Shown here: piece after piece, positions 1-64,000 of the stretch
Layout of the letters: each line of letters starts with the position of its first letter
Numbering within the stretch: the first letter of the stretch is position 1
Source of the DNA: Scenedesmus sp. ARA3
Taxonomy: Eukaryota; Chlorophyta; Chlorophyceae; Sphaeropleales; Scenedesmaceae
Reading direction: 5' to 3'
NCBI GenBank assembly: GCA_004335835.1
Contig: RWJK01001695.1
Span: 99,312 to 163,311, forward strand
Length of the DNA stretch: 64,000 nt
Made by a program: the position numbers and the translations under genes
Notes under the pieces: generated by a model
Told to the model about the DNA's origin: nothing
The model's input: the letters and a program-made list of their open reading frames with translations, nothing else
The model's database searches: none

Positions 1-55
<55 letters not shown>

Positions 56-212
56 GGCTGCAGAGTGCAAGCAGTGCTACGGCTACATCGACGCTGCGGG
101 TGACAGCTGCAGCAGCAAGCCCGCAGACAACGCGTGCTGGGGCGCCGCCAAGCTGGGCTACTGCGCAATGAGGCACGCGCTGCTGGACGGATATGGCATG
201 AATGCCACCACG
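1..212 (+). CDS. Partial Cys-rich protein, internal exon (5' end outside window)
   Basis: The frame starts as a polyalanine tract written by the (CTG)n run at 1-55 and continues into a compact Cys-rich segment: AECKQCYGYIDAAGDSC, a CWGAAKLGYCAMRHALL stretch and DGYGMNATT. It ends at a good donor (ACG|GTAAGT, exon end 212). Spacing of the cysteines (C-x2-C, later C and Y-C) suggests a disulphide-rich, perhaps extracellular, module, but I do not recognise the family. The last 45-75 bp of the exon recur twice downstream, each with a donor (see the repeat at 213-478). No following exon could be identified with confidence, so the gene may end outside the part I can read or continue through the featureless region to about 2.9 kb. 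Strand and frame are supported by the donor and by conservation of the frame in the copies; function is unknown. Confidence 0.5.
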
Positions 213-478
213 GTAAGTGTTACACAGCAGCTTGCTGGTCAAGCTGTCAGGTTTTAGCTGTAGCTGCTGGTGTTGCTGCTGATGATGCTGATGATGCCGC
301 ACGCGCTGCTGGACGGATACGGCATGAACGCAACCACGGTGAGTGTTTTTAATGTGCTTCAAAGCAGCTGACAGGTCAGTGGACCAAGGTTTGGCCATAG
401 CTGCTGGTGCCGCCAAGCTGGGCTGCTGCGCGATGAGGCACGCGCTGTTGGACGGATACGGCATGAACGCCACTACAG
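143..478 (+). repeat. Tandem copies of an exon end with donor (3 copies)
   Basis: The end of the Cys-rich exon (about 143-212, GAA..HALLDGYGMNATT then GT) is repeated at about 295-338 and 404-477. Each copy ends with GTGAGT. The copies are nearly identical over the last 45 bp; the third also keeps the upstream KLG-C-C-MRHALL portion. Spacing is about 126-139 bp. The copies lie in what should be the following intron. Confidence 0.8.
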
Positions 479-2989
479 TGAGTTTTTCAACAGCAGCATG
501 CTGCTCATATGCCATAGCTTTGCACAGGGCCTCTGCTCTGTGTTGCAGCACCTTGCGGCTCACTTCACAATCCAGCAGGGCTCTGGCAAAGTCACTTATC
601 CCTCTTTTGAGCCGCTCTGACACACAAGAGAGAGGTGTCACCGCCAACAGTAGTGAGTATCACAGCATTGCGGCAATGCTGCTGCTGTCACTGCTGCAAT
701 CGCGCTCAACCCAGTTTCACTGCTGCCGTTTGTGTGATGGTGTTGGCACTGCTGCTGCGCTGTCTGCTTGTGCAGTGGCTGGACTCCGCAGGGTGCGCAG
801 CATACCTGCCGGCTCTGCCTGCTGTGTAAGCAGCGGCAAGCACTAGCATGGCGTGGCAGGCAGTGCAAACCAGCTCACTGTGCCAACACAGATTGGCGCA
901 AGGTGACCTGACTGCGGCCAACACAAACTGAGCAGTGTTTCTCGACAACATGTTAAGCTTCCTGAGTTAGAGACTGCATAGCGTCGGGCACGGCATGCAT
1001 GGCTAAACACAATCTGCTGTCATGTGCTGGAGATGGACAGCCTGGGAGCCACTGGCAGTAGTACTACTAACTTCTAGTTCACGCAGCTGTATGCATACAT
1101 CGATTTGGCAAGCAATTCTGTAAGTGACAGTGCACTGATGCCACTGAGCCAAGTTGCAACTGCAACCCTTTGTGATGGCTGCATCCTGCATTTCTGACTT
1201 TAAACCATCTGCAGGGGAGCTGGCGTCTGCAGCATTGTCAGCCACAGGTCAACTAAAGCACACTTGCACTGTCACACACTTTTCCGCAAGCTTCACCTGA
1301 AACACCTTGGCAATGAGCTGGTGCCGCTCCACTATGCCATCAGTGGGTATCCGATTAGATGTACCTGTTGCGCTGAACACGGTGTGTGGTCTGCGCTTGT
1401 GGCAATTTGTCAATTGACAATTTGGATGGTGTGTTCCACGCATTCTGGTACAGCTTTGCTTGAAGGTGCGCAGCTATGCCTTCAACCTGGTGTTTTGCAG
1501 CCTGGGAGCAGCATAATATTGTCATATTGCATAGGATTGGTAGCCCAGCTGCCTCTGCTGGAAACTCAACACACAGCAGCTGCTGGCTGTGTGGTGTGCT
1601 GGCAGCTGCCTGCAGCAGCATCGACACTTGCAGCACTCCATTGCCTGCTGGTTTAAACCTTTACATTCAGGTGCATCATACACATGCTGTGTGACATTGC
1701 GGCTCCGCACTGGATGCACCAGGTTTGACCTGGATTGGCAATCTGGTGGGGCTTCAGCTGGCAGGCGGCGGGGGCAGCGGCAGATACTGTTCATCATTAG
1801 ACACCTCTTTTTTTCGGGGTACTGTTCACACCATAGCAACCTCAAGTCACTTGAATTTGAAAATCAGCCCTGCATGCCGCTGGAGTGGAGTAGAAACACT
1901 GTTCCATCACACTTGCAAGCATCGCAGCAGTTTTACACAGCTAGGCATGATCCAGTTCTGCTGGCATGACCAAACGCACCTCTGTGCTGTGTTTGCAAGC
2001 AATGCCGATGTATCGCGTTGACCTCATCCTTCAATAGCAGCTCGTTTTGTGTAGAGAGTAGTACTACCCTACATGGTGTACCAGGTTTGACCACGCTGAT
2101 GTCGCTGCAGCACTGTGTGTGTGTGCTGCAGCCGCTGGCGGTCGACTGCATGTTTGACTGGCGTGACTAGTGTTGCAGCCACATCATATGAAGCCACATC
2201 TAGGATTGATGCGACATGCCAATGCTGCTAGATGACATGGATGTCTTGTCAGTGGCAGCACTTCAGCAGGGGCTGCTTTTCAAGGGAATCCATCTATTTG
2301 AGAGAGGATACTTACATGTGGGTCCTGGCACCATCTTGGATGATATGAGCAACAACAGGGTTAATCCATGGTCTGGTAAAGGATTCCATATATCATCTGT
2401 TGTGGTGAACCCACTGTGCTTCAAGCACAGTAGTACTGTGTTGCAGTGGCAGATGTCTCTGGCCCAGGGTGGAGCTAGTCCTGCATGCCGTCCTTGCAAG
2501 CTGTCCATTGCTCGAGTTTGAAAGTGATGTATGACCTTGCAGGATGCATAGTGGGTGTGTGTAAGCCATGTTATGGCAGAGCGACACATCATGAGCTGCC
2601 TTAATCTGCCACAGTGAGCTACGTCACAGTTTTGCGGCGTCTGTTGTGACTTGTGCGTGTTGGCCTAGCCCATATGGTGCCATATACACGTATACATTCA
2701 ACAATATCCAGATAACGTTGCGAGTTGACTGCGCTGACTCATGCACCAGCCAGGTGACAGGGTGTAGGTCTGGAGCCACAAAAATACCAGTGCTGCACCT
2801 ACACCCCAGCGCGCAGCTGTCACTGTTGTCGCCAGACGATAACAAGAACATGAACTGATATTCCATCAACTACAGCAAAACTGCACAACTGTGGTCGTGA
2901 AGCTGTCTAGCTTGCTCAAAGCCTTGACCTCCAGTCGCTTGTAGATCGCCATAGTTGACTGTTTGGTTGCAAGGCAGAATCAAGCTACG
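479..2989. other. No gene recognised; AT/GC-mixed region with one dispersed repeat
   Basis: No reading frame here is convincing: the open stretches are short, start on alternative codons and show no domain. The only structured element I could identify is a 65-bp segment at 2300-2364 that recurs inverted at 54634-54698. The region could hold introns of the gene at the left edge or intergenic sequence. Confidence 0.4.
2300..2364 (+). repeat. Dispersed 65-bp repeat, copy 1
   Basis: This segment reads ERGYLHVGPGTILDDMS in one frame. An inverted copy at 54634-54698 reads ERGQLHVGPGTILDGMS, with about 58 of 65 bases the same. The two copies are 52 kb apart, one in apparently non-coding DNA and one inside an intron. 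A fragment of a mobile element is the simplest explanation, but no element termini or target duplications were found. Confidence 0.6.
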
Positions 2990-3820
2990 ATGATTTCAAA
3001 CAAGAGTAGCTTATCGCACAAGCAGCAGGCACATAGTCTGTCATCAGTCACTCAGCGCCCTACAGCTCGCAGGCCACTGCGAGTGCATGCTGCTGCCAGT
3101 GCCGTTGAATTGCCTCTCCCGGAGCCATTACTATACGCAAAGGCAATGGTGACAGTGGCTAGCCGGCGTGCGGCGGAGGTGGCGCTTGATTGTGCGAGCC
3201 AGGTGAGTTGTGGCAGCAGCAGCAGTGCCAGTTGTAGTACCTGTGTAAGACGCATGGTGTAGTCTACATGCACACCAGCTGTTCTGTGCACAGATGAACC
3301 TTGTGAAAACATTCAATCAGCAACGCATATTTGATCACCATGCAGAGCTCCATGCTATACATGTCATCCCTGCCGAAGCACAGCAGTCACCCACAGCTGC
3401 ACCCTCACAGCAATTGGGTATTTCCCTGCAAGCATGCATCCACCAGCATGCAGATTTTGGTTCTTTACTTAACAAACCTGCTGCTTCAACTTGTTGCAGA
3501 TGGGCATAGCCATTGCCGAGCAGCCTCGCAGGATGAAAGAGTTTCAAGATGAAGTGCAGGCAGTGGCAGAGCGGGAACTTCAAAGCAGCAGCAGGCAGCC
3601 AGGCCTCCTGGCCAGCAGTAGCAGCGGCAGCAGCAGCAACAGCAATAGCAGCAGTAGCACATCAAGCAGCAGCGCAGCAGCCAACAAGGACCTGGAAGCT
3701 ATAGTAGATGAGCTGCGGGCAGACATTGCTGCATCCCGGGCGCTGCTGCAGCAGATCAAAACAGGCGACATGGGGCCTCTAGGACCCACAAGCAGCAGCA
3801 GCAAGCGCAGCGGGGCTTGA
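2990..3820 (+). CDS. Small plastid-targeted protein with C-terminal helix, unknown function
   Basis: Two exons are proposed: 2990-3202 and 3500-3820, joined in phase 0, giving 177 residues. The N-terminus (MISNKSSLSHKQQ ... RRPLRVHAAASA) is Ser/Arg-rich and lacks acids, typical of an algal chloroplast transit peptide, with likely cleavage near VHA-A. The mature part has a helix (YAKAMVTVASRRAAEVALDC), a segment EQPRRMKEFQDEVQAVAERE, a long Ser-rich linker, and a helix DELRADIAASRALLQQIKT near the end. The helix/EFQ-EV/DELRA-I arrangement recalls the small cyanobacterial and plant thylakoid-associated proteins of the Synechocystis slr0729 type, but that is a weak resemblance from memory. The 297-bp intron contains an open stretch (3294-3417) after an AG that could be a cassette exon. 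The stop is TGA at the end of a Ser-rich tail. Confidence 0.55.
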
Positions 3821-4507
3821 TCATCCAGGGGCAGTGATCTCATTCATTTGGGAGGAGGCTGGGTGTAGCTGTGCTTGGCTGTTGCTTGCAGCAGCGTCTC
3901 AGGACAGAGTGAAACAGAGCACTTGGTAGCGGCAGCTGCCGACTGGTGACATTGCTGCTCAATACATACATTAGGAGGTTGCGCGTGGGTTTCAGAAGCT
4001 TATTAATGGATGGTTCCAGTGTCTATCTCACTGGACAGTTTTGGCCTGCAGGCTCTACAGGCTTGGTGTAGTGCTTTTTATGCCCAGCCACCTGAGCAGC
4101 GGACATCAGAGCAGCAGCTGCATGCTGATGTTAGACTCATTTGCCCGTTCGCCTTGACGTCAGCTGTCACCAAGAACTGATCAGCAGCGGTGGCGGCGGT
4201 GGCGTCTGTGTAGCAGGCGCATCCGGTTGGCTCGTGAGGTGCTGTAGAAAAACAGCACTGAGCAACTTTCTGCATGTAGCATTGTGGCTGATTGTTTGAC
4301 GCCATGTTCTCATGTTGGTGCTACTTCAAATGGCAGCGTTGGCACGGCTGTAACCGGCTGTGCAGCAGCAGGACCACATCTAGCAATTTTGTCCCTGTTT
4401 GCTGCTGTTCTGCGCATCAGGGCTACATGTTTGAAACACCACAACCAGTGACCGGACTATCTGCCAAGATCATGATGACCCTTGGCACGTAGTGCTTCAA
4501 GCATGTG

Positions 4508-4548
4508 CCATTACATTACATTACATTACATTACATTACATTACATTA
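4508..4548. repeat. (CATTA)n microsatellite, about 8 units
   Basis: Perfect 5-base repeats run across this interval and end next to the dispersed segment at 4566. Read on the minus strand, the dispersed segment is followed by a (TAATG)n tail, as at the 3' end of some LINE/SINE elements. Confidence 0.85.
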
Positions 4549-4565
4549 GATGCTCCACTCAACGA

Positions 4566-4614
4566 GGAGTGGGAACCCCAGTCAGGAGCCAACGAGAGGC
4601 TCATAGGGGGGACA
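4566..4614 (-). repeat. Dispersed SINE-like segment, copy 1
   Basis: The segment beginning GGAGTGGGAACCCCAGTCAG recurs at 10609-10660 with most positions conserved. In both places an AT-rich repetitive tract (CATTA units here, TATGTTA/TGTAACA units there) lies directly on its left on the plus strand. A non-autonomous retroposon with a simple-repeat 3' tail, inserted on the minus strand, would give this arrangement. No target-site duplication was identified. Confidence 0.55.
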
Positions 4615-4829
4615 TTACCAGTGAGCAGGTTCACACATGTACAGTGGTGTGCAGGTGTGTATGCCTAATCATGCAGCACGCGCTGATCTCCAGGTATTGG
4701 TGTGTACAGCTAATGCAGCTGCTGCACTGCGCTTCCTGTGTCGTTGTACCTCCGGAGGTGGATCCAGTCCAACAACCACAGCCACAGCAACAAGTGGTCG
4801 CGCCACACACATCATGTGTGCCACGTAAG

Positions 4830-4891
4830 ACATGTGACATGTGACATGTGACATGTGACATGTGACATGTGACATGTGACATGTGACATGT
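4830..4891. repeat. (ACATGTG)n minisatellite, about 9 units
   Basis: A perfect heptamer array in which the unit is nearly palindromic (ACATGT). It is non-coding as far as can be seen. Confidence 0.85.
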
Positions 4892-5199
4892 GTACACACA
4901 ACACGTTGATTGCGTCCTATGTAACTTTCACCGGCTAGCAACACTGCCGCTGGCGCCAGCCTGACAGTCCCGGTAAAGAGATACCACTGGTTGAATTGAA
5001 ATGTTACCAGTGGGTAAGCATATTATGTCATTGCATGACACAGCTGTTCAGGTGACCTGGGGTAGTGGCAGCCACAACGCCAAACCAGCCATCTGCCAAG
5101 CAGAACCGGCGCTTGTTCATCTGTGTGTCACCGTGCGGCGCAGGTGACCTGACCTGCCACTGTAAAGCCATACCCTGGTGAGTAAGCCTGGCTGCTGCC

Positions 5200-5830
5200 A
5201 CCTGCAAGCCTTTCTATGCACCCTCTGATCCGTACCAACACACACGACCTTCAGCGCCAGAGCCATCTTCAGTCCTGCTTACATGCTGTGAAAAACTCTC
5301 CCTTAACGACCGTGTACTGCCAGTGGCCTCCTCATCAACACTGCCAGCAGCAAGTTTCTACTGATTACTGCCAGCCTGCAGCCGCAGCCGCCTGCAAGCC
5401 CTCCTATGCACCCTCCAATCCGTACCTTCGCACATGAATTTCGTTTCTATACATGACCCTGTGCTGGTCTCCTCATCGACACTGCCAGTAGTGAGTTTCC
5501 TAGCTGCTGCCAGCCTGCAGCCGCAGCCGCATGCAAGCCTTCCTGTGCACCCTCCGATCCGTACCTTCACACATGAATTCGTTTCTATACATGACCCTGT
5601 ACTGGTCTCCTTATCGACACTGCCAGTAGCAAGTTTCTACTGATTACCGCCAGCCTGCAGCCGCAGCCGCCTGCAAGCCCTCCTATGCGCCCTCCAATCC
5701 GTACCTTCACACATGAAATTCGTTTCTATACATGACCCTGTACTGGTCTCCTCATCGACACTGCCAGTAGTGAGTTTTACTAATTACTGCCAGCCTGCAG
5801 CCGCAGCCGCCTGCAAGCCTTCCTGTGCAC
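5200..5830 (-). repeat. 3'-end tandem array of the MYND gene (about 5 copies)
   Basis: The last roughly 40 coding bases of the MYND gene (WRVHRKACRRLRLQAGSN and stop) plus about 100 bp of 3' flank recur beyond the stop at about 5665-5700, 5525-5560, 5385-5420 and, partly, 5205-5215. The period is about 140 bp. The copies read DWRVHRRACRRLRLQA in the minus strand, so they derive from the coding end and not the reverse. Confidence 0.85.
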
Positions 5831-6033
5831 CCTCCAATGCACCTGCTGGCACTGCAGGCAGCAGTAGCGCGTGCCGCACCCGGCGCACATCTTCACAGCA
5901 GCACCTGCCTCCGAAATGCCCTGCAAGCACTGGCAGCTGGGGTTGTTGCAGACCTCAGGCAGCGGCACTGCTGCTGCCACCACCCTGCAGAAGGACAGCA
6001 CGTCAGACACCACACCCTCCACATGCTGTGAAG

Positions 6034-6070
<37 letters not shown>

Positions 6071-6499
6071 GAGCGGATCCTCAGCAAAGGAGTCTGCACC
6101 TTGCTGTTGCTGTGCTGGATCCTGATCTGCCGCTTGCCCTAGGTTTGCCGGCCTCATGCTGCTGCTGCTGCCGTACTGCACCGCCATGTCAGCGTATGAC
6201 TCTGCCCAGCGCTGCTGCAGCTGTTCTGCTGCAGCCACCAGCTCAGGTGCTGCATGCAGCTGCAGCAAGTGCGGCCACACAGCTGCAGCTTGCTGCTCAC
6301 CAGCAGCAGCAGCAGCAGCAGCACCACCACCACCACCAGCAGCAGCAGCAGCACCAGCACCAGCACTATCACCACCACCAGCAGCAGCAACAGCAGCAGC
6401 AGGCTGCTGTCTGGTGGACCTGTGCATAAAGGCATGCAGCTGCGCCCCTATCGCTGCCAGATTTGACTGGTAACCTTCCCAGATGCAATTTCCCCTTGA

Positions 6500-6537
<38 letters not shown>

Positions 6538-6960
6538 CATGGCTGCTGCTGTCATGGCTGCTGCTGCTGCTGCTGTCATTGCTGCTGTCATTGCTGCTGT
6601 CATTGCTGCTGTCATTGCTGCTGTCATTGACAACGTGGTTGCTGGCATCCTGTTGCTCCTGCAGTCGTTCAACGGGCATAGCAGCCCTGGTCGTCAGCTC
6701 TGCTGCTGTCACCCCAGCAGCAGCTGCTGCTGCCTCCAGTGCATCATGCAGTACCACCAGTGACCTGGCCACCAGCACCAGCAGCAGCCGCGCACTGGCT
6801 GTCACCTGGCTGCTGCTGCTGCTGCTGCTGCTGGATTCAGCAGCAGCACAAATCTTTTGAACACATGGCAGCAGCACAACACCCAAGAGGGACCGCAGGC
6901 CGCGCACCACCTGCATGCTGTCATCACACCCTTCTCCTTCCGTGTCCGCATTTGCTGCTG

Positions 6961-7006
<46 letters not shown>

Positions 7007-8463
7007 TGCTGCAGTAGCCCGCTGTGAGGGCCTCAATATGCGTACTGCCCAGGCCTTGACTAGCCCTGCTACTGCTGATGCGAGCGCAGCAACAGCAGCA
7101 GGCTGCGCCAGCAGCTGCTGCATGGCTGCCGGCGGCTGGCAGACACAGCGCCGCAGCGTCGCAGTTGCAAGCAGGATATGTTCTACATCCATGCTGCAGC
7201 GGCTGCAGCAGTCCAGCAGGCTAAAGTAGGGCACAGCGCATGAGGCCACCACGTCTTCGAGCGCAGGACCCAAGCCAACAACAGAGCAGCAGCGGAGCAA
7301 GTTGAGGTACATATCGCCGTTAGTCTAGAAGCACAACAGAAGCAAATTGATGCATTGATACAGTGTTCACGTACGGTCCTCCAGCCTGCCGCCACTGTAT
7401 GGCCAGCAGTTGTGCAAGCAGCACCCAATCAGCAGGTACGCATGGGAAGAAACACAACTACTGTTTCAGGGCGAGCGTTGCCAATCGCGTTACTCCTGTG
7501 GCTTGCAAGATGACTTGATGATGACAAACACATACATAGCCCCACCTGGCGTTTCATTCCACAGTTGCGCGACAACCTCAGCTGCTACTTCTCCCGCGTC
7601 CCCCGGATGCTGCTTCAGAACGTCCTGCAGCAGCAGCAACTCCACCTGCAGGTATGTGCGCCACGGCCAGCTGGCAACAGCAGCAGGGTCGTTGCTGCAG
7701 GCTTCATAGCCGGCAAACTGCTGCATGCGCAGCAGAGCCAGCAGATCTGACAGCAGCTCCTGCTCCTGCTGCCCTTCCTCCTCCTCCTCCTCCTGCTGCT
7801 CTTCCTGCTGCTGCTGCTGCTGCTGCTGCTGCCCTTCCTCCTCCTCCTCCTCCTGCTGCTGCTCTTCCTGCTGCTGCTGCTGCTGCTGCTGCTGCCTTTC
7901 CTCCTCCTCCTGCTGCTGCTCTTCCTGCTGCTGCTGCTGCTGCTCTGGCAGCAGCTCCTCCTCCTCCTCTTTTTCCTGCTGTTGCTGCTGCTGCTGCCTC
8001 CCAACTGCACCTGCCTGTTGCTGCTGCTGGTGCCACTGCACGCTGCCGGAGGAAGCGTACTGCTGCTTACGCAGCCGCATATTGCCACTCAGCAGCAGCA
8101 GCGCCTGCAGCGTCAGCTGCATAGCTGCTGGGGCTGCTGCTGGTGTTGCCTTACCCCAAGCAGGCCCCAGGTGCTCTCGCAGTGCTGCCACTGCTACAGT
8201 TGCCATGTCTGCTGCTGCGCTGCTTGGACTCTGAAAAGTCTGCATCAGTGCAAGGAACGCCTGCCGGTGAGCTGATGCAGCGGGACCCAGTTGCTGCTGC
8301 AGCACTACCTCGTGTGCATTGCCTGCTGCTGCTGTGATCTGATCAGGTGAAAGCTGCTGCACCTGCTTCCATTTCACCAGCAGCGAGCGCTGCAGCGGCA
8401 GCTGCTGCTGCTGCTGCACTGATGCACCTGCCTGCCGCTGCTGCTGCTGCTGTGAGCTGCCGC

Positions 8464-8494
<31 letters not shown>

Positions 8495-8705
8495 TTGTGC
8501 CCGCAGGTCTGCGAGCTGCTGCTGCCACTCGTAACACGTTGCCGCAAGCTGCTGCAACGCTGCATCAGCCGTCTCCAAGCATACACACAGCCGCTCTCGC
8601 TCAGATTCAGACAGATAGCACTGCCAGAGCAGGTCATGCTGCAGCATCAGCAGCTGCCCTACATCTTTCAGCTCTTCCTGCTGCAACTGCCTGCTGCTAT
8701 TGGCA

Positions 8706-8737
<32 letters not shown>

Positions 8738-10142
8738 CAGCTGCATATGCAGCTCCTTGCAGCAGCGCTGCACCTGCTGCAGCAGGAGCAGCAGGCTGTC
8801 GCCATAGCCCACAGCATGCTTTAGTGGCAGCAGCACACGCAGCAGCTGCAGCAGAAGCCGGGCTCCAGAGCTGTGCAGCGATGCGTTGTCACTAAACTAC
8901 GCCAGCATGCCAGCAGAGGTTCTGAACAGATCTGCAGCCAACAGCAGCATAAATCTCAGTGACATACATGCGTGACAAACCCCCGGGAGGCTTGAGAAGG
9001 AGTGCGCTGAACACAAGACTGGAAAAGAGCAGCTGCTGTGTGATATGCAGCTGCGCTGATGAAGGCAGCACTGCTAACACGATGTCGACCACTCTGTTAG
9101 CACAGGCTGAGGCCAGGATATAGATAGCTGTCAGCACAACCTATGCTAAAATTGAGCAGCTCAATCAGTGCAATGCACAACTCAAGCCAGCATCGATAGG
9201 TCTGTCACCTGCAAGTGCTTGGGAAGTTTTGGGGTGGGTGATAGCAGCTGTCCTGCCAGCATCTGCTGCTGTAGCAGCTGCCGCATCAGCATCTGCTGCT
9301 GCAGCAGCTGCCGCATCAGCATCTGCTGCTGCAGCAGCCAGCAGCGGAGTCAGCATCTGTACACACAAGATCCACGCTATGGTGCAGCGTGAAGGCAGCA
9401 GCCGCACATCTGCATCCTGATCTGCTGCTGCTCCCGGCCTGCTGCTGCTGCTGCCTGCAGCTGCCGCTTGCAGCTCCACATTGCTCAGACTGCCTGCCCT
9501 AGCAACAATGGCATCCAGCAGCTGCGGCTGCTGCTGCAGCCAGGCAGCAAGCAATGCCAGAGGGCGAATCGCCTCAGTACTGCGGCACGCCATGCCTGTT
9601 GGCACTGCTTGCAGCGCCAAAGGTAGCCGCACCACACAACTCATGCACTCTGTGAGCTTCCCAACATGCTGCTGCAATAGCTGCACTGTCGGCTGCTGCT
9701 GCAGCACGCATTCCATTGTCATCATCATGCACACAACCAGGTGCAGCAGCGCATCATCAGCTTTCAATTCAGGGCTGCCAGCAGCACCACTGACGCTGTC
9801 GCTGTTCGAATTTGGATCATGCCGATGCATGGGCTGGCTGCTGCTGCTGCTGCTGAGGTGCGGCATTTGCTCATCCAGACTAGACAGCTGCTGCTGCTGC
9901 TGCTGCTGTGGCGGCCGCTGCGGCGGGTTACTCTTGGACTGCTTGTGTGCAGTGCAACGCTCTTCAGCCTGCAGCAATGCACATGTAAAATCGAGTCAGT
10001 CAAGTTGCATCACCAACGGTATGACAGCTATGATGTTGTGACCGCATGTGGTGCTGCTGAAGGCAATAGACTTGCTGCTGTGTCTCAGCTTCAGCACTTG
10101 CGTTGAGGGCATCCAAATCTGAAGTCGTGCAAGCAACATACA
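5780..10142 (-). CDS. Large low-complexity protein with C-terminal MYND zinc finger
   Basis: Proposed exons on the minus strand: 10142-10071 (tentative), 9968-9209, 8862-7546, a 20-nt microexon 7394-7375, and 7324-5780; all are in phase, giving about 1237 residues. The C-terminus is a MYND finger: CNNPSCQCL, CAGC, YCCLQCQQVHW, then H and C in WRVHRKAC. MYND fingers bind zinc and usually mediate protein contacts. The rest is helical and Leu/Ala-rich (for example the YLNLLRCCSVVGLGPALEDV segment), interrupted by polyGln, polyAla, (NDSS)n and (HDSS)n runs. Large MYND proteins of this look are, to my knowledge, abundant in scenedesmid-type algae; their role is unknown. The first exon has a weak donor (CAA|GTCTAT), so the start is uncertain and could lie in the 9968 exon. 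The stop is followed by a tandem array of the gene's own end. Confidence 0.8.
7375..7394 (-). other. 20-nt microexon of the MYND gene
   Basis: The flanking exons do not match in phase (phase 1 donor at 7546, phase 0 acceptor at 7324). A 20-base segment between a consensus CAG acceptor and a GTACGT donor restores the frame exactly and adds VAAGWRT. No stop is introduced. This is a prediction from phase and splice signals only. Confidence 0.6.
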
Positions 10143-10154
10143 TCCAGCTGTCTT

Positions 10155-11152
10155 TCAACTCGCCTCTTTCAAGCTGCTGCTATTCAAGAGCGCAGCATCT
10201 GCTGCACTGCCAGCAGCAGCAGCCGCTGCATATGCTGCTGCTGCATCAGCTGCTGCTGCTGCATCCAGCCGCTGCCGCAGCACCCCAAGGACTGTCTCCT
10301 GCACAAAACCAGCATTGCCTTGATATGCCAGGTTGACCAGGTAGCGATGCAGGTGCTGCACTGCAACAGCCCCCTGATGCAGCTGCTGCTGTGTCTGCTT
10401 GGCCAGCTGAAGCAGCTTTGCAACAAGCTGCTGTTCATGCTTTGTGCTGGACAGCTGGTGCTTAAACTTGCACAGAAAGCCCGCTCTGCAAAATGGCACA
10501 CACAGCATGCCAGCAAGCCTGAGACGTGCCAGCCAGCTGGAACAGGATGATAGCGTATGTTATGTAACATCATGTTACGTTATGTTATTAACAGATCAAT
10601 TCAGCAAAGGAGTGGGAACTCCAATCAGGAGCCAATGAGAGCCTCAAAGGGAGGCGTACATGGCACTAAGTGTGACAACACATGCGAAGCAACTTCAGCT
10701 GCATGTACGCACATGGCAGGTGTCTGCTTTATGTTGTAGTGGCTGCGCTGATGGCCCAAACACTTCGCCAATGCTTGTAACGTCCTAGCCTGGAGTGAGC
10801 ACACTCAAACAGCCACATAAGGCATGGCCGGGCATGTACAACCAATCCAGTGGAGGTCTTTGTCTGACCAACGCGCGCCTGCTGTAATTTTGCTGAGCTG
10901 ACATCCAGCTGTAAGCAGGGACTTGCAGCGCGGCAGCAGTGCAGAGTGAAGGAGCTCCCTGTTATGACGTTGGTTGTTATTGTTAGTTTGTGGTAGTGAA
11001 TCTGGCTGCCGCGCACCTGGCATCTTCTGTGGTTGCCTTGCCTTGCTGCTCACAACCTTGAAGTCGCTCCAGCATGGAAGTAATTGCCAGCTGCAGGTTT
11101 GCATTGCTTGCCGGCTCATTTGCACGCAGTGCCTCTGCCTCAGCAGCGCTGC

Positions 11153-11184
<32 letters not shown>

Positions 11185-14100
11185 GCAGGCAGCTGTGTGA
11201 GCGCATCTCCATCTGTGACCGCAGTTGCGTTTGCTGCGCGCCCTGTGAAAACGCAATGGCTGAAGTTAAATACGGGACACACATGTTCAATGCACGACAC
11301 ACCAAGTTGCGCAACTCACTCGAGCCGCATCTCGGCAGCCGTGCACTCGTTCTGCAGCGCCTCCATCTTCTGTTGCTGCTTGCGCAGTGCTGCCAAGAGT
11401 GCTTGCATCTCTGTGCGCGGAAGCTTTGCACGGTGCTTGTCTGCGGGTGTCACCAGAGCCACCCTGCAATCCAAGCTAAAGCTAGCCTGCAGCCACAGCA
11501 GCAAGGTTGACATCAAATGCTTGCGCCTGAGGCTTCTTCCTGTTGAAGCAATGCACGCATGTCGTGCGAGCTGCGTTGTATGGCCGAGTACTGCCACTGC
11601 ACTTTGCCCTGCATGTGCGGGTCAGCTGGAAACTGCACACGTACAGCATTGTATGCAACTGTGGTGCGGAACTCACAAGTTTCATCCTCTCCAACACAGC
11701 CTTCAGGTTTGAGACTGCCAGGTGTTGTTCTGCTTCAGCTGCAAACAGCTTGGCTGCGAGCAGCTCCTGCTGCCGCTGCAGGAACATCATCAGACCCTCT
11801 GCTGCAGGCAGCACATCCTGTGCCAGCGCTGCAGCAGCGCCGGCAGCGGCAGCAGCAGCAAGAGCTGATTCTCCTGTCCCTGCTTCCAGAACTTGTGTGT
11901 TTGCTTGCTGCAGCAGCTGCTGCAGGTTGAAGTCACGCTGCATTGCGCCAAACTGCTGGCGAAACTGCAGTATGCTGCGGATGTGCTGCTTGGCCTGCAT
12001 CGAGGGACGCATGCGTGGCATGCATATTTCTGAATGTGACAAAGCATGTCTAGCGTTGAGCTGGAATGTTAGGCAATGCAGCAGTGCTGCATGCTGTGCT
12101 GTGTGTCATGTGAGCTGCAGCTTGTTCGCTGAACAATGCATTTTTTATGCTGCAGTGAGTTCAACCGGACCTTACGGCAACATCCAACACAACTTGGAGG
12201 CTATCTTTGTGAAGCCATGGCAAGCGCTGTCCTTCCACTTTCCCCGGCAACAGCAGATTTGATGCGGCACGTTTCACATGTCAACACACCAGCAACGTAG
12301 ACATAGCATGACAAACCTCTTTCACCTGCTCAAGCTGCACCGTGAGCTGTGCCTGCTGCTGCAGGCACTGCACCAGTTGATTCAGCACCTGCTGCGAAGT
12401 CTGCTGTGCTGTGCTGCTGTTACTGAACAGTGTGCTTTGAGCCATGAAGGGCACGATAGCTGTGAGGGCGTCATTGAAAGCATCTGCATACAGCCACTCA
12501 AGCACCAACCCCACCCTGCGAAGCAAGCAGGCAAGCAGAAAATTTTGCCATGACAGTGTTGCCATCACACCAAAGGTTGGTTGCTTTGCATCCTGCTGAA
12601 TATCACAAGGGTATTGCAACGACCTGGTCATGGCGTCTCTGTCAAGGAGTTTGCGTGTTGTTGACAAGCGTCCTTGGCAGACCAACCATGAATCTCAGAC
12701 AGTACATCACATGGCTTTGGTCCGGCAGCTGAGATGCTGTAATGACCTAGACAGTACTGTGTCCCCCTCAGACAGTGCCACTTCTCAAAACAGACAGTGC
12801 ACAGTTGTGGTCTCACCTCTTAGGGTCCTGCCCAGGCTGCGGCTGGCATATGCTGCCGCTGCTATCAAGCACCCTACTCTGCAGCTTCTGCAGCCACATC
12901 AGGTTGACTGCCACTCTGCTGCCATCCTCTGACAGTACAAACTGCTCCAATTGCCGCCATTCTCCGTACCCAGCAGGCCCCTACTGGTGCAGCAGCAGCA
13001 GATTTGATACAGGGCAGGCGCAGCACAGCAAGTACGTGGGTGCCTGCGTCATACCATTTCGCTTTGTGCACAACACTGGGCCGCTCTTGGAGTGCAGGAA
13101 GTGCCTGCGGCAGCAGCACAACAGGCTTACAGTTGCAGCAGCTAGATGTAACATCAGATATCATCACCGCATTGCAACCCTGCTCTTCAGCACCGGTCCC
13201 ATTTTATTTGACTACTGACACAGTCAGGCACCGAGCAACACACATTCCCACCTGAACTGTTGCTCCTGCTGCTGCTGCTGCTGCTGCTGTGGGTGCTGCC
13301 CCTGGAACTGGAAGTGGCTGTGACAGCATGTCAACCTTGTCATACAACCAATCCACAAGCGCTGACGCCTCTGGCGCGCCAAGCTCGCACAAATGCTCCA
13401 GGCAAAACTGCTCATCCTCAGCAGCTGCTCCCTGCAGCAGGACACACAATGTCATAGCATGACTGAGACGTGTCATATGACGTGACAAGATATGCCTGCA
13501 GCGCGTTGTGGATGGCCCGGATGTCTGAAAGCATAAGGCTGAAAGCATGCTGTGCGGAGCAATACACCGCACTGTTGCATCATCGACCTACAGCCACATC
13601 ACCAAACACGGCACTTGTGATGATGATGCTGGCATCTGCCCCCCAACAACTGTAACAAGCACCCCACTATGACGGCAGCCGCATCGCAAAACAAACTCCA
13701 CCACACCTACGTGCAAACCACAGACGTACGCTTCTATCTGCTGCAGGATCGCCTGCAGCAGCTGCTGCTGCTCCTGCTGTAGTGCTTCCAGCACATCACA
13801 CGCCAGGGCGAGCTTTGCATCCCGCATCTGCTCCTGCAGCTCAGCCCCGGCCCAGCCTAGTTGCTGCATTGCTGCTGACTTGCTTCCCTCCCAGCTCCAC
13901 AGGGCCGCAGCCTTCGCCCTGCCGGCCCCTAGCGTCTCAAGCAGCTGCTGCATGCGCTTCTGAAATGCAGCTGCTGCTGCTGCTGCCGGCTGGGTGCTGT
14001 GGCCTGGCAGCAGCTGCTGCAGATCTGGCGGGATGCACTGCTGCAGCAGAAAGCTTCGGAAGGCTGCTGCTGAGGTGAAAAGAGGCCCTTCAGGCAGCTG

Positions 14101-15225
14101 CCATGCATTCAAGCTTCCTCGCTGCTGCATGTCTTTCAGGGCATTAGTGAGCTGGCCTTGCCAGATCTCCTCATACCCAAGCATGTGCTGCGGCTCTGTA
14201 GCTTTGCCAGCTGCACACAGAATGGCAAACGGCAGTTGAAACATGAATGGGTGCGCACTGCAAGTTGATACACGGTTGAGTTCAGCAATACAATTCAGCA
14301 CGGCATTGCAGCCTGTCACCTTGGTTGATAGCTGGGATCGCTGACATCATATGTGCCACCGTTTGCCAACTGTAGCTGCCGATGCTGTTGCATGAAGCGC
14401 TGGAGGCTGCCAAACCTTCTATTTGTAGCACTGCCGCCCGCAAACATGTGGCGCTGCCGCAACGGCGTAAATGGCAGCCACGGCACAAGCAGAATCATGC
14501 TGTGACCAGCATCGAAACGCCATTGTGAGGGCCGCAGCAGTAATGCTGCAGCTGCTGCGCTTGTCACCGCAGCAATTGGCTAGCATGCACATGACGTCCC
14601 AGCCTTGCACAGCCCACCTCCTGCGCCGGAAAAGGCAAGCTCTGCTGCCACCTTGGCTGCGACCTGCTGCCGCAGCTCTGGCAGCCTTGCCGACAGCAGC
14701 TCCAGCCGCCGCTGCTGAGGCAGCTGCTGCCAGAAAGGCGTCGCTGCTACGATGCGCTGCGGTGGGGTGGGCTGCTGCTGGTAATCGGCTGTTGCTGCTG
14801 CTGCAGCTGCAGCACTGCTGGGCGCCTCCTGCAAGCGTGAGCATGCATGTAATGAGCGGAATGAATGCCGTCAAGGGAGCTCACAGATTGGATTAAGGCA
14901 AGTATATTAAATTTAATCGGGCCTCATCTAGCTACTAGGCAGACCCAAGAACCTGTAAAAGATATGCGGGTGCCCCTTATCCTTGCCAAGAGCAGTGCAG
15001 CAAGCAGGGTATCTGTGAGCTGGCAGTGTGCAATAGAGGAGCTGGCATTGAACGCCACACAGCAGCATCGAACATGCATTTGAACAGTAGGCAGTTCGCA
15101 ATCTGCAGCAGTGTGCAACTCACGGATCTGATGCATGGTGTGGGCCTGCTGCTGCTGCTGCCTGGGCCCTGCGCTGCTGTGCCGCTGCCCTTGTTGGCCC
15201 CCCTGACCTTCTGGTTACTGGGCAT
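10155..15225 (-). CDS. Large Ala/Gln-rich coiled-coil protein, unknown function
   Basis: Eleven exons on the minus strand fit in phase from ATG 15225 to TGA 10155: 15225-15124, 14828-14618, 14545-14320, 14257-13707, 13424-13252, 12941-12817, 12515-12317, 11994-11677, 11486-11320, 11259-11017, 10485-10155 (881 residues). Near residue 60 there is TPFWQQLPQQRRLELLSARL, a short helical motif also seen in some plant and algal proteins of unknown role. The middle part has well-formed sequence (QWRFDAGHSMILLVPWLPF, MLGYEEIWQGQLTNALKDMQ). The second half is helical with Gln/Leu/Ala heptad-like stretches (RQQFGAMQRDFNLQQLLQQ, LLAALRKQQQKMEALQNE), so a coiled coil is likely. No catalytic motif was seen. 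The ends of exons 5 and 6 are the least certain acceptors. It ends only 13 bp before the tentative start of the MYND gene on the same strand; a fused transcript cannot be excluded. Confidence 0.68.
10609..10660 (-). repeat. Dispersed SINE-like segment, copy 2
   Basis: This is the second copy of the segment at 4566-4614. It is preceded on the plus strand by 10553-10590, a tract of TATGTTA/TGTAACA-like units. It lies inside the last intron (11016-10486) of the coiled-coil gene. Confidence 0.55.
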
Positions 15226-17170
15226 GGCTGGCGCAGCAGCTGCGGCCAACTGCTGGAGATTTTAAACGCAACTGGGCATCAAATCTGCACCTGGCCGTGC
15301 CTGAGGTGCTACTGCTCTGCTGATCCTCGTGACGCTGCTACTGCATGCTGCTGTAGTTGGTCTTGTGAATCTGAAGTAACACGGCACGTACAAACCAACG
15401 GATTACGGTTTTCAGATCTCACAACGTTATGATTATAGCATGCACAGAGCGCTGCTGGCCACACTGCAGACTGGGGTTCTTCAATACAGGCCTGTACAAC
15501 CGATAACCGTGCGGTAGCTGAGCGACAACGAAGGCGTTGGATTCAACAGAGAGATGAGTTTTTGCAACCTTCTTAACCGGAAGTGCCAAGTGTGTCAGTA
15601 GTTGACAGTCTGGTCAGAATGCTGCTGCTGCTGCTGCAGTGCGCAGCAGTGTCAAGCACGTATGGTGCATAGCTGACCTGCGAGACACGCATCATGTCCA
15701 TTCGTGGAGCTATAACGGCTGAGATATCCAGCCAGCCTCTGTCAGCCGTCACCTGCCAGCCACTGAAACACCGGACTGATCACCACCGGAACCTTTCAAT
15801 TAGACACCTCCGCGTCTGCGTCTTCCTTCCCGTTTTCTTCGTGCGGCACCTAATCCAACCTTTGTGTGGCTTGATCTTCACTGTAGACGTCATGTCCGTG
15901 ACACATGAGAGCACTGCAGAGAATGTAAGTCTCAACCCAAGCAAACAACTCCAATTCATTGTCAGAGGTGCTCCATTACAGCTTGTAATGCAACACATTA
16001 GATGTGTCTTTGAAGGGACGGGGCATGTGCCTGGATGGTTGAGAAATCAAGGCAGACTGCTGATTACCAGGCTGAAAAGCAACACTTTGAGCCTGTGAGT
16101 GTTACACAACGGGAACACAGATGCAGCCCCATTCTCGAGTCAATGGCAGACTCGCTGGCCAACCACCGCTTCGAACCTCACACGGGATTCACATGCCGAT
16201 GCATCATGTTTAAACTGTTGACCCAGGCATCCAATCCTGCAGCGGACCAACAGCCACACCTGGTAAGCACGTTTTGTGCTGCAGGGATCATGAGGACCGA
16301 CAGGTGTTAGTTTGACTAGGCTGTTGTCATCAGGGTTCAAGTGCATGGTAGTGTGATTTCGCTCTATTAAAGCAGATACAGATTGGCTTGAATGCCAGCT
16401 GTTTGATTGTACGGGAGCAACGTTTGTGCATGCGCGTTTCATGATCTTGCACTGACCCGATGGCTGGAATCATTTGGAATCAGTGGCACAGCGGTGCCAT
16501 CAATGGCAGTGCTTCATGCAGCTGTGTCGGCATTGCCGCGTATGCATGTGCGCGCGGAAACAAGGGATACCATGCAAAGACAAGCCTTGTTGCTTCATCA
16601 TCATTATCATGTTACTCATCAAGCCATAGCATCAACCTTGTTGTTGCCTTGTTGCTTGGCATGCAGATTGCACAACAGCGCACCACTCGGCAGCTTAGCT
16701 TGGGTTTGGGCAGAGTTGTCGCACCCCGTGCTGTATGACTAACACACGTCAACACCAGCGGCGAACTGCGCAACTGATACACACTGAACTACAGCAGTCT
16801 GCTTTACGCGGATGCCTCCTTCACAGGGAGCACTAGCATGCAACACCCATGGGCCCACTCACAACTCACTCCCAACCCAACACAACTGAAACCGGCAGAG
16901 CGGATGTTTGCTGCGCTTTGGTCCTCACCAACTCCCCAGCTGCTGACAGCAAGCACCGCGGCTGCACAGACCTACCGCCATGCCTACATTAGACTGCCCA
17001 AGCGCCCAGCTGCCACAAAGAAGCAACGAGCATCCACGTTGTTCAAACAACGCGGGACCGCATGCTCCGAAACACCTGCTGTTGGCAGATCCACGATCCT
17101 GTACACAGGATGCTGTGTACAGCAGCTGCTTCACCAGCAGGTCTGATACTGCTGCTGCTGCTGCTGCAGG
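15226..17170. other. Intergenic, no gene supported
   Basis: Upstream of the coiled-coil gene and downstream of the LysM gene. A 134-codon frame at 15694-16098 (+) has no recognisable domain and is probably chance. The region contains two dispersed fragments: about 16099-16121 (shared with 38261-38283) and 16593-16635 (inverted at 32021-32063). Confidence 0.5.
16593..16635 (+). repeat. Dispersed 43-bp repeat, inverted partner at 32021
   Basis: The 43 bases match the reverse complement of 32021-32063 with about three differences. Both read HVTHQAIAS in one frame. The fragment is probably a relic of a mobile element. Confidence 0.6.
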
Positions 17171-17179
17171 TCCCGCTCC

Positions 17180-17213
17180 CATCTCCTCCTTCATCTTCGT
17201 CTCAATAGCTGTG

Positions 17214-17254
<41 letters not shown>

Positions 17255-17700
17255 AAATCTGGTTCTTACCTCCGCCTGCAAGAGCATACAAGTAAGCTCT
17301 GTCTTGCTGCTGCTGCAGCCGCCAGCTGTGCTGCTGCTGCTGCGCACAATTGCTGCTGCTGCCGCCGCAGGTTACTGGTCCTCATATCCGCCTGTACGCC
17401 CTTGTCCTGCTGCTGCTGCTGCTGCCAGCAAGCTGCTCACAGCTGGTCCTTCATCTCCGCCTCAATGGCCTGATCTTTATCTCCACCTGCCAGCGCTGTC
17501 TTGCTATTGCTGCTGCTGCCGCCGCCAGCTGTGCTGCTGCTGCTGCTGCTCACAGCTGGTCCTTCATCTCCTCCTCGATGGCCTTGTCCTCATCATAGAA
17601 GTGCTGCCGCCTGCTGCTGCTGCTGGTGCTTTGTACAGCTGCTGCTGCTGCTGCTCACAGCTGGTCCTTCATCTCTTCCTCAATGGCCTTGTCCTCGTCA
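17180..17700 (-). repeat. 3'-end tandem array of the LysM gene
   Basis: The terminal codons of the LysM gene (FYDEDKAIEEEMKDQL and TGA) recur downstream at about 17555-17600 (same peptide), about 17440-17480 (DKDQAIEAEMKDQL) and, decayed, about 17180-17205 (AIETKMKEEM). The copies are separated by (CTG)n tracts. Confidence 0.8.
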
Positions 17701-20700
17701 TAGAAGCGCTGCCACGCCAGCACAAATCCGCACACCAGCATCACTGCAGCGGCAGCGCGGCAAAGGACACACAATAACAGCAGAGCAGCTTCAGTTGACG
17801 CTGCGCTTTGATTGGCCTCAATGGCAAATTCCTGGGTTGAGCACGCCAGCACACAGCCACACATCAGCATCACTGCAGCGTCAGCGCCACAAACGCAGGA
17901 CAGCGGCTCAGATGGCGATGCGCCGCTGTTGTGTATACATGTTTGCACGCACGTCCTGCGCAGGGGGCACAGCTGCACAGCAGCTTTGCAGAAGCCAACA
18001 CAGCTGCCCCTCCCCCTGCCTGGCCACTGACAGCCAGCCTCGCCAGCGCGCAATCCCATCATCTACCTTTCAGAAGCCCTGCTGACAGTCAGAGCCCTAA
18101 CCAGCTCGCTGGCTGTTGATTCATATGCATGCATCATGCCACACGGCGTTGCAACAGTGCAGCACACTACCACTGTCCATGCTCGCATCAGCACCTACAC
18201 CAGCGCTGCCGCGACGCATAGAAAAACTTCTGCCGACATCACAAGGTACTCATGTGCGCCCGCGCCGATGACGAAGGGGTTCTTGGTGGCTGCGAAGAAT
18301 TCGGGCGGCAGGATGCCACTGCCACACAACACAGCTGTTACAATAATGACAAATAACGTGACAAACTTACGTGCGCCTGCGCCGACGACGAAGGGGTTCT
18401 TGGTGGCTACGAAGAACTCGGGCGGCAGGATGCCGCTGCCATACAACACAGCCGTTACAATAATGACGAATAATGTGACAAACTCACGTGCGCCTGCGCC
18501 GATGACGAAGGGGTTCTTGGTTGCCGCGAAGAACTCGGGCGGCAGGATGCCGCTGCCGATGAGCATCTCTCGCTCGCGCACGGTGAACTTGTTGGCGGGC
18601 AGCCGCAGCAGCTGGCCCTCTGCAGCAGCAGCAGCAGCAGCAGCAGCAAAGGAGCATGCAGTTAGGCTACATGAACTGCGTTGAAGTGTGGCAGCGGTCG
18701 CAGACATGCACGGTGAACTTGTTGGCGGGCAGCCGCAGCAGCTGGCCCTCTGCAGCAAGAGGCAGCAGAGACGATGATGCAGGGGCTTGAGAGAGTTGCA
18801 CCGCAGACCGTCGCAGGTTGTAAAACACAGCAATCAATGAAGTCGGCAGGTTCCAGTCTTGCTGGTCCTGCTCACCTTTGTGTTTGTCCAGGTTCACTCC
18901 GCCGTTGAGCCCCGCCATCTGCCCACACTACATGCAGTGCATGCAACTTGCGTGCAGCAAACATTTAGACTGTGTATTCAACTGTCCAGTGTTGTTTGCT
19001 GCCCACCTTTGATCTTGTCCAGGTTCACTCCGCTGTTCAGCGCCGCCATCTCAGCGCGGCTGATGTTGCGCTTGCTGGTGATGTCAGCCAGAGACTCGCC
19101 CTTGCGCACCTGTAGCGGCAGCAGCAGGAGCAGCGGCGTAATGCAAGATTGCCAACCAATGGTGATGTCATTGACGGCAGAGCTGCTGCTTGCATTGCAT
19201 CATTGCAGCTTGCGGGTGGGTGGCTGTTGCAAGCAGCAGCAGCTTATCAAACAGGCGGTATGCTTGCACTGGCAGCTGCAGCCAAGCACCGCCGAGGCGG
19301 TGTATAGTGGGGTAAATTGCCGCATGGTATGTCCATCACTTGTCTCCTCCTGCAGTGCATCCATCCATACAGGGGCCGTGCATTGCTGCAGACCACGCAC
19401 CGGATTTGATGCGGTATACTGTGCCGATGACCTCCAGGATCCCAGCCACAGCCAACCACTATAAGCATAAGCTGTGTTCGTACTGACAGCTGCGCGCTGC
19501 TGGCATCCTGATAATTTTTTCATCACAGTCACTACTAGTAGCAGGCACTAAAGGTCTTTGACGGCCACACTGCTGCTTTGCTGCCAAACGGAACTATTGC
19601 ACGCACCGGGTAGATGCGGTAGACAGCGCCGATGCCTTCCAGGATCCCAATCACAGCCAACCACTAGACACATATGCCGCTGCCGTACATGTACTGCATC
19701 TGCACGCTGCTGGTACTCCAATGATGCGGGCCCACTACACCTAGCTGTGCGTGGTCGCTGCACTGCAAACACTGCGCTGTAGTGCTGCAGCAATAAGGTC
19801 GCAGACAAGCTCACCGGGCAGATGCGGTAGACAGCGCCGATGACCTCCAAGATCCCAGCCACAGCCAACCACTGTAAGCATAAGCTGTGCTCGTACTGAC
19901 AGCTGCACGCTGCTGGTATCCAGAAAATGTTTCATCACAGTCACTACTAGTAGTAGGCACTACAGGTGTTTCATGGCTGCACTGCTGCTTTGCTGCCAAG
20001 CAAGCAACTGCACGCACCGGGTAGATGCGGTACACTGCTCCGATGCCCTCCAAAATCTCCCTGTCTCGTGATGACAGCGTTCCTGCAGGCAGCAGGATGG
20101 TCTGGCCCGCTGCTACTGCATCTGGCTTCACCTCTGGGTTGATGTTGATGACCTGGTCAACGGTGAGGCCTGGTCAAACAAAAATAACACACAGACACAG
20201 CAGCAGTCAGCTTTGATTATGAAATGGCCAACGAGGTGAGGCGGGCAGGGCCGATGGTAAGACATCAACAGTGGCGCATGGAAGTCGCACAAGCGAAGGT
20301 GGAGCAGCGGCTCGCGGGAAGTGCATAGGTGCAAAGCCAGAGCACGGACGCAGAGCAAGCAGAAGTGTAGATGCTGTGACTGTGTTGCTGCTGTGCTCTT
20401 TGTTGGCATGGTGGCTGTGGCGATTGCTGTGCAGTGCTGCTCAGGCATGCAGCATGCTACAGAGGGATGCTAGTGAGGCAGAATATGCTTGCAGCATGGC
20501 AAAGTGAACCAGCGCTGCTTACCTCGCTTTTGTGCAATGCTCTTGAGTGTGTCACCCTTGCGCAGAGTGTATGGCCGCACTGAGACATCGAATTGGTATG
20601 CGCTGGTCACCACTGCTGCTCGCCTGGCACGGGTCTGCTGCTGCGAGTCACAAAAACCAAGCTAGGTGTGAGTTCCATGAATGGACCTGCCTCGGGCCGA

Positions 20701-20920
20701 AATGCTGAGCCTCGACACTGCTGTCAACATCTGACGCAAGCGGCAGGAGTTTTGCGGGCCCTGCTCGACTGCTGCACAGCTGTGTCCTTGGAGCTGCTGC
20801 TGCAGTCCAACGCCTGCCTACTTATGTACCAACACGACGACAGACGCAAAAGCCGATAGCAGCAGCATGTAACCTTACTTTAACAGCTACACAGCTGCGG
20901 GCGTGAAGCTGCAGAGCCAT
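17655..20920 (-). CDS. Plastid LysM-domain protein with C-terminal membrane anchor
   Basis: Six exons fit in phase: 20920-20879, 20640-20523, 20169-20018, 19109-19007, 18619-18488, 17743-17655 (211 residues). Residues 1-28 (MALQLHARSCVAVK then QQTRARRAAVVTSA) resemble a chloroplast transit peptide. There are two LysM domains: about 38-82 (YTLRKGDTLKSIAQKRG ... GQTILLP) and about 99-150 (RKGESLADITSKRNISRAEM ... GQLLRLPANKFT). A conserved segment (MLIGSGILPPEFFAATKNPF) follows, then a membrane helix (about 175-193, ending VLAW) and an acidic tail. LysM modules bind N-acetylglucosamine polymers such as peptidoglycan. Plants have a plastid protein with this same layout whose role I do not know. 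Introns 3 and 5 and the 3' flank hold partial exon copies. The 5' end faces the SET gene 307 bp away, so they may share a promoter. Confidence 0.9.
17743..17895 (-). repeat. Copy of LysM exon 6 start upstream of the exon
   Basis: About 17845-17890 repeats the acceptor and first 40 bp of exon 6 (GCAG then VMLMCGCVLA against VMLVCGFVLA). The copy is diverged and would not continue the frame. It is an acceptor-side duplication. Confidence 0.7.
18252..18560 (-). repeat. LysM exon 5 end repeated three times
   Basis: The end of exon 5 (LPPEFFAATKNPFVIGAGA then GTGAGT) recurs at about 18371-18436 and 18252-18320, with a period of about 119 bp. The first copy keeps a consensus-like donor (GTAAGT); the last has ATGAGT in place of a GT. 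The sequence between them (ACAAATAACGTGAC-type) is also repeated. Confidence 0.9.
18590..18765 (-). repeat. LysM exon 5 start repeated
   Basis: The acceptor and first 45 bp of exon 5 (EGQLLRLPANKFTV) are present at 18619 and again at about 18757, 138 bp upstream. The upstream copy lacks a continuation into the rest of the exon. Confidence 0.85.
19399..20060 (-). repeat. LysM exon 3 end repeated four times in intron 3
   Basis: The end of exon 3 (ILEGIGAVYRIYP then GTGCGT) recurs at about 19817-19870, 19608-19660 and 19399-19450. Spacing is about 200-210 bp. The copies read ILEVIGAVYRICPV-like peptides. Flanks such as the CACAGCCAACCACT motif are shared among the copies, so whole units were duplicated. 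Confidence 0.85.
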
Positions 20921-21227
20921 GTTTTGCGTCAACGACTGTTTCGTTGCAAGTCCAGTCTGATCCCGCCTTGGCACGCGTGGGCTAAAGCACTAAGAAAAAT
21001 TGCAGCATACAGAGTCGCTTGATCACTGCCAGGGGCAGCCTCGGCCCGTACTTCTGCTTCAAGCCCAACCCTTATGTCACACGTTCAGGTTTCGATGAAG
21101 ATACGACGTTGACAATGCGTTCTGCTACGTTCAGACAATACTAAGAAGATTGCTGAGTTGACAGACATTGTAACGCGCTCTGTACTGTGGCTTTGTTGCG
21201 AGTGTGTCGGCAGCAGTCGCGGAAATC
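20921..21227. promoter_or_regulatory. Putative bidirectional promoter of LysM and SET genes
   Basis: The two proposed start codons point away from each other with 307 bp between them. No clear TATA box or known algal element was recognised. The assignment rests only on geometry. Confidence 0.4.
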
Positions 21228-21538
21228 ATGGCTGCCTTTGTCAATTGGCTGAAGGATCGTGGTGGATACGTCAATCCCAAAATCAATCTATTCAACAAGA
21301 CTGGATCCTCTGGCGATAGAGGAGTGTATGCCGAGCAGGACATTGCTGAAGGGGAGCAGCTGCTGCTGGTACCTGTGCCAAGCACACTGCACCTGGATGT
21401 GGAAGACATCACCAAACCGTGAGTTGCGAGATGCTGCAGGATTATCAGCAGGCATCGGACGGTCAAATGGGTGTCAGCAGGCACAGGTGAAGCTATCACA
21501 GTGTGACAGCAGCATTGCCAGCAGCAGCACAGATGTCA

Positions 21539-21571
<33 letters not shown>

Positions 21572-24173
21572 TGCCCAGCAGCAACGTGGGGACAGGTCAG
21601 CAGCAGCCCTGTCCCCTGCATTGCGATTGGTTCGTGTGGCATGCCTTTGATGACTGGTTGCTTGGCTGCTGTCCAGCTGACCTAAACCCAGCACGGTCAT
21701 CTAGCATCGACAACAGCGCGGTTGTGGTGAAATGGCAATGCAGCAGCTAGCATATATCGCGCGGTTTTAAGCTGATGCCTTACAGCTGTGCCAGCGCTTC
21801 ATCTTGAACCTAGCACGCAGTAAACACTTCTGCACAGTGTGAGATGGCAGAAGTGCTGCAGTGCGCGCGCTGTGGGCAAGTGCAGTGACTCGAGTTCGTG
21901 CATACTCCTGCTTGCGCAACACATTGTCTTATAAAATACACTATTAATGTGCAGCAGCACAGCATAGCAAATCACGGCCTGCAGCAAAGGGCATGGTGCA
22001 ACCGAGAGGCACAGAGCATCTGCTGTAATCAGTCGACACCACCGCAGCAGTGGCAGCCCTCCCAGCTGGCATCACTACACAGCTTTACATTCCTCGCCTC
22101 ACACCACTGCTGTGTCCCTTGCACTCCAGATCCAACTACCTGTCTTCACTCTGACCGCGTTTGACCATGTTTGACCGCTGCAGGGGAGCGACAGTGCCTG
22201 CTACCTGCACCGCAGCAGTCAGCCAGTTCCTGCAAGCACAGCAGCCGCCCTTCAGCCCCTTCATAGCCACCACTGTCATGCTGATGGCTGAGTCAGCAAA
22301 AGGCGAGGCATCGCCCTTTGCGCCTTACTTTGCCACACTGCCGGAGGCCTCTGACTGCCTGCTGAACTGGAGTGAGCAGGAGCGGCAGCTGCTGGCAGGT
22401 AAGCCGCCTTTTAAGGGTTCAAGCGGCTTGGGTTTAGGTTTGTAGGGTTTTGGAGCAGTGGGTTTTTGGGTGGAAAGCAATTCATCTTTGGCAGCTGCCA
22501 GGCAGCAGCAGTTTGCAGAGCTGCAGGCGTAGCACCCAAACAGGTGCAGTAAGCCTCCTGTCTGAGTTTCACATAGCACATGCGCTGTATTCAACATAGC
22601 AGTGCCAGCATTGCAGGCAGTAGGACACTGCTGCATGTTTCCAAACCTCCAAGAAAAAAATGCAATTTTTCACATCTTTCTCTTCTGCTGCTTGGCGACC
22701 GCCGTTTTCCTGCAAGCAGGTACCAGCCTGGAGAGCAGCGGGCGCAGCATCCAGGACATATACGAAGCAGACATTGCCCCCAAGCTAGCGGCAGCGCCGC
22801 AGGGCATGTTTCCTGTAGGCTCGATTAGCTTTGAGGCCTTCAGGCGTGCAGCAGACATGGTGCAGACACGTGCCTTTCATATGAAGGCCGACAACTGGCT
22901 CACGGGCGCCAGCCAGGTGGGGTGCAGAGGTTGTTACTTTTTTTGTGTTGTACGTGGGTTTGAATGCGGTGTCTGTGTGTGAGTGCAGGTGGGAGCAGGT
23001 GCGGCGCTTTGTGCCACATGGCTTCACTCTGCCGAAGATATGATCAGAAGTTAAAATTTTGTATTGCTCGATGTTCAATCCTGCTGCCAATTCTCTCATG
23101 CTAGCGAGATGCACATAGTTTTGCAAAAAGTCGTGAGCAAGCTGTATCTCATGTCAGGAGAAGCAGATGGCGCTTGAGCATGTCTTGCTGCTGCTGCTGC
23201 TGCTGTGAATCGTATGTTTGCAGGAAGCCACGGACGAGCTGTACCTCATCCCCGCCATTGACATGCTCAACCACAGCAGCAGGCCGCAGCTGCGCAACAC
23301 CAGCCTGGCGCTGATGCGCAGCGAGGCAGAGGTGACGCTGGGGGACGGCAGCAAGCGATGCTTCAAGGACTTCTTCTCCATGAAGGCTGGTGAGTTTGTG
23401 TAGTGCCCGGCGTGTGTTGCGTGCTGGTCAAACGTTGGTCAAACTTTGGTCAAAGATCGGTAGAAATTGAGTTCGGGTTTGCAGGACCCTGTGTGTATGC
23501 TGATCATGTGACAGCGCTTTAAGGACTTCTTCCCATTGAAGGGTGGTGGGTGTCTGTGTTGTTTGCTTGTGTTTTGCGCTGGTCAATTGCTGGTCAAACT
23601 TTGGGCAAGGATTGACCAACCAGAGCTGAAGTCTGCAGCACTGTATGCGCATGTTGCTCACGTGACATCGCTTCAAGGACCTCTTCTCCATGAAGGCTGG
23701 TGCGTGGTTGCGGGGCTTGGCTTATGTTGTGTTCTGGTCAAACATTGGTCAACATCTGGTCAAACATTGACCAAACTAGAGATTTGGCCCTCAGACCATG
23801 CTCTGCACATGACGTCAGGTCAATGATAACACTGATGATACTGACGACACTGATAACACCAGTTATCTGCTTGTCAGTGCCCTGCAGAGCGCGACATCCC
23901 AGCAAGCTCTCAGGCGCTGCACTCCTACGGTGACCTGCTAGATGCGCAAGTCAACATGGTCACTGCTGATTGCTGTGTGCCTCTGTCTCTATCTTTTTAT
24001 GCTGTTTCCTGCAGAGCGTGACATCCCAGCCGGCACCCAGGTGCTGCATACCTATGGTGACCTGTCAGATGCTCAGCTGCTGCAGACCTACGGCTTCATA
24101 GACGCGCCTCCTGCTCTGCCAGGGGCGGCAGCAGCAGCAGCAGGAAAGGGCTCGAAAGCAGCCAAGTCAAAGT

Positions 24174-24210
<37 letters not shown>

Positions 24211-25121
24211 GGCGGCAGGCAACCCGCATAACTATGTGGTGCTGCCGCTGGCCATGCTGCTTGATGCTGCCAGCAAGGTGGCTGCTGCCACGCACCTATG
24301 GCCGGCTAAAAAGGCAAAGAGGGTGAGACAGAATTTGGTTCTCCATGAAGCGCAGGGTGCAGGGTGCCTTGCAAACTGCCGAACTATCAGCAACTTGCAT
24401 GAGTTGCAGGCGCTGTATCATAGTTATGCCTGTGCTTAAACTGCTTGATGCTGCCAGCAAGGTGGCTGCTGCAACTCACCTCTGGCCAGCTAAGAAAGCA
24501 AAGAAGGTGAGACAGAACTTAGTTTGTCGCCAGGTGCAGGGTAGGGGTGACGTGCGTTTGCCTGGTTCCAGTGTGTGTGACCAGCATGAAGCAATGCGCA
24601 TGCTGTGGTGTTGAGCCTGAGCGCCAGTTGCTGTGCTGCCTTCGTGCGTTACTGCTCGCAGCTGTTGGCCTGCCTGCGGGGGCTTCTGTTACCGTCAAGT
24701 TGCCACACAAATTTCTATATCCGAAACCACCTTGTGCTGTTGTTCTGCTGCCGCTTTGGCTGCCTGCTGTTGCTGCTGCTGCCGCTCTTGCTGCTGCTGC
24801 TGCTGCTGCTGCTGCAGCTGCTGGCGGCCAAGCTGTCCCTGCTGGCATCATCGGGTCTGCTGCAGCAGCAGCAGCCGCAGGAGAGTCAGCTGTTGATCAC
24901 AGCTGCAGCCCCACTGCCTGATGAGCTGCTCACAATCGTACAGGTGCGGGAGGCATAAATGATGAAGGGGTTTTGTCTGCCTTTTGCAGCTGTTTGGCGG
25001 AAGTTTGCAGCTTGTTGTGTCTGCTGAGTGAACCTGGCTTCATCTGCCACCACACGTACGATGGGATCATACAGCAACGCACTGATGACGATCTTGCAAG
25101 TAGCATGTGCCTTGCCGTGTA

Positions 25122-25155
<34 letters not shown>

Positions 25156-25252
25156 ATGTTTGCCTGGCCCTTCACCTCCACTGCGCTACTGCTCCCTGCA
25201 GGTGCTGCTGATGACGGAGGGAGAGTTCAAGCAGCTGCAGCAGGCGGAGCAG

Positions 25253-25284
<32 letters not shown>

Positions 25285-26551
25285 CGCCCAGCAGCAGCAG
25301 CAGCAGCAGCGGCTGGACCTGGGGCGTGACCTGCTGCAGGGAGAGTTTGGGGAGCTGGTGGCCACAGTGCTGCTGCAGGTGATACGCCTTTCATCCTATC
25401 ATCAAAAAGAAAGTTCATTCGACATACATTATGATGATTGCCATCCGTAACGATGATTATATTATTTGTTGGGTGCAAATTCGGGGAGCTGGTGGTCACA
25501 GTGCTGCTGCAGGTGAATGCGTGCAGCAGAGGCAGCACAGGAGCTTGCTGGTTCAATGCTTGGCTGCCAGGCGCTGTGGTGGCAGCAGCGGTGCCTGCTG
25601 CAGCTTGCTGTCTAGCATCGTTGCAGCATCTGTCAAGAGGCTTATACTACACCGTACGGTGTAGCAACGGTATTACTAACAAGAACTTATCCTATTGTAT
25701 GTCTGCATTCATGTTTTGCAGGTTGCTGGTGACTGCCTGAAGCGCCTGCCTGGCAACGCGGCAGCAGCAGCAGCAGCCATGGCAGCAGCAGCAGCAGGCA
25801 GCCGACCCTGGATGGCTGCTGCTGTGGCTCTGGGGGAGGCCCTGCTGCTGCAGCAGCTCAAGAAGGAGGGGCTCATGCTCATGCTGGCGGCGCAGCAGGT
25901 GACAGGTTGCAAGGTTTTTAGGAAGTGAGGTTCTTAGCTCATGTTGCCGCTGCAGATGTAGAGGCCCTGGTGCTAAACAGACAGACACAACAAAGGCGAG
26001 GAAACTTATCTCTCAAAACTGTGGCGTGACCATCACTGCTGCTGCTGCTGCTGTGCATTAAACGCAGGGAGGTGATGACGACGATGATGACAGCGATGAC
26101 AAAGACGATGAGGATGAGCTAAGTGATGATGACGAGGACGATGACAGCGGCCTGGATGGCAGCGAAGAGGAAGGTGCGCTGCTGCAGGAGGTCCTGTGGC
26201 GGTTTTGGATATAACAGCAATTGCCTGCCTGCATGTGCTGGTTGGGGTGTGGGGTCTGGTGGGAATATGGGTTTGCGTATGCGGGTCTGCCTATGCGCTA
26301 TGCTGCTTGGGCATAAGAAGCATATGGTAGTGCAGGCTTTGGCGCGGCTGTTATGCTGCTCGCGCGTGGCACCTAGCATGCCACCCCAGGTGTTGTGCTG
26401 CACTACTGCTGCCAGTGACGCAACACTACACCTGAAATTCACTACCAAACACAGCTCCTTTCATGCTGCCTGCCTGCCTGCTGTGTGCCCAGCAGCAGAG
26501 CCGCCGGCAAAGAAGGCAAAAGCTGGCAAGCAGCACAGCAGCAAGCAGCAC

Positions 26552-26582
<31 letters not shown>

Positions 26583-27981
26583 GCACAGAAGCAGGGAAGC
26601 ACCACAAACACAGCAGCCACAGCAAGCACAAGCACGAACTCAAGCACAAGCACGGTGACAAAAAGAAGGCTGCAGGGGCTGCAGAGAAGAAAAAGAAGAA
26701 AGACAGCAGGCCGCATTATGGAGCAATGACTGGCCCCTCTGAGGAGGATGTGTGGCAGAGTGACGACAGCGAGAACGTGGTGCGTGGAATGCATGCGCTA
26801 GTTGTTATAACTGTTACTAACATGTCAGTGATCATCCATGACTCTCTGCTCACATCAACATCAAGTTAGTTGCTACTGTTGTCCATTGGAAGCAGAGGAG
26901 CTTGCTGTCTGTGGCTGCAGATAAGCATGTTAATATGGACAGTCTAGCATGAAAATGCAAAGCTGCGCACCTTCAAGCATTGCTTGGCCATGTGCTGCTA
27001 CGCCACCGGCAGTCACTTAGTTGTGAGGGTCGTGAGGGCGACTGGTATCTGCCAACAGGCTCTCTTTTGTTGAGCGCCATTGCCATGCCTCTGCATGTAT
27101 GCTGCGCAGGTCGGCTATTCAGAGTCAGAGGACGAGCCAGCCTCCGATGCACCGGCAGCAGCAGCAGCAGCGGCAGCAGCAGCAGCAGGCAAGAAGCGCG
27201 GCAGCAGCAGCAGCAGCGGCAAGCGGCAGCGCCACCCTGCGGATGCGAGTGGGAAGCACACTTATGAGGTCGGAGCTGCAGGGGCGGTGCGGGAGGTGCA
27301 CGGCCACATGCTGGGACCTGACGAAGCAGATCTGATCGAGTCGGATGACAGCGATAAGGTGAGGTTTTTATGTTGGAGGTTTTGTGCGATGGTTCGTGAT
27401 GCAGGGTTTTGGGTGTGCAGGTAGCACAGTGCCAGTTGAGAAGTGCATGGCCACATGCTGGGACCTGATGAGGCGGATCTGAATGAGTCGGATGACAGAG
27501 ACAAGGTCAGGGAGGGTTTTGCGTGTCGGCCTGCAGGGCAGGGTTTTGCGTGTCCGGGTAAACCCTGTTCTGGCGTCAGGTGCATGGCCACATTCTTGGC
27601 CTTGATGAAGCAGATCTGATTGAATTGGACGACAGCGTCAATGATTTGAACTCGAAGCTGACTAAGTTGCATGCTATTGTGTTACATGGCTGACTATGGT
27701 GCATGCTGCAGTGTTACGTGATGGCATTTAACAGCCAGCAAACCTCTCTGACCATCAATGTCACTTGTTGCAATTGCCGTTGATGCTGCAATCACCTTCA
27801 GGTGGGCTATGTTGATGAAGAGGAGCAGCCTGCAGCAGCAGCAGCAGCAGATGGCGGCAGCAAAGCAGCAGGCAGCGGCGGCCGAGGCAAGCGCAGCAGC
27901 AGGGGCGGCGCAGCAGCAGCAGCAGCAGCAGCAGCAGGTGGCAGCAAGCGACCTAAGAAGGGCCTTGGGTTTAAGGGCTAG
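21228..27981 (+). CDS. SET-domain lysine methyltransferase (SETD6 / Rubisco LSMT-like) with long acidic-basic tail
   Basis: Twelve exons fit exactly: 21228-21418, 22184-22398, 22720-22916, 23224-23389, 24015-24322, 24818-24943, 25202-25378, 25722-25898, 26068-26173, 26496-26779, 27110-27358, 27802-27981 (791 residues). The N-terminus has the split-SET start (GDRGVYAEQDIAEGEQLLLVP). Exon 4 has the cofactor motif DMLNHSS (about 214-220). Exon 5 has GTQVLHTYGDLSDAQLLQTYGF (about 262-284), matching the SET YG-LS--LL--YGF signature. Residues about 360-520 correspond to the substrate-binding region of this family. Such enzymes transfer methyl groups from S-adenosylmethionine to lysines of nuclear or plastid proteins. 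Residues about 520-791 are unusual: an Asp/Glu run, a Lys/His-rich stretch (KKAKAGKQHSSKQHHK), SDDSEN/ESDDSDK motifs and an NLS-like end (KRPKKGLGFKG). This suggests a nuclear site. No transit peptide is obvious. Confidence 0.9.
23361..23710 (+). repeat. SET exon 4 end repeated three times
   Basis: The segment encoding CFKDFFSMKAG and the donor at 23389 recurs at about 23513-23552 and 23668-23702. Each is followed by an intron-type stretch with repeated TGGTCAAAC motifs. Period is about 150-157 bp. Confidence 0.85.
23875..24085 (+). repeat. SET exon 5 start repeated
   Basis: A diverged copy of the acceptor and first 65 bp of exon 5 lies at about 23881-23948, before the real exon at 24015. 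It contains an in-frame TAG (DLL-stop), so it cannot replace the exon. Confidence 0.8.
24255..24525 (+). repeat. SET exon 5 end repeated
   Basis: The coding end LLDAASKVAAATHLWPAKKAK plus its GTGAGACAGAA donor occurs at 24255-24335 and again at about 24440-24520, with a period of about 184 bp. Confidence 0.88.
25335..25525 (+). repeat. SET exon 7 end repeated
   Basis: The sequence encoding FGELVATVLLQ and its donor (25345-25385) recurs at about 25483-25520 (FGELVVTVLLQ, GTGAAT). Confidence 0.85.
27285..27640 (+). repeat. SET exon 11 end repeated three times
   Basis: The end of exon 11 (VHGHMLGPDEADLIESDDSDK) recurs at about 27440-27506 and 27571-27635. The copies carry substitutions and the third has lost the donor consensus. 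Period is about 135-147 bp. Confidence 0.85.
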
Positions 27982-28126
27982 GGCTAGGGCCTTGGCTGCT
28001 CAGGCGTTTTGCTGTTCTCCCATGTTCAGTTGGTGTTTTAGAGTCTGCAGTTGAAGCAGCCATGATGGCCTGGGGGCGCCGTCTAGCTATGTGAGTATGC
28101 ATGATGTTGCATTGTGCTTAAATGCT

Positions 28127-28131
28127 TGTAA
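28127..28131 (+). terminator. Candidate TGTAA polyadenylation signal of the SET gene
   Basis: Green algae commonly use TGTAA as the poly(A) signal. This copy lies 146 bp after the stop at 27981 in a plausible 3' UTR. The motif is short and may be chance. Confidence 0.4.
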
Positions 28132-28619
28132 TGTATGCAATCGGCAACTTTCTTTATTTTGGTGTATGCATGGAGTTTTGTAGGTACAGGTTGTAGGGTG
28201 CTGTTGGGTGGTTGCGAGCAGCATTGCTGCCGACTGTGCATGCGTTGCGCATTAGTGCCTAAGGGCATGTGTTGTTGGCCACCACATGCGTTGCGCTTTG
28301 CTGCATTCGTTTAAACAAAGTTGTTAAGCAGCAGCCAGTAAGCCGCGCTTTGGGCGATGCTCAATCCTGCAGGACTGAGCAACAATCTGCTACTCAACTG
28401 TCTAGTCAGCAAGGTTGCAAGGGTACAGGCATCTGGCAGATTGACCTGCTGTCAAGGCGCGATGTCCTGATACTTTACGATCCTGTGAGCTGAACAAGGT
28501 GGCCTGCATGGCAGAAACGTGAAGGGCTTGCCGCAGATCCGTCACCTTGGACACACGCACACTTCTTGACTTGCAAACTCCTACAAGCTCCGTAGCACGA
28601 CCGCACTGCATCTTTAAGC

Positions 28620-28855
28620 ATGCAAGCCTCAATGTCGGACTGGAAGAGTCGCTTCGCCGTGCTAGGAGTAGCTGCAAGTGCAGTGCTGGCAGCGAAGGCT
28701 CTTCGACAGCTGTGGCTGTTCGCAGAGCTAGGATTGCTGAATCCGCCTGTGCAAAAATTCAAGGGTGCATGGGCGCTGGTCACAGGAGGTGAGGGACATT
28801 GGGGTGAGGGAGTGCTCAGGAGGACGCAGCAGCAGGGAACCGAGATGCTTGGGCC

Positions 28856-28887
<32 letters not shown>

Positions 28888-30824
28888 CTACTTCATGCAC
28901 TTCAATGTAATATCAATGCGACACAACACGATGCTGTGCCTGTCTGCCTCTGCAGGCTCGGAGGGTGTTGGCAAGGCAGTAGCAGCAGAGCTAGCCAGGC
29001 ATGGCATCAACCTGCCGCAACGTACTGGCATGCCTGTTGGCACCTGCAACCAATTGCACAGTTTGACATGCAGCGTCGTCTGTGCCCCTGCAGGCTCGGA
29101 GGGTGTCGGCAAGGCAGTAGCAGCAGAGCTAGCCAGAAATGGCATCAACGTGCTGCTGGTCTCGCGCTCACAGGCCAAGCTGGATGCAGCAGCAGCAGAC
29201 ATCAAGCGCCAGCACAGCGACGTGCAGGTGATGACTGCACTGCTAGTTTGAGCTAGCCTGCCGCCGGATGCGCTGAATTAGTTTGGTGCGATGTGGTGTG
29301 CCGGTTGCCTGTGTATTCCACAGGATACAGCTATCGCATGTGGGCTGCTTGGCATGCTGCAGAGTCCTGTAATGCATGCTAGGTCTGTACTCAATAATCT
29401 GACACAGCGCCAGCAGCTGGGCGCCCTGCTTTGGCACCTCACACACACAGCAGCAACCCCAGCGGCTCTATTTGTGCTGCAGGTGCGCACCTTTGCTGCA
29501 GACCTCACACATCGGCAGCAGCTGGAGGCCCTGCTGCAGCACATCACACGAAGCAGCACCCCCATAACCGTGATCTGTGCAGTCACACACTCTGACAATG
29601 TATGTTTAGTTGCCGCTGACAATGTGTGCTGCAGGTGCGCACCTTTGCTGCAGACCTGACGCAGCGGCAGCAGCTGGACGCCCTGCTGCAGCACATCACA
29701 CCACGCAGCACCCCCATAACCGTGATCTGTGCAACTAAATCTTCTGACGCAGGCATATTTGCCGCTGCCCATGGCTGCTGCAGGTGCGCACCTTTGCTGC
29801 AGACTTGACGCAGCGCCAGCAGCTTGACGCCCTGCTGCAGCACATGACACACACCAGCACCCACATAAGCTTGCTGGTTGCCAATGCTGGTGGGGCAGTG
29901 CCGAGGATGACCAACTACTGGCAGTTCAGTGATGATGAGGAGGAGAGGATGCAGGCGCTGAACGGTGCCGCGTGCTACGTGCTGGTCAAAGCCCTGCTGC
30001 CGGACATGGTTCAGGTACGAACAGCTGTTAAAATGCTGTTATGACAAGGTGGTATGGGAGGTTGTGACGTCATTTGCCGAATGGCAGCGCGTGCTGTGTG
30101 CTGGTCAAAGCGTTGCTGCCAGGCATGGTGCAGGTATGCACGCTGCCAGTGGTGCACGCGGACATGCATGTTTGATGTTTGAGCGTGAACTTCAAAGTCA
30201 AGGTGCAGTGGTGGTGGCCGATCCACCCTGTTTCCATCCCCAGCACAAAGTGCGCGGCCACCAACGCAGCTGCTGCCGCTGCTGCTCTGCTGCTGCCTCC
30301 TACTGCTGTTGTTTTATGTGCAGCGCGGCAAGGGAGCAGTGGTGGCCATCAGCTCTTCGATGCACCGGCTCGGGGCCTTTGTTGCGCCCTATGCAGCTGA
30401 GAAGGCCAAAGTCAACGCGCTGTGCAATGCACTTCACCACGAGCTTCACGGCAGTGGTGTCACTGCACAAGCCATGGTGCTTGGTGCTGTAGTTACACCT
30501 GGGCTGCTGAGCATGTGGGCACCTCAAAAGCCAGCTGCTGCTGCTGCTTCTGCTGCTGCTTCAGCAGCAGAAGCCAACTCCGCTGCTGCTGCTGCCAGCC
30601 CCAGCAGCAGCACTGCAGTGGCGGCTGCACCAGCAGCAGCCCTGAAGCCGAGTATAACGATGCCGTCAGCAGAGACGGCTGCTGCTGCCATTGTGCGCAG
30701 CATTGGGCGCGGCGGGCCTTTGGTGATGCCCTACTGGGGCCACAGCTGCAGTGAGGCGCTGCTGCTGGATGTGTGGTGGCCGCCTGAACTGGGGAGGTTT
30801 GTGGCGGGGTGGGTGGCAAGGTGA
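28620..30824 (+). CDS. Membrane-anchored short-chain dehydrogenase (17-beta-HSD12 / 3-ketoacyl-CoA reductase-like)
   Basis: Four exons fit: 28620-28788, 29094-29227, 29784-30014, 30324-30824 (344 residues). The protein has an N-terminal hydrophobic helix (FAVLGVAASAVLAAKAL), then a Rossmann fold with the NAD(P) motif TGGSEGVGKA (about 55-64), LVSRS, NAGG (135-138), a Ser strand (ISSS, 188-190) and the catalytic YAAEK (Tyr201, Lys205). The order and the N-terminal anchor match the steroid/very-long-chain 3-oxoacyl-CoA reductase branch of the SDR family, usually on the ER and used in fatty-acid elongation or steroid reduction; the substrate here is not determined. A polyAla/Ser insert of about 45 residues lies in the C-terminal third. 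The start follows a short leader and is the first ATG of the frame. Exons 2, 3 and 4 are all flanked by partial copies of themselves. Confidence 0.9.
28955..29160 (+). repeat. SDR exon 2 start repeated
   Basis: The acceptor and first 60 bp of exon 2 (GSEGVGKAVAAELAR-GIN) occur at about 28957 and 29094, 137 bp apart. Only the second continues into the rest of the exon. Confidence 0.9.
29395..29870 (+). repeat. SDR exon 3 start repeated four times
   Basis: Acceptor plus about 75-90 bp of exon 3 (VRTFAADLTQRQQLDALLQH) is found at about 29400 (decayed), 29486, 29636 and 29784 (functional). Spacing is 148-150 bp between the three clear copies. Confidence 0.9.
29968..30150 (+). repeat. SDR exon 3 end repeated
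   Basis: The segment encoding CYVLVKALLPDMVQ and the donor GTACG (29968-30022) recurs at about 30088-30144 as CVLVKALLPGMVQ with GTATG. Confidence 0.87.
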
Positions 30825-31570
30825 GCGGTGTGAAAGGGTCTGCACGACGCTTGCATTGTGTCTTACAACTGTTATGGTGATGAGCTGATGGGGGGTGTCT
30901 GCCGCAGTGCAGCTGTGTGCTATGTCGCACTTGGTTTGCAGCAAGCCATTTTCACTGTCACAGCTGCTGTGAGGCGCTGCTGCTGGATGTGTGGTGGCCG
31001 CCAGAGCTTGGGCTGTTTGTGGCAGGAATGGTGGCGAGGTGAGCGCAGCAAAGTGGGCCGCTCACTGACCTACGGACAGTTAGCAAGGTGCTTGCATTTG
31101 CCGCTGGGTTTTTGTGACTCTGTGTAGCACCCGGTTGTGATGCCCTACTGGGGCCACAGCTGCAGTGAGGCGCTGCTGCTGGATGTGTGGTGGCCGCCAG
31201 AGCTTGGCCGGTTTGTTGCGGGGTCGGTGGCGAGGTGAGCTACGCAAATGGGTCACCCACCGACCTACGGACAGTCAGCAAGGCGCTTGCATTTGCCCGC
31301 TGGGTTTATCGGCTTTTTCTCTCGCACCCTGTGGTGGTGCCCTACTGGGGCCGCAGCGTGAGTGAGGCGCTGCTGCTGGACGTGTGGTGGCCGCCAGGAC
31401 TGGGGAGGTTTGTGGCGAGGTGAGCGCAGCAAGTGCTTTGCAAAGTGGTGTCATTGCCATCATCATTGAGCCAAAGCCTGGGCAAGGCGCTGCTGCTGGG
31501 TGTCTGGTGGCTACCTTAGGATTGGCAGATTCATCAGTGGGCCAGGGGGCAGGTGGCGAGGTGAGCGTTT
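30723..31570 (+). repeat. 3'-end tandem array of the SDR gene (5 copies)
   Basis: The last 100 bp of the gene (VMPYWGHSCSEALLLDVWWP ... stop) and following 3' flank recur at about 30962-31040, 31139-31238, 31333-31422 and 31487-31563. Each keeps SEALLLDVWWPP-like coding sequence and a TGA in the same place except the most diverged last copy. The flank with GCTTGCATTTGCC is also repeated. Confidence 0.88.
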
Positions 31571-32994
31571 CATATGGATCTGTCAGACGCTTGCATTGAC
31601 CGCAAGACTGGAATGCAATGTGGCTGATTGGGTAACTGACACACTGTGGCTGTGTGCTGGATGGTCAACTTGGTGTGCAGCTTGCTAATTTGGTTGCACT
31701 GAGCAACACAGCGCAGCAATGGCTGTGCCTCACAGCCGCAGCCTGTGGCAGTGACAACTTGGCAAGAAGTCCCAGCGCGCCTCCAAGTTCTTCTTTGTTT
31801 CTTTCCCTGTTCCATGTCATAACCCCAGCGGTGTGCTGCTGCGCTGCTGTGTGCCGTTGCTGCTGCTGGCAGGGCCATGAAGAGCAACCTTGATGCGCGC
31901 GTCGCTGCAGCGCAGTCTGGCTGAGCAGCTGCAAGACTCAAAAGGTACTTAGAAGGGTACACCCCTTTGCCGCAGTGCTGTCTGGTTGAGCAGATAAATC
32001 ACCAGGTGTCGCCTCAGGCATTGATGCTATGGCTTGATGGGTAACATGATGACGATGATGAAGTGTCGCCTCAGCTGGCTTGGATGGCGGTCTTGCAGTA
32101 GGGTACAGCCAGTGCATACGTACATGCAGTTGTAACATCATGACTCATCTGATGAAGGGGTTTGTTTGCTGAACCGAGGTGGCAACAATCTTGCAGTCGT
32201 TGCGTCGGGCTGACTGCGACTGTAAGAGGCTGCGGCTGTTGCACTGCCAGCACCAGTGGTATTGTTACTGAGCCAGCAGTGTTGACGCTGCTGCTGATGC
32301 CAACAGGGCAACCGCGAATGCACACAGCCACTTGTGATCACCTTGTGATTCCCTGACAAAATCCCTGGCAAGGCCTAGGTGTAGCAGTGATTACCAATAG
32401 AAATTCTGGAGCCGTGTCCAAGTGACGACTGCAGCGCTGGCATATCTTGCATGCCACAGCAAGTTGGTCACACACAGCCTGTGCCAAACTAGCAGCTTGT
32501 CAAGTTGGCAATCACCCTCTTCTACTTCAAATTGACGATAAAAGTACAGTTCCAGCAGAGGGCCAGAAGCTCCCCACAACCCCAGGCTTAAAGCTTGACC
32601 AGCACCACCTTCAATCACATGCTTGAATGGTAACAAGGAATGAATCAAGGCAATGTAAAACCAAAAAAACGAAGGGAGCTGTAATGTCCACGAAGGGTAG
32701 GACCCAGCACAATATCTGATGTCAGTCTCGATGCAGCACTGCGGCTGCAACAAGTCAGCATGTATGTTGAAACCCTGAGTCATGCCAAGCAGCATTGACT
32801 GATCGCCAGTCAGCATCGTGACAACAACCAGCACATTCTATTCGGTAGTAAAGTTGCAACAGCGCCCGCCGTTCCGCTTCAATTTTAAGCCAGGCAGCTG
32901 GCCATCATCCCGCTGGAGCAATCTGCACAAAACAAATGCTGCTGTCAGACCCACATCAGCCGCATCAGGTGAGGCAGCCTTCCACCTCTCAGCC
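31571..32994. other. Intergenic, no gene supported
   Basis: A 147-codon frame on the minus strand (32834-32391) is not repetitive but has no recognised domain or splice context and is left uncalled. The 43-bp dispersed repeat partner lies at 32021-32063. Confidence 0.45.
32021..32063 (-). repeat. Dispersed 43-bp repeat, partner of 16593
   Basis: Reverse complement of 16593-16635 with about three mismatches. See that entry. Confidence 0.6.
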
Positions 32995-34000
32995 TCAGCC
33001 TGCAGTACTTGCTGCTGCTGCTTCCCTGGCTGCACCTGCTGCTGTTGCACGCGTGCCTACCGCTGCTGCCCTGGCTACACCTGCTGCTGCTGCTGCTGCC
33101 CTGACTACACCCGCTGCTGCTGCTGCCCTGGCTGCACCTGCTGCTGCTGCTTCCCTGGCTGCACCTGCTGCTGTTGTACTGCGTGTGCCTGCTGCCGCAG
33201 CTCTGGCTGCACCTGCCGCTGCTTCCTTGGCTGCACCTGCTGCTGTTGTACTGTGCGTGCCTACCGCTGCTGCCCTGGCTGCACCTGCTGCTGCTGTTGC
33301 CCTGGCTGCACCTGATGCTGCTGCTTCCCTTGCTGCACCTGCTGCTGTTGTACTACGCATGCCTACCGCTGCTGGCCTGGCTGCACCTGCTGCTGCTGCT
33401 TCCCTGGCTGCACCTGCTGCTGTTGTACTGTTCGTGCCTACCGCTGCTGCCCTGGCTACACCCGCTGCTGCTGTTGCCCTGGCTGCACCTGATGCTGCTG
33501 CTTCCCTTGCTGCACCTGCTGCTGTTGTACTACGCATGCCTACCGCTGCTGGCCTGGCTGCACCTGCTGCTGCTGCTTCCCTGGCTGCACCTGCTGCTGT
33601 TGTACTGTTCGTGCCTACCGCTGCTGCCCTGGCTACACCCGCTGCTGCTGTTGCCCTGGCTGCACCTGATGCTGCTGCTTCCCTTGCTGCACCTGCTGCT
33701 GTTGTACTACGCATGCCTACCGCTGCTGCCCTGGCTACACCCGCTGCTGCTGCTGCTGCCTTGGCTGCACCTGCTGCTGCTGCTTCCCTGGCTGTACCTG
33801 CTGCTGTTGTACTGTGCGTGCCTGCCGCTGCTACCCTGGCTACACCCGCTGCTGCTGCTGCTGCTGCTTCCCTGGCTGCACCTGCTGCTGTTGTACCGCG
33901 TGCGCCTGCTGTCGCAGCTCTGGCTGCACCTTGTGCTGCTTCTGCGCTTGCTCGAACAGCGCGAGCACTGTCCCTCTGCTTAGCTTGCCCTGAACTGCTG
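32995..34000 (-). repeat. Coding tandem and higher-order repeat (Ala/Arg tail), 180-bp superunit
   Basis: Short units of GCTGC-rich sequence build a 60-codon superunit. Starts at about 33352, 33532 and 33712 share long identical stretches. On the minus strand it encodes REAAAAGAARAAAVG-like repeats. All six frames are largely open because CTG-type repeats lack stops, so the plus-strand frames across it are not evidence of genes. Confidence 0.85.
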
Positions 34001-37000
34001 TTTCTGCTGCTTTTGCCCGCGGCAGATGCAACCGCCGGCGCTGCTGCCACACTCAAACTACCCTGCGCATCCCTCGCACCCCCGTTGCTAGCAGCAGCCT
34101 TTGCGCCTACACCCACGCTGCTGCTGCTGCTGCTGCTGCTACTGTTCCTCGGTCCTGCGAGACGCGTCCCAGAGCCATATGGGGCCATCCCAGCCGCCGC
34201 TGCTGCAACCGAACTATCTTGCTCACCGCGTGCGTCTCTCTTGCTGGCAGCAGCAGCCGCCTGTGCATCCCCACTCACGCTGCTGCTGCTGCTGCTGCTG
34301 TTGTCTCGAGGTCCTGCTAGGCGCATCCCAGAGCCATATGGGGCCATTCCTGGCGGTATGCGCTGCTGCGGGTGCCCCACCGCTGGAATGGGCGCAGCAG
34401 CGCCGCTCTGCTTTGAATATGACAGCGGGTCGTGCCAGCAGCGCGGACACTCATCAGACTCGCCGAGCTCATCCCAGCCGAGGGCTTCAGCCTGTGCCAT
34501 GCTGGACGCTGACTCAGCCTGCATAAACAGTTGCAGACGAGTGGCACAGCGGCAGCAGTGCAGCAAGCAGCTGTTGTTGGCAATCATCAGCGTCCCCGAG
34601 CTCATCCCAGCCCAGGGCTTCAGGTTGTGCCATGCTGGACGCTGACTCAGCCTGCATGGTTGACAGATGAGCAAACACCATGACTTTGTTGCAGGCATAT
34701 TGTAGTTGGCTGGATATACAGAATGTGGCTGGCCCAGCGCATCCCAGCCCGAAGCCTCAGCTTGTGCCATGCTGGACGCTGACTCAGCCTGAACGAGTCA
34801 GCGAGAAGCATGCAAATGTGTGACACAGTGGCAGCGCAGCAGGCAGCGTTGCAGCACATAAGATCAATGACAGACACCCATGGCCGTCAACGGCCTCAGC
34901 CTCTGCCATGCTGGATGCTGACTTAGCCTGCGTAAAGATTTGCCAGCGAGCAAACAGCTCTTGTTGCATGCATGTCAAGGTTGAACGAAGCTCTAGCTTG
35001 TGACTTCCTTAGCTCATCCCAGCCAAGGGCCTCAGCGTGTGCCATGTGGACGCTGACTCAGTCTACGTAGTGATTATGCAGAGGAGCAAGCCGCGTTTGT
35101 CGCATGCATATTTCATTTGGGTGCATCTCTAGCTTGCGCCTCCCCTAGCTCATCACTTTTAACCAGCATCAGCACCATGCCTGGACATCAAACTGAATCC
35201 GCGGCAGCATCAGTGACAGAAAAGTGACACCTGCCCTCACCTGCGCAAGCGAATTGCAAGACTGCACGAGTGACAGCACACAGCAGAGTGACATCAGTAA
35301 CACAGTAGCTGATACCAGTATTAACAACAATAGTAACAACAACGTAACACGAGCCTCACCTGCGCAAGCGTGATTCCGCCGTCAGCAACACCAGACGCCG
35401 CCAGGGAGCCGAGCCGTTGCGCAGTCGACACAGCAGTAGATGTCTTTGAGTACGGGTTTGCCGCCACCAGTGCCCCCACCCATGTAACTGCCGATCCCGC
35501 TGCAATTGTCGTGCTGGCAGGCGTCCCCAGCTTTCCTCCCTTGCTCATCGCAATCGAATCAGACGAGGCCACCGCAGTCGCGCCTTCAAACGTCTGCGCA
35601 AACGAGATCCCTCCGACCGCAACTACTGGCAGCTCCGTTTGCGTGATTGCGACGTATTTGAAGTCGCCGTCGGTGCTGCTGTCTGGGGCTTTCGCGTAGT
35701 CCCAGGTCCGGCGGCGTAGGGGATTCACATTGTCCACGTTGCGGTTGTGGGGGTCGTTGTCGATGTAGGAGCGCGCACGCGTGCGCACAATGGACTCGCG
35801 CCGGAAGGGGTTGCTGGTGGAGGGGTCGGCTTCCACTGTCGCGTAGTTGCGCCGATTTGGAGGAGCGACCATGCGGTGCACGCCGCTGCAAAGGCAGTAC
35901 AGTTGGCGGTACATTCGTCGATACAAGTAGTACAAAGCAGTACAGTTGGCAACATGCTGAGTGGACAGGGGAGCGACCAGGGGTTGCAAGCTGCTGCTAA
36001 GGCAGTACAGTGTGTGGGGCATTCCGCAATACAAGCAGTACAGAGCAGTACAGTAAGCAACGTGCTGAGTGGACAGGGGAGCGACCAGGGGTTGCACGCC
36101 GCTGCAAAGGTAGTACAGTTTGTGGGGCATTCTGCAATGCAAGCAGTACAGAGCAGTACAGTAAGCAACGTGCTGAGTGGACAGGGGAGCGACCAGGGGT
36201 TGCATGCTGCTGCTAGGGCAGTACAGTTGGCGGCACATTCGGCAATACAAGCAGTACAGTGCAGTACAGTTAGCAAAATGCTGAGTGGGCGGGGCAGCAA
36301 CCAGGCGGTGCACGCTGCTGCAGGGTAGGGGCAGTGCAGCAGCAAGGACAGGCAGTACAGGCAGGATACAGCAGCACAGTCAGCAGCAAGGCGACGAGAG
36401 GATGTCAACCGTGTAAAGAGCTGTGCATGTGATGCTAGGCATTGAAATGTTAATGTTTATTTCGCGTGGGTGGGAAACATGCATGGGACACAGGCTGCTT
36501 CTTCTGCCGTCAGGTATGCCCAGCAAGCTGCAGCAGCAGCTGCAGCACAGGCGATGCAATTCTGCAAGAGCGACTGCAGCACCATGCTCAAAGCATCAAT
36601 ACTATGTCTCACTCCCACCTGCTGTCTGAGTTGCAGCACAAGCGATACAATCCTGCAAAAGCGACTGCAGCACCAAGCTGAAGTATTGTCTCATTCCTCA
36701 CCTGCTGTCGGAGTGCGCAATTGCTTCTGCTGTTTCTGGTGTGAAGCTGTGGACCACAGTGTGGGAGGGCAGCAGAGGCGGGCTGATCACCCTGGCGTTT
36801 GTAGATGCCCCATAGGTGTTGTCGCTCTCCTGCAGCAGCCTGCGCTGAGGTGGCGATGCTTGCAGGAAGCGTTGACCAATCTCACCCTGCAGCAGCAGCA
36901 GCTGCCTGGAGCTGTGCTTGCGTGCCCCATTGTTGTTGCTGCTTGCAGGATGGTTCCTGCTGCCGCTGCTGATGGTTACGTGCACAACCAGGGGTAGCTG

Positions 37001-37033
37001 CATGCTGCTCTTGATGGCGGTGCCGCTTGTCAT
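32995..37033 (-). CDS. Ala-rich SDAI/AQAEA-repeat protein with Ala/Arg tail (paralogue of 52.2-55.5 kb)
   Basis: Three exons fit: 37033-36702, 35885-35360, 34518-32995 (about 793 residues if ATG 37033 is the start; an upstream signal-peptide exon around 37278 is possible). Core blocks, in order: ARVISPPLLPSHTVVHSFTPE with TAEAIAHSD; NRRNYATVEAD; ATAVASSDSIAMSKGGK with TTIAAGSAVTW; LAASGVADGGITLAQ; AESASSMAQAEALGWDELGE. All have counterparts in the + gene at 52248-55521. The alternating SD-A-A/TIAA-SAV pattern faintly recalls seed-maturation (SMP) repeats, a guess only. After two copies of a GMAPYGSG-RLAGPR/polySer unit, the protein ends in about 330 residues of GAAREAAAAGAARAAAVGT-type repeats with regular arginines. 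A signal role is not evident. The third exon could be truncated in reality by an unseen intron, but the frame is open throughout. Confidence 0.65.
34510..35065 (-). repeat. Third-exon start repeated five times upstream
   Basis: The acceptor and about 60 bp (AESASSMAQAEALGWDELG) of the 34518 exon recur with starts near 34651, 34788, 34926 and 35061. Spacing is 133-138 bp. Copies diverge with distance: the most distal have lost single bases and contain stops. Confidence 0.9.
35870..36330 (-). repeat. Second-exon start repeated five times, frame kept
   Basis: The acceptor and first 25-30 bp of exon 2 (SGVHRMVAPP) recur with starts near 35990, 36101, 36211 and 36316. Units are about 105-111 bp and remain open in the same frame through the real exon (LVAPLSTQHVAYCTALYCL repeated). 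Confidence 0.85.
36540..36690 (-). repeat. Short direct repeat in intron 1 of the minus-strand paralogue
   Basis: About 45 bp around GCGAT-CAAT-CTGCAA-AGCGACTGCAGC occurs at about 36551-36592 and 36640-36680. It is a further small tandem duplication close to the exon 1 donor at 36701. Confidence 0.6.
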
Positions 37034-39830
37034 GCCTTTTAAGGCATTGATTTCACGGAGGTGGTGGCCGCTGCTGCTGATGCCGCTGTCCTGCTGATGT
37101 GGTCTCTGGCTGTAGAAGGTGCTGCTGCTGCGGCTGTTGCTGTTGCTTGCACCAACCCATGCCAACGACTTGGGAGTCCTGCATGCTGCTGGTTGGAGCT
37201 GTGCTGCGGTCAAGGCAAGGAGTGCTGCGCTCGAACACGCACAGCAGCAACAGGCAGCGCAGAGCAGCAGGATGCATGTTGACCATAGTACGCTGATCTG
37301 CCGGCCGTGCTAACAGCTCAGCTAACTGACAACGAGAAATATATGCAAAGTGCCTTTGAACTTACTTATGAGGCGGTATAGACGGAATACTGCTGCTAAC
37401 TGTCCCAGCACAGCCAGTTCTATCTCCTGTACTGTACTGGGTGAAGTCAATCCTTCGCTGCGTTCAAACGGCGTGCAGGTGAACAACTGATTTTCAAGCT
37501 GAGTAGTATATGTTCGACGAAGCCAGCGACGATATCGGCCTTTCAGGCTGTGCCACGCAGTCTGCTGGCTGTAACCGAATGTGTCGAAAGACTGCGCTGC
37601 TCTGCCCAACGAACTTCTGCAGGAGTGAAACCATACACATACGGCTGCGTTGGGGTAATTAAAAAGAGCCATAGAATAAGAACATGTTTGCAGGTCATGA
37701 CGGAGCTGACGGTTGCCATGAAACTGCCACGTGAGCAGAAGCCCTGGTCAATGTGACACATCATGTGATTGCGGGACTTCGGCGGTTGTGTAACGACAGG
37801 AGAAGCCACAACACAGGTGACTGTTCAAATGATCAAGCAGCCGGCAACCACAGCATCAATGGGCTTAGGTGTGCTGGTGCAGGGCCGTGAGCGGTTCTGA
37901 GGGGACTCCCCTACAGTTCAGGGACTGCATGTGGTAGCATGTCATGTCGAGTGGACGTCGGCTTGTGAGCTCAAATGCTCACCTGGCCAGTTGTGGTTAT
38001 GACAGTACAGCAGATCAAAGGCCCTGCAACTGAAAAAACGTGCACTCTGTTGGTGGGGCAGCTCTAAAGCTTGAGCATAACAGCAACTGCCAGTCACTGG
38101 CCAGTGGCCAGATTGCATCCAAGTTAGAGTCCAACCAGGCGTATTGCAACTTGCAAGCCTTGCAAGCGGCTTGAAGCTGAGCTTCTCAGTAAAGGTATCT
38201 CGATAGGCGATGTACCAGTTGAGGTCGGGTCCGGTTCAATCTGAGTTGTGACACAATTTGTGTGTTACACGACGGGAACACAGCCCGTCTTCACTGGACG
38301 GCTACATGCATACAATTTGTGAGCACCCTGTAATAGGGTAGTCCACATTCAGAAGGTTAAATCAAGCCAGCAGCACAGCACATCAGCCATGGAGGACGGG
38401 CAAGCGGCACACAAACCCACACAATACAAACATACAAGTTCAGCTGAGCAATACAGGGCCTGTTCAAACACTCAAGTGGCTTCCAACACTAGGCCACTCG
38501 TGCATGTTTGTTGTTTGACCGCATGCATCAAAGAAAGCATGCGGCAACAGCCATGCACCATCCTCTGCACGATGCAGCAGCAAGGGCAGCAGCAGCAGCA
38601 ACATTGTTGCAGCATACGTCCTCCCCACTGGCCTCCGTGATGTAACACAGATGGGAGGGCAATCGTGCGACGCTCAACACCCCAACGCTGGCATTTCAGA
38701 TTGCGGCTACGCACCGATGCACTACTACTTCACACCCTGATGCACAGCCAGCTCAAACAACGCTGCACGGACAGCTGTTTCAGCCAACCGTCCCAAATTA
38801 GAAATGCGGGCTCACAGGCACCAGGTGTGCAAAGCGGGATGTGGTGTGCAGGTTCGTGGCGCAACAGAGGCAGCAGCAGCAGCTGCAGCAGTCTGGCAGC
38901 AGCAAGCAGCGCCGGCCGTCCATGTGCAAGGATGCATGGTGGATTCCTGGACCTGTGATCCGATGTAACGGCATCACCTGATAACATTTTCAAACATCCG
39001 ACAGGAACTGTCGCATGATCTACGCCGGGCATGCCCGATCGACGTAACAATGTAACAACATAACACACTATGCAGGGCTGATGGACAACAGCGCGCGCAG
39101 GCAGGCAGCCAGGGAGTGTGCACACGTGCAGCGACGACAGCAGATGCTGTGCTGCTGCCTGCACACTGTCTAGATGGATTTCGGCTGCCTGCGGGTGCAG
39201 GATGGGAGTGGAATGCCCAAACAGGGTAGGGCAAGGACAGTTCAATGCATGGCTACTCAGTAGCAGGCGTAACCAAACCAAGAGATATTCGACTGCACTG
39301 GAGCCTGCATCGCAGGTGTTGCTTTGCAGCTGCAGCAGGGGCTTGCGGCACACCAGGGACCATGCCTGCACAAGCCGTACCAATGCAGCTGCAAGCAGCC
39401 AGCGCTTGTTGCACAACACCACCTTCCACCGCTGCAGCGGCGCGGCGCACCAGCCGCATGCAGCATGAACAAACACAGAATTACGGATGTTTGAGCCACG
39501 TTGGTTCGCCTTCGGCGGCTGTATGCTAGCTTGCCAGAGAGTGCTGGATCCACAACAACCCACAACAGCAAGGTGACAGCGCATGCGTGAATCGACTGCG
39601 TCCTTTGAGCAGATGCAGCCACATGCGCAGCCACCGGCAATCTACCCGATGTACTGCTTTGAGGGCAGCGTGCTACCCTTTCTGCAGCCGCCGCTGCTGA
39701 TCAGTGCTTCCTGCAAGTGCACACTCACTACGCTCTCCACATACGGCTGCACATACAGCTCCTAGCACTGGTCCGCACTGCCACCAGATATCAGTGCTGC
39801 GACAAGCACAGGATGTACCTCATCTGATAA
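37034..39830. other. No gene supported; open frames of doubtful status
   Basis: Two minus-strand frames are non-repetitive: 37672-37322 (with KGRYRRWLRRTYTTQLEN) and a longer 39584-38730 (284 codons, Leu/Cys-rich). Neither shows a domain, a clear start or a splice partner, and both may be chance in GC-rich DNA. A short motif at 38261-38283 (GTGTTACAC-ACGGGAACACAG) is shared with 16099-16121. Confidence 0.4.
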
Positions 39831-39835
39831 ACATG

Positions 39836-40600
39836 GGTAGTGACAGAGCTAGCGGTTGCCACCCATGGAAAGCAGCGCCCACCGCTGCACCTCATAACAA
39901 CACCACTCGACAATACTGCAACCACCAGCTCTACAAGAGCTCGCTGCCAGCACACAATCACAGCACGCAGCAGCCGGGAAAGGCTGGTGACAGAGCTGGC
40001 GGCTGCCACCCTTGACAGCAGCAGCTATGACTGCTGCAGCAAACAACCACACGGCTCTACAATCTTGCCACCACAAGGTCTACAAGCTCGCTGCCAGCAC
40101 ACAATCACAGCACGCAGCAGCTGGGAAAGGCTGGTGACAGAGCTGGCGGCTGCCACCCTTCACAACAGCAGCTATCACTGCTGCAGCGAACAACCACACG
40201 GCTCTAACAACATTGGCATCAAAGCCTTTGAAAAAGCTCGCTGCCAGCACGCAACGCTGGTGACAGAGCTGGCGGCTGCCAGCTCGAAACAGCAGCTATG
40301 ACTGCTGCAGCGAACAACCACACGGCTCTACAATCTTAGCATCACAGCCTCTGCAGAAGCTCGCTGCCAGCACGCAGCAGCTGGGAAAGGCTGGTGACAG
40401 AGCTGGCGGCTGCCACCCTTGACAACAGCAGCTATCACTGCTGCAGCGAAGCACCACACGGCTCTACAATCTTGGCATCACAGCCTCTGCAAAAGCTCGC
40501 TGCCAGCACGCAACGGCAGCCCGCATGGCTGGTGACAGAGCTGGCGGCTGCCACCATTGAGAACAGCAGCTATGACTGCTGCAGCTCACAACTCAGACCT
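39836..40600. repeat. Orphan tandem array, 6 copies of about 127-146 bp
   Basis: Copies of GTGACAGAGCTGGCGGCTGC start near 39840, 39987, 40132, 40259, 40393 and 40533. Each carries CAGCAGCTATGACTGCTGCAGC and, between copies, CTCGCTGCCAGCAC. It resembles the exon-edge arrays elsewhere but no parent exon was found; it lies just beyond the 3' end of the kinase gene and does not match its last exon. In the plus frame units read LVTELAAATLDNSSY. Confidence 0.85.
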
Positions 40601-40939
40601 ACACTCTTGGCAGCACAAGCTCTACAACAGCCGTTGCCAGCAAAGGATGCTAGCAAACAGTACTCAGCTTCCAGCTTCCAGATGCTGCAAGTCTGGTGCA
40701 CCAACAGCCTGATTCATCAACAGACAAACACGCACACATCATCGTCACACAAAACACCTCCTACAGTTCTGTTTGTTTGCGCCCCCTCCACACACCCCTC
40801 GCAAGTTGTGGCAGCGGCAACCATGCTGCCACAGCCACAACACTTGTAACATAGTTTTGCGCACGCATGTGCGCCATGCCGCAGCCCCATGCATCAGCTG
40901 ATGCTATTGCAAGCCTGCAGCTGCTGCCTGCTTCATCAC

Positions 40940-42549
40940 CTACTGCGTGCACCCGCATGCATCGCTACCTGCCTCTGCTGCTGCTGCTGCCGCTGCTGCT
41001 GCTGCAGCACTCGCAGCATAGCAGCCGTACCCCACCTGCTGCTGCTGCTGCTGTGCCGGCTGAGCGGGCACGAGCTGCTGCTGCTCTGCTGCCAGCTGCT
41101 GCTGCTGCTGTGCAGCAACTGCAGTTTCCAGCTCCTGCAGCTTGCTATGCACCTCAATAAACGTAGGCCGATCTACTGGCTTGGTGGCCAAGCAAGAAGC
41201 CACCAGCTCTAGCAGACCGGGCGGCAGGTGCGGCGCCTGCTGCGGCAGCATCTGCAGTAGCTTGCCGCTAGTAATGCTGGATACGATTTGAGCATAATGC
41301 ATGCCTTGGTAGGGCTTGCTGCCGCTCAGCAGCTCAAAAAGCACGACGCCAAAGGAGTACACATCTGCTGCCTTGCTGTGTGTGGCTTCTGTGATGACCT
41401 CGGGTGCCATGTGCGTGATGGTGCCGTGCGTGCGCGTGATGATCTTCTCGTTCTCTGCAGTGCATGAAAAGCGGCGTGAACAGCAGTGTGAGCAGCCGTG
41501 GAAACAGCAATGAGAAGTTCTGCGCCATGACGCCAACACTGCACCCTGCACATGCTGGAACACAAACTTGCAGCGCAGACGCAGCGGCGCCACGAGATGA
41601 CGCAGACAGGTACAAACAACCTGACCACCAAGCTGAGCATCTGCACAAACTGCGTAACATCACACAGCACAGCACAGCTGTACCCACCTGGCGTGATGAT
41701 CCTGCTCAGGCCAAAGTCCGCCACCTTGGCAGTAAAACCCCGTCGGTCCACGCCGTCCGGCGCCAGCGCCGCGCCCGCCAGCAGGATGTTATTCCCGTTC
41801 AAATCGCCGTGTAACACGCTCTGGCTGTGCAGATACTCCATAGCTCTCGCAACCTCGCGCGCTGTGGCTAAGGCCCGAAGCAAATCCAGCTGCCCCGGCT
41901 GTGGCGCGCCATCGCGCACGGATAGCAGCCAGCCGCGCTGGATTGCGTCGGAGAGCGTGCCTCTGTTGCAGAACTCGAGCACCATCCACACCTCCTGCAG
42001 GGGCCGGCCGTCCTCGCACACGTCCACCTCCTGCGGGGCATAACATCAGCCAATGACACGAAACAGACAGTCGGATAGGGTTAGAAGACAGCAGACAGCA
42101 TCCATCCACACCTCCTGCAGCGGGCGGCTGTCCTCGCACACGTCCACTTCCTGAAAACACACGAAATGATGGCAAGCAAACTCGGAAAATGGCGGTTTTG
42201 GAACGGAAAACATGCAGGTTGAAATTTAAAGCTGAACCAGCCCAACCGCAAGGTGCAAATCCATTCTGGACTACGGCTGTATCAACGATAGCAGACACAA
42301 CCCCACCGTTGGAAAGCCCTCGGCACTGGCAACACTGTGCTGTACAGTGCTGAGAAAGCACTGCGAACTGAGCAACTTCAATGCTGCAAGCACAGACAGC
42401 GCACCTGCGTGCACACGTCGAACATGGCCACGATGTTTGGGTGGCTCAGCCGGTGGTGCAGCAGCGGCTCCAGGCTGGTGCGAGGGTTGAAATCCCCGGC
42501 AACCTGCTCCAGCACTTTCACAGCCACAAGGCTGCCATTCCAGTAGCCT

Positions 42550-42581
<32 letters not shown>

Positions 42582-42683
42582 GTCAGGTAAGGTGGCAAAT
42601 GCTGCAGGCTAGTGCGCGGGTTGACGTCCCCGGCAACCTGCTCTAGGACCTTGACAGCAACCAGGCTGCCGTTCCAGTAGCCT

Positions 42684-42727
<44 letters not shown>

Positions 42728-45700
42728 GTCAGAGGAGGTAGCATGTGCTTCAGGCTGGTGCACGGATTGAAGTCCCCAGCCACCTGCTCCAGGACCTTCA
42801 CTGCCACAAGGCTGCCATTCCAGTAGCCTGCAGCAGCAGCAGCAGCAGCAGTGATGAAGTACACTGAGCGCGGCAACCCCAAGCCACCCTGGAAACCTGA
42901 ACTGAGACAGTGCCGACACGCGGTTGTGGCACGCATACAGACCCAGCGAGGCAACCCACTGCCTTGTCTGCTTGTCCACCGTGAACATCCAACTGATCGC
43001 GCAGCCGGCCCAGCACCCCTCACTCCCTCAGAGCGCGAAGCAACAAGTGCATATGGCCAAAACAGCAGCTCAGCAGCGCAACACAATGTGCTGACATTTA
43101 TGAATCCAGGACGGCTGTAGACAATTGCTAATGAGCAGCCAAAGCTCACCCCGGTGCACGCGCCCGTACGAGCCCCAGCCCAGCAAGCTGCCGATGGTAA
43201 TATCCTGGAAGGGATTGTCCTCCGGCATCAGCGAAAAGGTGGTCTTCATGCCGCCCATCTGCTGCTGCTGCATCGATGACGAGTCACTGCCAGGGCCAGT
43301 AGCAGTGTGAGGCCCGCTCGAATGCGTGCTGGGTGCTGCACTGTCGCTGGCATGCACACTGCCAGCCCATGCATTATCAGTGCCTCCAAACACCCCTCCA
43401 GGCCCGCCAGTGAAGTACAGATTTGAGCCGCTGATGAAGCTGCTGCCTGCTTCATCACCACCGTGCGTGCTGGCGGCTGAAGGGATGTCGACAGTCGCCC
43501 AGTAAAAGTTGCTGCGGGTGTCTTGGCTGAGCAGCGCAGACGGGATCGAGACAGCGGGCGTCATGTGGGATGCCGCACTTGATATGCTGTGGAACTGGAA
43601 GCGCACATACCGCATGCTGCCGCCAATGCTGCGCCGCCGGCTCGCCTCGTGCCCCGAAAACCCAGACACAAAGCCAATCGCCTTGCCGCCGGCTGCTGAC
43701 GGCGTGCCTGCGCCGGCTCCGGCTGCCACCGCAGTACTGCTGCCGCCGCTGCCGCCGCTCGCATCCTGCTGCTGCTGCTGCTGAATGTTTTGGCTATGAC
43801 ACCCGCCTGAAAAGCTGTTCACACCTGGCAATGAACCCGACCAGGTGGACTGCACAGGCTGCGGCTGCAGCAGCGCCCCGCTATGGTTGAGCCCATTGCC
43901 GCCCGCCACGCTGCCTGCTGTGCTGCTGGCCTGCTGAATCAGCAGGGGCTCGAGCTGCGGGTTGGTGCGCCCGATGCTGCTGCCGCCTGCGCCGCCGCCG
44001 ACGTTGCAAGGGATGCGCAGCTCAAAGTTGCGCCGCTGCTCTACTGCCAATCGGTAGGCTTGCACCTGCAGCAGCAGACGGCCAAGCACAAATAGCAGCA
44101 AAGTGAGACACACGGCACATGAGCCGTCTACGTTGCGATTTATCATGTGGTGTTTACACCATGTCAGGCGCACCTGCGTGACTGACAATGTACTGTTCGG
44201 CATAGCGCTTATATGTGCTCAAGAGTCCAAGGGTGGCCAATCATCTCCTCTGCTATCACATCTGTCTCACAAAGAGGAACAAACGCACAATGCGCGCCAC
44301 CAGTGATCAGATCTTGCCACAGGGAAGTATCAAGCAAGCAAAGCGCACCTGTGCCGGAGCTGGTGGCTCAAACAGGTCCCAAAAGTGCCCTCCAGCCGCC
44401 ATCTCATGGCTGATGCCTGTGGTTCTGTGCCATGCCTCGTTGACGAGGTAGATGGCCCACTTGGCTGTGGCCATGTCACACAGCATGAGCCCCTGGCGGT
44501 CATGCGTGATGCTGTCACCACTGTGCACACATGGCAGCAGCAGCAGCAGGGGCAGCACCAGCAGCAGCAGCAAAGGAGTTGAGGGATGCAGTTGAGCAAT
44601 GCCGATCCGCATAACACAGGCACACACACCAGCACGCAGCTCAAAGCAACCACAGCATGTGCGCTCACCTTTCATGCCTCACGGCGGTGTTGCACAGCAC
44701 GTCGTTCATGGCGCGCTTGCGCTCCACCTCGCGCATGACCATGCTGGCCAGCTGCGCCAGCAGTGTGCAGCTGTCGCTGCTGAAATCACGCGGCTTCACA
44801 TCCAGGATGCACCTGCAGCAGCAGCAGCAGCAGCAGCAGCAGTGAGTTGATAGCAGCAGTGTGCAGCTGTCGCTGCTGAAGTCGCGTGGCTTCACGTCCA
44901 GGATGCACCTGCAGCAGCAGCAGCAGCAGCAGTGAGTTGATAGCAGCAGCGCGCAGCTGTCGCTGCTGAAGTCGTGCGGCTTAACATCCAGGATGCACCT
45001 GTAGTGGGACAAGCAGCAGCAGCAATAGTGAGGAGGGCAGGAGGGGGGTATCAATGTACAGCGTGCAGCTGCAGCAGCAGCAGCAGCAGCAGCAGCGCCA
45101 GCAGGAGCAGAACCATAGATTTAAGCAGAGTGTTTTGATCCATCACGGCGACCTACTTACAACGCCACATGCGTACCTCGCCACAGCGCAGCACCAAGCA
45201 CAAATCTGCATGAGACAGCCTGCACCAAGAAGTACTCGCAGCGTGACAAGGCGCGCGTTGTCGCAGTCGACCAGCGGCACAACCGCGTAGAAGCACCCAC
45301 TGCAAATCCAGCGTACACCAAAATTGCCTGCCGTAGCACTACGCAACGCAACGACAGCGCACTACTCACAATGTGCCCAGGCGCACGTTGTCGCTGTTGA
45401 CCAGCGGCACAGCAGCGTAGAAGCGCGCGTGTGGCCAGCCCACCACCAAACACGCCAGCCATGTCACTGCATGTCACTTTACTCTGTCTGTACTCACAGC
45501 GTGCCCAGGCGCACGTTGTCGCTGTTGACCAGCGGCACAGCTGCATACACGCAGCCACGCCACACCCAACGCAGACTCAGAACCCTTGCCTCAGCACTGC
45601 AACACAAACTGCTGCACACTACTCACAGTGTGCCCAGGCGCACGTTGTCGCTGTTGACCAGCGGCACGGCAGCGTAGAAGCGCGCGTGTGGCCAGCCCAC

Positions 45701-48145
45701 CACCACTGGGAAGTCCTTGAAGCGGATGTCCTCACGCAGGTCCGGCACCACCAGCGCTTCAGGGAAGCGGCTCAGCAGCGTCCTGCAGCAAAGCGATACA
45801 AAAGACATGATTTCAGAAATGACAACAATGAAAACACCTTGAACCGCGTGTCTTCCCGCAGGTCTGGCACCACCAGCGCTTCAGGGAAGCAACTCAGCAG
45901 CGTCCTGCAAGCAGGCGTTGTATCACAAAATGACAGTTGTGAAATGATGAAAGTCATGCTGCACCCTGCTGTGCCCGCACAGTGCATGAATGCGGTTGCA
46001 GCTGCCGCAGCGAACGCCCGCCATCCATGTGCAACAGAGTTCAGCTTTCGCCACGACCTCCCATGCCTGCTGCTGGTACAGCTGCTGCTGGTTGGTTGAC
46101 AGGGCTGCTGCTCTGGCTGCGCCGAGTGCCCTGCCAAGCAGCAGCTGCAGCAGCTGCGTGCCTCGGCAGATAACAGCCGTCGCAGAGCCTCCCGCTGCTG
46201 CTGCCGCCCCTAGCCCCGCTGCTGCTGCCCCCATGCCCGTTGCTGCTGTTGCCGCAGAGCCTTACACTGCTGCTGCTGCAGCTGTTGCTGCTGCTCACCA
46301 TGCGCACAGCGGCTGGCGCCGCTCCACCTGCTTGAGCCCCGGCAGGCCCTGCTGCCAACCCCACCCCTGCTGCTGCTGTGCTGTCACAGAGCCTCACGCT
46401 GCTGCTGCTGCTGCTGCTCACCATGCGCACAGCGACTGGCGCCGCTCCACCTGCTTGAGCCCTGGCAGGCCCTGCACGCTCTTGAGCCACACTCGGTCCT
46501 TGTCCACAAACGTGACCATTGCGATGGGCACCTGCAGCAGCAGCAGCAGCAGCAGCAGTGGTGGCGGAAGATGAGACCTGATGAAGCAGTGTTGGCTGCT
46601 GGGCAATGTACCACACACTACTGCCAGTGCTGCAACAAATCTTGCTGAAGCATGGTGCAGGTTCCAGCTGCCCGTGACGCTCACGCAAGAGTAAGCTCAC
46701 GCAAGAGTCAGTTAACTGCCAGATGCTGCTGGGCTGCTGCAGCCATGGCACCTTGCACCATGCAGCCTGCTGGGGTGCATGCAAACTTGCTTTGCTTTGT
46801 CAAGTGCCTGCATGCTGCGTTCCCAGTTGCTCTGCTGTAAGCTGAATGTCCTGTGTCCAGCAACCCAGCTTGCAATAGCAAGAGCAGCAGCGTCCAGCGA
46901 CGTGGCATGCACTGTGTTCCTGCAAGTGCCGTGCTGCACATCATGCACGCTGCTTGCCAGGCTTTCGCAAGATTGATGCACATCATGTGCGCTGTTGCAT
47001 CTGCATGCCTTTGCGCAGCAGCAGTGCTGTTACAGGAAGAGCCAAGCTTCCTGCAAGTGTTTGCGGCATGCTTGGCAGGTATATCTGCAAGCTGCTGCTG
47101 TGTTTGCAACATGCAAGCAGCCTGATGTTTGCTTTGTGCTGGTGCCTGCTGTTCCTCTGCAAGCTGCCTCTGCTGTTGTTCCTGCAAGCTGCCTCTGCTG
47201 CTGTTCCTGCAAGCTGGCAGCAGCTGACCTTGAACAAGCGCTTGCACAGCTCTGTGATCCTGTCATAGGCCTCCTCAGGCTCCTGCAAGCGATGCACCAC
47301 ACAAACACAGCATACATAAGTGACAGCACAGCTCAACCATCCTGCATCTGATTTCCAAATAGCATGCTTGAAGTGTCAACCACCAGTAACTTTGTGTGGT
47401 TGCCAAGGCGCCGTCCAAGGGATGCTCAACCACGTGCATGCACGAAGCCGCAGTTTGGCTGGCATGCAATCAGCCGTTGCGGGAACAAGCCATCTCTGGA
47501 CAGCGCTGTTGCCAGCTCAGTGCATGCCAAGTGCTGCTGCTGCTGCTGCTGCTGCTGGTTGTGGCTATGGCATGCTAGATGTGCTATGCTCCGCTTATAA
47601 GCGCTATGCACCGCTTGTAAGCTATGCACCGCTAAAACTGTTGCTGCTGCTGCTACTGCTGCTGCCGCTGCTGACAGTCTAGTTTCATTGCATCCAGCGC
47701 TGCTGTCTGCAAGGAGCTGCAGGCGCAGACATGTTGGCCTACCGTGTCCAGGATGTTGTATCCCACAAGCTGGTCCCAGCGGTTCTGCTCGTCCGAGGGC
47801 AGAGGAACCTCCACCTCCTTCCACACCACCATGAGAGGTGATGAAGGCTCATCAACGGCAGCAAGGCACTGCTCGACAGGCTGTTCATGTTCTACAGCCT
47901 TGATGGGGGGCTGATCGTGCAGCAGCCACGCGCGACAGCACCCAGGACACCAGGCGTAGTCATGTTAGCGTGACTGAGACTACCGAACGACCTGCAAGGC
48001 TACCGTACATCACACGATCATCACTTACATCTTTTGTTTGAACTCCATTGACCTCCCGAGAGCTGTGTTCCGGTTGAACGTCTTTGGCAGGTGTGTCTGG
48101 TGCCTGCTTGTCTGCTGCTGCTGGGCTACTCTGTATGCAGCCCAT
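40940..48145 (-). CDS. GAF-PAS-like sensor protein kinase (TKL/Raf-like), N-myristoylation motif
   Basis: Eleven exons fit exactly: 48145-48029, 47910-47743, 47282-47229, 46531-46422, 45782-45627, 44812-44669, 44520-44349, 44065-43150, 42547-42405, 42030-41688, 41454-40940 (945 residues). MGCIQSS is a consensus N-myristoylation start with a neighbouring Cys for palmitoylation, so plasma-membrane attachment is likely. A GAF domain spans about 75-235 (PLPSDEQ ... LVGYNILDT, VPIAMVTFVDKDRVWLKS, ALVVPDLREDIRF, RFYAAVPLV, LGTLCILDVKPRDFS). A PAS-like segment follows (about 255-330: GLMLCDMATAKWAIYLVNEA ... GHFWDLFEPP), then a Ser/Gly linker. The kinase domain is about 597-880: glycine loop GWGSYGRV, VAVK lysine (~622), HGDLNGNN catalytic loop (~733), DFG (~764), MAPE, DVYSFGVVLFELLSG, DRPTF. 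The usual loop lysine is Asn (HGDLN), as in some algal TKL kinases. Ligand and target are unknown. The tail is polyGln/polyAla. Confidence 0.92.
42000..42155 (-). repeat. Kinase exon 10 start repeated
   Basis: The start of exon 10 (EVDVCEDGRPLQEVWM) recurs upstream at about 42105-42151 as EVDVCEDSRPLQEVWM after TTTTCAG. The period is about 120 bp. Confidence 0.85.
42480..42835 (-). repeat. Kinase exon 9 start repeated three times
   Basis: The acceptor and about 75 bp of exon 9 (GYWNGSLVAVKVLEQVAGD-NP-TSL) occur at 42547 (functional), about 42682 and about 42830. Each acceptor is preceded by a (CTG)n run. The copied piece carries the ATP-binding lysine. Confidence 0.9.
44770..45005 (-). repeat. 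Kinase exon 6 start repeated three times
   Basis: The start of exon 6 (CILDVKPRDFSSDSCTLL) occurs at 44812, about 44910 and about 45000, 90-98 bp apart. The first two copies have (CTG)n CAG acceptors. Confidence 0.9.
45240..45665 (-). repeat. Kinase exon 5 end repeated four times
   Basis: The end of exon 5 (AAVPLVNSDNVRLGTL plus GTGAGT) recurs at about 45501-45540, 45373-45410 and 45241-45285. Spacing is about 128-130 bp. Confidence 0.88.
45840..45905 (-). repeat. Kinase exon 5 start repeated
   Basis: About 45840-45905 repeats TLLSCFPEALVVPDLREDTRFK with its CTTGCAG acceptor, 122 bp upstream of the functional acceptor at 45782. Confidence 0.87.
46295..46485 (-). repeat. Kinase exon 4 end repeated
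   Basis: The end of exon 4 (GLKQVERRQSLCAW) at 46422-46475 recurs at about 46298-46350 (QVERRQPLCAW, GTGAGC), 125 bp downstream in the gene sense. Confidence 0.87.
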
Positions 48146-48885
48146 GTGTAATTCCAAGTGTTTTCTACCCTTCTAACCTTGCGGGCACCTTGCTGCTGCG
48201 AGGCATGCTGCAGCACTGCCTGTCTTCAAACTCAAGCGGCACAGATGACTTGTGAAGGCGAATCAACAGCTGAAACATCAAAACTGGTTTTCGCCGCGAA
48301 GCAAGCCAGCGCCAGCAAGAGATCGAGGCAATGGTACAAAAATCCTGTATGCTATAGACCAACCACCAACAGCTGTTCTCCACAGGAAATAACCTGAATG
48401 AGTGACGTTGACATGCGGGGAAACTGTGCTTGACAAGGTGTCAGGACGAAACACCTGGTCAAGTGACTGCAGGGGTCAGGTCACTGCACAGCATTGCACC
48501 TGCAATCAACCGTGATGAGCCAAACAGACTGCCATTTATTTCATTTTTTAACTGTTGAACACAAACACCACATGCACAGCTGCACTGCGTACGCGTCGAG
48601 GTAGTTCAGGTTGTCAAGGCTGTCCTGGTGCTGGCACATTCACATCACCTGATTCCCATGCTACAAGGCTGGCAACAAAATGCTGAGCTCATGATGCCTA
48701 CGTAATCTGTGTATGATCTGAAAACATGCTGGGCTGCTGAGGCTGCGTCTATCATCTGTAACTGCCCATACGCGGCACCCCTGGCAACAGTACTGCCCAA
48801 ATGTCAGAGGTCGAGAGGCATTGACCAAGTGCTTAGCACATGCCAGTCCTCTGTAGCAAACAGGAACTGCAGCATTGATGCAGTT
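48146..48885. promoter_or_regulatory. Divergent intergenic region, kinase and ARL16
   Basis: The starts of the kinase (48145, minus) and ARL16 (48886, plus) genes face away from each other. No specific element was recognised. It is assigned on geometry only. Confidence 0.35.
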
Positions 48886-51095
48886 ATGTGCAACTGCCTC
48901 TGCTCTGAGCCGGATGCATGGCTGGAGGCAGCAGCAACTGTGTTGACAGTGGGGCTGCAGGTGCGTCAGCTTGTAGGAAGCAGCACGGCAGTTGAATGCT
49001 GTTTTAAGTTGAAAATAAAAATGCTGTAACTCATCGTCACATGACAGCACATCTTGGCAGGCATACTGTCTATGATCTAGCACAGTATTGGCGCAGTAAT
49101 GTCGTGCTCTTGTGCTGCATGGTGCTGCTCATGTAGGGCTCTGGCAAGTCTGTGCTGCTTGGACAGATAGCCGGTGAGCTGAGCATCATGACTGGCAGCA
49201 ACAGCATGTACAGCATCAAAGCCTGCCAAGCGAAGCAACTCATCACAGAAACAGGGCCAGCAGCTGCAGTGGCGTATTTTGAGCTCTAGCTGATGATCAG
49301 CTGCTCAGCCCAGTGCTGGTCAATCCAGGGTCAAACTTCTGTCTGTACATGTCCTGCAAGCAGCTAGCAGCTGCAGCACCTTCACACCGGCATCCGGCTC
49401 ATCAATACACAGCGCCAGGCTCACAGCAAGTGTCCAGCAGTGCGTGGCACTGCCCCTGCAGCAACTGCTCCGCAGTGCCAGCCCGTCCTTACCTCCAACC
49501 TCTCATGAACAGCACGGCTTAGGTGCTCATTCACGCATGCCTCAATGAATCCTATGCAGCACACCATGCAAGGAGGACGCCGCTCCTGCAAGGGCCTGGC
49601 AGTGCAGCAGCTGTGGCCCCGCTGCCGCCGCCAGACACCATGCCCACCACTGGCACTGAGCTGCTGAAGTTGCCACCTGTCAAGGGAAGCTTGCTGCCCC
49701 GAGGCCTCATCCTCAGGTACTTGCAGGCCACACATCACAAGCACAATGCAACGTTAGGCTAATGAGTACTCACATGGTTAGAAGTGGTTCCCCCAGGCCA
49801 CCATGGCTGCCTCAGGTGGGAGTTGTAGTCGAATGTTTGGCGTGGACGCAGCTGCAGTGCAACATACTATTCTAAATCTGTTGCGTCACATATGTATTGT
49901 GTTGGTATGCACTGAGTTACACAGCAGTTATGCACTGAGTTACAGTAGTACGGATGGTGTGTGCCGCTACAGTAGTATGGATGGTGTGTTGGTGGGTTTG
50001 CAGGCAGCGGGGCATGCACAGCAGAATGCACAGGTATGCAGCAGCACATGTCGCAGCTCACCTGCACTGTGCTGCTTGCTGCTTTGCTGCTGTTAATGTA
50101 GGGAGGTTGGTGGCCAGATGCAGCCCATCTGGCACCACTATTATGAGGAGGCGGCAGCAGTGCTGTTTGTTGTGGATGCAGCGCAGCCCAGCAGACTTGC
50201 TGATTCAGCAATGCTGCTGTTTGACCTGCTGCAAGACCCGCAGTTGCAGGTGGGCAGCAGCTGCGATGATGCGGCTGTCGAAGCTAGCAGCAGATGCAGC
50301 GGCCATGACAGCAGCAGACCATGTGACCTTTCTGATGCAGTTGCACGGTTTACATTACAATGCTGTAGCACAAGAGGACAGCAGCCTGGCAGCTGTCAGC
50401 ATACTGGATTGCGGCACCCTGCTTGCAGCTTTTACACCCGCACGCTGCAACTTTGCAATGCAAGCAATTTGCCAGGTTGTGTCAGATTCTGGGTTGAGCT
50501 CGCTGAGCAGCCAATACAGTAAGCACAACTTCAAACACGGCAGCAACAGCAGCAGCAGCCAGCCGCTGACGCCCACACGCCGTGACATTGATATCTGCTG
50601 CTGCTCCCACCCCTGCAGGACAAGCCGATGTGTGTGCTGCTCAACAAGCGAGACCAGCCGGATGCACTTAGCCAGTCGCAGCTTGACACGGTGCTGCGGC
50701 TGCATGACCTGCGGCTGTCACACCCCGGGCGACTGCAGGTGCGTGCCAGCTGCGCAGCAGCAGCAGCACCAGCGGCATCTGCCGATTGTCATTGCAGAGG
50801 CTGGATGATCAACCACGTGCATGCCGGTTGGCCGGTTGAAACCTCACAGAGATACTGATGGCTGCAGGTTCTTTGCCAAAGTTCGGAACTTGCGTCTATC
50901 GACGTAGAACCCGCGGTTTCGGCCGCAACACCTGCTGCTGCCACCACAGACTTTTGGTGTGCTGTGTCGCAGGTGCTTGCTGTATCAGGGCTGTGTGGGC
51001 AGGGTCTGTCAGAACTCATGAAGTGGCTAGCAGCCGCAGCTGAGGCAGCAGCGGCAGCAGCAGTTGCAGCCAGCAGGAAGCCAAAGCACAGGTGA
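48886..51095 (+). CDS. ARL16: ARL16-like small GTPase
   Basis: Six exons fit exactly: 48886-48960, 49137-49173, 49608-49716, 50102-50249, 50619-50738, 50973-51095 (203 residues; human ARL16 is of similar size). Motifs: P-loop GLQGSGKS (about 23-30), switch I region TMPTTGTELLKL, a degenerate G3 motif REVGGQMQPIWHHYYEEA where most ARFs have DxGGQ, LFVVDAAQPSRL, the guanine-specificity motif NKRDQ, and VSGLCGQGL in the G5 position. The EVGG--PIW--YY signature matches ARL16 rather than ARL2/3/6. The N-terminus MCNCLCSEPDAW lacks Gly2 for myristoylation but has three cysteines that could be palmitoylated. ARL16 proteins have been linked to ciliary and endomembrane traffic in other eukaryotes. The tail (AASRKPKHR) is basic. 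The start is the nearest in-frame ATG and is less certain than the rest. Confidence 0.92.
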
Positions 51096-51256
51096 TGCCT
51101 GCAAGGCTGGCAGCAGCAAGGGGCAGCAGCAATCTAGCACCTGTGGCTGGCAGCAGCAGCAGCTGCAGCCAGCAGGAAGCCAAAGCACAGGTGATGCCTC
51201 CAAGGCTGGCAGCAGCAAGCGGCAGCAGCAATCTGGCACCTGTGGCTGGCAGTGCC
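51058..51256 (+). repeat. 3'-end duplication of the ARL16 gene (2 copies, period 99 bp)
   Basis: The last 30 coding bases with the stop (AASRKPKHR, TGA) and about 65 bp of flank recur once, at about 51161-51256. The copies are almost identical. Confidence 0.9.
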
Positions 51257-52247
51257 AGCAGCAGACAGCGGATATGCTGATGCAGAGGGTCACAGCCAGC
51301 ACTGGCAGTGTTGTCTGACAGGTTGAATCAACGACACGCTTACTCAGTCAGGCTGACAGACACCCTTAGCTACTGCTAGTAGCAGTTGGGTTGTGCCGAG
51401 TATGTTGTGGTTGACTGGTTGCATACAATCCCTGACCTAGAACGTTCCAATATGCCAATCAAGGTTTGTGGTGTGCCTGCAACCATGCCCACGGTGTAGA
51501 GGTTATGATGATGGATCATGGCATGCGCATGCCATGATGCTGTCAACTAGGGCTGTGGCCATTGTCATGGCAACACCTCCTCCGGTCTTTGTGTAGGTGT
51601 AAGATGCCTGATTGCGTTTTTTGCTCCTCAGCCGTTCATCGGTGGGTGCGCACAACACTGTGGTGGACTGGCAGTTGCGACACTCATAGGGTTCTGCTAC
51701 AAAACGTCCTTGCTGGGCTTCAGGGTTGTTATATACCCAATGCAGTGACTGGCCGGTGAATATTTGGGTGTGTATTTCACAATTGAAGCCGGGCTGCAGA
51801 GCCGCAATTAAGCAGTGATTGATCACGGATCTGAAAGATTCCGTGGGAGTTGGACTTTGCCGATTACGGGTTGACCAAGGCACGCAGAGACAACGTCACG
51901 CGTATGGAACCAATCGAATGGCAGATGTATGCACTGTATTTGAATGTGCGGCCATCTAGCACAACAACAGCACTCAGAGCACACCAGGTTACAGAGGCGG
52001 TGGTCTACAAACAGCTGTGCGCAGCAGACCAGGAACATTGATTACAAGCTCATCGTAATATTGCTTATGGCAGGTGAGGCCGTGCCAGAGCTGCCGAAAT
52101 AGAGCGAGGCTGTTGCTGGCATGTGGCAGCAGTACATATGTGCTGGTCAGTGCTCTGTTCTGCTCACCAGGGACGTGGTGTTTGCTATTTGACGTTGCAC
52201 CGGCAGGCTGCTTGGTATGTACATCAACGGTGGAAGCTTCGCGTCTC
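51257..52247. other. Intergenic; one unexplained minus-strand frame
   Basis: A 126-codon frame at 51883-51503 (minus) is non-repetitive and contains PYECRNCQ and RSKKRNQ motifs. It could be a relic of a mobile element or chance. There is no splice or start evidence. Confidence 0.35.
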
Positions 52248-52807
52248 ATGCTCGGCAGCAGCAGCAGTAAGGCCGCACCCGCCAAGCACAACAGGAGCTT
52301 CAACCAGCCTGTTCATCCTCTTGTGAAAAGCCTTGGCGGCAGCGCTCACTACCGAAGGGGTCTAAAAGAGGAACCTGTTAGCGACAGCTTAAGTGATACT
52401 GCAGATGGCAGGTTGTGGGATCTTGACAACGGCAGCAGCAACAGCAGCAGCAGCAGCAGCAGGCGCATCAGCGATGACGCGTATGCCAGTGCCCGGGTCA
52501 TCAGCATGCCACCTCCTGACACCCACAACGTTGTGCACGCCATCACGCCAGAAGCAGCTGAGGCGATTGCATACTCAGACCCCAGTGGCATACACCGCCT
52601 CGCCACCCCAGGTGCGTGTAACTGAACGGACAGCGGCCGCATTCAGTTGTTGTGTAGTTGTTGTGAAGGTTGTTTATTCAAGCCATGCAGAACGTGTCTT
52701 GAACCGTCGCTGGTGACAGGCAGCAGGCAAATACTACACTGCTGCAAGATGACAGCAGTGCTGTACTATGTAAGGCCTAGTAATGGAGCCTGGCATACAC
52801 CTCTGTC

Positions 52808-52850
<43 letters not shown>

Positions 52851-55521
52851 GCTTATGAATCTGCACATGCAGAAAAGCGGCGCAGCTATGCCACTGTGGA
52901 GCCTGATGCGCTCAACAACAACCCAAACAGGTGCGGGCTTACAACAAATGAGGCGACGGCCGGCGCACAGAGGGCACATAACTATCATCTGTACGCGGAA
53001 TCATATGCAATTTCCCTGCTGTGAGTCGCTAAGATCATGGCAGGCATATTGTGCAAGTCTGCATCTTTGTTTGTCTAGTTCTGGCCTAGCCAGTTGTTGC
53101 AAGGCATAGCAGCTTGCGCATGCGCACAAATTCTTTACCACTTTCCAAAACATGTTATTTTCTTGTTATTTCCTGCAGAGATGACACGACTGTGCGCACC
53201 TTTGCGCGCTCAAACCAAGACCTGCCCAGCCGCTTCAGGCTGCGCGGCAACAACGGCAATGACGGAAACAGCTACTACAACAGCAACGGCAACACCAACC
53301 TGAACCGCAAGCGCAGCAAGTCCTCGGAAAACGACCCCAAATACTCCAGCTCTGGTGCGGTTGAGCAGCCGATTTTGGCGATGGGGGAGCTTTCATACGC
53401 GCAGACATACCAAGGTAGAAAGGCGTGTTGCGGAGTGCGGCGGCAGCAGTGAGGGCATGCAAAAGATCATTTTATAGCAGTGTGCTGTGTCGCGGTAGCC
53501 ACGCTGGTGGCAGGCAGCTGTCACGGCATGCATTTCGACGCCAGCTTTAGTCCACTGCTTGCGTCTACAATGCAAACTCTCTATCAACAGCAGACAGTGC
53601 CTCTGTCACCTAGCACCATGAGGTTACAGCAGACATGGGGTTTGGCCATGACAGCTCGTCGTGCGCATTTCCCAACCCCCGTTTGATGGAGATGACCTGC
53701 AGTCTTGAGCCAAACAAAGCATCAAATGGTCACAACACAACACGCACAGCTGTGCTGGTGCTGGATGCTGATGCCTGACATGCCTGCTGCTGCAGGAGCC
53801 ACGGCAGTAGCAGCATCTGATGCAATTGCAATGAGCAAGGGAGGCAGGGTGGGCAGCCCGGATGGCACCACCATCGCTGCCAGCAATGCGGTGACCTGGG
53901 TGCCAGGATTGTTGCAGGCCAACGTGGCACAGCAGTCCTCAGTGGTGGTCTCAACCTCGCAGCGGTAAGTGTAGAGTTTTGTACATGTAGCTGGTGTGTT
54001 ACACAGCAATGGGTCGTGTGGTGTGCTGCTCAATACAATACACAGCAGTAAAAAGCGTCAGCTAGGGTATTGTGAAGTGACGTTGCGCTGAGCAAGGGAG
54101 GTAGGGTGGGCAGCCCGGATGGCACCACCATCGCTGCCAGCAATGCAGTGACCTGGGTGCCAGGATTGCTGCAGGCCAATGTGGCTCAGTAGTCCTCAGT
54201 GGTGGTGTCAACCTCGCAGCGGTGAGTCTGGTGCATACCCAGTGTCTCCCAACAGCAGTGCGTAGTGTCGAGTGCTGTCAGCTTGTTCACAAGGTTGGTG
54301 TAGTGTGTTGCCAGCGAGCTACACAGCAGAGGTTGTTGTAGTATGTTTCAAGGCAGGCTGGGCAGTCCGGATGGCACCACCATCGCTGCCAGCAATGCAG
54401 TGACCTGGGTGCCGGGGTTGCTGCAGGCCAATGTGGCACAGCAGTCCTCAGTGGTGGTCTCAACCTCCCAGCGGTGAGTCTGGTGCATTGTCTTGGAGCA
54501 AGCTGCCGGTGAGGTGGGGTGCCGTTGCGCACCGCAGTAAGACGTCTCTGGGTATAAAGTGAGAGATTTGGTGCTCAAGGGTGTCCAGTGTGTTTTACGG
54601 TGCTCACTCTCCTTTTCTGGTCTCAGACCTGTGTTCAACCTGTTGTGGCTCATACCATCCAAGATGGTGCCAGGACCCACATGTAACTGTCCTCTCTCAT
54701 TGTACACAGCATTGGTTAGTGCGGTGTGCTGCTTAGCACTATCCACAGCAGCGGATCACATAATTATGGCCTCTGTAACCGTTTGCCACAACATAAACAT
54801 GATTTGTGTCTGTCTTTTTGTCCACCTGCAGGGTCGGATCTATGGCTGCATCAGGTGCAGCAGACGGCAGGCTGGCACTGGCCCAGGTGTGCAGCAGCAG
54901 CAGCAGCCGCAGCAGCAGCCGCAGGTCATGACAGCAGCCTTTACTGTAGCAGCAACAAGCTGCATACACAAAGACGGCTACAAGCCAGGGGTAGCATATA
55001 TCTGTCTTTGTTGCCAGTCAGAGGTGTACAGATATTTATCTTGCCGTAGCATCTGAAACGCATGTTGCGCAGCAGCAGCGTGCAGCGGCGCCCTGCTCGT
55101 GTGCATGTATACGTGCGCTTCAGCACGCTGACACTGCAGGAGCGCTGCTATCTGTGTGTGCATGCCTGCTATGTGCTGTGCAGGCCGACTCTGCCGTGGC
55201 GCTTGCGCAAGCGGAGACTTCTGATTGGATGACGCTGACACTGCCTGCTGCATGCTGTCTGCTTTTTGCTGTGCAGTCCGACACTGCAGTGGCGCTAACG
55301 CAGGCAGATGCGTCCCAATTTGGATGGCGCTGACGCTGCAGCTGCGCTGTCTGCATCTTGCTGTGCAGGCCGGCTCTGCCGTGGCGCTTGCGCAGGCAGA
55401 GGCATCAGAATGGGATGAGGTGTATGATGAGGCCGATGAGCAGCGCTGGCATGACCCAACCTCATTCCTGACACAAGATTGGTCAGAGCCTGACCAGGCT
55501 GATGCGGAAGATGGCGGCTGA
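52248..55521 (+). CDS. SDAI/AQAEA-repeat protein (paralogue of the 33-37 kb gene)
   Basis: Six exons fit exactly: 52248-52611, 52873-52930, 53179-53414, 53796-53964, 54832-54886, 55369-55521 (344 residues if ATG 52248 is used). Blocks: ARVISMPPPDTHNVVHAITPE with AAEAIAYSD; EKRRSYATVEPD; a charged Asn/Ser-rich linker; YAQTYQGATAVAASDAIAMS, KGGRVGSPDGTTIAASNAVTW; GSMAASGAADGRLALAQ; AGSAVALAQAEASEWDEVYDE; and an acidic C-terminus. Every block has a partner in the minus-strand gene. The repeated TPEAAEAIA, TAVAASDAIA, SAVALAQAEA pattern could be SMP/LEA-like, but I would not assign a function. It lacks the long Ala/Arg tail of its paralogue. It has four introns at positions where the paralogue is continuous. 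No targeting signal is clear. Confidence 0.75.
53825..54485 (+). repeat. Exon 4 end repeated three times in the plus-strand paralogue
   Basis: About 135 bp (KGGRVGSPDGTTIAASNAVTW ... VVVSTSQR plus donor) recurs at about 54089-54225 and 54350-54478, with a period of about 260 bp. Copy 2 has an in-frame TAG and copy 3 is nearly intact with GTGAGT. Confidence 0.92.
54634..54698 (-). repeat. Dispersed 65-bp repeat, copy 2
   Basis: Inverted partner of 2300-2364, located in intron 4 of the plus-strand paralogue. Confidence 0.6.
55175..55420 (+). repeat. Last-exon start repeated three times
   Basis: The acceptor and about 50 bp of the last exon (AGSAVALAQAEASEW) occur at about 55183 (ADSAVALAQAETSDW), about 55279 (SDTAVALTQADASQF) and 55369 (functional). 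Spacing is 90-96 bp. Confidence 0.88.
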
Positions 55522-56330
55522 CGGACCAATCACAAAATTCAGTTTCAAATGTCTTGCTGGCAGCCGGCATGACCCAACCTCATTCCTGACACAAGATTGG
55601 TCGGAGCCTGATCAGGCTGATGTGGAAGATGGCGGCTGATGGACCAATTACGAACATCAATTTTTAAACGTCCTGCTGGCAGCTGGCATTACCCAACCTC
55701 ATTCCTGGCACAGGATTGGTCACAGCCTGATCAGGCTGATGTGGAAAATGGCGGCTGACCGACGGTAGTTGAAATTGGATGTTGCTGGCAGCCGGCATGA
55801 CCCAACCTCATTCCTGACGCAGGATTGGTCAGAGCCTGATCAGGCTGATGTGGAAGATGGCGGCTGACTGACCAATTACGAACATCAGTTTCAAATGTCC
55901 TGCTTCCAGCTGGCATGGTCAAACCTCTTTCCTGGCGCAGGATTGGTCAGAGGCTGATGATCAGGCTGACATGGAAGATGGCGGCTGACTCACGCCTGTC
56001 ACATCCAAATCCAAATGTCCCAGTGGCAGCTGGCATGACCCAACCTCATTCCTGACACAAGATTGGTCACAGACTGATCAGGCGGACGTGGAAGATGGCG
56101 GTTGAATCCAAATTATGACAACATCAATTCAGATGGTCCATGGCAGCTGGGATGATCAAACCTCATTCCTGACGCAAGCTTGGTCACACACTGGTCATGC
56201 TCACAGCTGACCAACCGTCTTCAAGAATTCAAATGTTCCGCTGGCAGCTGGCTTGACCCAACCTCAAAACTGACACAGGACTGGTGAGGCGTTGGCGAAG
56301 ATAGTGCAGAGAGTGGCGGCTGACTAGGCT
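55440..56330 (+). repeat. 3'-end tandem array (8 copies)
   Basis: The coding end WHDPTSFLTQDWSEPDQAD with EDGG and stop, plus flank, is repeated with ATGACCCAACCTCATTCCTG landmarks near 55451, 55569, 55688, 55797, 55914, 56034, 56152 and 56250. Spacing is mostly 109-120 bp. Copies decay with distance. Confidence 0.92.
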
Positions 56331-58677
56331 GATCTGAGCGTCACTTGGTCAACATTCTGTCATCACTCAGTCACCATTACGTCACTTTCCAGCCATCACC
56401 ACAGCCGAGGAGGGACACGCCACAACCTGCAAGTTGTTTGGACTTCAGCGCGGGCTGCTTTGGTGGGTGAAGGCCTCATCTTGACATAACAGCGGCTGGA
56501 AGTGGCTGGCTACAACATTTGCACATTGGCGCAGCCACTGGCGCTTCGTTATCGTATGATAATAACACCGTTCAAGCCACTGGCACTTGCACTGCAGAAG
56601 TTGCACTGGAGGTGAGGCTGCTGCTGTTGTTGCTGCCTGTCAGGGGAATTTGCTGTGCGGGTCTTGCATGTCACGCTGCATGCGGTGTGGTGGATGTGCT
56701 TGGTGCTGCTTATGTACATGTGAACCATGCAGCGGCAGCAGCTGCAGCTGCAGATGCTGCTTGCAAGCCTGCGCAGTTGCCTGCAGCTTGCAGAGTGTTG
56801 ACCCAGCCGTCACCACAATCTGCCAGCATGACTTAGTGGCCTCGTATGCAGCAGCAGCAAGAAGCTAATCATAGTGGTTTGTTCATCTGACGTGCTGGCA
56901 CGTCGCTCTTCTTCTTCTTGCAGGCCAGTTGCTTTGCCAGCTGCCAATCGGCAGTGCCCTCGTTCAGCATGCTTTACCACCACAAGCATGAAGTGATGAA
57001 GCATGAAGGTGGCCCCAGTGATGGCAGTTGCACAGCTGGACAGGAGCTGGCGCTGTTTGGTTTGAATTTGAATGTGAATATACAAAGCCGGAGATGCCCA
57101 CTGGCCCTGGCAGTCTCTGTTGAGTATCCCTGCGCTGCAGCTGCAGCTGCAGGCCTAGGCTGTGGCAGTTTCTTTTTAGTGTCCCTGGGCTGCAGCTGCA
57201 GGCCTAGGCTGCGCAACTGCTGGGCGCCTCAGGCGCAGTGCCTGACAGGAGCTATGCAGCACTGCACTGGTGGCACCAAGAGCACAGTGCTGCATCGGCA
57301 CCGCAGGCATTGGCATGTTAGCATGCCATGCAGGGCTGCTGCAGGACGCACTAGGAGCAGCATACTCAGTCAAAGCCTCATGAAGTGGCTTGTGATTGTG
57401 CCAAAATTGCGCGCTGCCGCACACATGGCATGTTGCTGCTCGCAAGATACATTGGATGTGGTGGGAACTGCTCGTTGTTCACCCACAGCAGGCACTTATG
57501 GCTGTCAACACCTGTATGTCGATGTCGCATACTGCTCCGTGCAGCACGTGGGTGTAACTGTTACATTCACTGAACAGGGACGCTGAGTGTGCACACTCAA
57601 TACAGGTTGACCCGTCACCCTGTACGTGCGGGCATACTGCACAGCAACCTTGCGTAACCATGGCTGCTGGATGGCTAGTAGTGTGCTGCATTGCACATAG
57701 TTGGCGTTTTAAGGCGTCCACAGTGTGTATCGGCACCCATACCTTTATCTGGACGTGCATCACCACGGCTGCCACAGTGCACTGAACGTGTTGACCGTGG
57801 TTACACCTGTGCTTGTCTGCTGGAACTCTTCAATCAGGAGGAGGATCATATGTAAGCTGAAATTATGGAAAATGTAACGCGCCGAGTGGTGAGAGCCTAA
57901 AATTGCAGCAATGACGCTGTCGCTGCACCCAGTTCTGTCACCGGACCGGTGACAATGGCACACGCGTCGCTCCGCCTGCCACAACCCACGTGGGGTTGTT
58001 TTATTGCATCTAAGCTCTTGTAAATCACTTTTGGGCATTGCCGTGCTGACTACACACCGTTTAGGCTCAACCGTCAAGCAGGCTGAGCTCGCCTGCTGAG
58101 GAGAGGGAGCAGCTGGAGAGTAGGATTACTGCTATCCTTCTCACAGGTATGTCGAATCTTATTATCGTACAGCATGGCGAGGTGCCACTGGAGTTGCGAG
58201 ACAGCAGCTGCGTGTATCCCCAGGAGTGTGTTGCCTCGCCCTTGAAGAGAAATGTGATTCAGTGACTTTGATTGCTTACCGGCATTGCAATGATTCTTTT
58301 GCATGGTGCAAACCAGCAGTTCCATGAGTTTGGCGCCTTCACCTGCTGCTTGCTTCCGGGTCTGCCTTTTGTGCACCATGCATGCCAGCATCATCCAGCT
58401 GATGCAAACATACATACACAAGCCCATTAGATCTGTTCCGCTGTATGACTATCAGCAGTGTTGCTGCTTCAGCATCCAGTAGCTGCAAGCACCTCCACTC
58501 ACTCTTGCAGGCATCCTGCTGCTGCTACAAACCCTTTCATCCTGTTGACCATGCACTTGCAGGAGACCACAACCAGCTCAGACCTGCAGAGCGGGTCTCA
58601 TTATCCAGGCGGCAGCTGCAGCAGCAGCGATGCCTCGGCACAACAGCAGCGCCTGCAGGCAGCGGCAGCACCTCAAC
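56331..58677. other. Intergenic; one open frame of unknown status
   Basis: A 222-codon plus-strand frame (56918-57586) begins right after a TTCTTGCAG acceptor-like site (ASCFASCQSAVPSFSMLYHH) and is fairly rich in Cys and His. No domain is recognised. A 56-bp tandem duplication with GCTGCAGGCCTAGGCTG lies inside it at 57140-57212. It may be an unrecognised gene. Confidence 0.35.
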
Positions 58678-59528
58678 ATGCTGCTGCTGCTGCCAGCACT
58701 TGCCGTCAGCACAGCACACTTTGCAGCAGCAAGCATCAGCATCGACAGCTTTTCACACGAGCAGCTACAGCAGTACATACTCGACCTGCACAGCAACTCT
58801 ACAGTACTTAATGCAGAGCTTCTAGAGGACCCTCACCTCCCAAGCAGCAGCAGCAGCGGCAGACAGCTGCTGGCAATGCAGGCGCAGAAATGGGCTATGT
58901 ATCAGCAGCAGGGGAGGTATGCCGTCATCAAGAACCCTAGCATGCCAGGTGGGTGCTGCAGGAGGCTTGCAGCAGCAGGAGCAGCAGCAGCAATCACCGC
59001 AGCCTGGTGCCAGCATAAGAGGCGTATTTCACCAAGCTGGCACATAGTGTAACATGGCATATAGCAGCAGTAGCAGAGTGCAGTGGTGAGCAGCTGTAGT
59101 GTCTAGCATGATTGACAGAGGCAGCGGCATAGCTGGCGAAGTAGTGCACGAGGCTAACATAGTGGCTGCGGCAATGGCTGCAGCTGCATCAGACAGAAGC
59201 AGGCATGCATTTAATGAAGCCATCTGCAGAGCTCTTGGGGGCACGGTTTGCCTTATCAAACGTTGATGTGACAGCGCAGTGTGACACGAGGGGTCGCTGT
59301 TTCAGCTACCCGCAGATGGTATCAGCAGCAGGAGGGCGCACAGCAAGCGCGGATTGATGGCTAAGCAGTGGCCGAAGCAGCTGTGTATCACATGCTCAAC
59401 AGCTAATATGCTTGTGTAGGTGCCGCAGCAGCTGCATGCAGCGGCGCCCGCAGATGCAAGGCAGCAGCAGCAGCAGCAGCAATGGCAGCATCGGTCGCTC
59501 CAGCAGCTTGTGGTAACCCAGCAACAGC

Positions 59529-59573
<45 letters not shown>

Positions 59574-62500
59574 GCGATGCATGATGGGTGACAGCACAGC
59601 AACAGCAAACCTTACCCGGCACCTACTGTTCCTCTCTGTGTGTGCACCCCTTCCTTTTTCCCTGCAACAAACGGCAACAGCAGCACCGGCCAGGTGGCAA
59701 TCCATTTGGTGCTGCTGCCGTACTTGAGCTAACCACACAACACCTGACCTTCCCACCTGCATCTATATGTGCCTTTTTTCCCCTGCAACAGACGGCCGCA
59801 GCAGCACCGGCCAGGTGGCCATTCACTCGGTGCTGCTGCCGTACTCCTACAAAGTGCTGCTGTTCGGGCGCAACCTGCCGAAGAGTGGCCCCAAATCAAC
59901 GCCGGAGCCGGGCGTTGGCGGCAATGTGTCTACGGTGTACGATGTGACGAGCGGGACGTACGTTGTTACGCCGAACTACGAGACGCTGTTCTGCGCAGGC
60001 CATACGGTGAGAGAGGGTCCCAAAATGCAGTGCTCTGCTGTGCTGGTCACACTGTGAGATGCAGTTGTCATGTATGGGCCACAGGTTCAGGTTTGCCAAA
60101 GTAGCATCTTCTTGAAGTGACTGATCTTGCTGTCATGCTGCTCCTGCCGCCGCTCATGCGTTTACTGTGCCGCCTCCATTGCACACAAACACACAACACA
60201 TGCCTGGACACCAGACGATGTCGGATGGCAACGTGGTTGCTGCTGGAGGTGACATGGGTTTTGGCTACGATTGGATGAAGGAGGGGCGCGACGTGGTGCG
60301 CATCTTTTACCCGAGCAGCAACAAGTGGGAGACGCTGCCGGGCGTGAAGCTGTCAGAATACCGCTGGTACCCAACACAGGTGAGCGTGAAGTTTGCTGTG
60401 AACCATGTGTGTGAAGTTTGCCGTGAACTTCCTTTTGTGTTTTGTATCGGGCGACATGACAGCTGTATGAAACAATCTGGCTGCCTGATGACAGGGTGAT
60501 CATCTTGAATCCAGCGGCTTACTGGATGCAGACATATGAGAGTCCTTCTCCCGCTTTGATCTGACGCAACAGCTGGTGATGGACCTTTTGTCTGTCTGCG
60601 CTGCGCTGCCTGCAGGTGAACCTGCCTGACGACAGGGTAATCATTGTGAGCGGCTTCTTGGACGACCCTGCAAGGCAGACCGGCAAGCCGGCGCCCTCCA
60701 TTGATGTGTTTGACTACAAGTCAAAGAGGTGAGCCTACCGTACCTGGTAGTTGATCATGCAATTGCACTCGAAATTTCTGTAGAAGTGATCTGGCAACAT
60801 CTGTAGCATGGTTTGGCCTCAACATGCCGCTGTGTGCCACTGCAGCTCGTATCACAGGGTGCTGCATGTTGTGTGTCAGCCACAGTTCCCTGCAACCCCT
60901 GACTGCTGCTGCATGCTGCTTCAACGTCACCACCACCCATGCCGCATTGCGGTGCGCAAATCTTGCTATGATTTGGCACGCGCTTCTTCACCAACATCAC
61001 CCCTGCCAACACCAACCAGGTTACATTGTTATGTCATTGTGTCACTTTGTCGTTGCAGCATCGTGGTGCGCAAGTCGCGCTATGACCTGGGCAAGAGCTT
61101 TTTCACCAACATCACCCCAGGCTACCAGCTGTACCCCGCGGTCTTCCTCATGAACTGGGTGGACCCAGCCAAGCCAGGTGCGTCTTGTTGAATTGTAACA
61201 CCGATGTAACACTAATGTAACAATTATGTAGCAAACATCACTGCTGGCCACCAGCTGTACCCCGCGGTCTTCTTCATGAACTGTGTGGACCCAGCCAAGC
61301 CAGGTGCGTCACGTGACAACGTAGCAACAGTGTAACAGCTATGTGTCAAACATCGTACATGTATGCAACCAGTCAGTACCCTGCGCTGCTCCATCGTTGT
61401 ATAACATCCCACCACCCCTTAAAAATCAAACTACTGGTTGTTGTTCATGCACAACACTGCCCTGCACTGCCCTGCCGCTGTTCCACCCGTGCGGACGACT
61501 GGTTCCTGTTCATGTACACCTGCAACAACACGCACTCGCTGTCACCCTCAAACATCATTCTATCGTACACCAAAACAACACCCTGCTCTGCTCTGCCCGC
61601 TGCATCACCCACATGCAGACGACTGGTTCCTGTTCATGTACACCTGCCGTACCGGCCAAATCGTGCGTTTCACCAGCGACAACAACTTCATCCCAATGTG
61701 GAACATGCCCGGCCTGCCCATCGACAACATGTGCACGTCTTTCAGCGCCATGGGCAGCGCGGTGATCCTGCCGCTGCGCCCAGCCAAGGGCTACGAGTTC
61801 GAGGTGGCCATCTTTGGCGGAGGCACGCAGGTGGGTGACATGTATGCAGTTGTGTTGATGACAGGTCAATGTAACAAGGAGGCATGCATATGTTACATAT
61901 GATATGTATGCTGTATGCGCCCTGCCAAGGGCTACGAGTTTGAGGTGGCCATCCTTGGCGGAGGCACACAGGTGCGTGTCATGTTGTTACATTGCGGTGT
62001 GTTAGCCTGCCATGCCACTAACAGTCCCGACACAAGGCCCACATCTTCAACATGATGTTTGCAAAAGGTCGGTGATCGTAAGCATTGCCGTGGAGTGCAA
62101 GCGCTGCTGCTGTATGCCCTGTGGGCCAGCCTGACATCCATGGTGCGCTTATTGGACGCATGCTTTTTCCTGTATGCCCTGCGCCTTACTCTGATTGTTC
62201 AAATATTGTTCCTCAACCCCGCAGGGCAAGGGCATGGATTGCAAGGGCGTCTGCAACGCCCCCGCAACCAAGACAATCTTCTGCATGCAGCCATGCATAA
62301 ACCTACCACATGCCCTTAACCCCAAAACCTGAAACTTTTGTCATTTTCTGCATTCCGCCTTGCATTGCAGGGCAAGGGCATGGACTGCAAGGGCGCCTGC
62401 AATGCGCCCGCAGCCAAGACCATCTTCAGCATGCGCCATACCTCAATCCACCACATGCCCTCAACCCCAAAACTTGAAATCTTTGACCTTTTCTGCATTC

Positions 62501-63862
62501 CGCCTTGCAGGGCAAGGGCATGGACTGCAAGGGCGTCTGCAACGCCCCCGCAGCCAAAACCATCTTCCGCATGCGGCTGCCCAAAGCTTCTGAGGCCCTG
62601 AACCTCAAAACCTAAAAATCAAGGTTGAATCCCTGAACCTCAAAACCTAACATTCACCATTCCTGTGTTGTTCTGCAGGGCAAGGGCATGGACTGCAAGG
62701 GCGTGTGCAACGCCCCTGCAGCCAAGACCATCTTCCGCATGCGGCTGCCCAAAGCTTCAGAGGCCCTAAACCTCAAAACCTCAAACTCATCTCTCTGTTT
62801 TTTTGCCATCCTTTGCAGGGCAAGGGCATGCACTGCAAGGGCGTGTGCAATGCCCCCGCAGCCAAGACCATCTTCCGCATGCGGCTTACCTGAACCCACC
62901 ACATGCGCGAAGCTTTAAGACCCAACACTTTTCAACTTTTGAACCTGCAATGCTCTGCAGGGCAAGGGCATGGACTGCAAGGGCGTCTGCAGCGCCCCCG
63001 CAGCCAAGACCATCTTCCGCATGAGGCTGCCCAAAGCTTCTGAGGCCCTGATTCTCAAAACCCAAGAAGCAAGGTTGAATGCCTGAACCTCAACACCTAA
63101 CATTCACCATTTCTGCATTGTTTTGCAGGGCAAGGGCATGGACTGCAAGGGCGTCTGCAACGCCCCCGCAGCCAAGACCATCTTCCGCATGCGCCTGCCC
63201 AAAGCTTCAGAGGCGCTGAAAGGAAACTGGCCCAAGGATTGGGTCTGGAGCGGCAACCAGAAGTACGAGGAGATGCCCTTCCCCCGTGTGTTTGCGGATG
63301 CGGTGCTGCTGCCGAATGGCAAGATTGTGGTGCTTAACGGCGCGCAGCGCGGTGTGCCGGGCGGTGGCATTGATGGCGGCAGCACGGCCAAGGAGGGGGC
63401 GTATACGGCGATTGTGTATGATCCGGAGGCGCCGAGTGGGCAGCGCATCAGCACACTGGCGACCAGCGGCATCCACAGGTGAGCTTTTACTTCTTCTGTG
63501 AACAGCGTTGTTGTTGTTTGCATGTACGAGGGTTGGTAAGCAGCATGCACGCCGCATGCCCCGAGCCGCGGGCAGCGCATGAGCAGACTGGCGACCAGCA
63601 GCATTTACAAGCTAGGCACATTGTTATTGTTGATCAAGCATGTGTGCTGTTATTTATTATGTGCTTGTAGCAGTGCAACAATGGATCACGAGGTACGCCG
63701 CTTGAGCACACCAGCACGTTGCCTGTTGTCCCTGTTACTTACCGCTGTGTGCGCCGCTTGCCCTGCTGCAGGTACTACCACTCCAACGCGCTGCTGCTGC
63801 CCAGCGGAGACATCTGGGTGGCTGGCAGCGAGCAGGCAGACTGCCTGGACAGCTGCGCCTCG
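58678..63862 (+). CDS. Secreted glyoxal/galactose-oxidase-like copper radical oxidase (3' end outside window)
   Basis: Eight exons fit in phase: 58678-58948, 59792-60006, 60215-60379, 60616-60728, 61059-61177, 61619-61830, 63129-63478, 63772-63862 (512 residues so far; the gene runs off the right edge). The N-terminus MLLLLPALAVSTAHFAAA is a signal peptide (an ATG at 58630 would add 16 residues). Kelch-type repeats follow. The active-site residues of the family are present: Cys158 in LFCAGHT (Tyr-Cys crosslink), Tyr214 in RWYPTQ, and Tyr484-His485 in RYYHS, the copper ligands. The family oxidises aldehydes or alcohols with O2 and makes H2O2, usually outside the cell or in the wall. The remaining copper histidine would lie in the missing part. 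Introns 1 and 3-6 all contain partial exon copies, and a copy of the exon 8 end begins beyond its donor. Confidence 0.93.
59655..59870 (+). repeat. Oxidase exon 2 start repeated
   Basis: An upstream copy at about 59660-59728 (NGNSSTGQVAIHLVLLPY then stop) precedes the real exon at 59792 (DGRSSTGQVAIHSVLLPY). The period is about 130 bp. Confidence 0.88.
60945..61320 (+). repeat. Oxidase exon 5 duplicated on both sides
   Basis: An acceptor-side copy lies at about 60945-61010 (RIAVRKSCYDL ... FTNITP). A donor-side copy lies at about 61230-61305 (ITAGHQLYPAVFFMNCVDPAKPG then GTGCGT). The real exon is 61059-61177. Flanks around the donor copies share TGTAACA motifs. Confidence 0.9.
61485..61985 (+). 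repeat. Oxidase exon 6 duplicated on both sides
   Basis: The start of exon 6 (DDWFLFMYTC) is copied at about 61494-61532, and the end (PAKGYEFEVAILGGGTQ then GTGCGT) at about 61918-61975. Confidence 0.9.
62205..63215 (+). repeat. Oxidase exon 7 start repeated seven times
   Basis: The acceptor plus about 85 bp (GKGMDCKGVCNAPAAKTIFR with MRLPKASEAL) starts at 62225, 62371, 62511, 62679, 62819, 62961 and 63129. Spacings are 146, 140, 168, 140, 142 and 168 bp. Only the last runs into GNWPKDWVW and the rest of the exon. All seven keep a TGCAG acceptor. Confidence 0.95.
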
Positions 63863-63965
63863 GTGAGCACACTGGTTTGTTTGCATTTGAAGTTTTGAAC
63901 GTTGTGTGAACCGATTGTATGCGTGCAAAGCAGGCAGACTGCCTGGACAGCTGTGCCTCGTGAGC
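63825..63965 (+). repeat. Oxidase exon 8 end repeated
   Basis: The end of exon 8 (QADCLDSCAS then GTGAGCAC) recurs at about 63930-63965, after which the window ends. Confidence 0.85.
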
Positions 63966-64000
63966 ACGTTGATTTGTAGGAGTTTAAACGCTGCTTGAAT

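Follow-up and report, generated by a model that had tools for sequence, protein, structure and literature searches.

Minisatellites evolve by unequal exchange, and introner elements are sequences that multiply inside algal introns. In a potato RdRp gene, a tandem duplication over an intron-exon boundary is described as bringing 3' splice signals with it (PMC4974935). The exon arrays of Tetrahymena LRR genes are described as shaped by unequal crossing over (PMC6564038), and short direct repeats of 4-30 bp at intron borders have been attributed to insertion (PMC11782384). No description of arrays like those reported below was found among the titles and abstract openings of the open-access papers searched, and the novelty is therefore provisional.

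The window analysed is a stretch of 64,000 nucleotides from Scenedesmus sp. ARA3, corresponding to bases 99312-163311 of contig C1295 in an assembly of 87.3 Mb and 1567 contigs. The genes are intron-rich and the GC content is about 0.56. Exon models were built ab initio using a two-strand exon HMM trained on exons from Pfam hits, and the splice consensus it predicted was CAG/GTGAG for donors and TGCAG/G for acceptors (the slash marks the exon boundary). All three features fit an alga. A partial copy of an exon edge inside an intron is termed here a ghost, and an HMM exon that remained after ghost-like exons were set aside is termed real. Four loci were left out before counting: L001 and L002 lie within the window, L012 consists mostly of N, and L015 is short. 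Loci L031 and L033 overlap L030 and L028 and were not used for copies; their 12 exons were subtracted from 367, leaving a total of 355. The strict set contained partial copies only (up to 80% of the exon); this filter cut the 132 arrays by 15, to 117, and the 218 ghosts by 24, to 194.

Many exon edges were found to form the end unit of a tandem array, the unit being an exon piece joined to the adjacent intron piece. The real exon is bounded by the last of the 3' splice sites and the first of the 5' splice sites, and the remaining units are intronic ghosts. The units measured about 90-260 bp with an exon part of roughly 27-130 bp, often in several copies.

On the forward strand, the real exon 63129..63478 belongs to a gene that is presumably galactose/glyoxal-oxidase-like. 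It is preceded by six start ghosts (62225-62319, 62371-62464, 62511-62602, 62679-62767, 62819-62886 and 62961-63051; 84-96% identity) and followed by one end ghost (63552-63609); the Pfam scan gave no match for this exon. Further real exons on this strand are 59792..60006 (start ghost 59671-59724), 60616..60728 (start ghost 60481-60526, 76%), 61059..61177 (start ghost 60945-61010, end ghost 61235-61303), 61619..61830 (start ghost 61495-61523, 100%; end ghost 61916-61971, 93%) and 63772..63862 (end ghost 63929-63960, 97%). A short-chain dehydrogenase exon (PF00106, 29784..30014, forward) carries two start ghosts (29635-29724 and 29483-29572) and one end ghost (30076-30133). Also on the forward strand, end ghosts follow exons 64..212 (299-338 and 406-476), 23224..23389 (23516-23545 and 23670-23699), 27110..27358 (27440-27505 and 27573-27637) and 30565..30820 (30959-31038, 31137-31234 and 31328-31433), a start ghost precedes 29094..29227 (28956-29018, 92%), and 24015..24322 has one of each (23888-23948 and 24441-24504).

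On the reverse strand, start ghosts were located at 42102-42150 for a protein kinase exon (PF07714, 41688..42030) and at 42601-42681 and 42740-42827 for exon 42405..42547. Exon 45627..45782 has one start ghost (45837-45904) and three end ghosts (45240-45294, 45372-45448 and 45498-45552), and exon 46422..46531 has one end ghost (46299-46352, 96%). Three end ghosts (19815-19854, 19607-19646 and 19408-19441) accompany exon 20018..20169, which we take to be LysM-like and for which the Pfam scan gave no match. When ten window exons were scanned against Pfam, names were obtained only for two kinase, two SDR and one Arf exon. The reverse-strand array 5324..5838 is a gene-end array, in which a unit of about 140 bp (3.7 copies, 88%) repeats the last codons, the stop and the 3' flank of a gene whose terminal motif is assumed to be MYND-like. 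Conservation seems to be about the same in its coding part as in its 3' flank (88% across the unit), unlike in the intron arrays. Separately, a nested 75/102/177-bp coding-like array, rich in Ala, occupies 33010-33945 of the window and falls inside ORFs some 600 codons long, which are present on both strands (32852-34645 and 32995-34797).

The preliminary description had counted more than thirty arrays, and this was confirmed: 33 sets (17 start and 16 end) were recovered in the window, apart from the gene-end array. They comprise 55 copies (30 start, 25 end) at 26 predicted exons, with 1 to 6 ghost copies per edge, and some sets, e.g. 54357-54473, may be repeats of other kinds. Tandem 257-bp units, about 94% alike, were observed at 53796-54473; these may be genuine repeats of the encoded protein and not exon edges. 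With microsatellites masked, window self-matches were 64 local direct, 3 inverted and 1 distant, and local direct duplicates amounted to 16.7% of the window.

Over all loci read, a nearby copy was found for 178 of 419 predicted exons, ghosts counted in, and at least one edge copy for 101 of 355 exons once ghost-like exons were set aside. Among exons of at least 45 bp, edge copies were present at 26/68 in the window and 45/140 in the rest of contig C1295 (71/208 together), at 20/46 in the PF00118 (CCT/Cpn60) loci, and at 10/101 in eight arbitrary stretches of other contigs, four of which (L016, L017, L019 and L023) had none. The statement that nearly every gene carries such copies was thus too broad. 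Among the matches listed for kinesin-domain exons genome-wide, few partial exon matches overlapped, which suggests, by an insensitive method, that arrays are rare in these genes; genome-wide profile matches were too insensitive for counting ghosts. The arrays are real in this assembly, common in some genes and far from universal in others. Introns with ghosts had a median length of 531 bp (n=96) versus 269 bp (n=225) for those without, over all loci.

Tandem duplicates were more frequent at exon boundaries than expected by chance, as had been anticipated: 112 of 270 local matches spanned a boundary, compared with a mean of 82.8 and a maximum of 108 in 200 circular shifts. Matches with at least 20 bp of real exon numbered 194/270 (mean 116.9, maximum 140 in 200 circular shifts). 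The boundary enrichment is real but modest, about 1.35-fold. Some of it probably reflects how readily copies are detected, since the intronic portion of a unit decays to near-random.

Copies of exon starts had been said always to lie upstream, and copies of exon ends always downstream. This was true for 186 of 188 edge-reaching copies in the strict set over all loci (start copies, 97 upstream and 1 downstream; end copies, 89 downstream and 1 upstream), so that the rule stands with two exceptions; 41 further copies end more than 5 nt short of any edge. The polarity is forced by the geometry of a tandem duplication over one boundary, because the rest of the exon joins the downstream copy when a start is duplicated and the upstream copy when an end is duplicated. 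It therefore tells nothing of selection, and its earlier interpretation as a sign of selection on the reading frame is unnecessary.

The proposed local duplication process was supported by common internal junctions and by flank likeness. Interior end points lay within 6 bp of each other in 50% of 111 within-array ghost pairs versus 16% of random pairs, and in 47% of these 111 pairs the sequence past the internal junction was alike above the 95th percentile of shuffles. Flank homology exceeded the same percentile in 93 of 187 real-ghost pairs. In about half of the comparisons, a tandem origin can therefore be seen directly. Dispersed or introner-like elements were rejected, as three DNA queries against the genome gave local matches only, the exceptions being related CCT genes and some short, weak matches to contig C1016. 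A scan of viral contigs gave one distant match and had no part in the conclusions.

The exon part of a ghost and the rest of its unit had different histories. Since copies were detected through exon similarity, exon identity has an ascertainment floor of about 75%, the flanks being unselected, and very diverged exon parts are absent from the copy set by design. With this limit, the median exon identity was.88 in the 134 ghosts with old flanks,.90 in the 39 with middle flanks and.88 in the 14 with young flanks, and the exon part is therefore decoupled from the age of the unit. Ungapped identity was 0.76-0.97 at the 20 exon positions adjoining the boundary. It was also high in the core splice signal and dropped to about 0.4-0.5 within 7-8 bp of the boundary. 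Gapped flank identity was 72%, compared with 64% for shuffled flanks, and merely 74% even where the exon part was 95-100% identical. The copies can be called near-exact at most in their exon part (about 88% identity), and not in the intronic flanks, which have decayed to near random.

Splice signals were retained as well. The splice dinucleotide was kept in 86 of 97 start ghosts (AG) and 77 of 88 end ghosts (GT). Median acceptor scores were 5.66 for ghosts, 6.23 for real exons and 1.01 for background, the corresponding donor scores were 6.20, 6.72 and 0.0, and the pyrimidine content was 0.67 in ghosts, 0.70 in real exons and 0.51 in intron background.

In the strict set, mismatches by codon position were.081/.061/.204 between real exons and ghosts and.109/.077/.220 between ghosts; given the base-class rates of the intron flanks, about 1:1:0.94 would be expected. 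Synonymous changes made up 201 of 437 ghost-private changes (neutral share,.30) and 84 of 115 real-private changes. Stops were found in 8 of 3928 ghost codons, with 22 expected at the position-1/2 rate. The real-ghost third-position ratio was 2.9 overall and 2.5 where one ghost alone was found. By argument, supported by simulation, a neutral ghost beside a real exon that accepts only synonymous changes can reach a ratio of at most about 2. The ratio was strong in contig C1295 (3.2) and CCT-alpha (5.3) and weak in the PF00118 loci L024, L028, L029, L030, L034 and L035 (1.06-1.42); it was also weak in CCT-epsilon (L032, 1.97) and in L018 (0.59). Codon bias is one possible reason for this unevenness. 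Taken together, the observations suggest that ghosts carry selected edges, codon-structured and splice-competent, and this is a newer and stronger result than the polarity.

According to a rival explanation, ordinary tandem duplication by slippage or microhomology repair would be followed by neutral decay, and the exon association would be detectability only. Clear young tandem units (e.g. 946/829 in L030), the modest boundary enrichment and the near-neutral codon ratios at some loci are in line with it. It predicts equal divergence of exon and flank, however, and the exon part remains at about 0.88 beside a near-random flank; the third-position excess above the bound of about 2 and the kept splice sites argue in the same direction, and we consider this explanation decidedly improbable. 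As the whole story, neutral tandem decay was ruled out by the exon/flank mismatch together with the third-position excess. Ghosts might alternatively have a function of their own at the nucleotide level, as splicing enhancers, decoys or recursive splice sites, which would account for the kept splice sites and pyrimidine content. This is very unlikely, as third positions are unconserved (about.2) and positions 1 and 2 are conserved, pointing to selection at the protein level.

A further possibility is that ghosts are extra or alternative exons entering the protein. Indeed, 64 predicted exons overlap ghosts, and one potato gene is described as having gained an extra exon in this way (PMC4974935). 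At the internal junction, no enrichment of second splice sites was detected relative to random intron windows (strong donors, 3.1% vs 6.5%; acceptors, 14.3% vs 15.7%); ghosts are therefore half-exons, and cassette exons were rejected on this ground. Only 9 of 82 indels in the strict set were multiples of three, and 73 were frame-breaking, so the ghosts are not read as protein. With the evidence from CCT-alpha given below, an entry of ghosts into the protein appears extremely unlikely.

The CCT-alpha (contig C1492) and CCT-epsilon (contig C1032) genes have copies at most predicted exons, up to six per edge. Together they contained 48 edge ghosts, not counting four copies that do not reach an edge, and 42 of them kept the splice dinucleotide. 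Their codon-position counts were 64/45/173, in which third-position changes are understated since the CCT-epsilon exon 1531-1630 of the joined locus is misphased. The CCT-alpha real exon at 1507-1668 of L027 matches the solved CCT-alpha up to residue 127, and exon 2610-2780 matches residues 128-183. The intron between these exons holds two end ghosts plus a third, partial copy, followed by three start ghosts (order end, end, end, start, start, start, not interleaved). The exons abut at residues 127/128, and the intervening ghosts are therefore outside the normal CCT protein. One CCT-epsilon exon was likewise confirmed against protein. The intron parts of the CCT-alpha end ghosts (L027, about 1664-2150) hold GGGTTTAGGG-like motifs, which resemble a plant/algal telomere repeat.

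In a TruB-like gene (L007), the end ghost E2 and the real exon have flanks of 98% identity and agree in their last 38 exon bases. Upstream of these 38 bases there are 12 differences, distributed 2, 0 and 10 over the codon positions, and the translation is identical. Ghost E3 is nearly identical to E2, and the outermost, E4, appears to have several variants of the real exon. Judged from the sequence, E2 looks like a mosaic with a crossover inside the exon between two functional versions.

Resemblance of ghosts to the edges of diverged functional alleles is also what would be expected if the scaffolding or gap filling of short reads from a mixed-strain sample had put exon-edge fragments of other strains into introns. 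N runs adjoin CAG/CTG repeats in L012 and L021, and in L007 they lie within a minisatellite; this points to a scaffolded assembly and fits such an artefact. Just upstream of the window (L012, 680-9311), 8.6 kb of N follows a long CAG run and extends up to the initial CTG run of the window; this stretch may be an assembly gap at a triplet repeat. The order of copies in the CCT-alpha intron, the internal junctions common to ghosts and the decay of many ghosts, with indels and lost splice sites, argue against misassembly. Searches of the assembly with two gene regions gave no diverged second allele, as expected for a haploid or collapsed genome; this also speaks against misassembly. An artefact of this type is thus considered improbable.

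The distribution of divergence along the ghosts was also evaluated. If crossovers fall in exonic homology, a ghost can turn real only in its splice-proximal part, and positions 1 and 2 should be most constrained there. From the splice site inward, position-1/2 divergence was.037,.065,.066 and.110 by quarters, third-position divergence was.176,.235,.225 and.201, and the ratio fell from 4.7 to 1.8, with the innermost quarter partly inflated by alignment overrun. Because of this inflation, 20 bases were trimmed at the internal end, after which position-1/2 divergence was.041/.055/.082 by thirds (145 ghosts). In a stricter subset the values were.037/.054/.067, a slope reached in 0 of 1000 orientation permutations (77 arrays). 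The third-position slope in this subset had p=0.2, yet its absolute size was similar (.036 vs.046 for positions 1-2), so that the specificity for positions 1 and 2 rests on the relative change. In the four-gamete test, 58 of 137 site pairs were incompatible, and the rise with distance had p=0.12.

This gradient bears on haplotype capture, in which abortive repair synthesis would run through the intron of another haplotype into the exon edge of that haplotype, followed by end joining and by no later exchange with the real edge. A single step would then account for the codon-structured differences, for the intact splice sites and for the unrelated flanks. The mechanism predicts uniform constraint along the ghost, whereas position-1/2 divergence is graded, and internal junctions within 6 bp in half of the ghost pairs point to local tandem amplification. 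Haplotype capture is therefore regarded as unlikely.

The reading we prefer, at somewhat less than an even chance, is that the arrays are exon-edge tandem arrays in which real and ghost edges exchange by unequal recombination. Arrays would expand and contract by unequal recombination inside exonic homology. On contraction, the splice-proximal part of a ghost would become the new real exon edge; on expansion, the real splice-proximal part would be copied into a new ghost. The splice-proximal part of a ghost would repeatedly meet protein and splicing selection, and the part near the internal junction would stay ghost-only and drift. The exchanging edges would include diverged functional alleles, implying sexual exchange and a very high diversity of alleles, or else gene flow from one lineage to another; this diversity is inferred because a synonymous excess of the observed size needs diverged functional alleles. 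The real exon is, by construction, the innermost 3'/5' splice-site pair, a pattern that suggests exon definition; if this pair wins, as under exon definition, arrays would be tolerated. A more tentative proposal, possible but with the balance clearly against it, is that real and ghost edges swap roles, that ghosts undergo second-hand protein and splicing selection, strongest by the splice site, and that the introns record past functional alleles of a hyperdiverse population.

Forward simulations of unequal exchange were run with amino-acid changes in the real copy lethal; parameters were unfitted and the first runs noisy, so they are a plausibility test and not a fit. Unequal exchange alone gave real-ghost ratios of 1.3-2.1 and, in larger runs, ghost-ghost ratios of 1.2-1.4. 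When allelic exchange in a very diverse population was added (Nu 0.1-0.4), the ratios were 2.3-4.6 and 1.4-2.4, respectively, and with a small Nu of 0.01 they were 1.75 and 1.23. Exchange or gene conversion within one lineage alone was rejected, since by argument and simulation it does not raise the third-position ratio above 2.1. In simulations without conversion, position-1/2 divergence rose inward, as in the data. Simulated third positions also climbed steeply inward, with no clear fall of the ratio, while the data are nearly flat (.18-.23), and this misfit lowers the confidence in the exchange model. The flanks have also diverged further than their linkage to the ghost edge would lead one to expect, which counts against it, as do the weak codon ratios at several loci, the lack of a significant rise of incompatible site pairs with distance, and the fact that no diverged allele, the presumed source, was seen in the assembly for the two gene regions searched. 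Exchange in a diverse population explains more of the facts than its rivals do, though not all.

If true, these arrays would be a simple growth engine for introns, in keeping with the length difference given above, and a natural experiment in spliceosome choice between several near-equal sites. They would also represent codon-level constraint in untranslated DNA and call for caution in gene prediction, considering the predicted exons that fall on ghosts. If the allelic reading holds, population diversity would be readable from one haploid assembly.

In comparison with known systems, the arrays are like minisatellites in their units of about 90-260 bp, variable copy number and common junctions, and differ from them in that one unit per array is a coding edge under selection. 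Unlike introner elements, the copies are local and gene-specific, as judged from three genome-wide DNA queries. They differ from duplicated or mutually exclusive exons, which are complete, with both splice sites and the frame kept: the strict set is partial by choice, and 73/82 indels break the frame. They resemble tandem duplications over exon-intron boundaries, being direct local copies with an exon edge and adjacent intron, as directly shown in about half of the pairs. The potato RdRp gene shares the boundary-crossing tandem duplication that carries 3' splice signals; it is a single case with a new intron and a retained extra exon, whereas here arrays at both types of edge lengthen existing introns and the copies are apparently outside the protein (PMC4974935). 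The direct repeats described at intron borders also lie near splice sites, and those found here are longer, with about 27-130 bp of exon and often several copies (PMC11782384). As in the Tetrahymena LRR arrays, the unit is an exon plus intron, with a copy number that is altered by unequal crossing over there and may be so here; there, whole 90-bp exons form translated repeats, whereas here the copies are partial, apparently untranslated, and also present in conserved genes such as CCT (PMC6564038).
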